Shown here: positions 1-64,000 of the stretch, piece by piece
How positions within the stretch are numbered: the stretch's first letter is position 1
Layout of the letters: each line of letters begins with the position of its first letter
The notes under the pieces: model-generated
Told to the model about the DNA's origin: nothing
The model's database searches: none
Seen by the model: only the letters and a program-made list of their open reading frames with translations
Translations under genes and position numbers: made by a program
Source: Cephalotus follicularis
Taxonomy: Eukaryota; Streptophyta; Magnoliopsida; Oxalidales; Cephalotaceae
Direction: 5' to 3'
Assembly (NCBI GenBank): GCA_001972305.1
Contig: BDDD01000341.1
Span: forward strand, 270,501 to 334,500
DNA: 64,000 nt

Positions 1-109
1 ATTTCGTCCCGAAATCTTAACATATATCAATCCGAAACAAATATCAGAAAAGACACACCAAGATGCATAACAAACGATTCGATTACCATAGCATAAGTTG
101 ACTTATCAG

Positions 110-1263
110 TCAAGCGAACTCCTCATGATTACCAAACAAAAACAAAACCAAAACAATACATGGTGTGTTCGCAGTCTGATGCGTTGTTAAGGCAAAAACT
201 CTACCTCCCACATTATGTTTCTCCACATCATTGCCATTTCCTCCTTTATTTCTCGTACGAGGATTTGGACAATCCTTAAAGAGATGACCCTTTTGTCCAC
301 AAGCGAAGCATGCCCCAGTGGCCTTGTAACATGTCCCAATCGGATGTCGTTTCCCACACGTATCACACACGAAAATCTGAACATTGGAGTTACCCCCATC
401 CTTATTCTGATTATGATCCCTTTTAGGCTATTTTCCTTCACCTTGTTGTTCAGAATTCTGTCCTCGAGAATCACACCTATTATGTTTCTTTTCTCCTTCT
501 TGCCGAGCTGCCTGAAAATCCAACCTCTCCAATTCAATATTCTTTGCAGCATTTGCTACTTCCGCCACATCAGCAAACCTGGAGTTTATCAGTTTTCCAT
601 TTGAACCTCTCTGCTTGCTCCAATGCAGACCCCGTCGCGGATCCAGCAAAACCCGCTAACCTAGTGAACCGGGCCAAAAACTCGGTGACTGATTCACCAT
701 CCTTCTGCCTAGTGTTAACAAACTCCCTTGCGTAAGCTTCCTTGTCAGCAGTGGGGAAATACTGCTGATAGAAAATCTCGCAGAACTCAAACCAGGTCAG
801 GGCATCAATGTAGTCTCCTCCCTTAGCCAACCTCAAAGTTTGCCACCATTTCTGAGCATCTCCTTCCAATTTATAAGCTGCCAACCTTACCTTTTGTTCG
901 TCATCACATCCTAACACATTAAAAATTTTCTCTGTGTGCGCAATCCAATGCTCAACCTCTACAGGGGTGAGGGCCGAACTAAATGACTGCGGCCTCTGCT
1001 TTTTGGAACCGCTCAAGCCAGACATATGTAGGAGTGTCAGACCGGTCCCCAGTCTCTCTACCAACCTGAACATCAGCTGGTGTATTTTCCGCCGCGACTT
1101 GTTCTTGGCGTCCTTGCCCTTGATTTTGCATAGCATGAATTAGTCGATCTATTTCTTGAGCAACTACCTGTCACACTAACTCTTCAACTGTAGGCTCATT
1201 TCGCACTTCTTCATGAGTCTCAGTCGGTTCGTTTCCTTGAGGGGAATTCCTTGCTCGTACCAT
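110..1263 (-). pseudogene. gag: gag of element A, broken
   Basis: Gag forms the virus-like particle that packages retrotransposon RNA in the cytoplasm. The best start is the ATG at 1263, about 155 bp past the primer site. The frame meets a TGA at 1173-1171 (codon 31) and shifts near 1010. The capsid-like core is well kept at about 1000-600, with the EHWIAHTEKIF, KLEGDAQKWW and FYQQYFP motifs typical of plant Ty3 gag. A second shift lies near 600-610. The C-terminal part holds a zinc knuckle of pattern CX2CX4HX4C (CFACGQKGHLFKDC, about 325-285). The residue run GRVFALT, usual just before protease, follows, and bases 1-109 hold a degenerate protease start. At least one stop and two shifts make it non-functional. 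Confidence 0.85.
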
Positions 1264-1418
1264 CTACGAAAAATAAATCCAAAACATAACACACAACAAA
1301 GAAACCAAGGTCGAAAAGACCAACACGTCAGAAAGATCACAACAAAATATCCTAACCCAAGGTCTACCCAATCTCACAGGTCAAACCTAGATAGGTCTTC
1401 TAAGGAAAGCAAAACTTG

Positions 1419-1430
1419 TCTCTGATACCA
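1419..1430 (-). other. Primer binding site of element A
   Basis: The minus strand reads TGGTATCAGAGA, matching the 3' end complement of initiator tRNA-Met. It sits 4 bases inside the LTR end at 1435, as expected for the start of minus-strand DNA synthesis. Confidence 0.9.
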
Positions 1431-1434
1431 TCTC

Positions 1435-4377
1435 TGTAACACCCCCGAAATGATGGGAGTCGTTACGGTTCCTAATCCGAGACTAAGCATAACCTATCAT
1501 ATAACATGGCTCAATTCTATTCCTTTTTATCAATTTATTAGCTTAGCATATATTCCTATTTAACTATAAATCAAGGTTCGCCTTTATTCTTACTATCAAA
1601 TTATTAACTCATCTTTAATTCAAATTGCGTGATGGTCTAAACATAACATTTATAATATAAGACATAGTCTGAAAACTTTATTCATAATCCGAAAACTTAA
1701 ACATAAACCAAAGCTGAAACATAATCCAAAGTCATAAACTGAAAGACATAATATTACTCAAATAGGGGTTCTAACATGACCATAAAATAACTAAGCAAAA
1801 ACGGTTCCATCTCCTAGGTGCTCCTTATCATAAGTGACATCTCGCACATCACACATTGCCCGGATGCTGTCCCAGAATACCTGTCGCATGGAAACAAAAA
1901 CGCGGCTGAGCAAACCTCAGTACGGATATAGAATCATAAAACATAAAACAATAATTTAAAAGATTAGAAAATACCTGAATCTTTAAAAATCATATACCTT
2001 AGATAAAATAATTTAATACGATTTTCAAAAAGCAAAAGTAAATAATCACACAATCAATTCAAAAGGAATATCTAATTTTCAAAGTGTTATTCAATTTCAA
2101 AACATAATCTAAGTTCAAAACAGTATCCAAATCAAACGTTCAAATTACTTTAACGTCAGCCAATTAAAGTTTTCAAAATAAAAACCTATCCGATTCCAAA
2201 ATCTCATCATAGAGATCCAAACATATAACAGAGACTTATCCGATTCCGATATCTCATTACCGAGATCCAAAGCGCATACACATATGCGAAGTTGCAAGGG
2301 GTTTGCAAGGCCCACATGCCAAACGGAAAGACGTGTACGGCACTACACAATCAGTCCCCAAAATACGATTCCTTAACATATCAGATACTAGAGTATACCC
2401 ATACGCCTCTATCACAAAATCGGATCCATAAATCCACCTCATGGGATTTATTCAAAACAAAGAGAGACGCCGTAGTCAAATCACACCGCTACGGAAGTGT
2501 CACGTCCCCGTGCCAGGCCCACGACGTGCCTATGGTACCTCCATAGGTAGGAAATATCTCTGTATATATCCTTTTTCAAAAACATTGCTTTATTTCTAAA
2601 AACAATTTAAAACGTAAACACATTTTTCTAAACGTTTTCTAGACATAGCAAAATAATTACATAGCATCAACTCATTTAATTTTCCACTATAAAGAGATGA
2701 TCGTATCATATTTCTTAACACATCATAGCATAAGAATAAATTCAAGAACATTAAATTCTCAAAATGTCAACTGACTTTTATTTTCAAAATAGTATCGAAT
2801 CATAAAAACATAGCCAGGTTCATAAAACAACAGGAATCACATTTGAATTCATTTCAGTAAAACCGAAGGAATAAGCCAAGAACAGAAAATCCGTACCTTA
2901 AGCGATCACAACAAAGATAGATGAAATGATCAACAATTTTAAAAGTCCCTCGAAGCACAAAAATCTAAAAGATGCAATATCATTCATATAAGCATTCAAG
3001 TATCACTTCCAAACATCAAACAGTAATTTAATAGTGTTTAAAACGGACTCCAAATCATTAGACAGACAAACGGATTACAAAACTTAAAACCAGAAAATTC
3101 ACTGGACAATTCCAGCTGACTGTATCAAGATCCAGTCGACTACTCAAAGGTGGCAGTCGACTGTGTGGCATAGGCAGTCGACTACTCATACTAGGTTGAA
3201 TCTAGTCGACTGTGATAGGGGGTCCAGTCGACTGTGCAAGGCAAAACAGTCGGCTATTTCATGAGGCAGTCGACTGTTCTGGGCGACAGAACAACAAAAA
3301 CAACTGTTTCAATTCCAATTTTCTGTCAAAACCATTTTTACTACATTACCAGATGATTTTAAACACTTACCTAGGTCTTATGTGACTTAACAGTTGCATT
3401 CAAACATCCAGAATCAAAAGTTCATGCAATGGGTGATCTTTCTTTAAAGAGAAGCAATTTCAATTTATTGCATGCATGCTTATATGATCAAGTTTCTCTC
3501 ATTAATCATTATCCTTAATAAAAACCAGTATGTATCATCTACCTAATGCATGTCGACAGGTCCAGTAGCCATGGTTGAAGAAATCAAACAAACCACACAA
3601 GCAACCAACATGAACAAAAAACCAACATCCAAGTTAAACCATAACAATAGAGAAACAAACCTGATATGATGAACAAAGAAGCACAAAACAGTCTCCAAAC
3701 TTGCAGGTTAGGCTACCAGGAGATAGATAAACAATGGAGGCACAAACAATGCATAATGACATACATATACAATATGGGAAAGGCAATTTAGGTCATGGTA
3801 AGGCAAAATGGAAATCAAAATCTGTTATGATAAGGAAAAGGAGCAAAATTTCGGGATTGAAGGAGAGGAAGAAGGAAAGAAATCAGTTTTGTGAGAGGGA
3901 AAGGGAAGAAAAAAGGGAGAGAGAGGGAAGAAAATAGGAAATAAAAATAAATTGTCATAATACTCTTATTTTGCCATATTAATATTAAAACTAATTTATA
4001 ATACAAACCATTGATTTTATCTTTCCCATAATCCCTATTCCAATAATTTATCAAAAGCCCAAAGATGGTATTTATTTAGCCTAAGTCATAAAAACCCAAA
4101 AATTATAATATCATATATCTCATAAATTAAAATATACCGAAATAACAATAAAACTGATATTATATTTATACAAAATATAATTCAATTAATTTTACTTATT
4201 CATGTACATAGTCCAACCAATATTCAACAGCCCAAAATTAACGTCTTTAAGCCTAAAACATAAAAGCCCAATTAAAGTTGACCAACCATATAATAAAATA
4301 AAATTCCAAAATATGCACAGCAACATAAAATCAAACAATAATCCGAAAATAAGCACACGAACAAACGGGGTATTACA
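1435..4377 (-). repeat. 5' LTR of element A
   Basis: The boundaries are TGTAACACCCCC at 1435 and GGGGTATTACA ending at 4377, so both ends have the TG..CA form and a short inverted repeat. The inner boundary abuts the primer site. At 2943 bp this is a long LTR of Tekay size. It contains a palindrome array at 3113-3276. A possible minus-strand TATA sequence (GATATATACA) lies at 2561-2570, but I cannot confirm it as the promoter. No coding capacity is evident. Confidence 0.85.
3113..3276. repeat. Phased CAGTCGACTG palindrome array (LTR A)
   Basis: Eight 10-bp sites matching or nearly matching the palindrome CAGTCGACTG start at 3113, 3133, 3154, 3175, 3203, 3225, 3247 and 3267. Steps are 20, 21, 21, 28, 22, 22 and 20 bp. 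Four sites are exact on at least nine bases each side of the core, and the others differ by one to three bases. The spacers between them share no obvious sequence. Confidence 0.9.
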
Positions 4378-5820
4378 ATTTAAATGGTTGTACTAGAGCC
4401 TTAGGGTGTCCCAGGAATTTACCATCGTGCTAGATTTTAAACCGGACTTTTCGGTCCCACCTGATTATCATAATTGTTAATATATTTTAGACATGTTTCA
4501 TTTAGTGGGAGGATAGCATTTTGGAGATGCTAATTTGCATGAGCGATTGGATTTGTTGGACAATTGTCACCTCATGAAGGTGTAGTCTTGGCATCACCAC
4601 ATTCAAGCATTCTTGTCAAAGGTCATGCGTGTAGCAATTAATCACATGGGTGTATATGAAGAAATATCAAATTGAGAGATATGGGCATTGTGTGCATATA
4701 TATGAGGAGGCCAAAATTGGCTTGCGCAAGGCACAAGTTCGGCCGCCAGTCTCTTGTCTTTTTATGCCAATTCAAATGTAGCCAAACATCTAGCGTAGAA
4801 TACTCAAGACCCATGTGAAGGAATGGGCACAAGTATGGCATTATATGACAAGTATGGCATTATATGACAAGTATGGCATGAGGCATGGTGCTTACTCCTT
4901 CTTGTCTCTTTGATTTCTCTTTAGGCCGGCCTTATGAGAGTGAGAGAGAGACTTAGAGTCATACATTAGTAAAATTACAAACTCTTTCTCTCTTTTAGAG
5001 CCTTGGCCTAACTCTCTTTCTTCTCATGTTCTTCTTTAGTCCTCTATTGGTAGCCATTGAAGGAAAGAGCTTAGAGCTCTTAAGAAGAAAGTTAAAACAC
5101 ACACATCTCCTATCACTCTTTCCTTTGATCACTATAGGTGGAGTTACTTTACATATTGTATTGTAACTTTATCTATTTTGGTCACTAGCTTGGGCATTGG
5201 AACTCTCCATACAACTAGGTTCCTTGGATATCATTTTGTCCTTGGATAGCCTTACATGGTATGAGATTGTAAGTTCTGAAATTTTGTGTGTGTGTAACCT
5301 TTAAAGTTTCAGCCCTTTGGTGGATCTTTTTGGTCACGGCTTGGAGGTGCCTTGGAGCTCAAGTCTTGGAGCTTGGAGAATAGGATAAGAACCTTAAAGT
5401 GTAGAGGGAGCATTCTTGAAGGAAGGAGCCATCACTTTTGGTAATGAAATCTTAAAATCCTTCTTGATTTTCTCACTTTGTGGTTTCGGGTATAGCTAGG
5501 GCTTCATGGTGGAACCCTAACCAAACCCTTTGGGATTGTTGTTGAGACCCAAACGAAACCCTTGTTGTTTGGTTCCTTGATGCCCACAGGTTCACTAGGG
5601 TTTGCTAGGTAAACCCTAGGCCTGTTGATGCTTGGACCCGAAGCTAAGGTTATGGAAACCCTAGCTTCACCCGTGAGCTTCATTGCTTGCTTGACATGTT
5701 TATGGTTCAATTGGAGATTAATTTGTGATCCTAGGACTACTATGGACATTTATGGACATAGAGAAATGGTCAGAAGGTCGTACTGGAGTGGTCTCCGGGA
5801 CCAGTCTCTAATGATTTAGT
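4378..5820 (+). repeat. LTR-like remnant B, related to the LTR of element K
   Basis: No coding region is supported. Around 5330-5530 the sequence resembles 62860-63040 in the LTR of K: both have cttgaaggaa(g/a)gagccatcac, then a gtaa, then a tttgtgg..tcgg stretch and gctaggg followed by ccaaaccc. The order of features is the same. I infer a decayed LTR of the same superfamily of sequences in plus orientation. Neither boundary nor a duplicated target is clear. Confidence 0.5.
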
Positions 5821-6762
5821 CAAAGTTTTTTCATTGTGTACACGTGTTGGAGTGTTTTTGGTTTGTTGGCGAAGTTGATTATGCATATACTGTGATGATT
5901 GCATGAGTTGTAGAGAGAAAAAATAACTAACCCCTTTGAATACCGTGGTTGGGGCTATTTATAGGGGAAATAATGCCGCCCAAAAATCGGTTTTGCCCCT
6001 ACCAACTGCCCCTGAGTAAAGACCTTTTAGTAATTCGCTTTCCTTACCATTAATTGCCTGCAGGTCAAGTCAGTCATTCCTACTCAGAATTTGGTAGTTG
6101 TCAGACCTGTCAAGTTTGCCATTAAGAGCCCTCAAGTCTAATTTATGGTAATGGTTGAGAGAAGAACTCAGCAAACTTCCCAGGCTGGTTTGCAGGTGAG
6201 AAAGAGTGTCTGAGCAGGGAATCTTCTTTGATGGATGATATGAGCTCGGATAGATAAGATGATCTCGAGACGGATAGAAGGGATTACCTTTCTTACTTTG
6301 ATGAACTTCGCATACGCGTCTTAGCTCTGAGATAGACAATCCAATCATCATCACTTGTTAAAAATGTTTAATCGATGAAATCAATAAGAACGCCCAATGT
6401 GTATTGTGTGTCACATTCGAAATATACATGGCAAATAAAATTAGAATATTGACATTTATTGTGTCATATAGGTTAAACTTGAAGATGTTCGAAAAAAAAA
6501 AGTAATCATAGTGATGTATTTGATGTGATTTTAAAAGTTTGGTAACCCAATAAATTAAATTTAAAATGCGGTTATCTAAGTGAATATTTGGTCAAAGTTT
6601 AGTGAATAACCAAGTACATTTATTAAATTTTTTTCCGTTTTAAAAGTTGTATTATAAATCTTAAAAGCAAACAAAAAAAAGAATTGAATAAAAAAAAACT
6701 GAGAGATCTTAAAAAGAGGATAAAATGGGAATCTTTTGTCAAACAAATAAAAAATTGTTTTT
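5821..6762. other. Unassigned stretch with a minus-strand promoter-like motif
   Basis: No gene is supported here. At about 5950-5967 the minus strand reads CCCTATAAATAGCCCC, a strong TATA-type plant LTR promoter motif, so 5821-6360 may be a minus-strand LTR fragment. I find no matching second copy in the window. From about 6380 the sequence is AT-rich host-like DNA, with A and T runs, leading to the insertion site of element C. Confidence 0.35.
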
Positions 6763-6767
6763 GTTTT

Positions 6768-7658
6768 TGTTGATACAAAAAATCTTCCTTCAACAATACC
6801 CTACGTGGAGGGCTTTTATTTGTTGAGGGAAATGTTGTTTGAATGCTCCGAGATGAAGGTTGAGGGTAACTGCATGTATGATTTTCCCTGCATAGAAGAG
6901 CAAATACATTGAAGGTCCAGGAGGATGTTCTCCCGGGGACACTCCGACGCTCATGTTAAGGTTTGCACAGAGAAAACAAGGTTCTTTTAGGTATAAAAAT
7001 GGCTGACCTTTATTCTGACTATTGAACTAGTATTTATAGTGTAGGATTGTAACTGTCTGAGCGTGTATTTCGGAGCTGATGTGTATCCGCTAAGGAAATG
7101 ATAAGGATCTCTGTCATTTCCCTTGATCTCTGCCGGATTTGGTGGTGCTTTCCCCATATGATGTCTATCATATTTTATCTTTCCATACAGGAAGATATGG
7201 ATCCCTGGAATGTAGGCTAACTTAATGGACTTATTCCATAAATGAAGAGGAGGTCCTCTACAACAGGGCTACCGAGGAGGCGAACCATTGTAATACTGCC
7301 GAGGTGGTCAACCTCTTGCTTCTCTTTCGCTTCAAGGTCTTCAACATCAGGAGTTTCTCCATAGACTTGTGCTTGAGGTGGGTGGTCCTCTGCTATGTAG
7401 CCGAGGAAGAGGTCTTCTACAGTGCATGTGAGGAGATTCTCAGCACTGATGCTACAGAGGGGGTGGTCTTCGCAAAGCAACCACGGGGTGGTTCCTCGGC
7501 ACCTATGCTGAGGAGGAATTCTTAACCTGTTGATGTTTTCACAGTTAATGAGTTTCCTCAACTCATAGTCATATAAGCCTTAATGCCTCCAGACACTTGG
7601 CGATGTCCACGGGGGGACACGTGTCGTTCCTGTTATAGATAGGTTTTCCCCCACATCA
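6768..7658 (-). repeat. 3' LTR of element C
   Basis: It begins TGTTGATACAAAAAATC and ends CCCCCACATCA on the plus strand and aligns along its length with 17143-18016. It is 891 bp against 874 bp for the other copy. A minus-strand TATA box (CTATAAATA) lies at 7031-7039. Small open frames inside it recur in both LTR copies and have no recognisable domain. Confidence 0.92.
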
Positions 7659-7662
7659 TATG

Positions 7663-7670
7663 CCCCCCCT
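7663..7670 (-). other. Polypurine tract of element C
   Basis: The minus strand reads AGGGGGGG just before the 3' LTR start at 7658, the position used to prime plus-strand DNA synthesis. Confidence 0.8.
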
Positions 7671-8190
7671 GGTCCTTCTTCTCTAGTCGTGGCAGAGGAG
7701 GGGGATCAGAGTTGAGAGTTAAGACTCAGCCAGTCCTCCATCGTGTCTCTTCATGGTCTGAGATTAACTGCTATAATTTTTTGCCCCACCAAAGCTTCTT
7801 TGGTTTGATGGACCAGTACATTTTGGCCCAAATCCATAACCATTATGAAGCGTGTAGAGTACGATTTACACTTGGCATTCTTTACACATTTCCCACCTCT
7901 GTCTTTTCGTTTCCCGCGTCTGATCTGCAGGCTCGTTTCTCCGCCATCTATGTGGTTTGGAGGGCTAGGATTAGAGCTTCGAGTCTTTAAAAGGTGGATT
8001 CCTCACCAAGAAAAACTCTTCACCTTTTCAATTTCCCAACTTTGACTTCTCACTGAGAGCTTCACAGATTCACAGTGCCTTCAACCCTTCGTCTTACTAC
8101 TTTTTTGCCAAGATCTTTGGTAAGTGCCTGTTGTCTTTTTTGTTTTTCCAAGTTAATTTAGGATTGCCTTTGCTTCTTTTCCTTTGATAG

Positions 8191-8970
8191 TTGGCAAGAA
8201 CCAAGAAGACTATTAGGTCATCTCCTCCCTTAGAAGTCGAACCTCTGGCCATGGTGGTTCCCACCGCCGAAAGTCCCCTCACCTCTGAAGGCAGCTTGGG
8301 GGCTACGGTGGGTGACCCTGCTGCCGCCATCGCCGAGGCTGACACCCCAGCTTCGGATTGCTTTGGTGTTAGCACTCTCTCTCGCGATGATGTGTTAGAG
8401 CTTTCTCTAAAGTATAACTTCCCTACTGGGTTGAGATTTAGTCTCACCTCGGATCCTTGGATGGTTACTGAGAGTAGGGAGGGCCTCTTCACGGTCTTTG
8501 AAGGTGAGCTCTCCCACGGCTTAAGAGTCCCAGTGCTCTCTTTCGCCATCTCGGTCTTAGAGACATTTCATCTCCACCCTTCTGTTCTCCAACCTCAGTC
8601 TTGGAGCTTTATCATAGGCTTCCTGGCTAGATGTCTAGAATCTGAGGTGAATGCAACAGTGGGGCTGTTTAAAGAGTTCCACATCATCTCGTCCTCGCCA
8701 GGGGGGCAAAGGTATTTCTTCAAGTCTCGTTCCGGTACAAAAAAGCTTCTTTTGAACCCCACTAAGTCTATCAAAAATTCGAGGAGGAGGTACTTCCTCA
8801 TAAAGAACTTCGAAGGGTTCACCCCCTATGCCTGGTGTGATTCTATGGAAACACCACCTCTTAACAGGAGATCCCCTTTGACAACGACAGAGAACGTGGA
8901 CCTCGGTAAACTCTTGCACTTGGAGCCCGAGGAGGTGAACTCCACTGTGGTTGAGGATCGTCTGCTCTGA
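8191..8970 (+). pseudogene. Antisense ORF of element C, first coding part (gypsy-type transposon domain)
   Basis: This 259-codon frame runs opposite to gag-pol in the 3' part of the element. The protein resembles the plant family annotated as putative gypsy type transposon (Pfam Transposase_28 style): a variable acidic start, then GELSHGLRVP, SVLETFHLHPSVLQPQSW, the VGLFKEFHII segment and FLIKNFEGFTPY. The frame opens at TTG directly after a likely splice acceptor (ttgatag, 8182-8190), with a matching donor GTAAGT near 8120. The original ATG may have been TTG-mutated or lie in an upstream exon. Such additional ORFs are known from Tat elements, but their function is unknown. The frame ends at a TGA at 8968. 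Confidence 0.7.
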
Positions 8971-9183
8971 GTCGGGCTGAGCATAGTTCCTACCCGAGGA
9001 TCATACTCAGTAGATGTCAAGGACACCTCAGAGGGTGGGGGATCCCCAGATAAACCCATGCCCCAAGAGTTGGGGGAAAACTGTATAAAGCTTTCATCTC
9101 CTCCAGTTCTTGCCTTCGTATTTCTTCTGTTTTCTCACTACCCGTTGCCATGCTCCTAACCTTTTTACCTTTTTTTTGTGTAG

Positions 9184-10563
9184 CGATGACTTCTCAGCGA
9201 GGATTTGATGCACTCTTCAAAGCTACCAAGATCACCAATCCTTCGTCTGCTGAAGGATCCAAGCAGAAGGCCACCGCAGAGGGGGCCAAGCATAAGGAAA
9301 AGGATGGTGCCGAGGGGGCTAGGCAGAGAGTGAAGGCCGCTACCAAGGGGGCCAAGCAGATGAAAAAGGATTCTATGGTATCAAAGGAGAGGGGAACCAA
9401 GCGTCCTACTGGGGGGCGTTCCTCTGGCGTTCCTCCTAAGCCTCCAAGCAAAAAGGGGAAGCATGCGTCAGAGATCGAGGTCGAGTATGCTCTCGGCAGG
9501 ACTTCTAATAGCCCCATCATCTTGCCTCTTCCTCAGGATATAGAGAAAATGATTGAAGAGCTGGAGGAGGTAGGGAATGAGACCACCAGCTTGGACAACC
9601 TCGAGGTCCTATTTGCTCTCAGCTCTCTGTGCCTCTTTCATGATGAGCTGAAGGAGAGGAAAGACTGGACAAACAAGGATCTGATCCATAACTCCCTGCA
9701 GAGCCATTTCAAGGTAATAGGGATCCTCTCCTTGTATGCTTTCCATTCTTTTTATTATGTGCTTTCCTTTCTTCTTCTTACTTCTGTGTCTTTCTTGCAG
9801 GCTCTGAATGATCATCACCTCTAGGTCAAAAAAATTTCGATCATCTTGGAGAGGTATGACAAAGCGAGGGAGGAATTGATGGTGGAAATGGAGACCTCGC
9901 GCTTGGCCAAGGCTAGGCTTGAGGATGTCCTTAAGGCCCAGGAGTCTGCTGTGGAGGAGAGGAACAAAGCCCTCATGGAGAGGGACCAAATGATAAAATA
10001 CCTCTCAAAGATCGGCAACCAGTACCAGACATTGCAAAAGAAGTTTGAAGACTACCTCAAAAGACAGGAGGAGCAGCGGGCTAAGGCAGTGGAGGATGCC
10101 CTGACGAAGTTAAGGTCCTCGGACGAATTCCAAAGCTTGATGAAGGCCTCCGTGGATGATTACAAAGCTTCAGAAGCCTTTGGTGATGAAGTCTTCAAGG
10201 AATCCGCCGAGTACTATAATCGGGGATTCTACACTTGCCAGAACTAGGTCAAAACTCTTCATCCCGAGGTTCCCTTGGGCGAGGTTGCCTACTACTCAGC
10301 TGCCAAGGCCTTCAACTACTACCCCGATGGTTATGAAGCCAAGGAGGTGAGGGCTGAAGAAGCCTTGGAAGAAAGAGCTGGGCAAAGGGGCAAAGTAATG
10401 GAAGAGGTGGCTAGCCTTGCCCCTGGTGCTGTGGTCGATCAAGAGTCCAAGGTAAAAGGGGACGGATTATCAGAGGCCATTCCTCCCTCGGATCCTGACT
10501 TGGCCTCTTCTCCTTTGGCACCTTCCTCGGAGCCTTTCGTTCCTCAACCTATTATGTCTTAGT
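9184..10563 (+). pseudogene. Antisense ORF of element C, coiled-coil C-terminal part
   Basis: Reading continues with MTSQRGFDALF at 9186, just after an acceptor-like tttgtgtag. A basic, Lys/Ala-rich repeat follows (four rounds of an EGAKQK-like unit, 9250-9370), then a segment ending at a donor at 9713/9714. After the intron the frame reads through a heptad-rich Glu/Lys/Arg region (9830-10130, coiled coil) to a Pro/Ser-rich end at 10560. Two in-frame TAG codons (9822-9824 and 10245-10247) both stand before GTCAAA, consistent with CAG to TAG changes. The architecture, an N-terminal domain plus a C-terminal coiled coil, matches annotated plant retrotransposon-like proteins. Its role is unknown. 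Confidence 0.6.
9714..9800 (+). other. Likely intron in the antisense ORF of element C
   Basis: The segment starts GTAATA after CAAG, has a long pyrimidine stretch, and ends TTTCTTGCAG. Removing its 87 bp keeps the coiled-coil frame upstream and downstream in phase, apart from a TAG 7 codons into the next exon. Confidence 0.65.
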
Positions 10564-11130
10564 TTTTTAGGATAGTTGTAGCTTGTGTTTTCCTTGTTTT
10601 TGCTTCCCTATTGTAATAGCTTTGGATTAATCTGCAATCTTTGAACTATTAATGGGAAACGAATTTTTTGTATCCTCGAATCTTGTCCATACATTTTCAC
10701 ACTGTATGCTTGAGCTTTGCATATATATATATATATGTGTGTGTGTGTGTTCATAATTCCCTTTAGAATTTTGTCTCAGTCTAACTTATAGACTCATGTA
10801 TGTATAATCACCTAAACTTTGTAGTCCACATAGGACACTTTGCCTGCAAAGCGCTTAGGTAATAGGACTTAGTCTTTAAGAGTTCTGTTGTGTTCGTAGA
10901 CTAAGTTTTTGGTATTCTCGAACAAGTTCCTATGGGTTTGCCAAGAAGGATACCGTCTGGTCCATCACGTTGTGAACCAAGTGGTCTGAGCTTGCAGTCC
11001 TCGTAGGGACACTTGTATTAAAGGGCTCAGTCCGACGAACTTGATCATTGCGAGTTCCCATGGATTCGCCTTTCGAGTCACGATTTTAGGTCTGGTTGGT
11101 CAAGTTCCTATGGTGTTGCTGACCAATGTT
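10564..11130. other. Non-coding spacer of element C between antisense ORF and pol
   Basis: No coding region is seen. It holds the 3' flank of the antisense ORF with polyadenylation-like AT-rich sequence at 10600-10690, and a dinucleotide repeat at 10720-10751. Confidence 0.6.
10720..10751. repeat. Compound (AT)n(GT)n microsatellite
   Basis: An uninterrupted AT run at 10721-10736 passes directly into a GT run ending at 10751. Confidence 0.95.
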
Positions 11131-11314
11131 TGCTCCCTGGGGAGTGTTAGTGCTTCCTTGGAAGTCTTTAGGTGCTCCTCAGAAGGAGTCTTTGTTGATA
11201 AATATAGAGATGCTCCTCGGAGGGAGTCTTTTGTGTGCTCCTCGGAAGGAGGCTTTTGTTCCTGCTCGGAATGAGTATTTAGGGTGCTTCTAGGGAGGAG
11301 ACTTTTAGTGCTCC
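11131..11314. repeat. Degenerate palindromic TGCTCC array in element C
   Basis: Eight units begin TGCT(C/T)C at 11131, 11151, 11173, 11211, 11236, 11263, 11285 and 11309. Most can fold on themselves, as in CTCCTCGGAGGGAG. Steps are 20, 22, 38, 25, 27, 22 and 24 bp. The spacing is looser than in the TCGA arrays of the other elements. Confidence 0.75.
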
Positions 11315-11503
11315 CTTGGGCGTCTATTGCCTTAGTCCTTTCGAGACCTCGGCTTGTCGTTTGTTCTCTGCTGAGAGAGTTGACTTATGGCTGTTTAGAG
11401 GTTTGAGGACATGAACATTAGGCCTTTGGTCCCTTGCAAACTTGGAACTATGATATTGAACACAAATTTTGAAAAATTCAAATTTATTCAGTACATCTTA
11501 CAA

Positions 11504-12538
11504 TCATTGATAGTACTTCCTCAGATGCTCGACATTCCAAGCTCTGGAAATCTCCCTACCCCCCAAAGCTTCAAGTTTGAATGTTCCTGGGCGGAGGACC
11601 CTCTTGATTTTGTATGGCCCTTCCTAGGCAGGGCCTAGTTTTCCTCTGATACCGGTGGGGTCTCCAACGGCCGAGTTGCGCAGGACTAGATCTCCTTGTT
11701 TTAGTGGTATGGGGCTTACTCTTCTGTTATAATAGCGGTTCACCCTCTGCTGATAGGCTACAACTTTGATTGCCGCCTTATCTCTAAGCTCCTCTACCAG
11801 GTCAAGGAGGCATCTAAGCCCTTCCTCATTGTTATCTTCAGTGAAATGCACAACCCTTGGTGACTGTACACCAATCTCCACCGGTATTATAGCTTCAGCC
11901 CCAAAACAAAGGCTGTATGGGGACTCACCAGTTGTGGATCGAGGAGTGGTTCTATATGCCCATAGTACACTTGGTAGCTCCTCTGTCCATCTTCCTTTGC
12001 TGTCTTCAAGGAGCTTTTTTAAGCCCGAGATGATTTCTCTGTTGATCACCTCGGCTTAACCGTTACTGTGGGGGTAGGCTACTGATGCAAGCCTATGCTC
12101 TATCCTCCACTCTTTGCAAAAGTCACGGAAAGCCTGGCAATAAAACTATTTACCGTTGTCTGAGACGATTGTCCTCGGGACTCCAAATATATAGATGATC
12201 GATTTCCATACGAAGCTCTCCGTGTTCTTCTCAGTGATTGTGGCTAGAGGTTCTGCTTCCACCCACTTGGTGAAGTAGTCCACTGCTACAATGATAAACT
12301 TCCTCTGGCCTGTTGCCATGGGTAATGGTCCGATGAAGTCCATTCCCCATTTTGCAAAGGGCCATGGGGCCGTGATAGATGTCAGAGGCTGCGAAGGTCT
12401 TCTGCTTATGTTTGCATTCCTCTGACATTTGTCACACTTTCTTACCAAGTCTATAGTATCTCGATGCATGGTCAGCCAGTAGTAGCCTTGCCTCAGTAGC
12501 TTATGAGATAGTGTTTGCCCCCTGTGTGGTTGCCACAA
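11504..12538 (-). pseudogene. pol: Integrase of element C, broken
   Basis: Integrase inserts the cDNA into chromosomes. The zinc-binding region keeps the paired cysteines (KCDKCQ) but the first histidine region is degraded (LWQPHRGQ). The catalytic core shows KWGMDFIGPLP (first Asp), IVSDNGK (second Asp) and NG.AEVINRE (Glu). In-frame stops follow NGK, replace the residue before AEV, and precede EGPYKI, where the family has Gln, Gln and Trp. All three fit C-to-T or G-to-A changes. The C-terminal GDLVLR and HLRKYYQ motifs end at a TGA at 11504. No chromodomain follows, as expected for the Tat lineage. Confidence 0.85.
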
Positions 12539-13008
12539 ATTCCTTCATGTACCTCCCTGAGAGCATAATCGGCCTCTAAGGGGGTCAAGCATCTCAGCCA
12601 AGGGAAAGAGAAATACCTTTTATAGAGGATCCCATCTCAGAATTGAAACCTGTTGGCTCTGTACACTAGTTTCCTTGCCTCCACGGTGTCCTCGGGTAGA
12701 ATCCCATTCCTCAGCCAATTGATGAAGGGAGTTATCCAGTTTGGCTCTTGCAACGCATCTATATCCATTAAGTCTACCTCGGAGATGGTGGGCCTGTCCA
12801 GGTAGTCCACTAGCACAGTTTGATTTTTTACTAACTCCTCCGTTGTTGCTAGTTTTGATAATTGGTCTGCTCAGACGTTTTCTGCTCTGGGTACTTTCAA
12901 AATCCTTAAAACTTCTAAGGTTGACTTCATACTCTGAAAATGGGATAAGTATTTCACCATAGGGTCTTCTCGGCCCTCACACTCTCCATTTTCCAGACCA
13001 ACCACTAG

Positions 13009-13806
13009 CTAAGAATCACTAGAGGCCTCTATCTTTTGTACCTCCAAGTGCTTTGCGATCGTCAGGCCAGCTATCAGAGCTTCCCACTCAGCTTTCTTGT
13101 TTGTAGCTTTAAATCTAAACCTCAGAGAATACTCTAATGTCCAACCATCTGGGCTTCTCAACACCAGTCCTGCTCCACTGCCGGTGATGTAGGATGAGCC
13201 ATCCATGGATAACTTCCAAATCCCCCTCTCGTTCTCGGAGGGGTCCTCCTCCATATGCTCCGTAGGCGTATTATCTCCAACAAAGTCGGCCAGGACCTGT
13301 GATTTGATTACTGGTCTGGCTTTGAACTTCACATCATACTCGCCTAGTTCAACTGACCATTTGACTAACCTACTGGAGGTGTCAGGCTTCATAAGAACCT
13401 TTTTAAGTGGTTTGTCAATTAGAACCATGATTGTATGGGCTTGGAAATATTGCCTTAACTTTTTGGCCGCGATGATCATAGCATATGCAAACTTCTCAAC
13501 CTCCGGGTACCTCCCCTCAGCATCGATCAAATCCTTGCTCACGTAGTATACTAGATTTTGAACTTTCTCCTCTTCTCTGACTAGCACTGCGCTCACTACG
13601 CCCGAGGTAGCCGCAAGGTACAAATACAAGTCTTCCTCATCCTTAGGTTTTGAGATCAGAGGAGGGGAAGCCAGGTATTCCTTCAACTTGTTGAAGGCTT
13701 CTTGACATTCGTCTGACCAAGAGAATCCCTTGGGATCTCTGAGTACTTTGAAGAAAGAGAGGCACTTCTCTGCTGATTTTGCCACAATCCTGCTCAGGGG
13801 TGCCAT
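13009..13806 (-). pseudogene. pol: RNase H and second (archaeal-like) RNase H of element C
   Basis: The first half is the connection and RNase H that degrades RNA in the RNA:DNA hybrid, recognisable by SWSDECQEAFNKLKEYLA, YYVSKDLIDAEGRYPEVEK and KPLKKVLMKPDTSSRLVKW. It is followed by IKSQVLADFV and a second domain with WKLSMDGSSYITGSGAGLVL, FKATNKKAEWEALIAGL and ASSDS. This extra RNase H is known as a feature of the Tat clade. Metal-binding residues D (MDGSS), E (AEWEALI) and D (SSDS) are present. A stop follows directly after SSDS. The rest of the domain and the linker to integrase (12539-13008) can be followed with further stops. Confidence 0.85.
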
Positions 13807-13894
13807 TTAACTTTTGAACTTCCCTGATGGTTTGGGGAGGTCTCAAGCTCTGAACTGTCGAGATCTTCTCTGGGTTAGCCTATATTCCTCTACT

Positions 13895-14830
13895 TTAGAC
13901 CATGAACCCGAGGAACTTGCCTGAGATGACCCCAAACGTGCACTTGGATGGATTTAGTTTCATATTGTACCTCCTCAACACCTCAAATGTTTCCTCCAAG
14001 TCTTTGATGTGGGGGCTCCTGGCTGGGATCTTGACGAGCATGTCGTCGATATAGACTTCCATATTTCTTCCAATCTGAGGCTCAAAAATTTTATTCACCA
14101 AACGTTGGTAGGTGGCCTCTACGTTCTTTAGTCTGAAGGGCATAACCTTGCAGCAATACATTCCTCGGTCCGTGATGAAAGCTGTCTCGTTCTCATCGGG
14201 CTCGTACATGGGGATTTGATTATATCCCGAGTAGGCATCTAAGAAGCTTAACATTCTGTAACCCGAGGTTGCATCCACCAACTGGTCTATCTTTGGAAGA
14301 GGGAAGTGATCCTTGGGACAAGCTTTGTTGAGGTTTGTGAAGTCAATACACATCCTCCACTTGCAAATTGCTTTTTTGACTAGAACTGGGTTCGCCAGCC
14401 AGTCTGAGTAATGCACTTCCCTTATGAAACCTGCCTGCAGGAGCTTGCTCACCTTCTTGGCTATAGCTTACTGTTGCTCAGGGGCAAAGTTCCTCTTCTT
14501 CTGCCTGGTCGGGGGCCTCATTGGATCCAAACTTAGTTTGTGTACCATGACATTTGGGCTGATCCCAGGGACCTCTTCTGCCAACCAGGCAAACACGTCT
14601 TTGTTATTTTGGAGGAATGTTATTAACTCCCTCTTCTCCACCTCTCCAAGTTGTGAGCCAACTTGGAAGACTCTCTCTAAGTTGCCGTCTTCTAGGGGCA
14701 CTTGGATTACGTCCTCAACAGGCTGTGGACGCTCAGGTTCCATGTCCCCCCTAAGCTCAATGTTTGCAATTGGAAGCACATTGTCCTTCCCTTTTGTCCA
14801 TGATGGCAGTTTTGTAGCACTGCCTTGCAA
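13895..14830 (-). pseudogene. pol: Reverse transcriptase of element C, broken
   Basis: The leader shows FLQNNKDVFAWLAEEVPGI, then QKKRNFAPEQQ and a stop at about 14466. The RT core follows: CIDFTNLNKACPKDHFPLPKID, LSFLDAYSGYNQI with the first catalytic Asp, the family's GLKNA box changed to RLKNVEATYQRLVN, and the catalytic box EVYIDDMLVK with both Asp residues present. It ends LGFMV and then a stop, where the family continues into the connection domain. Motif spelling (YIDDMLVK, GYNQI) is that of non-chromoviral Tat/Athila elements. The core residues survive, but stops at both ends prevent a full polyprotein. Confidence 0.85.
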
Positions 14831-15175
14831 CCTGTTGATCTCCTCTGACTTCCCCTAGACGAAACGTTGTTGGGAACTTCACTAACAAGTGCCTTGTAGA
14901 CATTATTGCCTCCATTAAGTTCAAACCTGGCCGCCCTACTATGGCATTGTAAGGGTTAGGTGTGTCCACCACCAGGAATGTCATCACTACCTGGGTTTTG
15001 CGTGGGGCCGTGCCTGCAACCACGGACAGGTCGATAGATCCTAGAGGATGGACCATCTCGCCTGCGAAGCCAACCAGTGGGGTCTTTACGGGCTTGAACT
15101 AGTCTGCCGGTATCCTCAGCTGATCAAATGCATGTTTCTATATGATGTCGGCAGAGCTTTCGCTGACAATGAGAA
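14757..15175 (-). pseudogene. pol: Aspartic protease of element C, catalytic Asp lost
   Basis: The protease normally releases gag and pol products. The C-terminal half is clear: TFLVVDTPNPYNAIVGRPGLN, STRHLLVKFPT and GDQQVARQCY. At the active site (about 15165-15135) the sequence reads VSESSADII where the family has DSGSSADIL: the catalytic Asp is Val and the flexible-loop Gly is Glu. A TAG follows immediately where a Tyr codon is usual. Beyond broken frames, the catalytic residue itself is gone. Confidence 0.8.
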
Positions 15176-15407
15176 TCCTCTTCATAGTGAAAAGAGCCAC
15201 TTGAAGAGTTATAGTCCGCCTTCGAGAAGGATATCACCTCCTCATCTCCACCGGTTCTCAGCCTTTTGCTGTGAGGAACTTGTTGCACAGCAAGGGACTG
15301 TCTCCCATAGGCTTTTCTTGAGTTTTTATGGTCGCAACCAGAAGCGACCCCTCCCCCTGCGAGATGGTATGGATGACACCTCTGGGTTGCTGCTGCTGCT
15401 GCTCCTC

Positions 15408-17097
15408 TTATTGCCGAGGAGCCTCTTCTCTTTTTTGCTCCCTTCTTCTCGGGGGAGCATCTCTATCCACATACTTACGTAGGTGCCCCTTCTGAATCAG
15501 GTCCTCAATCTGATTCTTCAACTGTCTACACTCCTCGGTATCGTGGTCGTGGTCACGATGGAATTGACAGTATTTTTCTGTGTCCCTTTTCTCTGCCGGG
15601 GAGCTCATCTTCTCGAGCCATTGGATGGGGACCTTATCCTACTCCACAAAAAGTATTCTGGTGTGTGTGTCCAGGAGGGGGGCAAAGTTGTTGTAGGAGG
15701 GGGTCGGTGCCCCTCCTCTGGGTGAATCACCCCTCCTAGAGAGCCTGTGCCTGAGGTCGTCTTTTGGCAGGTCTGACCTTTCCTTCCTCCCGGGAGCATT
15801 TCGTTAATGCTTCCCTTTCTTCTCCTGATGGCTGACCAGGATGTTTTCTGTTTCCCGGTAGCCATCTCTTCCTCAGCATTAACATAGCTCTCTGCTCTAC
15901 TTAGCAGGTCTTCCATGTCCACCGCAGGTTTCTTTAGCAGGGAGAAGGTGAAGGATGAGTTGTTCCTCAAGACACTATTTAATGCGACTAGGGCGAAGGA
16001 TGGCTCTAGGTCCTTTACTATGAGAGACTCCCTATTGAACCTGGTGAGGTAGTCCCTCAGTGACTCGTCTCTCCCCTACACCACATTGATTAGGTGAGTG
16101 GAGTTCCTCATCTGCGTGGTGCTGTTGAGGAATTTAGTGACGAACAGCTCCGTAAGCTAGTCGAAATCCTTCACTGACCTCTGAGACGGAGTAGAGAAAC
16201 AAGACTGGGCGGCTCCAGTCAGTGTGGCTGGGAATCCTCGGCAAAGTGTGGCATCCGAGGGTTGGTGCACCAGTATAGTTTGGATGTAGGTGCGCACATG
16301 CTGGATGGGATCCGTGGACCCATCATACTTATCAAGGCTGGGGAGCCAGAATCCACTGGGGATGTGCTCCGTCATGATATCGGTAGTGAAGGGGTGGGCG
16401 CTAAGGTTGCGCACCTCTGACAGATACCCCTTTGGCTTCTCGGCACCCTGGAGCCTTCTCTCCACCTCGGCAAGCCTTCTGTTCATTGCCTGCTCCACAT
16501 CCTCAATGTTCCTAGCCTTGCTAGAAACACATGACCCTCCAGCCAAAGTGGCTTGGCGGTCTGCTTCCCCGCTCCGTTCCAGCTCCGCACGGTGCGTTGG
16601 AGCGCACTTGTGCCTCCTCTGCCCCTCTGGCTTCCTCTTGAGGATCCACATTCATGGCCTGGTGCTCTGGGCGCACTCTTCTGGGATAGTTAGGCTGATC
16701 CCGGGCAGTTGAGGACTTCGTAATGTTGATATGCATTGATCTCAGGTCTCCTCCCCAGGGGAATATTATCCATCGGCCGCCTTAGGGGAAGTCCGTCTAC
16801 TCTCGGCGAGTTTCGCCTGGCACCTCGGGGATGCCCCATCTCCATTGCTGGCCTAACAAGGCCGCTTTGTCCTCTGCTATTCGCTTGGGTAGGTCTGGCC
16901 TGGCCCTGGTTGGTGAGGTTGGTTGTCAACAGATCTGTAAGACGCTCCATCCCCTGCATGAGCCAATTGAGCTGCTCCCCAGTGACGGGAGCTTGTTCTT
17001 GGGACACAACTTGGCCGGCTTCTGGGAGAGGAGGGGGGACCTCCTGCTGTTGGCTGCCGGAGGCTCCCAACTGGTTGTTGTTCTTTCTCGGAGGCAT
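15408..17097 (-). pseudogene. gag: gag of element C, broken
   Basis: It starts MPPRKNNNQ at 17097, 26 bases past the primer site region, with a Gln/Pro-rich N-terminus. The capsid-like core reads IPSGFWLPSLDKYDGSTDPIQHVR and CRGFPATLTGAAQSCF (16390-16180), typical of Tat gag. A Cys stands where the family has Trp. Later pieces are SLLKKPAVDMEDLLSRAESYV (15940-15880) and a C-terminal [23 protein letters not shown] (15565-15490), the non-canonical zinc-binding tail of this lineage. The frame changes at about 16690, 16157 and 15605. A (CTG)n run near 15388-15405 lies at the end. Confidence 0.82.
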
Positions 17098-17122
17098 GGT
17101 CGTTGATAGCTTTTTGCTGCGT

Positions 17123-17140
17123 TTCCCACAGACGGCGCCA
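17123..17140 (-). other. Primer binding site of element C
   Basis: The minus strand reads TGGCGCCGTCTGTGGGAA two bases inside the LTR. The TGGCGCCGT start is shared by Tat/Athila elements and fits a tRNA-Asp-type or similar primer over its first part. Confidence 0.85.
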
Positions 17141-17142
17141 AC

Positions 17143-18016
17143 TGTTGATACAAAAAATCTTCCTTCAACAGTACCCTACGTGGAAGGCTTTTATTTGTTG
17201 AGGGAAACTCTGTTCGAATGCTCCGAGATGAAGGTTGAGGGTAACTGCGTGAATGATTTTCCCTGCACAGAAGAGCAAATACGTTGAAGGTCCAGGAGGA
17301 TGTTCTCCCGGGGACACTCCGACGCTCAAGTTAGACTTTGCACAAAGAAAACAAGGTTCTTTTAGGTATAAAAATTGTTGACCTTTGTTCTGACTGTTGA
17401 ACTAGTATTTATAGTGTAGGATTATAACTGTCTGAGCGTGTATTTCGGAGCTGATGTGTATCCCCTAAGGAAATGACAAGGATCTCGGTCATTTCCCTTG
17501 ATCTCCACCGGATTTGGTGGTGCTTTCCCCATATGATGTCTATCATTTCTTATCTTTCCATACATGAAGAGATGGATCCCTAGAATGTAGGCTAACTTAA
17601 TGGCCTTATTCCATAAATGAAGAGGAGGTCCTCTGCAACAGGACTGCCGAGACTGCCGAGGTGGTCAACCTCTTACTTCTCTTTCGCTTCAGGGTCTTCA
17701 ACATTAGGAGTTTCTCCATATACTTATGCTTGAGGTGGGTGGTCCTCTGCTGTGTAGCCGAGGAAGAGGTCTTCTACAGTGCAAGTGAGGAGATTCTCGG
17801 CACTGATGCTACAGAGGGGGATGGTCTTCGCAAAGCAACCACGGGGTGGCTCCTCGGCACCTATGCCGAGGAGGAATTCTTCACCTGTTACTGTTTTCGC
17901 AGTTAATGAGTTTCCTCGGCTCATACTCATATGAGTCTTAATGCCTCCAGACACTTGGCGATGTCCGCGGGTGGACACGTATCATTCCTGGTATCAATAG
18001 GTTTTTCCCCACATCA
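17143..18016 (-). repeat. 5' LTR of element C
   Basis: It runs from TGTTGATACAAAAAATC next to the primer site to CCCCACATCA at 18016, followed by the GTTTT duplication. It would drive transcription of gag-pol on the minus strand. Confidence 0.92.
17406..17414 (-). promoter_or_regulatory. TATA box in the 5' LTR of element C
   Basis: The minus strand reads CTATAAATA, kept at the matching place in the other LTR (7031-7039). Confidence 0.6.
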
Positions 18017-18021
18017 GTTTT

Positions 18022-18943
18022 GAAATTATTTTTAAAAGAGCTTACCCAAATATGTTTTTATGTGAAATACGTTTTCATAATAATATTTTAAGTTCTTTTC
18101 TACAAACAGCTTTTGAAAACAACAACAAAAAATGGTAACTAAACAATCTATAATAATTTTTTTATATGTAATAATTTTAACTGCTATAATTCATTATATA
18201 AAATTATATAATAGCCAATTCACGAATGTAACATGTAATACAAAATAATGCACAAACAACTGTTTTTAGTAAAACAATTTGTTGTGTAAAAAAAAACAGA
18301 TAATGTCTTCACGAAATGCGGTGAAAAGTGTTATGCATAACAATGCATCATCCGAAGCTAATTGCATAATGCAAAGGAGGAGTACAGGGTTGGCTTTAAA
18401 CCCTCAACTTTCCCAATGTAAGAAAGCTTAAAAAAGTGCAACAACCTAAAAAAACAAAAGTTTGAATTAAGAAAGTATATAAACGCCCAAATCTCAAGAT
18501 TATTAAACCTCCTGAAGAAAAAAACCCCAATTCATTAAGAGAATATGGAATCTCTAATTAATGGACAGTGATCGATCAATCCTTGATCACACGTACGGGA
18601 AATATAAAGCTAAAGACAAGGAGCCAGCTCTACAGAGAGAAGACAAAGTAGTAAAACAAAAATAAAAAGTTCAATGAAATATAAAGAAAGCTTTGTATAG
18701 GGTAAGTCAAAGAAACAATATTTTTTCCTTATAAATATATAAACAAATAAATAATCCATCATAATCCATTCCTAACTCATACTCATCAAAAGCCATCAGA
18801 CAAATATATAATTTTTTAGACTATAAAAATAAAAGGGTATTTTCTAGAGGGACAAGCATTATACAATAACAAAAATTATGTCTCAATCAGTGCCAGATCC
18901 TCAACTAAATTTTAGGGTATGTAAATTGACAACAATATAAATT
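18022..18943. other. AT-rich host interval between C and E
   Basis: No coding region or domain is seen. The sequence is AT-rich with short A runs. It is the right-hand continuation of the host DNA split by element C and the left flank of element E. Confidence 0.6.
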
Positions 18944-18948
18944 TGAAT

Positions 18949-21750
18949 TGTAGTAACTGAAAATTTTGTAAATAAAAAATGTATGTGTATAAATATATAG
19001 TATTTTGAGGAATAGTATTTTGAGCCCAAAGTGTATTATTGGACTGGAATTGTATTTATGGCTTTGTGCCTTGAAAGAATTTGGACCAAATTGTTATTGG
19101 ACTTGGGCTTGGAATGGTTTTAGAAGAGAAAGGAGAAGTTGTGACACTGACCCAAATTCTCTTAACTCTCAGCTCACGACATGGAGAATTGGCAGCCAAC
19201 ATCTAGGGAATTCTAGAGAATTCCATAAAGATTATAAAAGAAAAAGTGAAATGGTGGGGAGGGCTGCTGATGGAAAAAAGAGAGAAAGAGACAAGGAGGG
19301 GTTACCATCTGGAGACTTCTTGTGTCTCCCACTTCACTCCCATTAAATCTCTCTCATTTCCTTCGTTGGAGAGGATGATCCAGAGAGCAAGAGAAAGATC
19401 AAGTGGAGAAAGGAGCCCAGTGTAAGACAAGGAGATATTGAAGAAATCGTGCGAGGAAAGGAAGGAGGAGCGCTGCAATTTCATCTAGTTGAGGTAGGAT
19501 ATCCTACCAGCACTTCCTAGTAATTTTAAATTAGTATGCCTGCATTATTGTTAGTGTAGTATGAATGTATTTGAACGTAAGCAAAGAAGGTGTCCCCTCA
19601 CCCTGGAATATGGAGTACCCGAGGTGCTTATACACTGTGGAATGAGGAAAATGTGTTTTAATTGAGGGAAATGTGTTTTAATTGAACTACATGCATGGCA
19701 CGACGTCATCTTTGTGCATGTATACGTCTGGCGATCCAAGGCTCGCATTTAGGGTGCCAATAAGATGCTAGGCTTATTTTCTCCATGCTTGCCGAGGAAG
19801 AGGCGCGCTAGTGCCAAACCTTTGAGGACCCAAACGCCTGAAGTGCTGAGCTCTCCATCGGCACCTGTTTAAGGATGCATCTCCTTCACCATGCAACCTA
19901 CCTTACTTGTGCTAGGAGAGCTTTATGGCCTCAGTGCATTTGAATGGCAGAGGACGCCTTCGTCCACTGCACGCGTTCCGTTCCCTGTAAACGCCCAAAG
20001 ACACAAGTGCTGCATGCATTCCATCCTCCGCATTGCCGGAGAGAAACGCCCGAGGTGAAGATTCCCATGGAGAAACGCTCGTGCAGCCAGGACGCCGAGA
20101 TGGTAACAGCCTGAGGTGAAAACCCCCGTGGAGCCAAGACGCTGAGGTGCCAAACTCTCCTCTGTCATGGCGCTGAATGTGACAGGGTACCGGGCTTATC
20201 CTCTGCCACGTACATCACCGAGCTCAACCCCTGCCAGGTAGTACCCCATGCTAGCCAGCTCGTCCTCTGTTTTAGCGTTGTGGTGACAGGGGATGCTCGG
20301 GCATGTCGTATGGCCATGCCGAGCATGCGCTGAGATGATGAGCAGTGTCCCGTTACCGAAGCGCAGGTCAGATACAGTGCCAAGCATCCTCTACGCATGC
20401 GTCATGTGCATGCCGAGGCTCTGAGTCCTCCTCTGCCATGGGCGTCATCCCCTGCTCCACGCCAGAGAAGGAAATGACGAGTATAAATGGAGCCAAATAT
20501 TCTCTGCTTCTCCGTGGCCATAAAAGGTGCTCATCTTCCACCGCCACACGCACCTAAGCGATCCACTAGACGCCTGGGCTCTCCTTGCACGTATCTGGGG
20601 ATGCCAGGTTGGGGACGCACCAGTTCAGCCTGTGTGCATTTTGGTGCATGAAACGGGGCATTGTGATTATGGCGCGAACACGCCATTTGACTAATACGGG
20701 CCATTTTAATTGATATGAATAAGTGCCTGAGCTCCCATTAAGGGAATAAGTGCTGACTTGGGCCTAGCATTTCGGCTATATATATTACAGTGCAGATTAG
20801 TAAATGAAAAACAACAGTAGGGATGTATTAATAAAATATGGTTTAATGTCGTAATGAAAGCAGACCCTATGATAAATGTTAATGTAATGTTGTAAATATC
20901 AACATAGTGAATGTAGTGTAATGTACTGTTATTATAAAATTAGTAAATGTTAATATACTATAATGTGCCTGATCACCGGTTGAGATGAGCCTACGGGATC
21001 ACCAAATGAGATGAGCCAGCCAGGCTATCTTCGAGATGAGCCTGGGGGATCACCGAGATAGCCTAATGACTCACCGACCGAGATGAGCTGTCGGATCACC
21101 AACTGAGATGGACCGACTGATCACCGACCAAGATGAGCCATACTGAATGTTACGGTTAATGTTATTGTAGTGTACTCAATGACGGTTACTGACACTGTGT
21201 AATGTTTATTCCTCCCGGCTTCTCCGCCTTAACGTCTGGAGTGCATTAACGCTCCTCCCCAAGTGGGATGCCGTGCAAGGATTTTATAATGACTGTTATT
21301 AACTTTTAATGATAGTGATTGAATAAATAATGTATTGTACTGTTCCATGCATACATATTTATATCTGCTGCATTACACTCCACACATTCATGGGTAGGGG
21401 TTCCTACACAACCAGTGGTTGCTGACCCATTGCATTATAATGTAATGGGTCAGGTACAGGTGGAGCTTAGCAGAAATCTGAAGACTGAACCAGGTTAAGT
21501 CTCCTATTCCAGATGCAATTCGGCGACCTTGGAGTTTTTTTAAAGTGATGTATTATGACCTGCCGGTTTGTGGCAAAGAAATCATTTAAATATTATTGTA
21601 CGAACTGGGTTCTATCCACAAAATTATTATCTTGATTTTCCCCACGCACTATTGATTAAATATTTTAAATTTTCTTGCAATTTTAGTGAATGATACTGTT
21701 AGTAGCGTGTCAAATCTTGGGGGTTAACCGCTGGGGTTTGGGGTGTTAAA
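18949..21750 (+). repeat. 5' LTR of element E
   Basis: It starts TGTAGTAACTGAAAATTTTG and ends GGGGTGTTAAA, where the other copy ends GGGGCGTTACA, so the terminal CA has decayed to AA here. Length is 2802 bp against 2779 bp. Two internal repeat tracts differ in copy number from the 3' LTR. Open frames on the minus strand in both copies reflect repeat structure and have no domain. Confidence 0.92.
20971..21140. repeat. GATCACC tandem-like tract in the 5' LTR of E
   Basis: GATCACC occurs at 20971, 20997, 21048, 21094 and 21119, with a degenerate copy near 21067. Each is followed by a GAGATGAGCC-like half. The matching tract in the 3' LTR has four copies, so this LTR carries about two extra units near its right end. 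Confidence 0.8.
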
Positions 21751-21754
21751 GTCT

Positions 21755-21766
21755 TGGTATCAGAGC
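21755..21766 (+). other. Primer binding site of element E
   Basis: TGGTATCAGAGC, a perfect 12-base match to the initiator tRNA-Met primer site, four bases after the 5' LTR end. Confidence 0.95.
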
Positions 21767-22026
21767 CGCGGTTCTCCTATACTTGGTATACCCGTAAGGA
21801 GTCCTTGGCCTATAAAGTTAAACGTATACTGATTATAAGTGGATATTAACCCTTTGTTGTTGAACCAGGAAAAGTGGAACTGGACGGTCATCAAAGTAGA
21901 ACTACACAAGGAGCGAGTACCAAACCATTGACTAGACGTACTAGATCAATGTGAGGTGCAGAGGAAACAAATACAGCCCAAGAGACAGAAGTTGCAGGTC
22001 ATGATCAACGGGAATCTAGGGGCCTA

Positions 22027-23160
22027 ATGAGAAGAATGCGGGCAATCATGGCCCAGATGAGTGAATTTATGCAGCGCCATGCAACTGCATCGGAACAGAC
22101 CTCAGCTGGCAGACCAGATAGACGTGCGGTTGAAGCACCTGAACAACCTCCAGCGACGAGACCTCTTAGGAGTTCTATGACGGCAAGAAGATCAGTTGAC
22201 CAACCCTCACGCCTAGAGGATCCTTTGGTCAGGTTTTTAAGACTAAATCCCCCAGTGTTCACTGGAGATGCAGATGCTATAGCAGCGGAGAGATGGATAA
22301 TGCAAATTGAGAAGATCTTCACTGTATTGGAGTGTTCTGATTCTCACAAAATACTCTTCACCACATATATGTTGCAAGGCAAAGCAGATCACTGGTGGAA
22401 AATGATTTATGATTCATGGAAACGATCAGGGATAGTCAGATCGTGGGATAAATTTAAGGAAGAATTTAATGAACAATACTATCCCGAAGTAGAAGTGGAT
22501 AAAAGAGAAGTCGAGTTCCTCAACTTAACTCAGGGTGATATGACAGTAGGCCAGTACAAGGCTAAATTTGTTGAACTGGCAAGAGTAGCTCCCCATATGG
22601 TCAACACTGAAACCAGAAAGGCTAAGAAGTTCCTTATTGGCCTCAAACCTAAGATCAGACAGCAGTTGGTACCTCTCCGATTGAGATCTCTTCTTGAGGT
22701 GTCCAGTCGAGCAAGAGACATTGAAGTTGTGACTAATGAAATAGAGAGACTGAGGATCCATGCAAGAGATAAGAGATCAGCATCCCCAAGTGGACAATCT
22801 GGTAGAAGCTTTGGTGGTAGCAATAAATCTCAGAGATCGAGGTACAGTAGTAGCCCCGGTCAGAGTGGACCCTCACGTAGTGCTGGCAGCCCAGCTGGTT
22901 CTTCCAGGTTTGGGAGACAACAAATAAGGAGAAGTCATGGCTCTCAACGAAGGGATCAAGGCTTACTGTCACCACAGAAGGGTCAATCCAGGCTTGCAGA
23001 GTCCAGTAGTCAGGCTTCTTATGGACCATGCATATATTGTCAGCGTAAGAACCATGGCTCTGATGATTGCTGGTGGAAGGCTGGAAATTGTATGGTATGG
23101 GGCCACGAATCATAAGGTTGCAGAATGTCCTTATGGAAGGCATGGTTACGGAAATCAGTG
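22027..23160 (+). pseudogene. gag: gag of element E, frameshifted at the zinc knuckles
   Basis: The longest frame starts at ATG 22027. In-frame sequence continues upstream to a TGA at 21952-21954, so the true N-terminus was probably longer. The capsid-like core is intact: FLRLNPPVFTGDADAIAAERW, MLQGKADHWWKM, FNEQYYPE and FLNLTQGDMTVGQYKAKF. A Ser/Arg/Gly-rich linker follows (22770-22990). The first zinc knuckle CIYCQRKNHGSDDC is complete at about 23030-23070. A frameshift near 23090 then separates it from the second knuckle, whose second Cys reads Trp. The continuing frame stops at a TGA at 23159-23161. Confidence 0.85.
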
Positions 23161-23275
23161 AGGACAGAGTGCAGCTCCTTCAAAGGGAGGTTCCCAATCC
23201 AATCGAAATGCTGGACAAAAACGACAAGGCCGTCCTAGCACCAGCTCAGGACGAGGAGACCGTGGGAAACAACCA

Positions 23276-23626
23276 ATGCGATCAACACCTTCCGTGCAAG
23301 GAAGAGTGTACGCCTTGGACAAACAAGCTGCACCAGGATCTGTCTTAGTTATTGGAGGTACTGTTTACCTATTTCATTGTGAAGCACAGGCTCTCATAGA
23401 CTCTGGTTCATCCCACTCTTATATTGCATTGCATTTTATACAACGATTGAACGTGGAACAAGAACCTTTACCGTTTATTATGGAAGTTAGCACACCAGTA
23501 GGAAAGTCTGTTACTTCTGAATGGGTGTATAAGTCTTGTGCTATTGGTATCAATGGACACATTCGGTTTGCAGATGTGATAGTGTTACCGATGGACATAA
23601 TTGACGTAATACTGGGAATAGATTAG
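23276..23626 (+). pseudogene. pol: Aspartic protease of element E
   Basis: The active site reads ALIDSGSSHSYIA at about 23390-23425, keeping the catalytic Asp-Ser-Gly. SVTSEWVYKSCAIGI and VIVLPMDIIDVILGID follow, the last being the family's flap-end motif. The frame ends at a TAG where Trp is usual (GMDWL box), which fits a TGG to TAG change. Upstream, the region between the zinc knuckles and 23276 is the gag-protease linker. Confidence 0.82.
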
Positions 23627-23736
23627 TTAGCGGTACACTATGCTTATGTGGATTGTAACCGAAAGGTCGTAACCTTCAACGTGTCAGGACAGTCTCCTTT
23701 TCAGTTTACTGGAACCCTGAATGTCAGACGGTTCGA

Positions 23737-24756
23737 ATGATATCCGCTATGCAGGCTGACCAACTTTTGAAGCAAGGTTGTAATGCTTATCTGGCACACA
23801 TTGTATACAACAACAGATGGGTGCCCAATTTGAATGATGTTTCGGTGGTGTGTGAATACCCGGATGTATTTCCAGAAGAGTTAACGTCCTTACCTCCCGA
23901 CAAAGATGTGGAATTCACTATAGACCTGCTACCCGGAACGACACCTATATCAAGAGCTCCTTATCGAATGGCTTCCCCTGAATTGAAAGAATTGAAGATA
24001 CAGTTGTAGGAGTTACTCGATAAAGGCTTCATCAGATCGAGTGCATCTCCATGGGGAGCACTGGTCTTATTTGTTAAAAAGAAGGATGGGTCCCTGAGAG
24101 GGTGTATTGATTATCGGCAACTGAATAAAGTAACTATCAAGAACAAATACCCACAACCGCATATTGATGAATTGTTTGATCAACTCAAAGGATCGACGGT
24201 GTTCTCTAAACTGGATCTGAGATCCGAATATCATCAGCTTAAGGTCAGAAAAGAAGACATCCCGAAAACTGCTTTTAGATCACGGTATGGACACCATGAA
24301 ATTGTGGTTATGCCATTTGGGGTGACCAATGCCCCAGCTACCTCTATGAGTTTGATGAACCAAGTGTTCAGTCCATATCTCGATCTTTTTATTGTAGTCT
24401 TCATTGATGACATCCTGGTGTACTCTAAAACAAGGGAGGAACATGGGGAACACCTACACTTGGCATTACAAACTCTCAGAGATCATCGGCTATATGCCAA
24501 GTTCAGTAAATGTGAGTTCTGGTTGTCAGAAGTAGCCTTTCTAGGACATATCATATCCAGTGCCGGATTGTCAGTGGATCCTCCAAAGATTGAACCAGTT
24601 AAAGACTGGAAACGACCAATGAATGTGACGGAGGTCCGAAGCTTTCTTGGCTTGGCAGGATACTACCGTCATTTTGTTGAAGGATTCTCCCGCATAACTA
24701 CTCCTCTGGTTCGATTGACGCAGAAGAATGTGGCTTTTGAATGGAATAAACAATGA
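23737..24756 (+). pseudogene. pol: Reverse transcriptase of element E
   Basis: The leader has VVCEYPDVFPEELTSLPP and the TTPISRAPYRMASPELKELK box. It is cut by a TAG at 24007-24009 that replaces Gln. The frame then continues through [41 protein letters not shown] (first catalytic Asp), [11 protein letters not shown] and the catalytic [10 protein letters not shown]. The thumb/connection motif [19 protein letters not shown] follows. A TGA at 24754-24756, next to ATGA, replaces the codon after NKQ. Core residues for polymerisation are intact. Confidence 0.87.
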
Positions 24757-25208
24757 GAATGGAGCTTCAGGAGCTCAAACATCGTTTGACTTCTGCACCC
24801 ATCTTAGCCTTACCAGAAGGCAGTGAAGGATTTGTGGTATACAATGATGCATCAGGCAGTGGCTTGGGTTGCGTTTTGATGCATAATGGAAGGGTGATCG
24901 CATACGACTCTCAGAAATTGAAGCCCCATGAAGAAAATTATCCAACTCATGACCTGGAGTTGGCAGCGGTAGTTTTTGCTCAGCGAAAATGGAGGCACTA
25001 CCTATATGGGACAAAATTCAAGGTGTATACTGATCACAAAAGCCTGAAGTACCTATTTTCTCAGAATGATTTAAATATGAGACAGAGACGATGGATGGAG
25101 TTACTTAATGACTACAATTGTGAAATTCAATACCATCCAGGCAAAGCTAATGTTGTAGCTGATACTTTAAGTCGCCAGTTAGCATGCCTAATGATTTATT
25201 ATATATAG
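24757..25208 (+). pseudogene. pol: RNase H of element E
   Basis: The domain shows [19 protein letters not shown] (Asp), [21 protein letters not shown] (Glu), [11 protein letters not shown] (Asp) and the closing [16 protein letters not shown]. The frame shifts or stops shortly after LSR, near 25208, and integrase continues in another frame from about 25184. All active-site acidic residues remain. Confidence 0.85.
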
Positions 25209-26617
25209 GTACGTCCAATGTTGTTCGAAAGAATCCGAGAAGCAAAGGTGCGGATGGATTGTTATTGAAGACTGCAATGAATGATCAAGGGGGCTTGAAG
25301 CTAGACTTTTCGATGCAAAGTGACGGACTGATTAGATACAGAGACAGAATTTGTGTCCCCAATGATAAGGAATTGAAAGAGGAGCTGTTGTCTAAAGCTC
25401 ACCACTCCAGATTTTTGATGCATCCAGGGAGCACCAAGATGTATCGAGATCTAAAGCTTAGCTTATGGTGGAACGGTATGAAAAGAGAGATTATTGAATA
25501 TGTTACCTCCTGTCTAACATGTCAGCAAATAGAAGTAGCACATCAAAGGCCAGCATGGTTACTTCAACCTTTACCTGTAGCACAATGGAAATAGGAACAC
25601 ATCACCATGGATTTTGTGACGGGTCTACCGAGAACAAGGACCAACTGTGATGCTATATGGGTGATCGTTGATCGCTTCTCAAAATATGATCACTTTTTGG
25701 CAATCAAGATCACCTACTCTCTCGAACGGTTGGCAGCTTTGTATATTGCTGAGATTGTAAAACTCCATGGTCTACCTGTTAGTGTGGTTTCTGACAGAGA
25801 CCCTCAATTTACATCGCGATTTAGGAAGAGACTGCAAGCAGCTCTTCGTACCCAACTCTTCTTCAGCACCGCTTTTCACCCTCAGACTGACGGGCAGTCG
25901 GAGCAGACCATCCAAACCTTGGAAGACATGCTTAGAGAATTCATGTTAGATTGGGGTGGCAATTGGGATGTACATCTACCGTTAGTGGAATTCTCATATA
26001 ATAACAGCTTCCACGCCAGTATTGGGATGGCACCCTTTGAAGTTTTGTACGGACGGAAATGTAGAACCCCAATCTGTTGGTTCGAGGTTGGAGAATCAAG
26101 TCTTTCAGGACCACAGTTAGTGCAAGAAACCACTAAAAATGCTAAAATGATCAGGGAAATACTGTTAAAGGCCGAAAGCAAACAGAAAAGTTACGCGGGC
26201 TACCGCATAAGAGAACTGGAATTTGTTGTGGGAGATCATGTTTTTCTAAAAGTTTCCCCTCTTAAAAGCATTATGAGGTTTGGCAAGAAAGGAAAGCTAT
26301 CTCCTCGCTTTATTGGACCCTTTGAGATCCTCGAGAGAGTGGGCATAGCTGCCTACTGACTTGCTTTACCTCCTGCTTTATCGAATGTTCATGATGTCTT
26401 CCACGTTTCAATGCTACAAAAATACCAGCCCAACTGTTCTCATGTGCTTCACTGGAAAATCTTACAGCTAGAACAAAATATGAGCTATGTTGAGGCTCCT
26501 GTCTGCATCCTTGACCGACGGATTAAGCAACTAAGGAGTAAAAGTATTCCATTAGTGAAAGTATTATGGAAATTTCATGGGATTGAAGAAGCTACATGGA
26601 GCGTGAAGATGATATGA
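25184..26617 (+). pseudogene. pol: Integrase with chromodomain-like tail, element E
   Basis: The zinc region reads KAHHSRFLMHPGSTKMYRDLK with a CLTCQQ pair. A TAG at 25592-25594 stands where Trp-Glu is usual (QWKWE). The core follows: MDFVTGLPR (Asp), VVSDRDPQFTSRF (Asp) and DGQSEQTIQTLEDML, in which Glu of SEQ is the catalytic position and the usual SER has become SEQ. The GDHVFLKVSP and GPFEILERVG blocks of the C-terminal domain are present. A TGA at about 26357 precedes LALPPAL. The tail IPLVKVLWKFHGIEEATWSVK (to 26617) is the chromodomain-like module that may guide insertion into heterochromatin. Confidence 0.85.
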
Positions 26618-26670
26618 AAGTAGCCTATCGTCATCTGTTTTGACCCCGGAATCTCGGGACGAGATTCTTT

Positions 26671-26684
26671 TAAGGGGGGAGGAT
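26671..26684 (+). other. Polypurine tract of element E
   Basis: AAGGGGGGAGGAT lies directly before the 3' LTR start at 26685. Confidence 0.88.
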
Positions 26685-27761
26685 TGTAGTAACCGAGAAT
26701 TTTGTAAATAGAAATGTATGTGTATAAATGTACAGTATTTTGAGGAATAGTATTTAGGGCCCAAATTGTATTATCGGATTGGAATTGAATTTATGGCTTT
26801 TGGGCCTTGAATGAATGTGGACCAAATTGTTATTGGACTCGGGCTTGGAATGGTTTTAGAAGAGAAAGGAAAAGTTGGGAAGCTGGCCCAATTTCTCTTA
26901 ACTCTCAGCCCACCACATGGAGAATGGCAGCCAACATCCAGGGAATTCTAGAGAATTCCATAAAGATTATAAAAGGAATAGTGAAATGGTAGGGAGGGCT
27001 GCTGTTGGAAAAAGGAGAGAAAGAGACAAGGAGGGGTTGCCATCTGGAGACTTCTTGTCTCTCCCACTTCACACCCATTAAATCTCTCTCATTTCCTTCA
27101 TTGGAGAGGACGATCCAGAGAGCAAGAGAAAGATCCAGTGGAGAAAGGAGCCTAGTGTAAGACAAGGAACAATTGAAGAAATCGTGCGAGCAAAGGAAGG
27201 AGGAGCGCTGCAATTTCATCTAGTTGAGGTGGGATCTCCTACCAACACTTCCTAGTAATTTTAAATTATTATGGCTGCATTATTGTTAGTGTAGTATGAA
27301 TGTATTTGAACTTAAGCATAGAAGGTGACCCCTCACCCTGGAATATGGAGTACCTGAGGTGCTTATACACAGTGGAATGAGGGAAATGTGTTTTAATTGA
27401 ACGACACGCATGGCACGGTGTCGTCTTTGTACATGTATGCGTCTGGCGATCCAAGGCTCGCATTTAGCATGCCAATAAGACGCTAGGATTCTTTTCTCCA
27501 TGCTTGCCGAGGAAGAGGCGCGCCAGTGCCAAACGTTTGAAGACCTAAATGCCCGAAGTGCTGAGCTCTCCAACAACATCTGTTTAAGGATGCATCTCCT
27601 TCACCATGCGACCGGCCTTACTTGTGCTAGGAGAGCGTTATGGCCTCAGTGCGTTTGAATGGCAGAGGACGCCTTCGTCCTATGCATGCGTTCCATCCCC
27701 TGTGAACGCCCAAAGACACAAGCACTGTATGCGCTCCATCCACCGTATTGCCTGGGAGAAA

Positions 27762-27890
27762 CGCCCGAGGTGAAGATGCCCGGGGAGAGACGCCCGAGGT
27801 AAAGATGCCCGTGGAGAAACGCTCGTGCAGGCAAAACGCCGAGATGCTAACAGCCTGAGGTGAAACGCCCGAGGTGAAAACGCCCATGGA
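27762..27890. repeat. CGCCCGAGG repeats expanded in the 3' LTR of E
   Basis: CGCCCGAGG followed by TRAAGATGCCC-like sequence occurs at 27762, 27791 and again near 27867, with a degenerate unit at about 27820. The 5' LTR has only one clear copy (20049) plus degenerate ones. The 3' LTR therefore holds roughly two extra units of about 29 and 16 bp. Confidence 0.8.
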
Positions 27891-28729
27891 GCCAAGACGC
27901 AGAGGTGCCAAACTCTCCTCTGTCATGGCGCTGGACGTGATAGGGTACCGGGCTTCTCCTCTGCCCCGTACATCGCCGAGCTCATCCCCTGCTAGGTAGT
28001 ACCCCACGCTAGCCAGCTCGTCCTCTGTTTTAGCGCTGTGGTGACAGGGGATGCTCGGGCACGTTGTATGGCCATGCCAAGCATGTGCTGAGATGAGGAG
28101 CAGTGTCCCGTGAACAAAGCGCAGGTCAGATACAGTGCTGAGCATCCTCTACGCATGAGTCCTGTGCATATCGAGGCTCTGAGCGCTCCTCTGCCATGGG
28201 CATCATCCCCTGCTCCGCGCCCAAGAAGGAAATGACGAGTATAAAATGTAGCCAACTCTTCTCTGCTTCTCCGCGGCCATACAAGGTGCTCATTCGCCAC
28301 CGCCACACGCACCTGAGCGATCCATTGGATGCCTGGGCTCTCCTTGCATGTATCTGGGGATGCCAGGTTAGGGAAGCACTAGTTTAGCCTGTGTGCGCTT
28401 TGGTGCATGAAATGGGGCGTTGAGGTAATGGTGCCAACACGCCATTTGACTAATACGGGCGTTTTGATTGATATGAATAAGTGTTTGGGCTCCCATTTAG
28501 GGAATGAGTGCTGACTTGGGCCTAGAATTTCGGCTATATATATTACAGTACATATTAGTAAATGAAAAACAACAGTAGGGATGTATTAATAAAATATGGT
28601 TTAATGTGGTAATGAAGGTAGACCTTATGATAAATGTTAATGTAATGTTGTAAATGTCAACATAGTGAATGTAGTGTAATGTATTTGTTATTATAAAATT
28701 AGTAAATGTTAATATACTATACTGTGCCT

Positions 28730-28848
28730 GATCACCGGTTGAGATGAGCCTACGGGATCACCAACTGAGATGAGCCAGCAAGGCTATCTTCGAGATAAGC
28801 CTGGTGGATCACCGAGATAGCCTAATGGATCACCGACCGAGATGAGCC
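28730..28848. repeat. GATCACC tract in the 3' LTR of E, shorter copy
   Basis: GATCACC occurs at 28730, 28756, 28807 and 28828, with the same flanking halves as in the 5' LTR tract but about two units fewer. Confidence 0.8.
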
Positions 28849-29468
28849 ACACCGAATGTTATGATTAATGTTATTATAGTGTAATGAATGACGGTTATTG
28901 ACACTGTGTAATGTTTATTCCTCCCAGCTTCTCCGCCTTAACGTCTGGAGTGCGTTACCGCTCCTCCCCAAGTGGGATGCCGCGGAAGGATTTTATAATG
29001 ACTGTTAATGATTAACTGTTAATGATAGTGATTGAATAAATAATGTATTATAGTGTTCCTTGCATACATATTTATATCTGCTGCATTACACTCCACACAT
29101 GCATGGGTTGGGGTTCCTACACAACCAGTCGTTGCTGACCCACTGCATTTTAATGTAATGGGTCAGGTACAGGTGGAGCTTCGCAGCAATCCGAAGACTG
29201 AACCAAGTTAAGTCTCCTCTTCCAGATGCAGTTCGGCGACCTTGGAGTTTTTTTAAAGTGATGTATTATGACCTGCCAGTTTGTGGCAGAGCAATCATTT
29301 AAATATTATTGTACGAACTGAGTTCTATGCACGAAATTATTATCTTGATTGTTCGCATGCACTATTGATTAAATGTTTTAAATTTTCCTACAATTTTAGT
29401 GAATAACACTGTTAGTAGCGCGACAAAAATTGGGGGTTAACCCCTGGGATTTGGGGCGTTACATGAAT

Positions 29469-30009
29469 AAATATATAAGACGATAAAAGTACTACTGATA
29501 ACACTTAAAATAGAAGAAATTAAATAATTTTTAATAAATGACAAAAAAAATATTTCATTCAATTAATATTGTTTTACTTGTCCGCAACGAGTCTACATAT
29601 TTTAAAATCATTGCATAATTGTTTCGTTATCAATTCTATTGAAAGGAATGAGAGATTTATACCTTAAAGAGATATGCTTATTAACATACGAATATTAACC
29701 AAAGAAATACGAATATTAACATATATGGTAAACCCATAAACAGAAATCAAAAAACAAAAAACAAGAAAAATATAAAGAACAAAATATATTAATCGATGGA
29801 TCATGAAAATTAAAAAATCAACAAAAAAAATAGAAATATTAACCTATATGCTAAACCCCTAAACCGAAATCAAAAGAAAAAAAAAATAAACAGTGGAGAA
29901 ATTAAAATTATAACATATAAGATTAAGAAAAAAAATAAGGAATGAGATATTTATACCGTAAAAATGAGATCAATGATGAATGGCGTGTTTAAGGCGTCTG
30001 ATGAAGTTT
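29469..30009. other. AT-rich host interval between E and G
   Basis: No gene is seen. A local imperfect direct repeat is present: about 29708-29762 (atattaac(a/c)tatatg(g/c)taaaccc) recurs at about 29831-29888, 123 bp further on. The interval joins 18022-18948 on the left and 41967 on the right once E and G are removed. Confidence 0.6.
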
Positions 30010-30186
30010 GGTTATGTCACACCCCGCTTTTCGAGAAGACAACATTAAAGCGGTAAGACAATTAACATATAAATTTAGCTTATGCAAATACCATAAAATT
30101 TAAACTTTTAAACAAGATATCAATTACGGAAGCATTAAACTCATAAGCTGAAAACTCGTAACGTGCATCCCATACTACACGCTACT

Positions 30187-30451
30187 TGTTCACTGTTGAA
30201 AAGAATATTTTAAAATTTATAGCCGCAAGTGCACGGGTCATGCAGTAACGGGTCGAACGCAGGGAAACGTAAACTAGTTGGAATTTATCCAACCTAGGCG
30301 AAGTATACCCAATTTGAGATAAACTATTAAAAACTAATGAATAGAAACTAAGAAAAGATATAATTAAAAAGCGGTTTAGGGTATAGAAACTCACCGTAGA
30401 TTGTATTGAACAATTCCATTTAATTGAACGATCATACCTTGATAAACAACG
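30187..30451 (-). repeat. Truncated 3' LTR of element Y
   Basis: From TGTTCACTGTTGAAAAG to ACAACG it aligns with 30991-31255. The alignment stops sharply at 30451, where gag-like sequence begins, marking a deletion junction. Confidence 0.88.
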
Positions 30452-30648
30452 AGGAGCATGCTAATGAACTGTGATTTTAACTCAAAATTGTTCCCGTCAG
30501 GTGCAGGCAACAAGATACTGGATGGTTGCGATGTCCTAGCGGGGTAGAATCTATCGCGAAGAGTTTGAATTGGGCGTGCGTCCGCCATTGGTCTTGGTTG
30601 ATTAATTCTTTCTAAGCGATGGTTTGGACCACGCACCCAATCGGTCAT
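30452..30648 (-). pseudogene. gag: gag N-terminal fragment of element Y
   Basis: The minus-strand frame from 30648 reads MTDWVRGPNHRLER, then PIQTLRDRFYPARTSQPSSI and NNFELKSQFISML. These are the recognisable opening motifs of Athila/Tat gag (TLRDY..P.R...PS and NFELKPQ). The frame then runs into truncated LTR sequence, so only about 65 gag residues remain and the capsid core is absent. Confidence 0.72.
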
Positions 30649-30965
30649 AAACTAAGACTAGGCCAGAGAACCTAAACTAAAGCAGCGAACACAAGGTCAA
30701 GGCAGGGAACCTAATTAATCTAAGTTAGAAAATTGTTAAAGTTTATGCAGATGAAGTTAAATGTTGTTAAAAGTTATGCTGAACCTAATTATCTATGTTA
30801 GAATTTTGTTAAAGATTATGCTAATGAGATTACGGTTTGTTAAGAGTTATGATGATTCCTATTTAAACTAAGTTAGAATTGTTAGAAAAAACACTAAAAC
30901 AGAAAATTAAAAACAAAAATAAATACTACGAATCAGTCGAATAAATTTAAACTAATTTAAACCGT

Positions 30966-30983
30966 TTCCCCGGTAACGGCGCC
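30966..30983 (-). other. Primer binding site of element Y
   Basis: The minus strand reads TGGCGCCGTTACCGGGGA, close to the tRNA-Asp-type site of Athila elements (one change, GTTACC for GTTGCC). It is seven bases inside the 5' LTR end. Confidence 0.88.
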
Positions 30984-31457
30984 AAAAACTTGTTCACTGT
31001 TAAAAAGAATGTTTTAAAATTTGTAGCCACAAGTGCACGGATCATGCAGTAACGGGTCGAACGCAGGGAAACATAAAGTAGTTGTAATTTATCCAACCTA
31101 GGCGAAGCATACCGAATTTGAGATAAACTATTAAAAACTAATGAATAGAAACTAAGAAAAGATATAATTAAAAAGCGGTTTAGGGTATAGAAACTTATCG
31201 TAGATTGTATTGAACAATTCCATTTAATTGAACGATCATACCTTGATAAACAACGGCAGCTAGGTCGATACGGAGTGCGGCTGTAACACCCGGTATTTTC
31301 CTGAATGTAATATTTCTATTTATGATGTAATCATTGAACTTGGTTTAATGAGAATGCTGAGTTTGGAATCAAAAGATGCTTGCAAACCCTAATTATAGAC
31401 TTAGAAATGGAATGTGTATATTAAAGCATAAAATGGCGCTGTTTTGGCCAAAAGACA

Positions 31458-31579
31458 TCGACGTCTTTTTGAAAGACGTCGACTTCTTTGTGGGCTAGGG
31501 CACACGTGAATGCATGAGCATGCACGTCGACTCGGGAAGGAAGCATCGACACCTTCTTACCAACTGGAAAAGACATCGA
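31458..31579. repeat. Palindrome cluster, distal part of LTR Y
   Basis: TCGA cores in GACATCGACGTC or GACGTCGAC contexts begin at 31458, 31479, 31527, 31546 and 31576. Steps are 21, 48, 19 and 30 bp. Confidence 0.85.
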
Positions 31580-31782
31580 CGTCTAAGGAAAGACAAGGCA
31601 GAAATATTGAAGAACAAATAAAATATTCAAGGATTTTTATTGATGGAATTGAAACAATAACAATCTAGGCTTTGTTCTAACCCAAAACCTTGAAAAACTA
31701 GCTACAAAACATAATGAAACTAAACTAATGAGAGAGGTGGCTACTTCGACACACTCTGCCCTATTTGGCCGAAATAACATTG

Positions 31783-31790
31783 TTTATATA
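31783..31790 (-). promoter_or_regulatory. TATA box in the LTR of element Y
   Basis: The minus strand reads TATATAAAC in an AT-rich stretch. The palindrome array begins about 95 bp upstream in the direction of transcription. Confidence 0.6.
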
Positions 31791-31882
31791 CTACAAAATT
31801 GATCAAAAATGGAAATAAAGCAATCCTAGTTACAAAATCTGGCAAAAAATCTAACTTTCTATTTCTGCTATAGAGGAAGACG

Positions 31883-32171
31883 TCGACTTCTTTTGAAAGA
31901 CCTCGATGTCTTTTTTTAAAAGTCGCATTTTGCTGAGATGCGCTTGAAAGACGTCGACCCTTTAGATGAAAGACGTCGATCCCTTTTGGTCAAAAGTTAC
32001 AGGTCGATTTGGCACAAAGACGTCGATCCCTATGGTTAAAGACGTCGATCCCTTGTTCATGGCTCTTGAAGGTAATTTGTATTTCCAGAAAAGACGTCGA
32101 CTTCTAACAAAAGACGTCGACGTGTTTGTTGTAAACCCAGCAAAGACATCGATGTTTATCATAGACATCGA
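31883..32171. repeat. Phased GACGTCGAC/T palindrome array (LTR Y)
   Basis: Cores begin at 31883, 31903, 31923 (degenerate), 31954, 31976, 32004, 32023, 32045, 32097, 32117, 32149 and 32168. Steps are 20, 20, 31, 22, 28, 19, 22, 52, 20, 32 and 19 bp, clustering near two, three or five DNA helical turns. Spacers are dissimilar. Confidence 0.88.
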
Positions 32172-33530
32172 TGCGTTTGGCTCTTTTTCTGCCCAATTTG
32201 TCCATTCTTCAATCCTTACTCTTTCAAGCTCCAATTTGCACACTTTTGGGTAGTATTCTTGCACTTTGGTAATTTAGCTCTTGTACCTGAAAATCAACAT
32301 AACACAACCAAAGTAGTCTATTCCAAGCATAAAAATATCACAAATAACTCATTAAAAACAACACATTTTTATGCTAAATACTACTCAAACAAATCTGTCA
32401 TTGTTAATAGCCCTCAAAACGGAGCGTGATCACAGTACAATATTAAATCCCATCGTTAAACAAAACCATAAGTACGGTACATTAGTAGTCCTTAAACAAA
32501 ACTAGGCTTATTACAAAAACGGAGAATTAACACCAAGAACAACTATAACATAACGACTTGTTCTTCGTCCATGCCAGTCCAACCGGTCCACTGCATCAAT
32601 CTGTAAAGTAGGGCGTTAGCCTTTGTCCTCACTTGGCTAAGTCATAAAAGTAGCTCGGGATCAACATTAAATGCATGTCATGTAATGTATGCATAAATGA
32701 TGCAGTACAGGAAATACCGGTTTATATATATATGAAAAAATATATATATTTTAGCAGTACAGTAAAAATAATAGTGGGTTCATATATATGAAAAATATAT
32801 GTATGCAAGAACAATACAGTTGTAACCCGGCCAGGGCTACATCAACAGGCACAATAATGTCCGAAAAGGACCAACAGGCAGTACAGTAAGTCCACAAAGG
32901 ACCACAACAGTCAGGCAGTATGTGTAACGCTGCCAACTCCTGGCCCCACGTTCACTCCCACTTTGGTCCCGGCTCCAGGCAACCAAGCGAGGCAACAGTA
33001 CAGTACAGTGAGTCACCCAGCAAACTCCTGGCCCCTAGGTCAACCCTACCACTAGCCAGCGCTGGCAGTCTCCACCATGCAACCAGTGGCTCAAGCACAA
33101 ACATAGTAAATTCACAGAGCAACAGTGAATCAAAACATAAATCAGTGCAGTAAACAGTACAGTGGTGATCGTTTAGATTGAAAACAGGCAGTTCATTTTA
33201 AAATATTTTGAAAGTGATAATATTTGAAATATGTATTTCTAATAAATAGAAAATACTTAACAATTCAGTAGTAGAAATCGCTTTCCAATTCGTTCGAAAA
33301 TACGTTATTAGTCAATACATATTTTCATACTCAAAATGGAGCATTCCGAGTTCACATATGCATTTCTAAATATCATAACTTTAAAAATCATAATCAATTT
33401 ACAAATAGTAACCAAACAGGCAGTAAACAGTATATATGCAATGTATACAAATGCTCAAATGCACCCTAATAGGAATCGGGATCGTTTCGCTTCGTTAAAT
33501 AAGGAAACCTCCAAACAGTACCAAAAGACG

Positions 33531-33870
33531 TCGATGTCTATTAAAAGGCGTCGATGTCTTTGTCCATCAACGTCGATATCCAAATCCTTAGTGTCAGCGC
33601 TTTCTACTGTTTGAAGACGTCGATGTCCATTTTATACACATCGATGCTCAAGGTCTAGAAACTTTAAACGTCAGCGTATTGCTTACGGCGTCGATGCATT
33701 AAGGTGGGAACCTTAGGCGTCGACGTGTAATACGTCAAAACCCAAGCAGATAGCCTAAGGCGTCGATGTTTTTCCAAAGACGTCGATCAGTTTCACGTAA
33801 GTAACCAAGCAAATACCCAAAGGCGTCGATGTTCTTAAAAAGGCATCGACGTGTTTCGAGTACCAGTCGT
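33531..33870. repeat. Phased GACGTCGATGTC array (3' LTR of G)
   Basis: Cores begin at 33531, 33551, 33573, 33594 (degenerate), 33620, 33641, 33671 (degenerate), 33691, 33720, 33763, 33783, 33826, 33846 and 33867. Most steps are 20-22 bp or about twice that (43). A second cluster at 34591-34746 has cores at 34591, 34604, 34625, 34656, 34674, 34723 and 34743. Confidence 0.88.
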
Positions 33871-34933
33871 CTTCTTCCTCACGACATGACAAACAGTAAC
33901 CCTTACAAACCACATACATGCAAGGTAACATGTAATCAAGGCAGGAAACCAACATGCAGATACATATCACATATCTAGCATAACATGGCATTGATCCCGT
34001 GAGCAAAACAATTCAGTAATCATGCAATTTATACACCAACACCATAGTCAATGAATGAATATTAATCTCAAGAGTACAGTCATGGCTTCCCCTACCTTTC
34101 GTTCCAAGTTAGGAACTAGAAAGTCCTCCTCTTTGCGTTCCAAACTTGTCACAGCAGCCCCCAGGTCCGTCCCGTTGCTGCAAGCCACCAGCTCCCAGTT
34201 CCAAGATCCAACCAAGTTCAACAATGGTGGAAACGTTTATCCCTCCTCACTGTTTCTTTTGTGTTTTCCTTTCTCTTATTTTCCTCCTCGTTCATTTTGG
34301 GAAGAGAAGGGAGTTTTATGCAGGTTGAAGTTTGTTTCCCTCTGCACCAACGCCAGAATCTCCTCTTTCTTCACACCTTCTCCTCACCTGGTTGCATGGC
34401 ACACCAGGTGTCTCCCCTTTGCTGCCAAGGCCATTGCATGCTCTCGCATGCCTTCCCACTTCTGCCATTTCAGTCCTAGCAATTTAGGGTACCCTATTGC
34501 ATGCTCAACACGTCATGATCTGCATGTTAAGATGCCTAGATAGTGCCCCCCTTGCACGTTATTTTGTCAGCAGAGTAACGTGCCTGACATTCGATGTTAC
34601 GCATCGACATCTTCTTAAAAGACGTCGACGTATTTTCCCTTTTTACGCGAGGGCATCGATGTACTCTCCTGCATCGATGTGCATGTGCATGCAGTTACAT
34701 GCGTTTCTCAGACCCAAAGATATCGATGCGTTCAGAAAGGCGTCGACACGTTTTCCCCAAAATAACGTCGTTTTACCATTTTAACATTCCTTTAACATTT
34801 TTTACTCTAAAATTCACATTATTAGAGTTTGGAAAACATCATCAAAGCCTTGGAAATCCATCACTTTATTAATTCCACAATAAAAACACATTACATTGTG
34901 AAATTACAACATAGGAAAATCTCGGGCGTTACA

Positions 34934-34948
34934 TCCACCCCCCCCTTC
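34934..34948 (-). other. Polypurine tract of element G
   Basis: The minus strand reads GAAGGGGGGGGTGGA directly before the 3' LTR start at 34933. Confidence 0.88.
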
Positions 34949-34980
34949 AAGGAATTTCGTCCTCGAAATTGAAAACAAAA

Positions 34981-36546
34981 CTAGAACAAGTGCGGGTAAC
35001 GCTCTCGGATATCCTCCTCACGTTCCCAAGTTGGTTCATCCGGTCAGTGGAACTACCATTGCACCTTGACCATGGAGATGGTTCGGTTCCTCAGAAACTG
35101 CGTCTTCCAATCTAGAATTCGTACAGGCAATTCCTCACAAGATAGGTCATCTCGTACCAGAATAGTATCATAATCCAGGACATGTGACGGGTCCGGGATA
35201 TATCTCCTCAGCATAGATACATGAAAGACTTCGTGCACGTTTGACAGTGCAGGAGGTAAGGCAAGCTGGTAGGCTACCTCCCTAACTCTCTCCAAAACCT
35301 CAAAAGGACCAATGTAGCGTGGAGCTAATTTTCCCTTTTTTCCAAATCTTTGCACGCCCTTCCCTGGTGAGACCTCTAAGAACACATGATCGCCCACACT
35401 GAAGGACAAAGGCCTCCTCTTGACACTGTCCGCATAGTTCTTCTGCCGGCTCTGAGCAGCAAGCAGCTTCTTTTTTATCATCCTGATCTTTTCTGAAGTT
35501 TCCTCCACTAACTCAGTCCCGAGTAAAGGTCGCTCCCCGACCTCATCCCAACAAACAGGAGATCTGCACTTCCTCCCATACAGTGCTTCAAACGGTTCCA
35601 TGCTAATACTGGAATGATAGCTGGTATTATAAGAAAACTCAATCAAAGGAATGTGATCCTCCCATGTACCAGCAAAATCGACAATGCAAGCCCGTAGCAT
35701 ATCCTCCAAGGTCTGAAAGGTACGCTCAAACTGCCCATCGGTCTGAGGGTGAAAGGCAAAACTCAGGTTCAGTTTCATCCCGAAAGCTGTCTGAAACCTC
35801 TTCCAAAAGTTGGAAGTGAAAATGGCATCTCTATCACATACGATGCTGACTGGAACACCGTGTAGCCTCACTATCTCCTTCACATACAAACGAGCTAGCT
35901 TGCTCGCAGAATCCGTAATGGGTGTAGGCAGAAAGTGCGCTGACTTGTTGAGTCTATCCACGATAACCCACACGACGTTGTGATGGTTCTGAGTCAGAGG
36001 AAAACCTGAAACAAAATCCATCGTGTCATGTTCCCACTTCCACTCTTGAATTGGTAAAGGTTGTAGCAAACCTGCCGGTCTCTGGTGCTCGGCCTTAACT
36101 GTCTGGCAAGTCAAACACCTTGCCACATACTCGGCGATCTCTCGTTTCTTGCCAGGCCACCCGTAATCCCTCTTCACGTCTTGGTACATTTTTGTGCTAC
36201 CAGGGTGAATGCTGTACTGAGATCTATAAGCCCCGCGAAGTAACTCATTCTTCAACCATGGTTCATTCGGAAGACACACACATCCCCGAAATCTTAAGAC
36301 ACCATCGGCATGTACCCAAAAATTAGACTCTGAGTCCAAATTCTCTCGAATCTTTTGCAATTCAGGATTGTGTGCTTGAGCGTTCTTTATTTCGTCAAGC
36401 AAAACTGGCTGTACACTCATGCTAGCCATAAAGACTCCAGGTGACTGATTGAATGGAGACCACTCTTGGAAGTCTTCTAACATCTTCCATTGCGACACCA
36501 TCGCAGTGGTAACCATAGCCTTGCGGCTCAAGGCATCAGCGACCAC
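34981..36546 (-). pseudogene. pol: Integrase with chromodomain-like tail, element G
   Basis: A long open frame runs from 36546 to 35053. It opens with VADALSRKA, the very end of RNase H. The zinc region reads RGAYRSQYSIHPGSTKMYQDVK with CLTCQT: the first His of the HHCC set is Tyr. The core has HDTMDFVSGFPL (Asp), SIVCDRDAIFTSNFW (Asp) and DGQFERTFQTLEDML (Glu). GDHVFLEVSPGKGV and GPFEVLERV follow, then HVSMLRRYIPDPSHVL. After KVQW, TAG and TGA codons interrupt the chromodomain-like end, which can still be read (EPTWEREEDIRERYP) to a TAG at 34981. This is the longest uninterrupted integrase here. Confidence 0.87.
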
Positions 36547-36595
36547 ATATTCCTCCCAGACAAATGACGTCTTCTTCTGGGGGCTCAGCTATCCT

Positions 36596-37639
36596 TTAAA
36601 AGTTCTGGATAAACCTCCTGTAATACCCTACCAATCCAAGGAAACTGCGCACCTCCGTCACGTTCTTCAGTTGTGGCCAGTCTCGCACCACTTCAGTCTT
36701 TGACCGATCCACCGTCAAGCCTTCCCCAGATACGATGTGACCGAGAAAGATCACATGATCAAGCCAGAATTCACACTTGTTGAACTTGGCGTACAACCGA
36801 TGTTCTCTGAGAACTTGCAATACTAGCCTCAAATGATGAGTGTGCTCCTCCTCACTCCTCGAATATACAAGTATGTCATCAATGAATACCACAACAAACT
36901 GGTCCAGGTATGGCCAAAATACATCATTCATCAATGACATGAAGGCTACCGGTGCATTGGTAACACCAAACGGCATCACCAAGAACTCGTAATGGCCATA
37001 CCGTGTTCGGAAGGCAGTCTTCTCAATGTCTCCTTCCCTTACTCTCAGTTGATGATAACTCGATCTCAAATCGAGCTTGGATAACACTCTTGATCCTTGC
37101 AACTGGTAAAAAAAATCCTCGATGTGGGGTAAAGGATACTTGTTCTTGATAGTTGCCTTGTTCAACATTCTGTAGTCGATGCAGAGCCTCATCGACCCAT
37201 CCTTCTTCTTGATGAACAGTACAGGTGCACCCCACGGAGAAACACTGGGTCTTACAAAACCCTTATCAATCAGGTCTTGTAACTGTAACTTCAGCTCTCG
37301 CAACTCAACAGGAGCCATCCGATAAGGTTATTTAGAGATAGGAGCCGTTCCAAGAACAAGATGAATAAAGAACTCCATACTCCTCTTCAGTGGTAAAGAT
37401 CCCAAGTCATCAGGAAATACATCCAGAAATTCGCACACCACTGGAATCTCTTCCAGGCCCAACCCTTTTCCTTTCCTTCGATCAATTACATAAGCCAAGT
37501 ATCCCTCGCATCCCTTCTCTAGATACCTCGATGCTCGAATAAAGGATATGATCGGTGTCGAGAATCCCTTGTCTCCCTTGAACTGAAATGTCGTTCCGTC
37601 GGGCAGACAAAAATCCACAGTTTTATTATAGCAATCCAT
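36596..37639 (-). pseudogene. pol: Reverse transcriptase of element G; RNase H deleted downstream
   Basis: The leader (37639-37328) shows IPVVCEFLDVFPDDLGSLP and TAPISK, then a TAA before [12 protein letters not shown]. The core follows intact: [43 protein letters not shown] (Asp), [11 protein letters not shown] and [11 protein letters not shown] with both catalytic Asp. It ends [18 protein letters not shown], a stop and a frame change. Only about 15 residues later (KKTSFVWEE) the sequence jumps to VVADALSRKA, so roughly 110-120 residues of RNase H are missing. Confidence 0.87.
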
Positions 37640-37654
37640 GCGAGCACGGTGTGC

Positions 37655-37924
37655 TTATAGCCAATCCATTCCTAGTATAACATCGAAGTCACGGATAGGC
37701 AGCCCTATTAAATTTGCATACAAAGAAATGCCTGCCATAGACATCTCACAACTCCTATATATCGAGTCAGTATACATAGAAGTCCCAGTCGGTGTACTCA
37801 CATCAAGTATATATGACATGCAGCCAGGGGTGACATCTAAGAAAGATGCAAAACGTGCAAATATAAAAGAATGCGATGCTCCAGAATCCATCAATACTCT
37901 AGCAGAAAAACCATATATATACAT
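37655..37924 (-). pseudogene. pol: Aspartic protease of element G
   Basis: Residues read ARVLMDSGASHSFIFARF with the catalytic Asp-Ser-Gly, then LDVSTPTGTSMYTDSIYRSCEM and LPIRDFDVILGMDWL. The domain is uninterrupted and ends with a stop just after GMDWL, before the connection to reverse transcriptase (MDCYNKTVDF at 37639). Active-site residues are all present. Confidence 0.85.
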
Positions 37925-38089
37925 AGTATCTCCAACAACAGAAGTCGACTCTGGAACCTCTGTCTGAGCAAGTATAAAAACTCTACCTTTTACGATGCCC
38001 TTGCCGGTGTCCTTCCTCTGTGACTGTCACACTGCTTCACCACTACTACTCCCCGGCGTAGTAGGCGCTGTAGCAAAACTCTTCGGACA

Positions 38090-39136
38090 GTCCTTCACCG
38101 AATGGCCAGGTGCCCAACACCTCAAGCACCAACCATTGAACCTCCATCAATCTTTCTGTTGGTGGCCTGTGCGACCACAATAATAGCAACCTCCGGATGT
38201 AGAATTACTCCCTTGGTTGGGAGTACCCTGTGAAGCTGTCTGATGAGACTTGTTCTTAGACGACTTCGTCGGAGAACCACCATCTTTCCATTTCGACGAT
38301 GCCGGTCGGGACTGTGTAGGACCCTATTTATTCTGCTGTGCGCGAGCTCTCTCAGCCCAGTCTTCACTGGATATTGTCTCCACTAGTCTTGCTTTCTGAG
38401 CAACCTCCATAAAAGTCCCCAGTTCCATAGCTCTAATTCTTGATCGAAGATCCGATCGCATACCTCTCAGGAATCTCCGTATCTTCTTCACTTCATCAGC
38501 TACTAGATAAGGTGAATGTCTGGCCAGCGCCATGAACCTTGCTTGATACTCATCCACAGTTATCTCTCCCTGTCGCAACTCCAAGAGCTTCATCTCTCCT
38601 TGCTCTTGTTCAATACACGGAACATAAGTCTCCAAGAACTCCATCTGGAATCTGTCCCAAGTGCTGTCCAGTCTCTGTGATTCCCATTTTTCTTTGACCA
38701 TCTCCCACCAATGAGTGGCCTCACCCCATAGATGGTATACAGCAAACTTCAGCTTTTGAGTGTCAGTACAGTCCATTACTTCCAAGATTTTCTCCAAGTC
38801 CTGCAGCCATCTCTCAGCAACAGTAGCATCAAGTTCCCCCTAGAAACTGGGCGGATTCAGCCTCATGAACTTTTCAATGTCCCTCCCAAACTGGTTATTA
38901 TTCTCTCCCGGGCAGTGGTCGGGAGCTCTATGTTGAGGCCGAGCTTGCGCGTAGTACTGGCGCATCTCCTCTGTATTAGCCCTATTAAAGGCCATCTGTT
39001 GCTGAAAATAATCCGCAATTCGGGCCATCGGATCTCTGTCATCTTGGGGAACATTCATTCCTTGCAGAATATTTACTTCCCCAGGGGCATTGGCTCCAAC
39101 AGCTCTAGCCCTAGCACGTGTTCTCCTTCGGTCCAT
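38090..39136 (-). pseudogene. gag: gag of element G, broken in a zinc knuckle
   Basis: It starts MDRRRTRARARAVGAN at 39136, about 100 bp past the primer site. Then comes EKFMRLNPPSF and a stop (TAG about 38840), and the capsid-like core AERWLQDLEKILEVMDC, HLWGEATHWWEMVKEKW, FLETYVPC and LLELRQGEITVDEYQARFMALA, ending at 38324. The tail holds two zinc knuckles. In the first (CYYCGRTGHQQKD) the fourth ligand is a TGA instead of Cys. The second (CLRCWAPGHSVKDC) is complete at about 38120-38090. Confidence 0.83.
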
Positions 39137-39232
39137 TGGTTCCTATAAGAAGGATGGCGGTTAGTCACAACTTCAGGAAAACAATTTATTAATTGTCGAG
39201 GAAAATTTCCTAACAAAGCATATTTGGAATAT

Positions 39233-39244
39233 GCCCTTATACCA
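39233..39244 (-). other. Primer binding site of element G, degenerate
   Basis: The minus strand reads TGGTATAAGGGC, differing at two positions from the initiator tRNA-Met site TGGTATCAGAGC. It is three bases inside the LTR. Confidence 0.8.
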
Positions 39245-39247
39245 CTC

Positions 39248-41961
39248 TGTCACACCCCGATTTTCGAGACGACAACATTAAAGAGGTAAGGCAATTAACA
39301 TATAAATCCAGCTTATGCAAATATCATAAAATTTAAACATTTAAACAAGATATCAATTACGGAAGCATTAAACTTATAAGCTGAAAACTCGTAACGTGCA
39401 TCCCATACTGCACGCTACACAAACAAATCTGTCATTGTTAATAGCCCTCAAAACGGAGCGTGATCACAGTACATTATTAAATCCCATTGTTAAACAAAAC
39501 CATAAGTACGGTACATTAGTAGTCCTTAAACAAAACCAGGCTTATTACAAAACAGGAGAATTAAAACCAAGAACAACTACAACATAAGGACTTGTTCTTC
39601 GTCCATGCCAGTCCAACCGGTCCACTGCATCAATCTGTAAAGTAGCCTTTGTCCTCACTTGGCTAAGTCATAAAAGTAGCTCGGGATCAACATTAAATGC
39701 ATGTCATGTAATGTATGCATAAATGATGCAGTGCAGGAAATACCGATTTATATATATATATATATATGAAAATATATATATATTTTAGCAGTGCAGTAAA
39801 AATAACAGTGGGTTCATATATATGAAAAATATATGTATGCAAGAACAGTACAGTTGTAACCCTGCCAGGGCTACATCAACAGGCACAGTAATGTTTGAAA
39901 AGGACCAACAGGCAGTACAGTAAGTCCACAAAGGACCATAACAGTCAGGCAACATGTGTAACGCCGCCAACTCCTAGCCCCACCTGACTCCCACTTTGGT
40001 CCCTACTCTAGGCAACCAAGCGAGGCAAGAGTACAATACAGTGAGTCACCCAGCCAACTCCTGGCCCCTAGGTCAACCCTACCACTAGCCGACACTGGCA
40101 GTCTCCACCATGCAACCAGTGGCTCAAGCACAAACATAGTAAATTCATAGAGCAACAGTGAATCAAAACATAAATCAGTGCAGTAAACAGTACAGTGGTG
40201 ATCGTTTAGATTGAAAACAGGCAGTTCATTTTCAAATATTTTGAAAGTGATAATATTTGAAATATGTATTTCTAATAGATAGAAAATACTTAACAATTCA
40301 ATAGTAGAAATTGCTTTCCAATTCATTCGAAAATACGTTATTAGTCAATACATATTTTCATACTCAAAATGGAGCATTCCGAGTTCACATATGCATTTCT
40401 AAATATCATAACTTTAGAAATCATAATCAATTTACACACAGTAACCAAACAGGCAGTAAACAATGTATATGCAATGTATACAAATGCTCAAATGCACCCT
40501 AATAGAAATCGGGATCGTTTCGCTTCGTTAAATAAGGAAACCTCCAAACAGTACCAAAAGACGTCGATGTCTATTAAAAGGCATCGATGTCTTTCTCCAT
40601 CAACGTCGATGTCCAAGTCCTTAGTTTCAGCGCTTTCTACTATTTGAAGACGTCGATGTCCATTTTATACGCATTGACGCTCAAGGTCTGGAACCTTAAA
40701 ACGTCGGTGTATTGCTTACGGCGTCGACGCGTTAAGGTGGGAACCTTAGGCATCGATGTGTAATACGTCAAAATCCAAGCAGATAGCCTAAGGCGTCGAT
40801 GTTTTTCCAAAGACGTCGATCTGTTTCACGTCAGTAACAAAGCAAATAACCCAAAGGCGTCGATGTTCTTAAGAAGGCGTCGACGTGTTTCGAGCACCAG
40901 TCGACTTCTTCCTCACGACTTGACAAACAGTAGCCATTACAAACCACATACATGCAAGGTGACATGTAATCAAGGCAGGAAACCAACATGCAGATACATA
41001 TCACATATCTAGCATAACATGGCATTGATCCAGTGAGCAAAACAATTCACTAATCATGCAATTTATACACCAACACCATAGTCCATGCATGAATATTAAT
41101 CTCAAGAGTACAGTCATGGCTTCCCCTACCTTTTGTTCCAAGTTAGGAACTAGAAAGTCCACCTCTTTGTGTTCCAAACTGGTCACAGTAGCCCCTAGCT
41201 CCATCCCTGCAAGCCACCAGCTCCCAGTTCCAAGCTCCAACCAAGTTCAACAATGGTGGAAACGTTTATCCCTCCTCACTGTTTCTTTTGTGTTTTCCTT
41301 TCTCTTATTTTCCTCCTCATTCGTTTTGGGAAGAGAAGGGAGTTTTATGCAGGTTGAAGTTTGTTTCCCTCTGCACCAATGCCAGAATCTCCACTTTCTT
41401 CATACATTCTCCTCACCTGGTTGCATGGTGCACCAGGTGTCTCCCCTTTGCTGCCAAGGCCAATGCATGCTCTCGCATGCCTTCCCACTTCTGCCGTTTC
41501 AGTCCTAGCAGTTTAGGGTACCCTATTGCATGCTCAACATGTCATGATCTGCATGTTAAGATGCCTAGATAGTGCCCCCCTTGCACGTTATTTTGTGAGC
41601 AGAGTAACATGCCTGACATTCGATGTTACACATCGACGTCTTTTTAAAAGACGTCGACGCCTTTTCCCTTTTTACGCGAGGGCGTCGATGTCCTCGCCTG
41701 CATCGATGTGCATGTGCATGAGTTACGTGCGTCTCTCAGACCCAAAGACATCGATGCGTTCAGAAAGGCGTCGACACATTTTCCCCAAAACAGCGTCGTT
41801 TTACCCTTTTAACATTCATTTAACATTTCTTACTCTAAAATTCACATTATTAGAGTTTGGAAAACATCATCAAATCCTTGGAAATCCATCACTTTATTAA
41901 TTCCACAATAAAAACATATTACATTATGAAATTACAACATAGGAAAATCGCGGGCGTTATA
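39248..41961 (-). repeat. 5' LTR of element G
   Basis: It starts TGTCACACCCCGATTTTCG and ends GCGGGCGTTATA, where the other copy ends TTACA. The GGTTA duplication follows. It is uninterrupted and serves as the reference for locating element Y in the other LTR. AT microsatellite sequence lies at about 39749-39783. Confidence 0.92.
40564..41775. repeat. Phased GACGTCGATGTC arrays (5' LTR of G)
   Basis: Cores begin at 40564, 40584, 40606, 40627 (degenerate), 40653 and 40674, and further sites continue to about 40895. A second cluster lies at about 41632-41775. Positions match the 3' LTR arrays, with several point differences inside cores, many of them CG to TG or CA. Confidence 0.85.
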
Positions 41962-42346
41962 GGTTATCTTTGTGTAGACATTATCAATTTTTTTTTGTTG
42001 AAAAAACGTAAGTATTGTGGTGAATCATATTTAAAAATTAAATTTGAATAAATTTAAAACTTAATGGCCATTACTAGTCTGGACCTATGTGGTTATTATA
42101 CTTTGAACAATTTTTAGGATATGAGTTCTTGTATATGGATAATTGTTAAGGAATGTAAGTATAAGTCTAAATATATTTTTTTTTTCAGAGTATGCATAGA
42201 GCAGAAATAAAAAAAAATACATAACAATTTTTTTGGAAATGTGAGGGTATGAAATAAAAAACTATGTAAATCCCAACTAGTTTGTGATTGAGACTAGTTT
42301 GTTTACATAGAGTAAAAAAATTAGCTTATTATATATATGAGCTATA

Positions 42347-42964
42347 TTGATAGAACATCAAATTCAACACTTGAGTTTATAAAATATTAATATAAAGTGT
42401 AATATTTGAAAGTGACCAAGCATCATTTACTTATGCATTGACTTGCACAAGTCATATACATACATACATACATAAATATAAGCGATCATACTCCGTCAGA
42501 GAATATAAGTTATATTCCATCACCCAAAATATCACACTTATAATAATTATTTTATAAATCCATCCGTTAGATTTGATGATACTCCGTGAGGGTATATAAG
42601 TGATATACTCCATCACCCAAAATATCACACTTAAAATAATTATTTTATAAATCCATCCGTTAGATTTGATGTTCTCTAAATATGAATCATACATTTAAAT
42701 TTTCAAATCAATAAGATATCTCAAACTATGTCATCAATAGATGAAAAGTTGAATCGTTCTATAATATATTCATTTACAACAAAACATTAGCCTACTCATT
42801 GGAATATTTATTAATATCCAATTGACTTGAAAATGTACATGAAAGTTCAATAATGATAGAACATCAAATACAATAGTTGGATTTGAAAAATATTAATTGT
42901 AAGTACGATATTCTAAGAGTGTCCATGCACGGTTTACTTGTGCATTGACATGCACAACCCCTGT
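42347..42964. repeat. Diverged direct repeat pair, about 508 bp apart
   Basis: 42347-42456 and about 42855-42964 share tgatagaacatcaaa(t), a ttgagttt..aaatattaat stretch and acttatgcattgac(t/a)tgcaca. This suggests an older duplication or two copies of a small repeat, with the 93-bp tandem lying between them. Confidence 0.6.
42483..42675. repeat. 93-bp tandem duplication
   Basis: The unit ending in ATCCATCCGTTAGATTTGATG occurs twice, with CATCCGT at 42561 and 42654 (period 93 bp). The segment CATCACCCAAAATATCACAC is identical in both units. Confidence 0.85.
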
Positions 42965-43442
42965 AAACACACACGCGCACACAAATATACATGAAAAAAT
43001 AGATATGTAGAATGTCGGATCAGGCTTAACTGTATGATCACTTAAAAACAATGTTGTCATAATCGGATCAGGCGGTTGGACCGGTAAAATCAATAATCGA
43101 TAGTGAGGCTGGGTTGGTTATCCCTTAAAAATCGTTTTTGATCAAAACCGGTCAAGAACCGGTCAAAACCGTCAGAACCAGTTTTTCAAAAAAAAAAGGA
43201 AAATAAGTCCTTGTTTTTATGAGAAGTAATACTATGATCCAGATTTGAAGTTTTGTATTTATATCTACCAAAATCCTATCATTTTTCAATTATGTTATCA
43301 ATATTCTATATAAGCAAGAACAATATTGTTATTTTATGAAACATTGTACTGTTAATATATTAATGTTGTGAATTTTATGTAATATTTACAATAAACTATA
43401 TATTTATTTAAATTTACAGCTTGACCTCGATTCGACCCAGGT

Positions 43443-43504
43443 TGTAACGACCCAAACTATCGTATTGCCTTTTATCATATGTATGCATTATTGTATTGTA
43501 CTGT
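43443..43504. other. Short LTR-start-like remnant
   Basis: TGTAACGACCCAAAC at 43443 has the form of a Ty3 LTR end but is cut after about 60 bp by the start of LTR J. It cannot be assigned. Confidence 0.3.
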
Positions 43505-43622
43505 TGTCACACTCCGTCGTTCGGTTCCATTAAGACACAAGCATATATGGTGATATCAGAAATAAAACAATATTTCAGCATTCCTGAAATAAAACACTCT
43601 TGCAATATACAAGAGGGGGGGG
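43505..43622 (-). repeat. LTR fragment J, left part
   Basis: It starts TGTCACACTCCGTCG, like the G LTR start TGTCACACCCCG. About 118 bp on, the SIRE-type element begins. The rest of the LTR resumes at 50725 with ATAAGCGGAAGCATT and GCCCATACTACGTGC, matching the order of words in the G LTR (GGAAGCATTAAAC, CCCATACTGCACGC). I infer one LTR split by insertion. Confidence 0.65.
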
Positions 43623-43970
43623 ATTGATTAAGGCAACAATTCGTTACACCTTACAACTTCGTGATTGACCTCAATCACAAGACCTTGACCTCAAAGCCTT
43701 AGAGGATTCTCCTATTTTACAAGTAATGATAAAAGTGTTTACAAGATGACCTCTCAAATAGGTAGGTGTGAAAAATACAGCTCTTAATATGAAACACTCA
43801 GATAATCTCAAAGAGTAAAGCTTAAAAGCTTGTTAGAACACAATTGAGCACTTTGAGCTTTTTGCACACTAGAATGCTTGGATTTGATATTTCTCTTGAT
43901 GTTGTGTAATTGATGTGAATAATTCTGAAAACTTGTTTTTCCAGTGTAGTTCTCTGAGGTTTGAATCTTC

Positions 43971-43980
43971 CTTTTATAGC
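43971..43980 (-). promoter_or_regulatory. TATA box, SIRE-type 3' LTR
   Basis: The minus strand reads GCTATAAAAG. The palindrome array lies about 100-600 bp upstream in the direction of transcription. The other LTR has the same box at 49977-49987. Confidence 0.7.
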
Positions 43981-44078
43981 CACAAAAGATTTGTAGCCGT
44001 TGCATAAATCATGGAAGCTTTTGATTTAATAATGTGTAGTTGCAATGTTTGAATTTGTCTTCTACTGACATAAAGACG

Positions 44079-44578
44079 TCGACTTCTTTTTAAAGTCGTC
44101 GATGTCGTTGGAAGTGCGTGTACTAGCCGTTCCAGGTTTCTTGGGTCAAACCATTTAAAAAGACGTCGATGTCTTTTTAAAAGGCGTCGATGTCATTTCT
44201 AGGAAATGTCCACGTATTGAAACTTTGAGCATCATATCGACTTCTTCTGTAGGGGTCGATGTATTTTCTGGGAAATGCAGGTAGCTCTAGAAAGGCGTTG
44301 ATGTCTATTAAAAGGCGTCAATGTCTTTTGTACTGACGTCGATGTCTTTACATATAGGATCGATGTCTTCAATTGCAATTTTGAACAGTAGCTTCTGGCA
44401 CTAAAGACGTCGATGTCATTTTGAAAGTAGTCGATGTCTTTCGGTAGGGACGTCGATGTCATAACTGGAAGGACGATGTCTTCATTGTATTTTGATCTTG
44501 CACTAAAGACGTCGATGTCTTTGTGGAAGGGATCGATGTCTTCTTGTACAAAAGTCGATGTCATTTATTGAGAGTCGA
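44079..44578. repeat. Phased GACGTCGATGTC array (SIRE 3' LTR)
   Basis: Eighteen cores begin at 44079, 44099, 44166, 44187, 44237, 44256, 44298, 44318, 44339, 44360, 44410, 44431, 44453, 44473, 44512, 44533, 44555 and 44575. Twelve of the seventeen steps are 19-22 bp. The others are 67, 50, 42, 50 and 39 bp. Spacer sequences differ. Confidence 0.92.
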
Positions 44579-44701
44579 TGTCTTCTTCTGCAGATGGTAT
44601 TTTGCTTTGGTATTGAACCTGTAATTTCTTGCACATCAAGTAAACTTATCAAATGCAAATATGTTATCATCAAAACAAGGATTGAGACTTAATCGTCAAT
44701 A

Positions 44702-44715
44702 ATCTCCCCCTTTTT
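44702..44715 (-). other. Polypurine tract of the SIRE-type element
   Basis: The minus strand reads AAAAAGGGGGAGAT immediately before the 3' LTR, the form usual in SIRE elements. Confidence 0.85.
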
Positions 44716-45435
44716 GATGATGACAAAAATTTGCTCAAAAGGCATAAATTAAAGTAATACCAATTTTAAAACGTAAGCAAATAATAGAGAGTTAAGTTAT
44801 AATGTAAGCAAGGGCAAAGTTAATAAGAGAGTTCCTGTGCAATAAGCTATAAGCAATCACACTTTAGTATTTTGAGCCATTTAGCCATTTCTACCTTTTA
44901 ATAATCAATGTAGCAATGCTATTAGGTTCTCATATGCTTTTGAGTTCTCTTTGAGCATTTCTCCCCCTTTTTTGTATAGCATCAAAAAGTTCTACAAAAG
45001 GGCAGAAATCATTAGCTCCCCCTTAATAAAAGCAAGGGTAAAAAGAATATGAACATATGCAATATGAACAAAATATCATAATATCGGCAATGAACATAAT
45101 TATCGGCAATAATTGAGAAAACATAATCATACAACTCAATTATATCATAAATCAAAAACTCATTCATACAATCATAAACACAATTCATAACATCATTTCA
45201 TGAACATAATTTTATAAACATTTCATTAATATCATAAATTCATAAACAAACATTGTCTTACAAAGGATAAGTAAACACTTAGTTTTATTACAACTCAACT
45301 AAAAACAAAAGCCGAAACAAATAGAAAATAGAAACAACAACAACAAGATCAGGCAGCAGGAGGAGGGGCATCAGAATCGGATTCATCACCCGAAGTCTCT
45401 TCGCAGTGATCAATAGCCTTGGAATTGGCAAGCTT
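44716..45435. other. AT-rich 3' untranslated tail of the SIRE-type element
   Basis: No coding region is evident. It contains repeated CATAAT/ATCATAA words (45060-45240) and joins the sense ORF to the polypurine tract. Confidence 0.6.
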
Positions 45436-46662
45436 TCATTCCATTCTTTTGAGACGCCTCTTTACGACTTTTAGATCGTAGTAGATGGTGTCATCAACAT
45501 TTTCGTAGTCGGAATGAAGTATTTTATGATCGGTTTCCAATCTACCAAGCCGCGTGTTGACTTGCTCAAATTTATCATCAAGCGAGGCTTGCATGGAAGC
45601 AAATTGAGAACGCATGAACTCCATCACCCTGTCATAATCAGTAGAGGATGAGGTTCCTTGAGCTTGAGTCTGAGCAGGTGCAGATTCTTCATGTGCTTCC
45701 CAAGGAGGATTATCTTCTTGCTCTTCAATAGCAATCCTAGGCCCTTGATCCACTTTGGGGCAATAGGTCCAAATCCCTTCCTGTTTCTTCCACCCCATCC
45801 GATTCAAAGTACTCTTGTTGTACGTGTCTTCGTTCTTCAACTTTGTTGTGATCTCTCCTTCTAGCCGAATTTGGTGGTGGAGAAAGACTTTGGTAAGGAT
45901 AGAGCCAAAAGGTAGAACTGATTTCTTTTGTGAGAATGCTCTAACCATAGTCTTGAGCATGAGGAGAGGAAAACAAAACTCAATTTTAGAAAGGATGTAC
46001 CACATGAGAAAAACTTGCATCCTAGACAACTTTGCATACCCTCCACCGGTGGGTAGAATTTGATGAACAATAAGATGGTGGAGTAACCTATGATCCATAG
46101 ATAATCTATTGGTGGTAAGAGCCATATTTGGATGAACATTTGGATCATTAGGGTATAAAAGAGACAAAATTTGGTTAGGGTGAAAACCCTCAACCTCCGG
46201 CCATTTTTTGTGTTCAAAAACATATAAACTGGTGTGTGGAATGTGTAAAATAGAAGCTAGAATCCTAGCATATGGGTAAATTCTCTGCCCTTTAACAGAT
46301 GAGGAGAGTGAAAATTCCTCATTTGGGCTAGAAACAATCCTAAGGTTAGAATAAAATTCCTTGACCAATTTTGTGTAAAAAGGGTCAGAAATTTGTATAA
46401 GAGGGAGAAGATGTAGATCATCTAACCAGGAAACGAAAGAAAACTCGGAGGAACAGAAATCCAAGTCAATATTTCTGCCTCCCATCACTATTTTTTCAAC
46501 AAAAACTACATTCCTAAGAGGAACTTGCTCATCGGATGCGGAATCCGAAAGAGAAGGGTCGGGGGAAGACTCTCTAAGTTCGAGCCTCTACTTTTTAGCA
46601 GAGTTCTTAGGTTGAGAGGTCGAAGCAGCCTTCTTTTTGGTAGGTTGTTTTGTCCTAGGCAT
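45436..46662 (-). pseudogene. Additional sense ORF 3' of pol (plant transposon-like domain, coiled-coil end)
   Basis: The frame starts MPRTKQPTKKKAAST at ATG 46662 and runs 409 codons, with one TAG at 46590-46588 (codon 25). A second in-frame start, GTG-ATG, lies near 46488. The middle (VKEFYSNLRIV, SSVKGQRIYPYARILASIL, HKKWPEVEGF, HHLIVHQILPTGG, MWYILSKIEFCFP) matches the pattern of the family annotated as putative plant transposon protein (Pfam Transposase_32 style). The end (SSSTDYDRVMEFMRSQFASMQ, LDDKFEQVNTRLGRLE) is a coiled coil. SIRE elements have an ORF at this place often called envelope-like. I see no signal peptide or membrane span supporting an envelope role. Its function is unknown. 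Confidence 0.75.
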
Positions 46663-46869
46663 TTTTACAAAAAGTTGGTGAGCACTAGGAGAAGTCACTG
46701 AGAATGACACAAATAGATGGATTGGAGTAGACGAAAAAGGTTTTTGTAGATGGAGAAGGAATCAGAGGATGTTTTACGACCAAATAGAACGATTTTTGAC
46801 AGAAAACAAAAAGAGAAGAAAATTTTCGAAAACACAGAAGAAGGGTTAAAATGAGGAATGAACATGAGG

Positions 46870-47139
46870 TCGACTATTTTATGAAGAAGTCGATTTCTGA
46901 GTAAAAGACGTCGACGTGATTCAAACGAGGTCGACGCGTTCTTTAAATGAACGGAAGAAATCGATACAGAAAACGCTGCGTTTTGAAAAGCATCGACGCA
47001 TTTGAAAAGGAGTCGACGTGTTTCAAAGAGATCGATGTTTTTTAAAGAGGATCGACGTGATTTTCATAAGTCATAAATTTTTGCAAAAAAGAAGTCGACG
47101 CATTTTTATAAAGCATAGAATTTCCAGAAAAGAGGTCGA
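46870..47139. repeat. Palindrome array in the internal spacer of the SIRE-type element
   Basis: Cores (GTCGAC, ATCGATG and similar) begin at 46870, 46890, 46911, 46931, 46961, 46993, 47013, 47032, 47052, 47095 and 47136. Steps are 20, 21, 20, 30, 32, 20, 19, 20, 43 and 41 bp. The array lies between the end of pol and the start of the additional ORF. Confidence 0.88.
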
Positions 47140-47249
47140 CATTTTTGTGAAGCAGAACACAAAATCAAGCAAAAACAGAACAATAACAAAAAACAATCAT
47201 CACATCAATTATGCATTCATTCAATCATATCATTCAAACATAATAATCA

Positions 47250-49556
47250 TCATTCAAGCTCACACAAACCTAATTCTCTTCTAAACTTAGAAAAAGAATT
47301 CTCATCTAAGGGTTTGGTGAAAATATCCGCCACTTGTTTTTCGGTGGGAATATACTCTAAAACAATGTAACCACATTCTATGTGTTCTCTTAAGAAATGA
47401 TATCTAATGTCAATGTGTTTTGTCCTAGAGTGATGGACTGGGTTCTTAGCAAGGCAAATGCTACTAGTGTTATCACATTTGATAGATACATCCTTAACAC
47501 ATATACCATAATCAACCAATTGTTGCTTTTGCCAAAGAACTTGAGCACAACAACTACCTACTGCAATATACTCAGCTTCAGTGGTAGATAAAGGTACTGA
47601 ATTTTGCTTCTTACTAAACCAAGAGACTAGCATGCTTCCTAGGTATTGGCATGAGCCACTAGTGCTCTTGCGGTCTACTTTATAACCACCAAAGTCGACA
47701 TCCGAGTAAGAATGTAAATCAAAATTGGAATCTCGAGAATACCATAAGCCTAATGTAGGAGTGTATGCAAGATATTTAAAAATCCTTTTCACAGCAAATA
47801 AATGAGATTCTTTGGGATTGGATTGAAAACGGGCACACAAGCACACACTAAACAAAATATCGGGTCTACTTGCGGTTAAGTACAATAAAGAACCTATCAT
47901 ACTTCTATAAAGCTTTTGATCGATACATTTACCTTGTTCATCTTTGTTAAGCTTTGTAGAGGTACTCATTGGTGTCTTGCTCGTTTTAGCATTCTCCATC
48001 CCAAACTTTTTGAGTATATCCTTTGTATATTTTGTTTGGTTGATGAAGATCCCGTCTTTGTTTTGTGTAACTTGTAGTCCGAGAAAGTAGTTGAGCTCTC
48101 CCATTAAACTCATTTCAAATTCAAATTTCATTGTATTTGAAAATTCCTTGCATAAAAAATCATTAGTAGATCCAAAGATAATATCATCAACATAAATTTG
48201 AACAATAAGTAGATCATTATCTTTAGACTTTGTAAAGAGATTAATATCAACATTTCCTCGTTTAAAATCATTTTCAATCAAAAACTTTGTCAATCTCTCA
48301 TACCAAGCATGAGGGGCTTGTTTGAGTCCATATAAAGCTTTGTTCAATTTGAAAACATGATTTGGAAAGTGAGGATCCTCAAAACCTTGAGGTTGTTCAA
48401 CATATACCTCTTCTTTAATAAAACCATTTAAAAATGCACTTTTCACATCCATTTGATATAATTTGAAATTATTAAAACATGCAAATGCAAGCAACAAACG
48501 AATGGATTCTAGTCTAGCAACCGGTGCATATGTCTCATCATAGTCTATTCCTTCTTCTGGTGAATAGCCTTGGGCAACTAGTCTAGCCTTATTTCTAATA
48601 ATGGTTCCTTGGTCATCCATCTTATTTCTAAAAACCCATTTGGTTCCTATAACCGAATGGTGCTTTGGTCTAGGTACTAAAAACCAAACTTTGTTTCTAT
48701 CAAATTGATTTAGCTCTTCTTGCATAGCTACAATCCAATTTGCATCTTTTTCCGCTTCTACACAATTTTTGGGTTCTAGGTGAGAAAGGAATGCAACATA
48801 GTTACAAGTGTTTGCTCTAGATCTAGTTCTAATACCTTGTTGAATGTCACCTATGATAGCCTCATGTGGGTGGTCTCTAACAACCTTGTAAGTCTTATCT
48901 ATGAGTTCTTTTTGGTAGCTATCCTTAGGTTCAACTTCTATGTCCTCTTATGGTCCATGAAAATCTATACTATCATGCATATGTGAACTTGAATCATGCA
49001 ACTCATCAAATACAACATGCATAGATTCTTCTACTAATAAAGTACGCTTATTGAAACATCTATAAGCTTTACTAGAGAGGGAGTAGCCAAGAAATATACC
49101 TTCGTCCGCTTTCGAATCAAACTTACCAAGTTGATCTTTGCCATTGTTGTGAATAAAACATTTACATCCGAAGGCATGGAAGTAACCAATGTTAGGCTTT
49201 CTCTCCTTCCATAACTCGTATGGAGTCTTTTTGAGAATAGGCCTTATTGATGTTGTATTTAAAATATAACATGCGGTGTTTGTGGCTTCCGCCCAAAAAT
49301 ACTTTGGTAAATCATTTTCGCAAAGCATTGTCCTAGTCATTTCTTCTAAAGTTCTATTTCTCCTTTCAACAACACCATTTTGTTGAGGAGTCCTAGGGGT
49401 TAAAAATTCATGTTTAAAACCATTTTGAATGCAAAAATCATCAAAAATATTATTTTCGAATTCTTTGCCATGGTCACTTCTAATTTTCAAAATTGAAAGT
49501 CCTTTTTCTTTTTGAATAATTTTACAAAAATTGGCAAAGAAAGTAAAAGTTTCACT
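47250..49556 (-). pseudogene. pol: SIRE-type pol: integrase C-terminal part, reverse transcriptase, RNase H
   Basis: Reading begins mid-integrase with KSETFTFF, then IRSDHGKEFEN (second catalytic Asp), TPQQNGVVERRNRTL (Glu) and the GKCFIHN..KLGKFDSKADEGIFLGYS region. The zinc region and first Asp are deleted. After a single in-frame TAA (48950-48948) the same frame continues to RT: NQFDRNKVWFLVPRP, GTKWVFRNKMDDQG, ARLVAQGYSPEEGIDYDETYAPVARLESIR, MDVKSAFLNG, LYGLKQAPHAWYERL and catalytic QIYVDDIIFGST. RNase H shows YSDVDFGGYKVDRKSTSG, STTEAEYIAVGSC, IKCDNTSSICLAKNPVHHSRTKHIDIRYHFLRE and ADIFTKPLD. RT and RNase H active sites are complete. It is the best-preserved pol in the window. Confidence 0.9.
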
Positions 49557-49559
49557 TTT

Positions 49560-50724
49560 ATGTGGTTCGGCTAACTCTTGCCTACGCCCACTTTTCCCAA
49601 GGGAGCTCCTTGAGTTTCCACTATCCCGAATTGATTAAGGCAGCAATTCGTTACACCTTACAACATCGTGATTGACCTCAATCACAAGACCTTGACCTCA
49701 AAGCCTTAGAGGATTCTCCTCTTTTACAAGTAATGAAAAAAGTGTTTACAAGATGACCTCTCAAATAGGTAGGTGTGAAAAATACAGCTCTTAATATGAA
49801 ACACTCAGATAATCTCAAAGATTAAAGCTTAGAAGCTTGTTAGAACACAATTGAGCACTTTGACCTTTTTGCACACTAGAATGCTTGGATTTGATATTTC
49901 TCTTGATGTTGTGTAATTGATGTGAATAATTCTGAAATCTTATTTTTCCAGTGTAGTTCTCTGAGGTTTCAATCTTCCTTTTATAGCCACAAAAGATTTG
50001 TAGTCGTTGCATAAATCATGGAAGCTTTTGATTTAATAATGTGTAGTTGAAATCTTTGAATTTGTCTTCTGCTGACATAAAGACGTCGACTTCTTTTTAA
50101 AGGCGTCAATGTCTTTGTAGTTGATAGCCGTTGGAAGTGCGTGTACTAGCCGTTCCAGGTTTCCCGGGTCAAACCATATAAAAAGACGTCGATGTCTTTT
50201 TAAAAGGCGTCGATGTCATTTCTGGAAAATGTCCAGGTATTGAAACTTTGAGCATCACATCGACTTCTTCTGTAGGGGTCGATGTATTTTCTGGGAAATG
50301 CAGGTAGCTCTAGAAAGGCGTCGATGTCTATTGAAAAGCGTCGATGTCTTTTGTACTGACGTCGATGTCTTTGCATATAGGATCGATGTCTTCAATTGCA
50401 ATTTCGAACAGTAGCTTCTGGCACTAAAGACGTCGATGTCATTTTGAAAGTAGTCGATGTCTTTCGGTACGGACGTCGATGTCATAACTGGAAGGACGAT
50501 GTCTTCATTGTATTTTGATCTTGCACTAAAGACGTCGATGTCTTTGTGGAAGGGATCGATGTCTTCTTGTACGGATGTCGATGTCATTTATTGAGAGTCG
50601 ATGTCTTCTTCTGCAGATGGTATTTTGCTTTGGTATTGAACCTGTAATTTCTTGCACATCAAGTAAACTTATCAAATGCAAATATATTATCATCAAAACA
50701 AGGATTGAGACTTAATCGTCAACA
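49560..50724 (-). repeat. 5' LTR of the SIRE-type element
   Basis: It probably runs from TGTGGTTCGGCTAACTC at about 49564 to CGTCAACA at 50724. Its inner end abuts integrase codons directly, without a primer site, showing that the deletion begins at or just inside the LTR. The first 70 bp have no counterpart in the 3' LTR. Confidence 0.78.
50086..50600. repeat. Phased GACGTCGATGTC array (SIRE 5' LTR)
   Basis: This is the counterpart of 44079-44578, with the same order of cores and spacing. Point differences include restoration of TCGA at sites that read TTGA or TCAA in the other copy (for example near 50320). Confidence 0.9.
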
Positions 50725-52342
50725 ATTCCATTCAATAAATTCATAAATAAGCGGAAGCATTCAAAAGCCGGAATATAACATACAAGTCATCCGCACGCAG
50801 CCCATACTACGTGCAGGTACAATCCAACAAATTATCCTTTCATAAGGAAGTACAACAGTAACATGGGGTATGAACCGTTCATTAGAAATACAGTATAACA
50901 TCAGAAAATAACAACCTTAAGTCGAAAATAGAAGCTCTCCAAGCTTCAGCAGCCATCTCCGAACGTCCTTGCTTAATCTAAAATTGTAGGGGTTAGCCGT
51001 TGTCCTCACTTGGCTAAGTAGGAAGATAATGCATGCTAAGGAATATATAATGCAACATGTATGACAGTTTATATTAAAATAACATTTAAGTATTCCAATA
51101 TATAAGCAATCATGCCAAGTGGCCATAGACAATACAAATGCAAGAATACCGCACAAGGGTACAATCAATTCATACTGTGGTTGGGTGTCACATGTCGCTA
51201 ACTCCTAGCACCAACTGTGCACCACCTAACTATCACCCTACAATCAGAAGATGATAGATAAGGTAACATTTACTACCGGCATTGGCGGACAATTTAACAA
51301 TCAAGCTATGCATTGCAGGCAGTTTTGGTGTGTACTCTAGCCAACTCCTGGCACATTGGACCACCTCTATTAGCCAGTGACATATGACATCACTCGACTA
51401 ATCGGCAATAACATAGACAATCGATTCAATCAATTCAGTTCAATAATAATATCACATATATGTATAATATGCAAAATAAAAGTTGTTTTCTTTAGAAACA
51501 TTTAACAATTCATTGATCGTACATCTCATAGGAGGAAAATGATATCAATACAATAATGGTTCCCAGCATGAGAATAAAACAGTAGGTACCTCTCATAGGA
51601 GGAAAAATTAGTAGTTCTTTTAACAATAAGCTTTCATTTGAAAATGATGGTTGATATCATGAATCGTGCATATAGCACTTAGTTTGTTCAATCTTTGGAA
51701 ATATGGAAACAATTAGGGTTTATAACACCCACTAGTATATGCTAATTAACAGTAGCATATACAACACAATAGCAAGACAGCAGCAATTCAATTGAGCCCA
51801 AACAGGACCTATATCAGAACTTTAACCCAGGACAGTCGGCTGTTTTGATTGGGTAGTCAACTGTTTTCTCTTAACAGTCAACTGGATAGGTTGAGTAGTC
51901 TATTGTCATGAAGAACAATCGACTGCCTTGCCCAGAAAATGCAGGCAGTTTGCAGGGTATAATCTTTAATATCCAAATGCTAACTCAATTAATACATGCA
52001 ATCAAACAGAAATTAAACATACATGATATGCATAATATATCTTCCAAAAACATGTCATTACCCTTACCTTAAACGTTATCCCAAGATCAATTGGGATTGA
52101 TCTCTCTCTTTGAGTTTCCAAGCATTTTCCACCAACCAATCCTTCAATTCCAGTAGAATTAATCTATATCGTGCATGAATGAAGGTTCAGTCATCTAAAC
52201 CAATAGGTTTATCTAATTGTCCAGTTACAAATATTACTCCACAGTAGCTTATCACAAGTTCATTAAGCCCCAAAACTATCTTTTTACAACCTCTCCTTCA
52301 GTTTATTAAACAACTTCTAATTCCAACTTAATTCCCAGGCTG
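50725..52342 (-). repeat. LTR fragment J, right part
   Basis: It continues the LTR started at 43505 and shares a word order with the LTR of G: a GTTAGCC..TGTCCTCACTTGGCTAAGT stretch (50990-51030), a CAACTCCTGGCAC stretch and a palindrome array. No LTR end of the TTACA form is found before protease-like sequence of element H begins near 52340, so the right end is truncated. Confidence 0.65.
51833..51925. repeat. Phased AGTCGACT-type array with 21-bp steps (LTR J)
   Basis: Sites CAGTCGGCTG, TAGTCAACTG, CAGTCAACTG, TAGTCTATTG and CAATCGACTG have centres beginning at 51836, 51857, 51878, 51899 and 51919. Steps are 21, 21, 21 and 20 bp. The palindrome type is that of element A, and the spacers are unrelated. 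Confidence 0.9.
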
Positions 52343-52620
52343 TTATCCTTGGCAGAGATGCCACAGTTTTGTTTGATACCGGAGCCGATTTATCTTTTAT
52401 TTCTCATGCATTTTTCATTCATACGACAATGGAGTTGTGTCCGTTGGAAGCGGAGGTGGTGGTCTCAGTTCCAACAAGGTAGACCTATCGGGTAGGTTGG
52501 GTGATTAAGGCTTGTGATGTCTTGATTGGTGGGTAGAGTTTCCCAGCCGATCTTATCCCTTTTCCCATCAAAGATTTTGATACCATCCTGAGTATGGATT
52601 GGCTTGCAGCTCATAAGGAA
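52343..52620 (+). pseudogene. pol: Aspartic protease of element H
   Basis: The active site VLFDTGADLSFISHAFF lies at 52366-52416 with Asp-Thr-Gly present. VSVPTR is followed by a TAG, and a second TAG follows LIGG. The end motif FPIKDFDTILSMDWLAAH runs to about 52615, with SMDWL for the usual GMDWL. The protein start is missing. Confidence 0.75.
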
Positions 52621-53613
52621 GTGGTAGATTGCTCTTGGAGAGTCATTTCTTTCCTTTTATCGGATGGATCTGTTATGGAGTTCACATGTGAACATCGTTT
52701 GGTGCCGATGAAGGTGATATTGGCTATGTCAACAAGGAAGACCTTGCAGAAACGTGAACAAAGTTTCTTGGCTCATGTTGTAGACACGAGGGTGTCTGAG
52801 CGAGAGGATGAAGGTATTCCTGTAGTCTGTGATTTCTTGGATGTTTTTCTAGACAAGTTACCGGGGTTGCCGCTCGAGAGAGCTACAGATTTTTTCATTG
52901 AGTTGATCCCCAGTGCATCGCCAATTTCCCTTGCTCCGTATCGGATGGCACCGATAGAGCTGAAAGAGTTGAAGGCGCAATTAGAGGAACTATTAGAGAA
53001 AGGGTTTGGCAGACCCAGTAGTTCTCCTTTGGGTGCTCATGTGATATTTGTGAAGAAGAAGGACAGTGCCTTATGATTGTGCATGGACTATAGGCAGCTC
53101 AACAAGGTCATGGTGAGAAATAAGTATCAGCTGCCTCAGATTGATGGCTTGTTTGACCAGTTGAAGGATGCTAGTGTGTTTTCAAAGATTGATCTTCGTT
53201 CGGATTATCTCCAGATGTGGATAAGGGAGCAGGATATTCCGAAGATAGCTTTTAGGACCCGATATGGCCATTTTGAGTTTTCAGTTATGCCGTTTGGTCT
53301 GACCAACGTGCCAGCAATTTTAATGGAGTTGATGAATCAAGTGTTCCAGCCTTATCTTGACACCTTTGTGGTGATGTTCATAGATGACGTTATGGTGTAT
53401 TCTCGGCATGTGACCGAGCATGGCGGACACTTGAGGATCGTGCTGCAGACGTTGAGAGACGCTAGGTTGTATGCCAAACTCAGCAAGTGTGAGTTTTGGT
53501 TGGACAAGGTAGTCTTTTTGGGCCACGTGATCTTAGGCCAGGGGATAGAAGTTGATCGAAGGAAAGTGGAGTCTGTTTTAGCTTGGGAACGACCGAGGAA
53601 CCGAGGTTCGTAG
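52594..53613 (+). pseudogene. pol: Reverse transcriptase of element H
   Basis: The leader has GIPVVCDFLDVFLDKLPGLP and SPISLAPYRMAPIELKELK. A TGA at 53074-53076 stands where Arg is usual after KKD.SL. The core continues [37 protein letters not shown] (Asp), [11 protein letters not shown] and catalytic [22 protein letters not shown] follows. The frame is lost near 53605 (RPRNRGS then stop), where the family reads RSFLGL, which is found in another frame just beyond. Confidence 0.83.
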
Positions 53614-54170
53614 TTTCCTTGGTCTCGTGGGCTATTATAGAAGGTTTATCGGAGGGTTTTCCTCGGTATCCGCTTCTCTATCAAATTTGACAAATAAGGT
53701 GGTTAAGTTCGTTTGGTCAGACACTTGAGAGAAGAGTTTCTTGGAGTTGAAGCACAAGTTGACGTCGACTCTAGTGCTAGTTCTTCCTTCCCCTGGAGTT
53801 GGTTTTGTGGTTTTCAGTGACGCTTCCAAGCAAGGGCTAGGTTACGTGCTGATGCAAGAAGGCTAGGTGATAGCTTATGCTTCTTTGTAGTTGAAGGCCC
53901 ATGAGCATAACTATCCAACTCATGATCTTGAGTTAGCAGCAGTGGTTTTTGCATTGAAGATTTGGCACCATTACCTGCATGGAGAGGTTTGTCAGATCTC
54001 TACGGACCACCAGAGCTTGAAGTATCGATTTTCTCAGCAACACCTTAACATGAGACAAAGGAGATGGATCGAGTTGATCAAGGACATCATTGAGTATTAC
54101 CCAGGTAAGGCTAACATTGTAGCCGATGCATTGAGCATGAAGTCTTCTCTTCCCTTTGCCCTTGTTTGGA
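53614..54170 (+). pseudogene. pol: RNase H of element H
   Basis: [18 protein letters not shown] opens the connection. The RNase H shows [63 protein letters not shown] and [14 protein letters not shown]. In-frame stops occur after WSDT, after QEG and before [10 protein letters not shown] short deletion removes residues between ELIKD and IIEYYPG. Active-site Asp, Glu and Asp are still visible. Confidence 0.8.
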
Positions 54171-54383
54171 TGATCTATCAGCCGTTGTTGGAGCAGTTGA
54201 GATCTTTGGACATGGAGTTGCTTTATGAGGACAACGGTGCAGTATGGCTTCTCTTCGGGTGAAGTCAGTTTTGGTAGACCAAATCCATGAGTTTCAAGAG
54301 AAAGATTGGAGATTAGTTAAGCTCTGAAGCAAGTCCAAGATAGAACACAGATTGACTTCCACATCAGAGAGGATGGTGCTCTG

Positions 54384-55688
54384 ATGTTTGGACCGAGGAT
54401 TTGTGTGCCTCATGTGGTAGAGCTTAAGAAGGAGATTTTGGATGAAGCGCATTGTTCTGCTTGGTCAATGCATCCTGGAAGTACCAAGATGTATCGTGAC
54501 TTGAAGCTTCTCTATTGGTGGCGTGGTATGAATAGGGAGATTGCCAGGTTTGTTGTAAGGTGCCTGACTTGCAAACAGGCGAAGGCGGAAAGACAGAAGC
54601 CGTCAGGTCTTCTACAGTCTCTTACTATTCCAGAGTGGAAGTAGGATCATATTTCTATGGATTTCGTCTGAGGTTTTCCTCTTACTCGGAGAAAGCTCGA
54701 TGCCATATGAGTTATAGTGGATCGGCTGACCAAGTCGGCTCACTTCTTTCCAATACATATGGTGTACAGTTTGGAAAGGTTAGTGTTGTTGTACGTGGAT
54801 GAGATCGTTAGGTTGCATGGAGTCCTGAGCAGTATTGTTTCAGACAGAGATCCGGGGTTCACTTCGAGATTTTGGCAGAGGTTGCAAGCAGCACTGGGTA
54901 CAGAGATGCGACTCAGTACAGCGTATCATCCTCAGACTGATGGGCAGTCTGAGCGCACGATCCAGATTCTTGAGGATATGTTAAGAGCCTGTGTGATGGA
55001 TTTCAAGGAAAGTTGGGATTCTCGGCTGACCTTGATCGAATTCGCCTACAACAATAGCTACCAGACCAGCTTGGTATGACACCGTATGAAGCTTTGTATG
55101 GCAGGCGTTGTAGGACTCCTTTGTGTTGGGATGAAGTCGGGGACCGAAAGTTGTTGGGTCTCGAGATGGTTCAAGACATGGCAGAGAAGGTGAAGCTTAT
55201 CAGAGGACGTTTACGAGCAGCGCAAAGCAGGCAGAAGAGCTATGCCGACCAGTGCTGCAAGGATTTTGAGTTCTCTGTTGGTGATAAGGTTTTCCTTTTG
55301 TGTATCACCATACACTGGAGTGGTTCATTTTTGTAAGCGTGGAAAGTTTAGTCTGAGGAATGTAGGTCCTTTTGAGATCTTGAAGAGGATTGGGCCAGTG
55401 GCCTATCGTCTGGCTTTACCTTCGGAGTTGGCTCATGGTCACAACGTCTTTCACGTTTCTATGCTGAGGAAGTATATCACAGACCCTTCTCATGTTTTGG
55501 AATCCTTGGTGGAGTTTCCAGAGGAAGAGTTGCCGACCTTAGCTTATGAAGAGGTTCCAGTGAAGATTTTGGATCACCGGGATCAGGTCTTGAGGAGCAA
55601 GACCATCCCTTTGGTGAAGGTCCTATGGAGAAACAAAGTCGCAGAGGAAGCTACCTGGGAGCGTGAAGAAGATATGAGGAGTCGTTAA
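54384..55688 (+). pseudogene. pol: Integrase with chromodomain-like tail, element H
   Basis: The zinc region has DEAHCSAWSMHPGSTKMYRDLK and CLTCKQ. A TAG follows PEWK at about 54643, and the first-Asp block (MDFV then a TGA) is damaged, with a shift around 54660-54720. The core then reads [15 protein letters not shown] (Asp) and [15 protein letters not shown] (Glu). A one-base overlap shift near 55076 separates NNSYQTSLV from [22 protein letters not shown]. Another shift near 55300 follows GDKVFLL. The end GPFEILKRIGPVAYRLALP, HVSMLRKYITDPSHVL and IPLVKVLWRNKVAEEATWERE reaches a stop at 55688. Confidence 0.83.
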
Positions 55689-55735
55689 CCTGACCTCTTT
55701 GGTGTTTAAACGGGAAATTACGAGGATGAAATTTC

Positions 55736-55750
55736 CTAAGGTGGGGAGGA
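55736..55750 (+). other. Polypurine tract of element H
   Basis: AAGGTGGGGAGGA lies directly before the LTR start. Confidence 0.8.
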
Positions 55751-58633
55751 TGTGATGACCCAAGTCCATTTTTTGCATTGGACTTTTGTGTTTTGGGCCT
55801 TGGAAAATTTTTCTCTTCTTGTGTGAGGAGTTAGGCCTCATGAGGTTTAGGCCTTAAGTGATTGGGCTTTGGTTTAGTTTTGGGCTGTTTGGTTTTGCTG
55901 GTGCCTTATCTTGTTTTGGTGGGATGGCGTTGGAGTGTGTATGTGCGTGTGGCAGGTTGTGTAAGGGATTTGCAATGTCCCATCTTGTCAAGCACACAAC
56001 ATTCACGTCAAGGCAGTTGAAGGAGCCGTTGTTGGTGTCAGAAGAAGTGATAGTTGAGAGAAGTGTGTAAGTTCTCTGTGCTTTCTTCTTTTTTCCTTCC
56101 TTTTGAAGTTCTCTCTAGCGAAGGCGATTTCATGTTCAAGATCTTGGACCTTGTGTTCATCGAGGTGACCAATTCTTTCTTCGTCTTCTTTCCTCTCTTA
56201 GTTTGGCAATGTGCGTGCTAAACCTCCTGTTCATGGTGGAGTCAGAGATGGCAGTGTTGATCGTGATTGTCTATGGTGGATTCTTGAGCAATGTGGATGG
56301 TCCGGATGACTGTCCAAGGAGACGATCATGCATGTAGGCTTCATGCATGTTTTCCCTTGTCTTTGCTATAGACTGTGCTAAGTCTATGTTTGTTTGTTTC
56401 TTGAAGTCGAGGAGCCAAGTGTTGATCCTAAGCTATAGGAAGCGGTACGGAGGTGAGCGATTATGTGGTGAGTGGGACATTCCTTTCTTTTACCTTGAAC
56501 AATCGAGAGTTTAGGCTTATTCGTGTCCTCTGAATATTTCCTTTATGTGGTGTCTTATTTCTCGGAGTTTTTCTTCCTTTGGTTTTGATATATATTTCTG
56601 TTGATAGACTTCCGAGCTGGTGAGCTTGATGTTCTGGGATATGTTTTTCCCTTGTTTTATCCTGTTAATATATATGTCATAACTTTGTTGATACCACGTA
56701 TTTTTGAATTATGGATACTGGGTACTGGGAAATGGTAATGACCGAGCTCGACATGGTGAGGGTGAATAAACGTGGATTCCTTTCTCATAAATGCAGTGCC
56801 ATTGGTCTATGATGCACTGTAAGTGTGACTGCCCCCAGGTTCCTCTACCTGGATCTGCACATTTCTATTGTCTATGATGGGATGTGAGTATGAGTGTAGT
56901 TGAGGATCCACTCCTCTTCCCAACAGGCATTGTAAGATGCTCTACTATGAGATTCCCGACGATGGATGGATCATGCGGTGATTCGCCAACCTCTCAGTCA
57001 ATGTTCTTATACGTGATTGCCGACGAGGGTGGTGCCTGAGCGGTGATTCGTTGCCCCCTCGGTCGATGTTCGTGATCTACTATGTCTCTCAGAGGCTGGG
57101 TTCGACACTGATTCTTCGGCACCTCTGATAGAAGACCAAGACTTGTGGCTCTCTCTACCGGTATGATAGGTGGTGCACATCCTGTAAGCCTATGATCTTC
57201 ATCTCCAAGTTTGTGGTGGACTGTGTGAGATTACCGCCGTGAAATTCGGCGCCAGCAGATATATTGGATATGGCCGAGGTGGTTTGGGTAAAGTGATAGG
57301 TATGAGTATCCCTCTGATCTATTTGATCCCTAGAGTCCATGAACTTTTTTTTGGGTCCTCGTGATATTTGTTGTGGACACTTACCTTATTGTCCCTCTTA
57401 TTCTTATTCTTGGTTTTATTGATGTTATATATATCTTTTGTTGTATTTTATACTCCAAGTGGTATTTGATTCTTGTCCAGTATCCTCGGGCGTTTGAGCC
57501 TGGGTGATGTGTTGGCCTAGTTGGGGCATAGCCTTTTGTTCTCAGCGTCTAGTGTTCATTCGGAGCCTAAGGAATGCTTTCTTTTCCCCTCACTAGTCTT
57601 TGGACTAACCCCCTCCGAGGTTGTTTTTGCAGTTGAGGAAACAGGTGAAGTTTCCTTCTCGTCGGACAACATTTAAGGACTTTTGTGAGGTAGACCGTGG
57701 AGTAGGCACCTCCCCTGGCCTTCTGGGCTAGTTCCTCCTTCATGTATTGGGGACATTCTTTGGGTAGTTTTGTATGTTTTTGTAAACATCTTTTGTATAA
57801 ACTATTGATGGATATTATTGTATGACCATTTTTATGATTTATGGAATGATATGATTTCTTCTAGACTTTTGTATCCTTTGTGGTATTGTTGAGGTTTTGG
57901 GTGGCATAGGCCTTAGTTCTGAGCTCCTGAGCTGAGGTAAGGGTGAATGTTGATGTTGAGCATTGTGGTCGGGCATTGGATTGAGCTTAGGATAGATCTT
58001 TGTGCGCGACAGGCTTCCTCGGTAGGAAGTCAGACCATCTCGGTCATTGTCCGGACATGTTCTAGGTGCTAGGGAACTAGATGCCAGACCATTAGGTTAG
58101 TTGGTAATCCTTGGATATGAGGGGTGCACAGATCCTTGTTGCCACGTGTGTCTTTGGACGTTGGTGAGTCCTCGGACATTCGTGTGTCCTTGGACTTTGG
58201 GTGTGTCCCCGGGCTCTAGCGATTCCTCGGGCATCTTTGAGTACTTGGGTTTCGCGGATGCCTAGTCCATGTTGAACCTAAGCGCTTGAGTGTTTGGTTT
58301 GCAGAGGTGAAGAACGTAGAGTTCTAGTTCCTCGGGCTTTTAGTAGACCTTGGTGTTTTAGCGTGTCCACGTGTGGAATGCGTGTGGGATTTCCACAGGC
58401 TTAATTGAAACGGGGCATTTGTGTTCCTTAGTACTTTCTTTTTTGCTCTTTATCCCCAGTGGTATTTACGCATCCCCAGCCCTGACTTCCTCGTTGGGGA
58501 TTTACGTAATAGACCCCTGGCATTGTTCTTGGTTGGTCTGGTCGGATAGTTTTCGGTTTGGAGGGTTGTTGGCAGGTATGCCATCCCTGGCAGGGCTCCT
58601 CTCCCGGGGTGTTTTGGGAACGGGTCTTGTTAC
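55751..58633 (+). repeat. 3' LTR of element H
   Basis: It starts TGTGATGACCCAAGTCC. The right end is placed near CGGGTCTTGTTAC (58621-58633) from similarity to the inverted start and an expected length near 2.9 kb, but this is uncertain. The LTR holds degenerate repeats: a roughly 70-bp unit around 56940-57120 (GTGATTCG..CAACCTCTCAGTC then GTGATTCGTTGCCCCCTCGGTC) and TCCTTGGAC/TCCTCGG units at 58140-58240. Confidence 0.6.
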
Positions 58634-59311
58634 TTACCCTCACCAGAGATTTTTGCCAATGACTAATCAATCTGAGCATATATCCCTTTTTACTGGGAGT
58701 GGTGGATTCATTCTTGCACATTCACCTATCTCTGCCATAAACTTGCTATACCCAATAAATGCTTGTATACTTCCCATGGTTAGGAGACATATGTAAGCAC
58801 TATTAAAGTACAACATCCTATGCATTTGATATCAGTGGTGGCTCTTGTCTAAGGATCACTGCTACACTGCTGCTATCAGTAATGTCTGTTTGACGTACAG
58901 TAAAAATTCCATACAGGCATTCCATTTAGCGAGTCATCTTCAGTGAACTCATTCACCCACGTGCATTGCCCTTGTCTCCCCAAGATGACATGTGAGATCA
59001 GTCACCCTCTATACGTGCTAGTATACTACGTGCTGGTCTTACTCGATTAAGTATGCCCTGAGTATTTAATCATACAATCAGGAAGATTCAAGAATAAAGT
59101 TTACCGAGGATCCGATTCTCACTTCTTGATCTTATCAAGAAATTGCTCCTCCAACTATAAACTTAGGACATTCATTTTATAATACATACATTAATACAAT
59201 ACATGAACTCATAGCCACAGATAGTGAAATATACATCTTTATTAAATATTATTAAAGATACGTTTATATATTGCATGATATAGCAACTGCTTGCAGTACT
59301 TATCTCCAACA
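58634..59311 (-). repeat. 3' LTR of Copia element I
   Basis: On the minus strand it starts TGTTGGAGATAAGTACTGC at 59311, right after the polypurine tract. The far end is not fixed. A start of TGTAAGCAC at 58792 or a boundary near 58634 are both possible. No second copy lies in the window. Confidence 0.6.
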
Positions 59312-59323
59312 ATCTCCTACTAG
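59312..59323 (-). other. Polypurine tract of element I
   Basis: The minus strand reads CTAGTAGGAGAT between the stop codon of pol and the LTR start. Confidence 0.75.
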
Positions 59324-59730
59324 GGCTGTAGCCAGTTGCCATTGTGTGTTGCACCTATTCCTGAGAGATGGCGCTTGAAGACTCCTCGTCGCAAAGCTTT
59401 GGTCAGAGGGTCTGCTATGTTATCTTCCCCTGGAACATGCTCCATCTTTATATCCCCTATCTCTAAGATTTCTCATATTAGGTGAAAGCACCACATAATA
59501 TGTTTTGATCTGGCATGTGACCTTGGTTCCTTGGCCTGTGCTATAGCCCTATTGTTGTCACAGTATATGGATACCAGATCCTCAATGGTAGGAACAACAC
59601 TAAGATCAGAGATGAATTTCTTCATCCAAACACCTTCTTTAGCAGCTTCAGACTCCGCTATGTATTCAGCCTCTGTGACTGAATCTGCAGTGGTTGATTA
59701 CTTGGAACTCTTCACGCTCATTGCTCCACC
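59320..59730 (-). pseudogene. pol: RNase H of Copia element I
   Basis: The minus strand reads EAEYIAESEAAKEGVWMKKFI, then IYCDNNRAIAQAKEPRSHARSKHI, a TGA within the FHLIREI block, and HVPGEDNIADPLTKAL. It ends NWLQP and a TAG at 59322-59320. These are Ty1/copia RNase H motifs. The Glu and Asp of the active site are present. Confidence 0.8.
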
Positions 59731-59891
59731 ATTCAAGGTGAATACAAACCCTGAGGTTGAATTTGAGTCATCCACATATGTTTGAAAATTAGAGTCAAAC
59801 AATTTCCTCTATATAATAGGAACAAATCCTTAGTCCTGTTAAGGTACTTTAGGATGTCCTTGACAGCTTTTCAGTGACCCTTACCTAGATC

Positions 59892-60851
59892 TTACTGATA
59901 TCTGCTTGTAACACTTACAACATAGGCGATATCAGGCCTAGTGCACAGCACAGCATACATGATGCTTCCTATTGCTGAGGCATAAGGAATGTGCATAATT
60001 CTCTGGTTCTTTTTAGGTGTCCTGGGAGACATCTGCTGAGAGAGCAAGATTCCATGACAGAGTGGTATAAAACCTCTATTGGAATTCTCCATGCTAAACC
60101 AATTCAGCACTTTGTCAATGTACAAAGACTAGGAAAATCCAAGCATCCTATTCTATCCATCTCTATAGACTTTTATCCCTAAAACATAGGAAGTTTCCCC
60201 CAAGTCTTTCATGGAGGAAACTGTGGATAACCAAGCCTTTACGTCCGAGAGCATATCTACATCATTCCCAATGAGTAATATGACATCGACGTACAAGACT
60301 ACAAAAGCCACTGAGCTCCAACTGGTCTTCTTGTATACACAAGATTCATCCTGATTCTTTATGAAATCAAACTCTTTGGTTGCTTCATCGAATCGGATGT
60401 TCCATCTCCTTGATGCTTGCTTCAGTCCATAAATGGATCTCTGTAGCTTGCACACTCTGTGGTCCTCACCACTAGATATAAAACCTTCAGGGTGGGTCAT
60501 ATAGATGTATTCATCGAGTTTTCCATTGCGGAAGGCAGTCTTCACATTCATCTTCCATACTCATAATCATAGTGTGCAACTATGACAGGCAAAATCCTTA
60601 TGGATTTAAGCATGGCTACAAGGGAGAAAGTTTCCTTATAGTTTATTCTCACCCTTTGGTTATAGCGTTTGACTACTAGCCTAGCTTTGAAGGTTTTCAC
60701 CTTCCCATCATCTCCGATCTTTCGTTTGAAAATCCCTTTGCACCTTAAGGGTTTAACCCCTTCAGGTGCATGTGTCAATTCCCAGACTTGATTGGAGTGC
60801 ATGAAATCCATTTTAGATTTCTTGGCAATAAGCCATTTTTCACAGTTCTTA
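59892..60851 (-). pseudogene. pol: Reverse transcriptase of Copia element I, catalytic box changed
   Basis: Motifs in order: NCEKWLIAKKSKMDFMHSNQVWELT, FKRKIGDDGKVKTFKARLVVK, YKETFSLVAMLKSIRIL, a frame change near 60550, MNVKTAFRNGKLDEYIYMTHPEGF, SIYGLKQASRRWNIRFDE, then FVVLYVDVILLIGNDV. The family's YVDD is YVDV here (GAC to GTC), so the second catalytic Asp is lost. VSSMKDLGETSYVLGIKVYRDG and the PYASAIGSIMYAVLCTRPDIAYVV segment follow with stops. The 5' half of the element is cut off at 60852 by LTR K. Confidence 0.85.
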
Positions 60852-62528
60852 TTGTTGGAGTTAGGTGTCCCTATAAGCCATGAGGTGGCTAAATGGGTAT
60901 ACATATATGATACATTCCATAATTGGAATAATCCATGCTAACCTATGGTGGGCTGCATGTATGTACTTTAAACTCTTATCCTACATTCTAACTTACAGTT
61001 ATGTTCGATTGTGCAAATATATTCACAATGGCAAACCGACTATATGTTATATCCCAAACCGTCAAAAGCGGATCAGTTGATCGCCATGTCAACTGATTAC
61101 ACATATAGCGCCCTGTCACCGAGGGGTTGGATCTCATGCCTAGATAGGTAATGAGAATGAGGTCCTTAGTCCTTTGAGACAGAAGTTACAAGTCATAGGT
61201 TCACTTTATGGGCAATTGATGAACCGCAAAGACTTGTCGTATTATGCTTGCTCCCTCATTTGGAGGACGACTTCTCTCATTTCCATTTGGATGGCACTAA
61301 AGCAGATGCGGGGTGAGTGCTAGAGAGCATGACACTGAACCGACCCACCATAGGTGACCTATCTGGATGGAGATTACCCTTGTCAATAGGATCCCTATGG
61401 TTTTCAATAGTGTATAGTTTGTGGTGACTAGGAGGTCTTTACCTACGTTGTATCCTTAGACCTGAGCAGCTAGCATGTGGTGTGTAGTGATTGCATGACT
61501 TTCATTTTTGCCTTCCCCAGCACTAGCCAGGTGCTGGAAAAAGGGTTGTCTTTGGGTCATGTGGAAGCTGCATTGAGACGTGTGGGCGCAGTTCGCAATA
61601 CGGAATCATCACACCCGTAATGATGGATGAATGGCTCTATATGATCTTGACTATTACTGACTGAAATCCTGGCCAGGTGTAGGTGGAATGGATCAAGGGT
61701 GATTCCAGGGAGGTCCGCCGAAGTCACAATGTGATCAAAGATTCATATGGTCGCGGAATATCTTTGGTCGACATTTAATCCACACCCTTGTCCGTAGTCA
61801 GAGTCAATGGTGATGAGGGTTACATGACACATATGCCGAAGACGGGCTTAAAGCTCTGGCTATCTAGTTTTGGATTGATAGACATGGTGATACACGGATC
61901 CCAGGGTGATGAGAGCTCACACCGGGGCGATCTTGTGAATAGCCGAGAGGACTATTAGGATGGTCGTACCAGAACTTGGGATGTTCTTAGAAACTTATCA
62001 GCATACCAGATATTGACCATGCTTTCCGAGTCCTACCTGCTTTGAACATGTTGACACGTGTGAGAGACACATGTCATTTAGTGAAAGGACAACATCGAGA
62101 CGATGTTGCTTTGCCAGTGAGTATTTCATATGCTAGATTTAGGTCCATGCATTGCCACGATGAAATCTCCAAGCAAAGGGTTGAAATTGTATATAGAAGA
62201 TAGTTTTCTCATCCTAGTATTGGGCGTCGACGCCATAGAGAATAGGAGTCGACGCCATGGATTCTAGTGACTTTAGGCGTTGACAACATGGAGAGCATGC
62301 GTCGACAACATGATAAAGCCCCTGGACGTCAATGTCATGAAGAGCATGCATTGATGCCAAGATGGGAAGACATTGTAAGTCTCATCCACCCTTAAGCGTC
62401 AACGCCATAGGTAGGCGTTGATGCTATGATAGGCAGATGCATCACGTTGACGCCATGGGTCGCATGGCGTTGACGCCTAGACTGGAAGAGTTGATGCCAT
62501 AGGTTAGGCGTTGACGCTTAGAGGAGAG

Positions 62529-62537
62529 TATATAAAG
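62529..62537 (+). promoter_or_regulatory. TATA box of LTR K
   Basis: TATATAAAG lies 15 bp after the last site of the main palindrome array and about 40 bp before a CT-rich tract, a typical plant core promoter arrangement. Confidence 0.7.
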
Positions 62538-62569
62538 CATGAGAGAAGCTTCTTCAACACACAAGTCTT

Positions 62570-62570
62570 T

Positions 62571-62601
<31 letters not shown>

Positions 62602-62610
62602 ATCTCTCTC
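62570..62610. repeat. (CT)n microsatellite downstream of the TATA box of K
   Basis: A near-perfect TC run with two single-base interruptions lies about 35-75 bp after the TATA box, likely within the 5' transcribed leader. Such CT tracts are frequent in plant core promoters. Confidence 0.9.
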
Positions 62611-63518
62611 TTCCTGATCATCTTCTCTCTTCGATCTGCAGAACGTACGTGTCGATGCCATCGGTTAGGTGTCGACGCTATCAATTAGGCATTGACGCCA
62701 ATATCACCTGGTGCAATTTTCAGCCATTTTCAACCATCCTTTCACCCCTAAAAGCTCAATATAGGTGGAGATGATTTGTTCCTTGCATCTCATCTTTATA
62801 TATAGAGTTTATAGTGTAGGATAAACACTTATACCTCCATCCACTCTTCCTTATGTGTGGAATAAGGAAAAGCTTGGAGATCCATGGAGCCTGGAGCTTT
62901 AATGGAGGCTTTGGAATTAAAGTGTTGATGGAGCTCTTGAAGGAAAGAGCCATCACTTTGAGGTAACCAATTTCTTGTCTCCCTCTTTGTGGATTCGGAT
63001 TGGGGCTAGGGTTTGCCAACCATAGCCAAACCCATGATGAATGGGTATGTGGTTTTGTGTTGGAATTGCTTGCTATGGGTAATAGCTTACAATTTGGGTT
63101 GTGGCTCAGGTATGCGTACCTCAGTCGAACCCCCTTGGTTTTGTGGAGGAACCATTGTGATTCCTTAGGGTGAGGGATTGCTCTTGGTTAGGGTTTGTGG
63201 GCCAATTGCTTAGGGATTGTGTGTGTTCCCTTAGTGCAATTGTGTGTGACCATTGTGAGAGTTTATGGCAAGTCTTACTCCAAAGCCGTTTCTCCCTTAT
63301 GCTTGGATCGGCTGGTTGGTTTGGCTACATGATCTATTAGGGTTCCTGGGCTTATTGGGACAATTGTGGACATCGGGTAGGGTAAGCCATTGCTTGGGGA
63401 TCAATCATTTGATTTAAAATTAAAATTGATCTCCCTGTGCCCATAATTAAGTTTGTTTATCTCTTCTGCCGCGCTTAGAGCCTTCGCTGCCCCCATGGTT
63501 CAGGGGGTACCTAACAAG

Positions 63519-63530
63519 TAGTATCAAAGC
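63519..63530 (+). other. Primer binding site of element K
   Basis: TAGTATCAAAGC, two changes from the initiator tRNA-Met site TGGTATCAGAGC, two bases after the LTR end. Confidence 0.75.
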
Positions 63531-64000
63531 GAACTAATGAGCTATAATCAAACCTTTATTTGATATCCACTGGCTTGTAGGTTAACTTTGTGCCTTAACT
63601 GTTTGTATTGTGATTCCATCCATTGAGTGCAATTGGAATTTTTTGTTCAATGGGAATGTTGCTCATTCTAGTTGTTTTTGTTAATGGGATGAACTTGTGT
63701 TATCGACTAATTAATGGGTAGTTCGATGATCCGAAGATTAATACATAGGGTGTTTGAGATGCAAGGGAGCATTCAAAAATCCGGTGTAAAATTTAGGATC
63801 TCGAACGGACCTTGAAAAGTCTGTAAACGAGGGTTTATAAAGTGACTGTACTTTTTCTTGAAAAACTGGTTGTGTGCATTTGTTTCTATTGAGACTTTCT
63901 GTACCGGTTAGTATAGTCTGTCTGGCAGATAACCTGGCTGTTAAGAGGATAGGCACACACCAGGGTGTTTCGAGAGAGAATTTAATTAACTTATACACTA
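63531..64000 (+). other. Leader of element K up to the window edge
   Basis: No coding region or gag motif is seen in these 470 bp. This fits the untranslated leader of an LTR retrotransposon whose gag lies beyond the window. Confidence 0.6.

What the first reader, a model, noticed from the sequence alone, without database searches (positions are those of the whole stretch)
3113..62695. Helically phased TCGA-centred palindrome arrays shared by unrelated retrotransposons
At least six elements (A, J, G, Y, the SIRE-type Copia, K) carry clusters of 10-12-bp palindromes sharing a TCGA centre but with different arms: CAGTCGACTG (A, J), GACGTCGACGTC (G, Y, SIRE), GGCGTCGACGCC (K). Counted by hand, most centre-to-centre steps are 19-22 bp. 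Many others fall near 30, 42 or 50 bp, i.e. near multiples of one DNA turn, while spacers do not resemble each other. So this is spacing conserved without sequence conservation, and it crosses the Copia/Ty3 divide. Inference: promoter-proximal binding sites for a dimeric factor placed on one face of the helix, or a shared silencing or recombination signal.
Basis: partly seen in the sequence, partly recalled or inferred. Interest (0 to 1): 0.92.

Follow-up and report, generated by a model that had tools for sequence, protein, structure and literature searches.

The report
Palindromic box arrays in plant retrotransposons
Unrelated jumping genes in this plant genome carry rows of the same short mirror-image DNA boxes, often spaced about two helical turns apart, which look like docking sites for a DNA-binding protein that these genetic parasites share.

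Summary
The arrays are real and genome-wide. The window lies in a 1.58-Gb plant genome, inferred to be Cephalotus follicularis. TCGA-core dyad boxes of three main types recur in LTRs of Ty3 elements and in a Sirevirus (Copia), where they also precede its PF20167 "env-like" ORF. They are a new variant of the published Sirevirus "repeated motif".

The ACG box is an 18-bp near-palindrome (AAAGACRTCGAYGTCTTT), often asymmetric, so its true spacers are short. AGT boxes (CAGTCGACTG) have near-random spacers.

Helical spacing is supported for the ACG type: genome-wide 348 box pairs at steps 23-29, 5,153 at 30-33, 624 at 34-39. It fails as a strict rule for AGT, where 27-28 bp recurs.

Boxes are better conserved than their surroundings in the two locus pairs compared. 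Two Ty3 elements with 91% identical RT carry different box types (one sparsely), suggesting exchangeable modules.

Most likely: binding arrays for a dimeric factor that regulates the elements. Bold reading: the factor is the Sirevirus PF20167 protein, used in trans by Ty3 elements, a VANC-like system in retrotransposons. Protein binding is untested, and a CpG-bearing control count never ran.

The parts
3137..3271 (.). Array A, AGT-type boxes (CAGTCGACTG), steps 21,21,28,22,42 (a mutated box CAGTCGGCTA lies inside the 42)
   Evidence: homologous array in L013
31459..32169 (.). About 13 ACG-type boxes (taken as 'G'), many steps 19-22 or 47-52, with one 307-bp gap; 31391-31584 is an inverted 71.5% match to part of the Ty3a LTR
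32381..34931 (-). 3' LTR of the Ty3 element (Ty3a); ACG-type boxes in two clusters, 33532-33847 and 34626-34744
34932..39414 (-). Ty3a internal region: gag, RVT_1, integrase with SH3_Tf2-1; no PF20167 match in a tblastn with two PF20167 proteins (E up to 1e-3)
39415..41959 (-). 5' LTR of Ty3a (94% to the other LTR), ACG-type boxes 40565-40902 and 41634-41772
43623..44703 (-). 3' LTR of the Sirevirus-like Copia element; 9 boxes in the scan, TATA motif 103 bp after the last
44704..45023 (-). Three copies of the Sirevirus polypurine tract AGGGGGAG (CTCCCCCT on + at 44704, 44961, 45016; the window has one further match, at 15351)
   Evidence: motif definition PMC2829016
45436..46587 (-). PF20167 (Transposase_32) 'env-like' ORF, stop to stop; reading upstream there is an in-frame stop near the apparent N-terminus; longer homologues exist in the genome
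46870..47137 (-). Internal array of TCGA boxes between pol and the PF20167 ORF, upstream of that ORF in element sense
47250..48947 (-). Copia RVT_2 reverse transcriptase ORF
49630..50726 (-). 5' LTR of the Sirevirus-like element (95%); 11 boxes in the scan; the integrase ORF begins right at its inner edge, so PBS and gag are missing
51837..51920 (.). Array J, decayed AGT-type boxes at 51837, 51858, 51879, about 51900 (by eye) and 51920
62228..62693 (+). Array K, GGCGTCGACGCC-type boxes (several with TTGA or TCAA centres); TATATAAA at 62529, 17 bp after the last upstream box (62512); three boxes follow it

Best explanation
The arrays are cis-regulatory binding arrays. Each box is a dyad (near-palindrome around TCGA) that most likely binds a sequence-specific nuclear protein as a dimer. 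Boxes stand about two helical turns apart, with three or four turns as alternatives in the ACG type, so that bound dimers lie on one face and cooperate. They lie in LTRs, and in Sireviruses also just upstream of the PF20167 'env-like' gene, so they most likely drive or de-silence transcription of the element and of that gene. The system is the Sirevirus 'repeated motif' with new TCGA cores; box modules are also present in Ty3 elements, most likely by acquisition. Shown: the arrays, the spacing, the conservation in two locus pairs, the cross-superfamily sharing. Inferred: protein binding, dimers, exchange of modules, the effect on transcription, and the identity of the binder.
For: Clustering far above shuffles. 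11 of 20 random 10-kb stretches hold an array of at least three boxes; 36 of 39 AGTCGACT in them have another box within 75 bp. Pairs genome-wide: AGTCGACT at steps 12-42, 153,145 against 452 for the reversed pattern; ACG type at 17-47, 82,536 against 297. ACG steps: 348 at 23-29, 5,153 at 30-33, 624 at 34-39. Footprint A versus L013: boxes 72 of 80 columns identical, spacers 36 of 83, flanks 152 of 251; gapped columns 2 of 165 inside the array against 40 of 291 outside. L006 versus L024, two regions: boxes 92 of 100, spacers 98 of 140, outside 917 of 1,281. Ty3a and Sirevirus LTRs match significantly only at boxes and their A/T flanks. L006 and L023 RTs are 91.4% identical, but the only LTR match between them is 55 bp and their boxes differ. 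Boxes precede a PF20167 ORF in three Sirevirus families. CpG observed/expected is 0.79-1.76 in the 200-bp bins that hold boxes in the Sirevirus and Ty3a LTRs.
Against: No binding, chromatin, methylation or expression data. AGT steps of 27-28 bp are off-face. Longer ACG steps (23 and above) that I could make non-redundant number 16 and are only weakly phased (R 0.46, p about 0.03). Genome-wide counts are inflated by copy number; the 50 sites listed fall into only 3 spacer classes. The only counted controls are reversed patterns without CpG; a CpG-bearing control did not complete. In L006 versus L024 the spacers are as conserved as the flanks. L023 has only a few GCG-type boxes and fails the array criterion. 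CpG is not raised in L006 (0.45-0.84 in its box bins). TATA position is not constant. Footprinting rests on three aligned regions from two pairs of loci.
Confidence: 0.7

Rival explanations
1. Host factor (a rival on the binder, within the binding-array reading): the boxes are sites for an endogenous transcription factor that many retrotransposons have recruited; the PF20167 protein has nothing to do with them.
For: Ty3 elements in which no PF20167 ORF was found carry the same boxes. In L034 10 of 14 LTR boxes read CAGCCGACTG, containing the DREB-type core GCCGAC, and GACGTC is the bZIP C-box (both recalled, not from a call).
Against: Three arm types share only TCGA or YCGA; a single host factor would have to accept all of them. 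Published Sirevirus boxes differ from plant to plant (PMC2829016 Table 3).
Confidence: 0.4
2. RNA hairpin/siRNA signal: palindromes matter in RNA, folding into hairpins that feed or evade small-RNA silencing.
For: Array RNAs fold better than shuffles: z -4.97 (Sirevirus array, 100 shuffles) and -4.27 (array A, 200 shuffles). Maize Sirevirus palindromes are reported as small-RNA hotspots (passages in PMC5311732 and PMC10760457).
Against: Hairpins do not need 10.5-bp phasing, and the asymmetric box GACATCGACGTC is not a perfect hairpin arm. Any array of palindromes folds well, so the z-scores are not independent evidence.
Confidence: 0.12
3. Neutral minisatellite: boxes arose by slippage of a roughly 20-bp unit and the spacing is a relic.
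For: ACG copies often form a clean 19-22-bp tandem unit, and the 38-bp steps are mostly 2 x 19 in the listed rows.
Against: A 30-33-bp peak with troughs on both sides; AGT spacers near random (pairwise identity 0.347 against 0.251, the excess at the box-flanking bases; n=21); boxes conserved above surroundings between families.
Confidence: 0.08
4. Recombination, integration-target or nucleosome-positioning signal.
For: Plant LTR elements are reported often to insert at palindromes (title and abstract start of PMC6911290); LTRs differ between elements with similar RT.
Against: Placement in LTRs and upstream of an ORF points to transcription. I did not test for insertions or breakpoints at boxes.
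Confidence: 0.07

Closest known systems
Sirevirus repeated-motif (RM) boxes (Bousios et al. 2010, PMC2829016: abstract, passages and section 9 seen)
   Same: Palindromic boxes of 10-20 bp, 8-32 copies, mostly in the upper half of the LTR and upstream of the env-like gene, CpG-rich, near a TATA box; Tnd-1 (ACAATCGATTGT) and Vitis (CGGTCGACCG) already have a TCGA centre.
   Different: Here three TCGA-core types occur in one genome, one an 18-bp dyad, with a spacing rule, and the boxes also sit in Ty3 elements; the paper calls the RM a Sirevirus-specific feature, absent from classic Ty1/copia (Ty3 was not in the sections I saw).
VANDAL/VANC anti-silencing (PMC5735166 passages; PMC10398659 abstract and outline)
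   Same: TE-encoded extra protein beside arrays of short motifs in non-coding DNA; motif types differ between related TEs; motifs of VANC6 also occur in an unrelated TE (AT9TSD1).
   Different: VANDALs are not LTR retrotransposons; the protein here matches PF20167; no binding or demethylation is shown.
LTR cis repeats of the Tnt1/Tto1 kind (names recalled; [quoted passage not shown]
   Same: Short repeated, partly symmetrical LTR promoter elements.
   Different: Two or three copies bound by stress-related factors, not arrays of 4-17 boxes shared across superfamilies.
PF20167-related 3'-aORF of sunflower Athila (PMC11728184, passages seen)
   Same: PF20167-related extra ORF with predicted nuclear localisation.
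   Different: In Athila, not a Sirevirus; no box arrays in the passages seen.

Membership tests
Sirevirus RM boxes | Palindromic repeated motif, at least 8 copies per element | tested here: met
   9 and 11 boxes in the two Sirevirus LTRs and 6 in the internal array by the scan
Sirevirus RM boxes | Extra copies upstream of the env-like gene | tested here: met
   Window 46870-47137; L034 2093-2155; L024 1643-1737 (decayed, 2-4 mismatches of 12)
Sirevirus RM boxes | CGG-CCG core signature | tested here: not met
   TCGA core with ACG, AGT or GCG arms; the published Tnd-1 box also lacks it
Sirevirus RM boxes | Confined to Sireviruses | tested here: not met
   Boxes in Ty3 LTR pairs of window Ty3a, L006, L033 and, sparsely, L023
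Sirevirus RM boxes | CpG-rich, conserved TATA shortly downstream | tested here: inconclusive
   CpG o/e 0.79-1.69 in the Sirevirus box bins but 0.45-0.84 in L006; TATA motif 103 bp (Sirevirus) and 17 bp (K) after the last box, not seen so in L034 or L006
Sirevirus (window Copia element) | RVT_2 pol and multiple AGGGGGAG polypurine tracts | tested here: met
Sirevirus (window Copia element) | Attachment site AT/TG and PBS TATCAGAGC | tested here: inconclusive
   After the terminal PPT the 3' LTR junction reads AT/TA, while the 5' LTR begins TG; the PBS word is absent and the internal 5' part is deleted in this copy
VANC-type anti-silencing | TE protein of the VANC family | tested here: not met
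   The only Pfam family at E up to 1e-3 is PF20167; no VANC profile was searched by name
VANC-type anti-silencing | Protein binds the motif and removes methylation | not testable with these tools
   needs DAP-seq and methylation data
Minisatellite | Spacers align as one decayed unit | tested here: not met
   AGT 21-bp steps, n=21 non-redundant; for ACG partly met over its 18-bp box

The most novel reading that the evidence does not exclude
The Sirevirus PF20167 'env-like' protein is a nuclear, box-binding activator or anti-silencer that has co-diversified with the boxes. Each of the three box types occurs beside a PF20167 gene in a Sirevirus (window element, L034, L024; proteins 23-29% identical to each other) and also in Ty3 elements in which no such gene was found (GCG only sparsely), which would then be pirating the factor in trans. 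The L034 element, with 98.6% identical LTRs and little inside but boxes and an open PF20167 ORF, would be a recent derivative reduced to its regulatory module: a VANC-like system in retrotransposons that crosses superfamilies.
Probability: 0.25. Interest if true: 0.92.

Novelty: new variant of a known kind. Interest (0 to 1): 0.74.

Why it matters
If right, Copia and Ty3 retrotransposons, different superfamilies, share one regulatory code in a host, with box modules changing faster than their enzymes diverge. It gives the Sirevirus boxes, described in 2010 without a known binder, a spacing rule and a testable binder, and gives the 'env-like' gene a possible nuclear function. Arrays are dense enough (11 of 20 random 10-kb stretches) that they could matter for gene regulation across the genome.

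Tried and rejected
Helical phasing as a universal rule: rejected, because AGT arrays use 27-28 bp. Packing of 18-bp boxes as the whole explanation: rejected, because it predicts no trough at 34-39 and does not apply to the 10-bp AGT box. Deamination as the sole cause of GACATCGACGTC: unlikely but not excluded. One search lists 13 clusters: the two Sirevirus LTR clusters (7 of 7 and 8 of 8; copies of one LTR, so not independent), L018 (8 of 8) and L001 (4 of 4) lean fully one way, L004 (4 of 5) and Ty3a (6 of 9 and 5 of 9) mostly; the other six (L005, L007 twice, L008, L011, window 41634-41752) are mixed or symmetric. Boxes in IMG/VR contigs: 1 and 7 contigs matched; none of these loci holds an array. 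PF20167 against solved structures: two weak hits, best E 0.23, uninformative. The 12-mer GACGTCGACGTC in the held library: five papers, unrelated by title. Searches for palindromic LTR motifs and for Cephalotus retrotransposons listed none whose title or abstract start describes TCGA arrays in Ty3 elements; full texts were not checked apart from passages of the papers named.

Not obtained: AGT steps of 30-33 and of 43-73, the GCG pair count, the CpG-bearing control ACTCGAGT, and the genome-wide PF20167 search (not completed).

Rows dropped: L001-L003 were left out of the step and profile counts because they were fetched by the box itself; L004 was kept although fetched the same way. One search used the 95 plus-strand rows of the 100 listed. 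One search used those 95 and 54 sequences that I picked from the list, leaving out minus-strand copies and some near-repeats. In one search two of the 50 pasted spacers carried two extra bases, so the 33 and 34 in its output are 31 and 32.
Full report
WHERE THIS IS. The window is contig C341:270501-334500 of a held genome of 1,577,397,061 bases in 9,746 contigs. The Sirevirus ORF at 45436-46587 is 88% identical to Cephalotus follicularis proteins. Three contig lengths quoted for such proteins (1,230,257; 1,006,850; 1,150,280) equal those of C38, C166 and C49; C1 (1,935,158) differs slightly from the contig (1,941,800) of the protein identical to the L034 ORF. I take the genome to be Cephalotus; this is an inference.

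THE ELEMENTS. Two box-bearing elements are complete enough to place. Ty3a, minus strand: LTRs 32381-34931 and 39415-41959 (94%), gag, RVT_1, integrase with the Tf2-1 SH3 domain. A Copia element, minus strand: LTRs 43623-44703 and 49630-50726 (95%), RVT_2, then a PF20167 ORF. The Copia element has three AGGGGGAG polypurine tracts, the Sirevirus hallmark (definition from PMC2829016). Its internal 5' part is deleted, so the PBS cannot be tested. A second Ty3 pair, 18947-21748 / 26683-29461, showed no boxes and serves as a within-window negative.

IS IT MORE THAN CHANCE. TCGA palindromes of 8 bp or more: 34 against 11.1 in 200 shuffles; close pairs 13 against 0.14. With CpG decay allowed, the window plus L004-L024 (267 kb; L001-L003 dropped) hold 250 boxes and 163 neighbouring steps up to 130 bp, against 32-52 boxes and 0-5 steps in 10 first-order resamples. 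Of 20 random 10-kb stretches, 11 hold an array of at least three boxes. AGTCGACT is the commonest 8-bp palindrome there that contains C or G (39 copies in 200 kb), and 36 of the 39 lie within 75 bp of another box. The genome holds 153,145 AGTCGACT pairs at steps 12-42 (reversed pattern 452) and 82,536 ACG half-box pairs at steps 17-47 (reversed 297). The reversed patterns lack the CpG, so they are only rough controls; a CpG-bearing control did not complete.

ANATOMY OF THE BOX. Profiles of 48 AGT, 92 ACG and 48 GCG sites give an ACG consensus AAAGACGTCGACGTCTTT (T is commoner than C at +3) with information ending sharply at +-9. The AGT box is CAGTCGACTG with weak flanks; GCG is about AAGCGTCGACGCTT. 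In element sense the Sirevirus box is mostly GACATCGACGTC. Of 13 ACG clusters, four lean fully one way (two of them the paired Sirevirus LTRs), three mostly, six are mixed or symmetric. The box is thus often a directional near-palindrome; decay at CpG may contribute.

SPACING. No step among the 163 is below 19 and none is 33-40. For ACG, genome-wide counts are 348 at 23-29 (50 per bp), 5,153 at 30-33 (1,288 per bp) and 624 at 34-39 (104 per bp, most of the listed rows being 38 = 2 x 19 with a box or relic between). The remaining 76,411 of 82,536 lie at 17-22 and 40-47; in the 95 rows I tabulated, 63 are at 19-22, 3 at 31-32, 27 at 41-43 and 2 at 45-46. This is a helical spectrum, and a decayed 20-bp minisatellite would not give the three-turn peak. 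Caveats: the 30-33 rows fall into only 3 spacer classes, and 16 non-redundant longer steps are only weakly phased. For AGT, 100 rows give 78 at 19-22, 11 at 27-28, 9 at 41-42, one at 13 and one at 33; 27-28 is about 2.6 turns, off-face. AGT 21-bp spacers (21 non-redundant) have pairwise identity 0.347 against 0.251 shuffled, the excess lying mainly at the bases next to the box.

CONSERVATION. Array A and its homologue in L013 keep boxes (72 of 80) while spacers (36 of 83) are worse than flanks (152 of 251); gapped columns are 2 of 165 inside and 40 of 291 outside. L006 against L024, two regions: boxes 92 of 100, spacers 98 of 140, outside 917 of 1,281; here spacers are no worse than flanks. 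Boxes, and apparently their distances, are under constraint; the gap test counts columns, not events, and rests on one pair.

SHARING ACROSS SUPERFAMILIES. In a short-word comparison, Ty3a and Sirevirus LTRs match significantly only at boxes and their A/T flanks. Carriers: ACG in the Sirevirus (window; L018, RT 93%) and Ty3a; AGT in Ty3 elements L006 and L033 and in L034; GCG, decayed, in the L024 Sirevirus linker and, sparsely (below the array criterion), in Ty3 element L023 and next to the Ty3-like L010. L006 and L023 have 91.4% identical RT yet different boxes, and the only match between their LTRs is 55 bp. L023 and L033, with different boxes, share about 290 bp of LTR at 75%. Box type is thus not tied to pol ancestry, on few elements.

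THE PF20167 LINK. L034 (C1:157001-162500) has 98.6% identical LTRs with AGT-type boxes (14 at 793-1216 with at most one mismatch). Its 2.3-kb interior holds what reads by eye as an RNaseH tail, and a 385-aa ORF of the PF20167 family (2276-3430; its best homologues carry PF20167), with four boxes 121-183 bp before the start codon. In L024 GCG-type boxes, and in the window ACG-type boxes, likewise precede PF20167 stretches. The three proteins are 23-29% identical; by eye their N-termini are basic; no 19-residue stretch exceeds Kyte-Doolittle 1.64 in the two tested. Homologue searches gave 395 and 275 clusters; the 120 listed in each are named Cephalotus. A sunflower Athila ORF related to PF20167 is predicted nuclear (PMC11728184, passages). 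In the 2010 survey, boxes occur in the linker only of env-containing Sireviruses (PMC2829016). All this is correlation; three families are few, and the genome-wide PF20167 search did not complete.

MECHANISM. Shown: dense dyad boxes, a spacing rule, conservation in two locus pairs, sharing. Inferred: a dimeric DNA-binding protein lines up along one face and activates or de-silences the LTR promoter and the internal gene. Binder: host factor or PF20167 itself; I cannot separate them. RNA hairpins (z -5.0 and -4.3) may add small-RNA effects, as reported for maize Sireviruses, but do not explain the spacing.

VERDICT. Observation partly confirmed, interpretation partly supported; a new variant of the Sirevirus repeated motif, with cross-superfamily sharing as the surprise.

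Noticed in passing
L034:624-5249: Short Sirevirus-like derivative with 98.6% identical LTRs that lacks gag and nearly all of pol but keeps an open PF20167 ORF and boxes.
   Followed up: partly
window 18947-21748 and 26683-29461: LTR pair (88%) of a Ty3 element with RVT_1 and no boxes in the scan.
   Followed up: partly
window 44060-50600: ACG boxes in the Sirevirus LTRs lean one way (GACATCGACGTC in element sense) rather than being symmetrical.
   Followed up: partly
L034:793-1216: 10 of 14 AGT-type boxes read CAGCCGACTG, containing the DREB-type core GCCGAC (name recalled).
   Followed up: no
L033:2950-3737: Perfect 394-bp tandem duplication inside the integrase region of a Ty3 element.
   Followed up: no
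window 6768-7658 and 17143-18016: Direct repeats of 0.9 kb (91%) with ORFs matching Transposase_28 (PF04195), RVT_1 and RNaseH between them.
   Followed up: no
window 42484-42671 and 30707-30880: Tandem repeats of 93 and 73 bp.
   Followed up: no
L012:29-138, L022:4371-4485 and 8471-8559, L009:7793-8020: Further box arrays in random stretches whose host elements were not identified.
   Followed up: no
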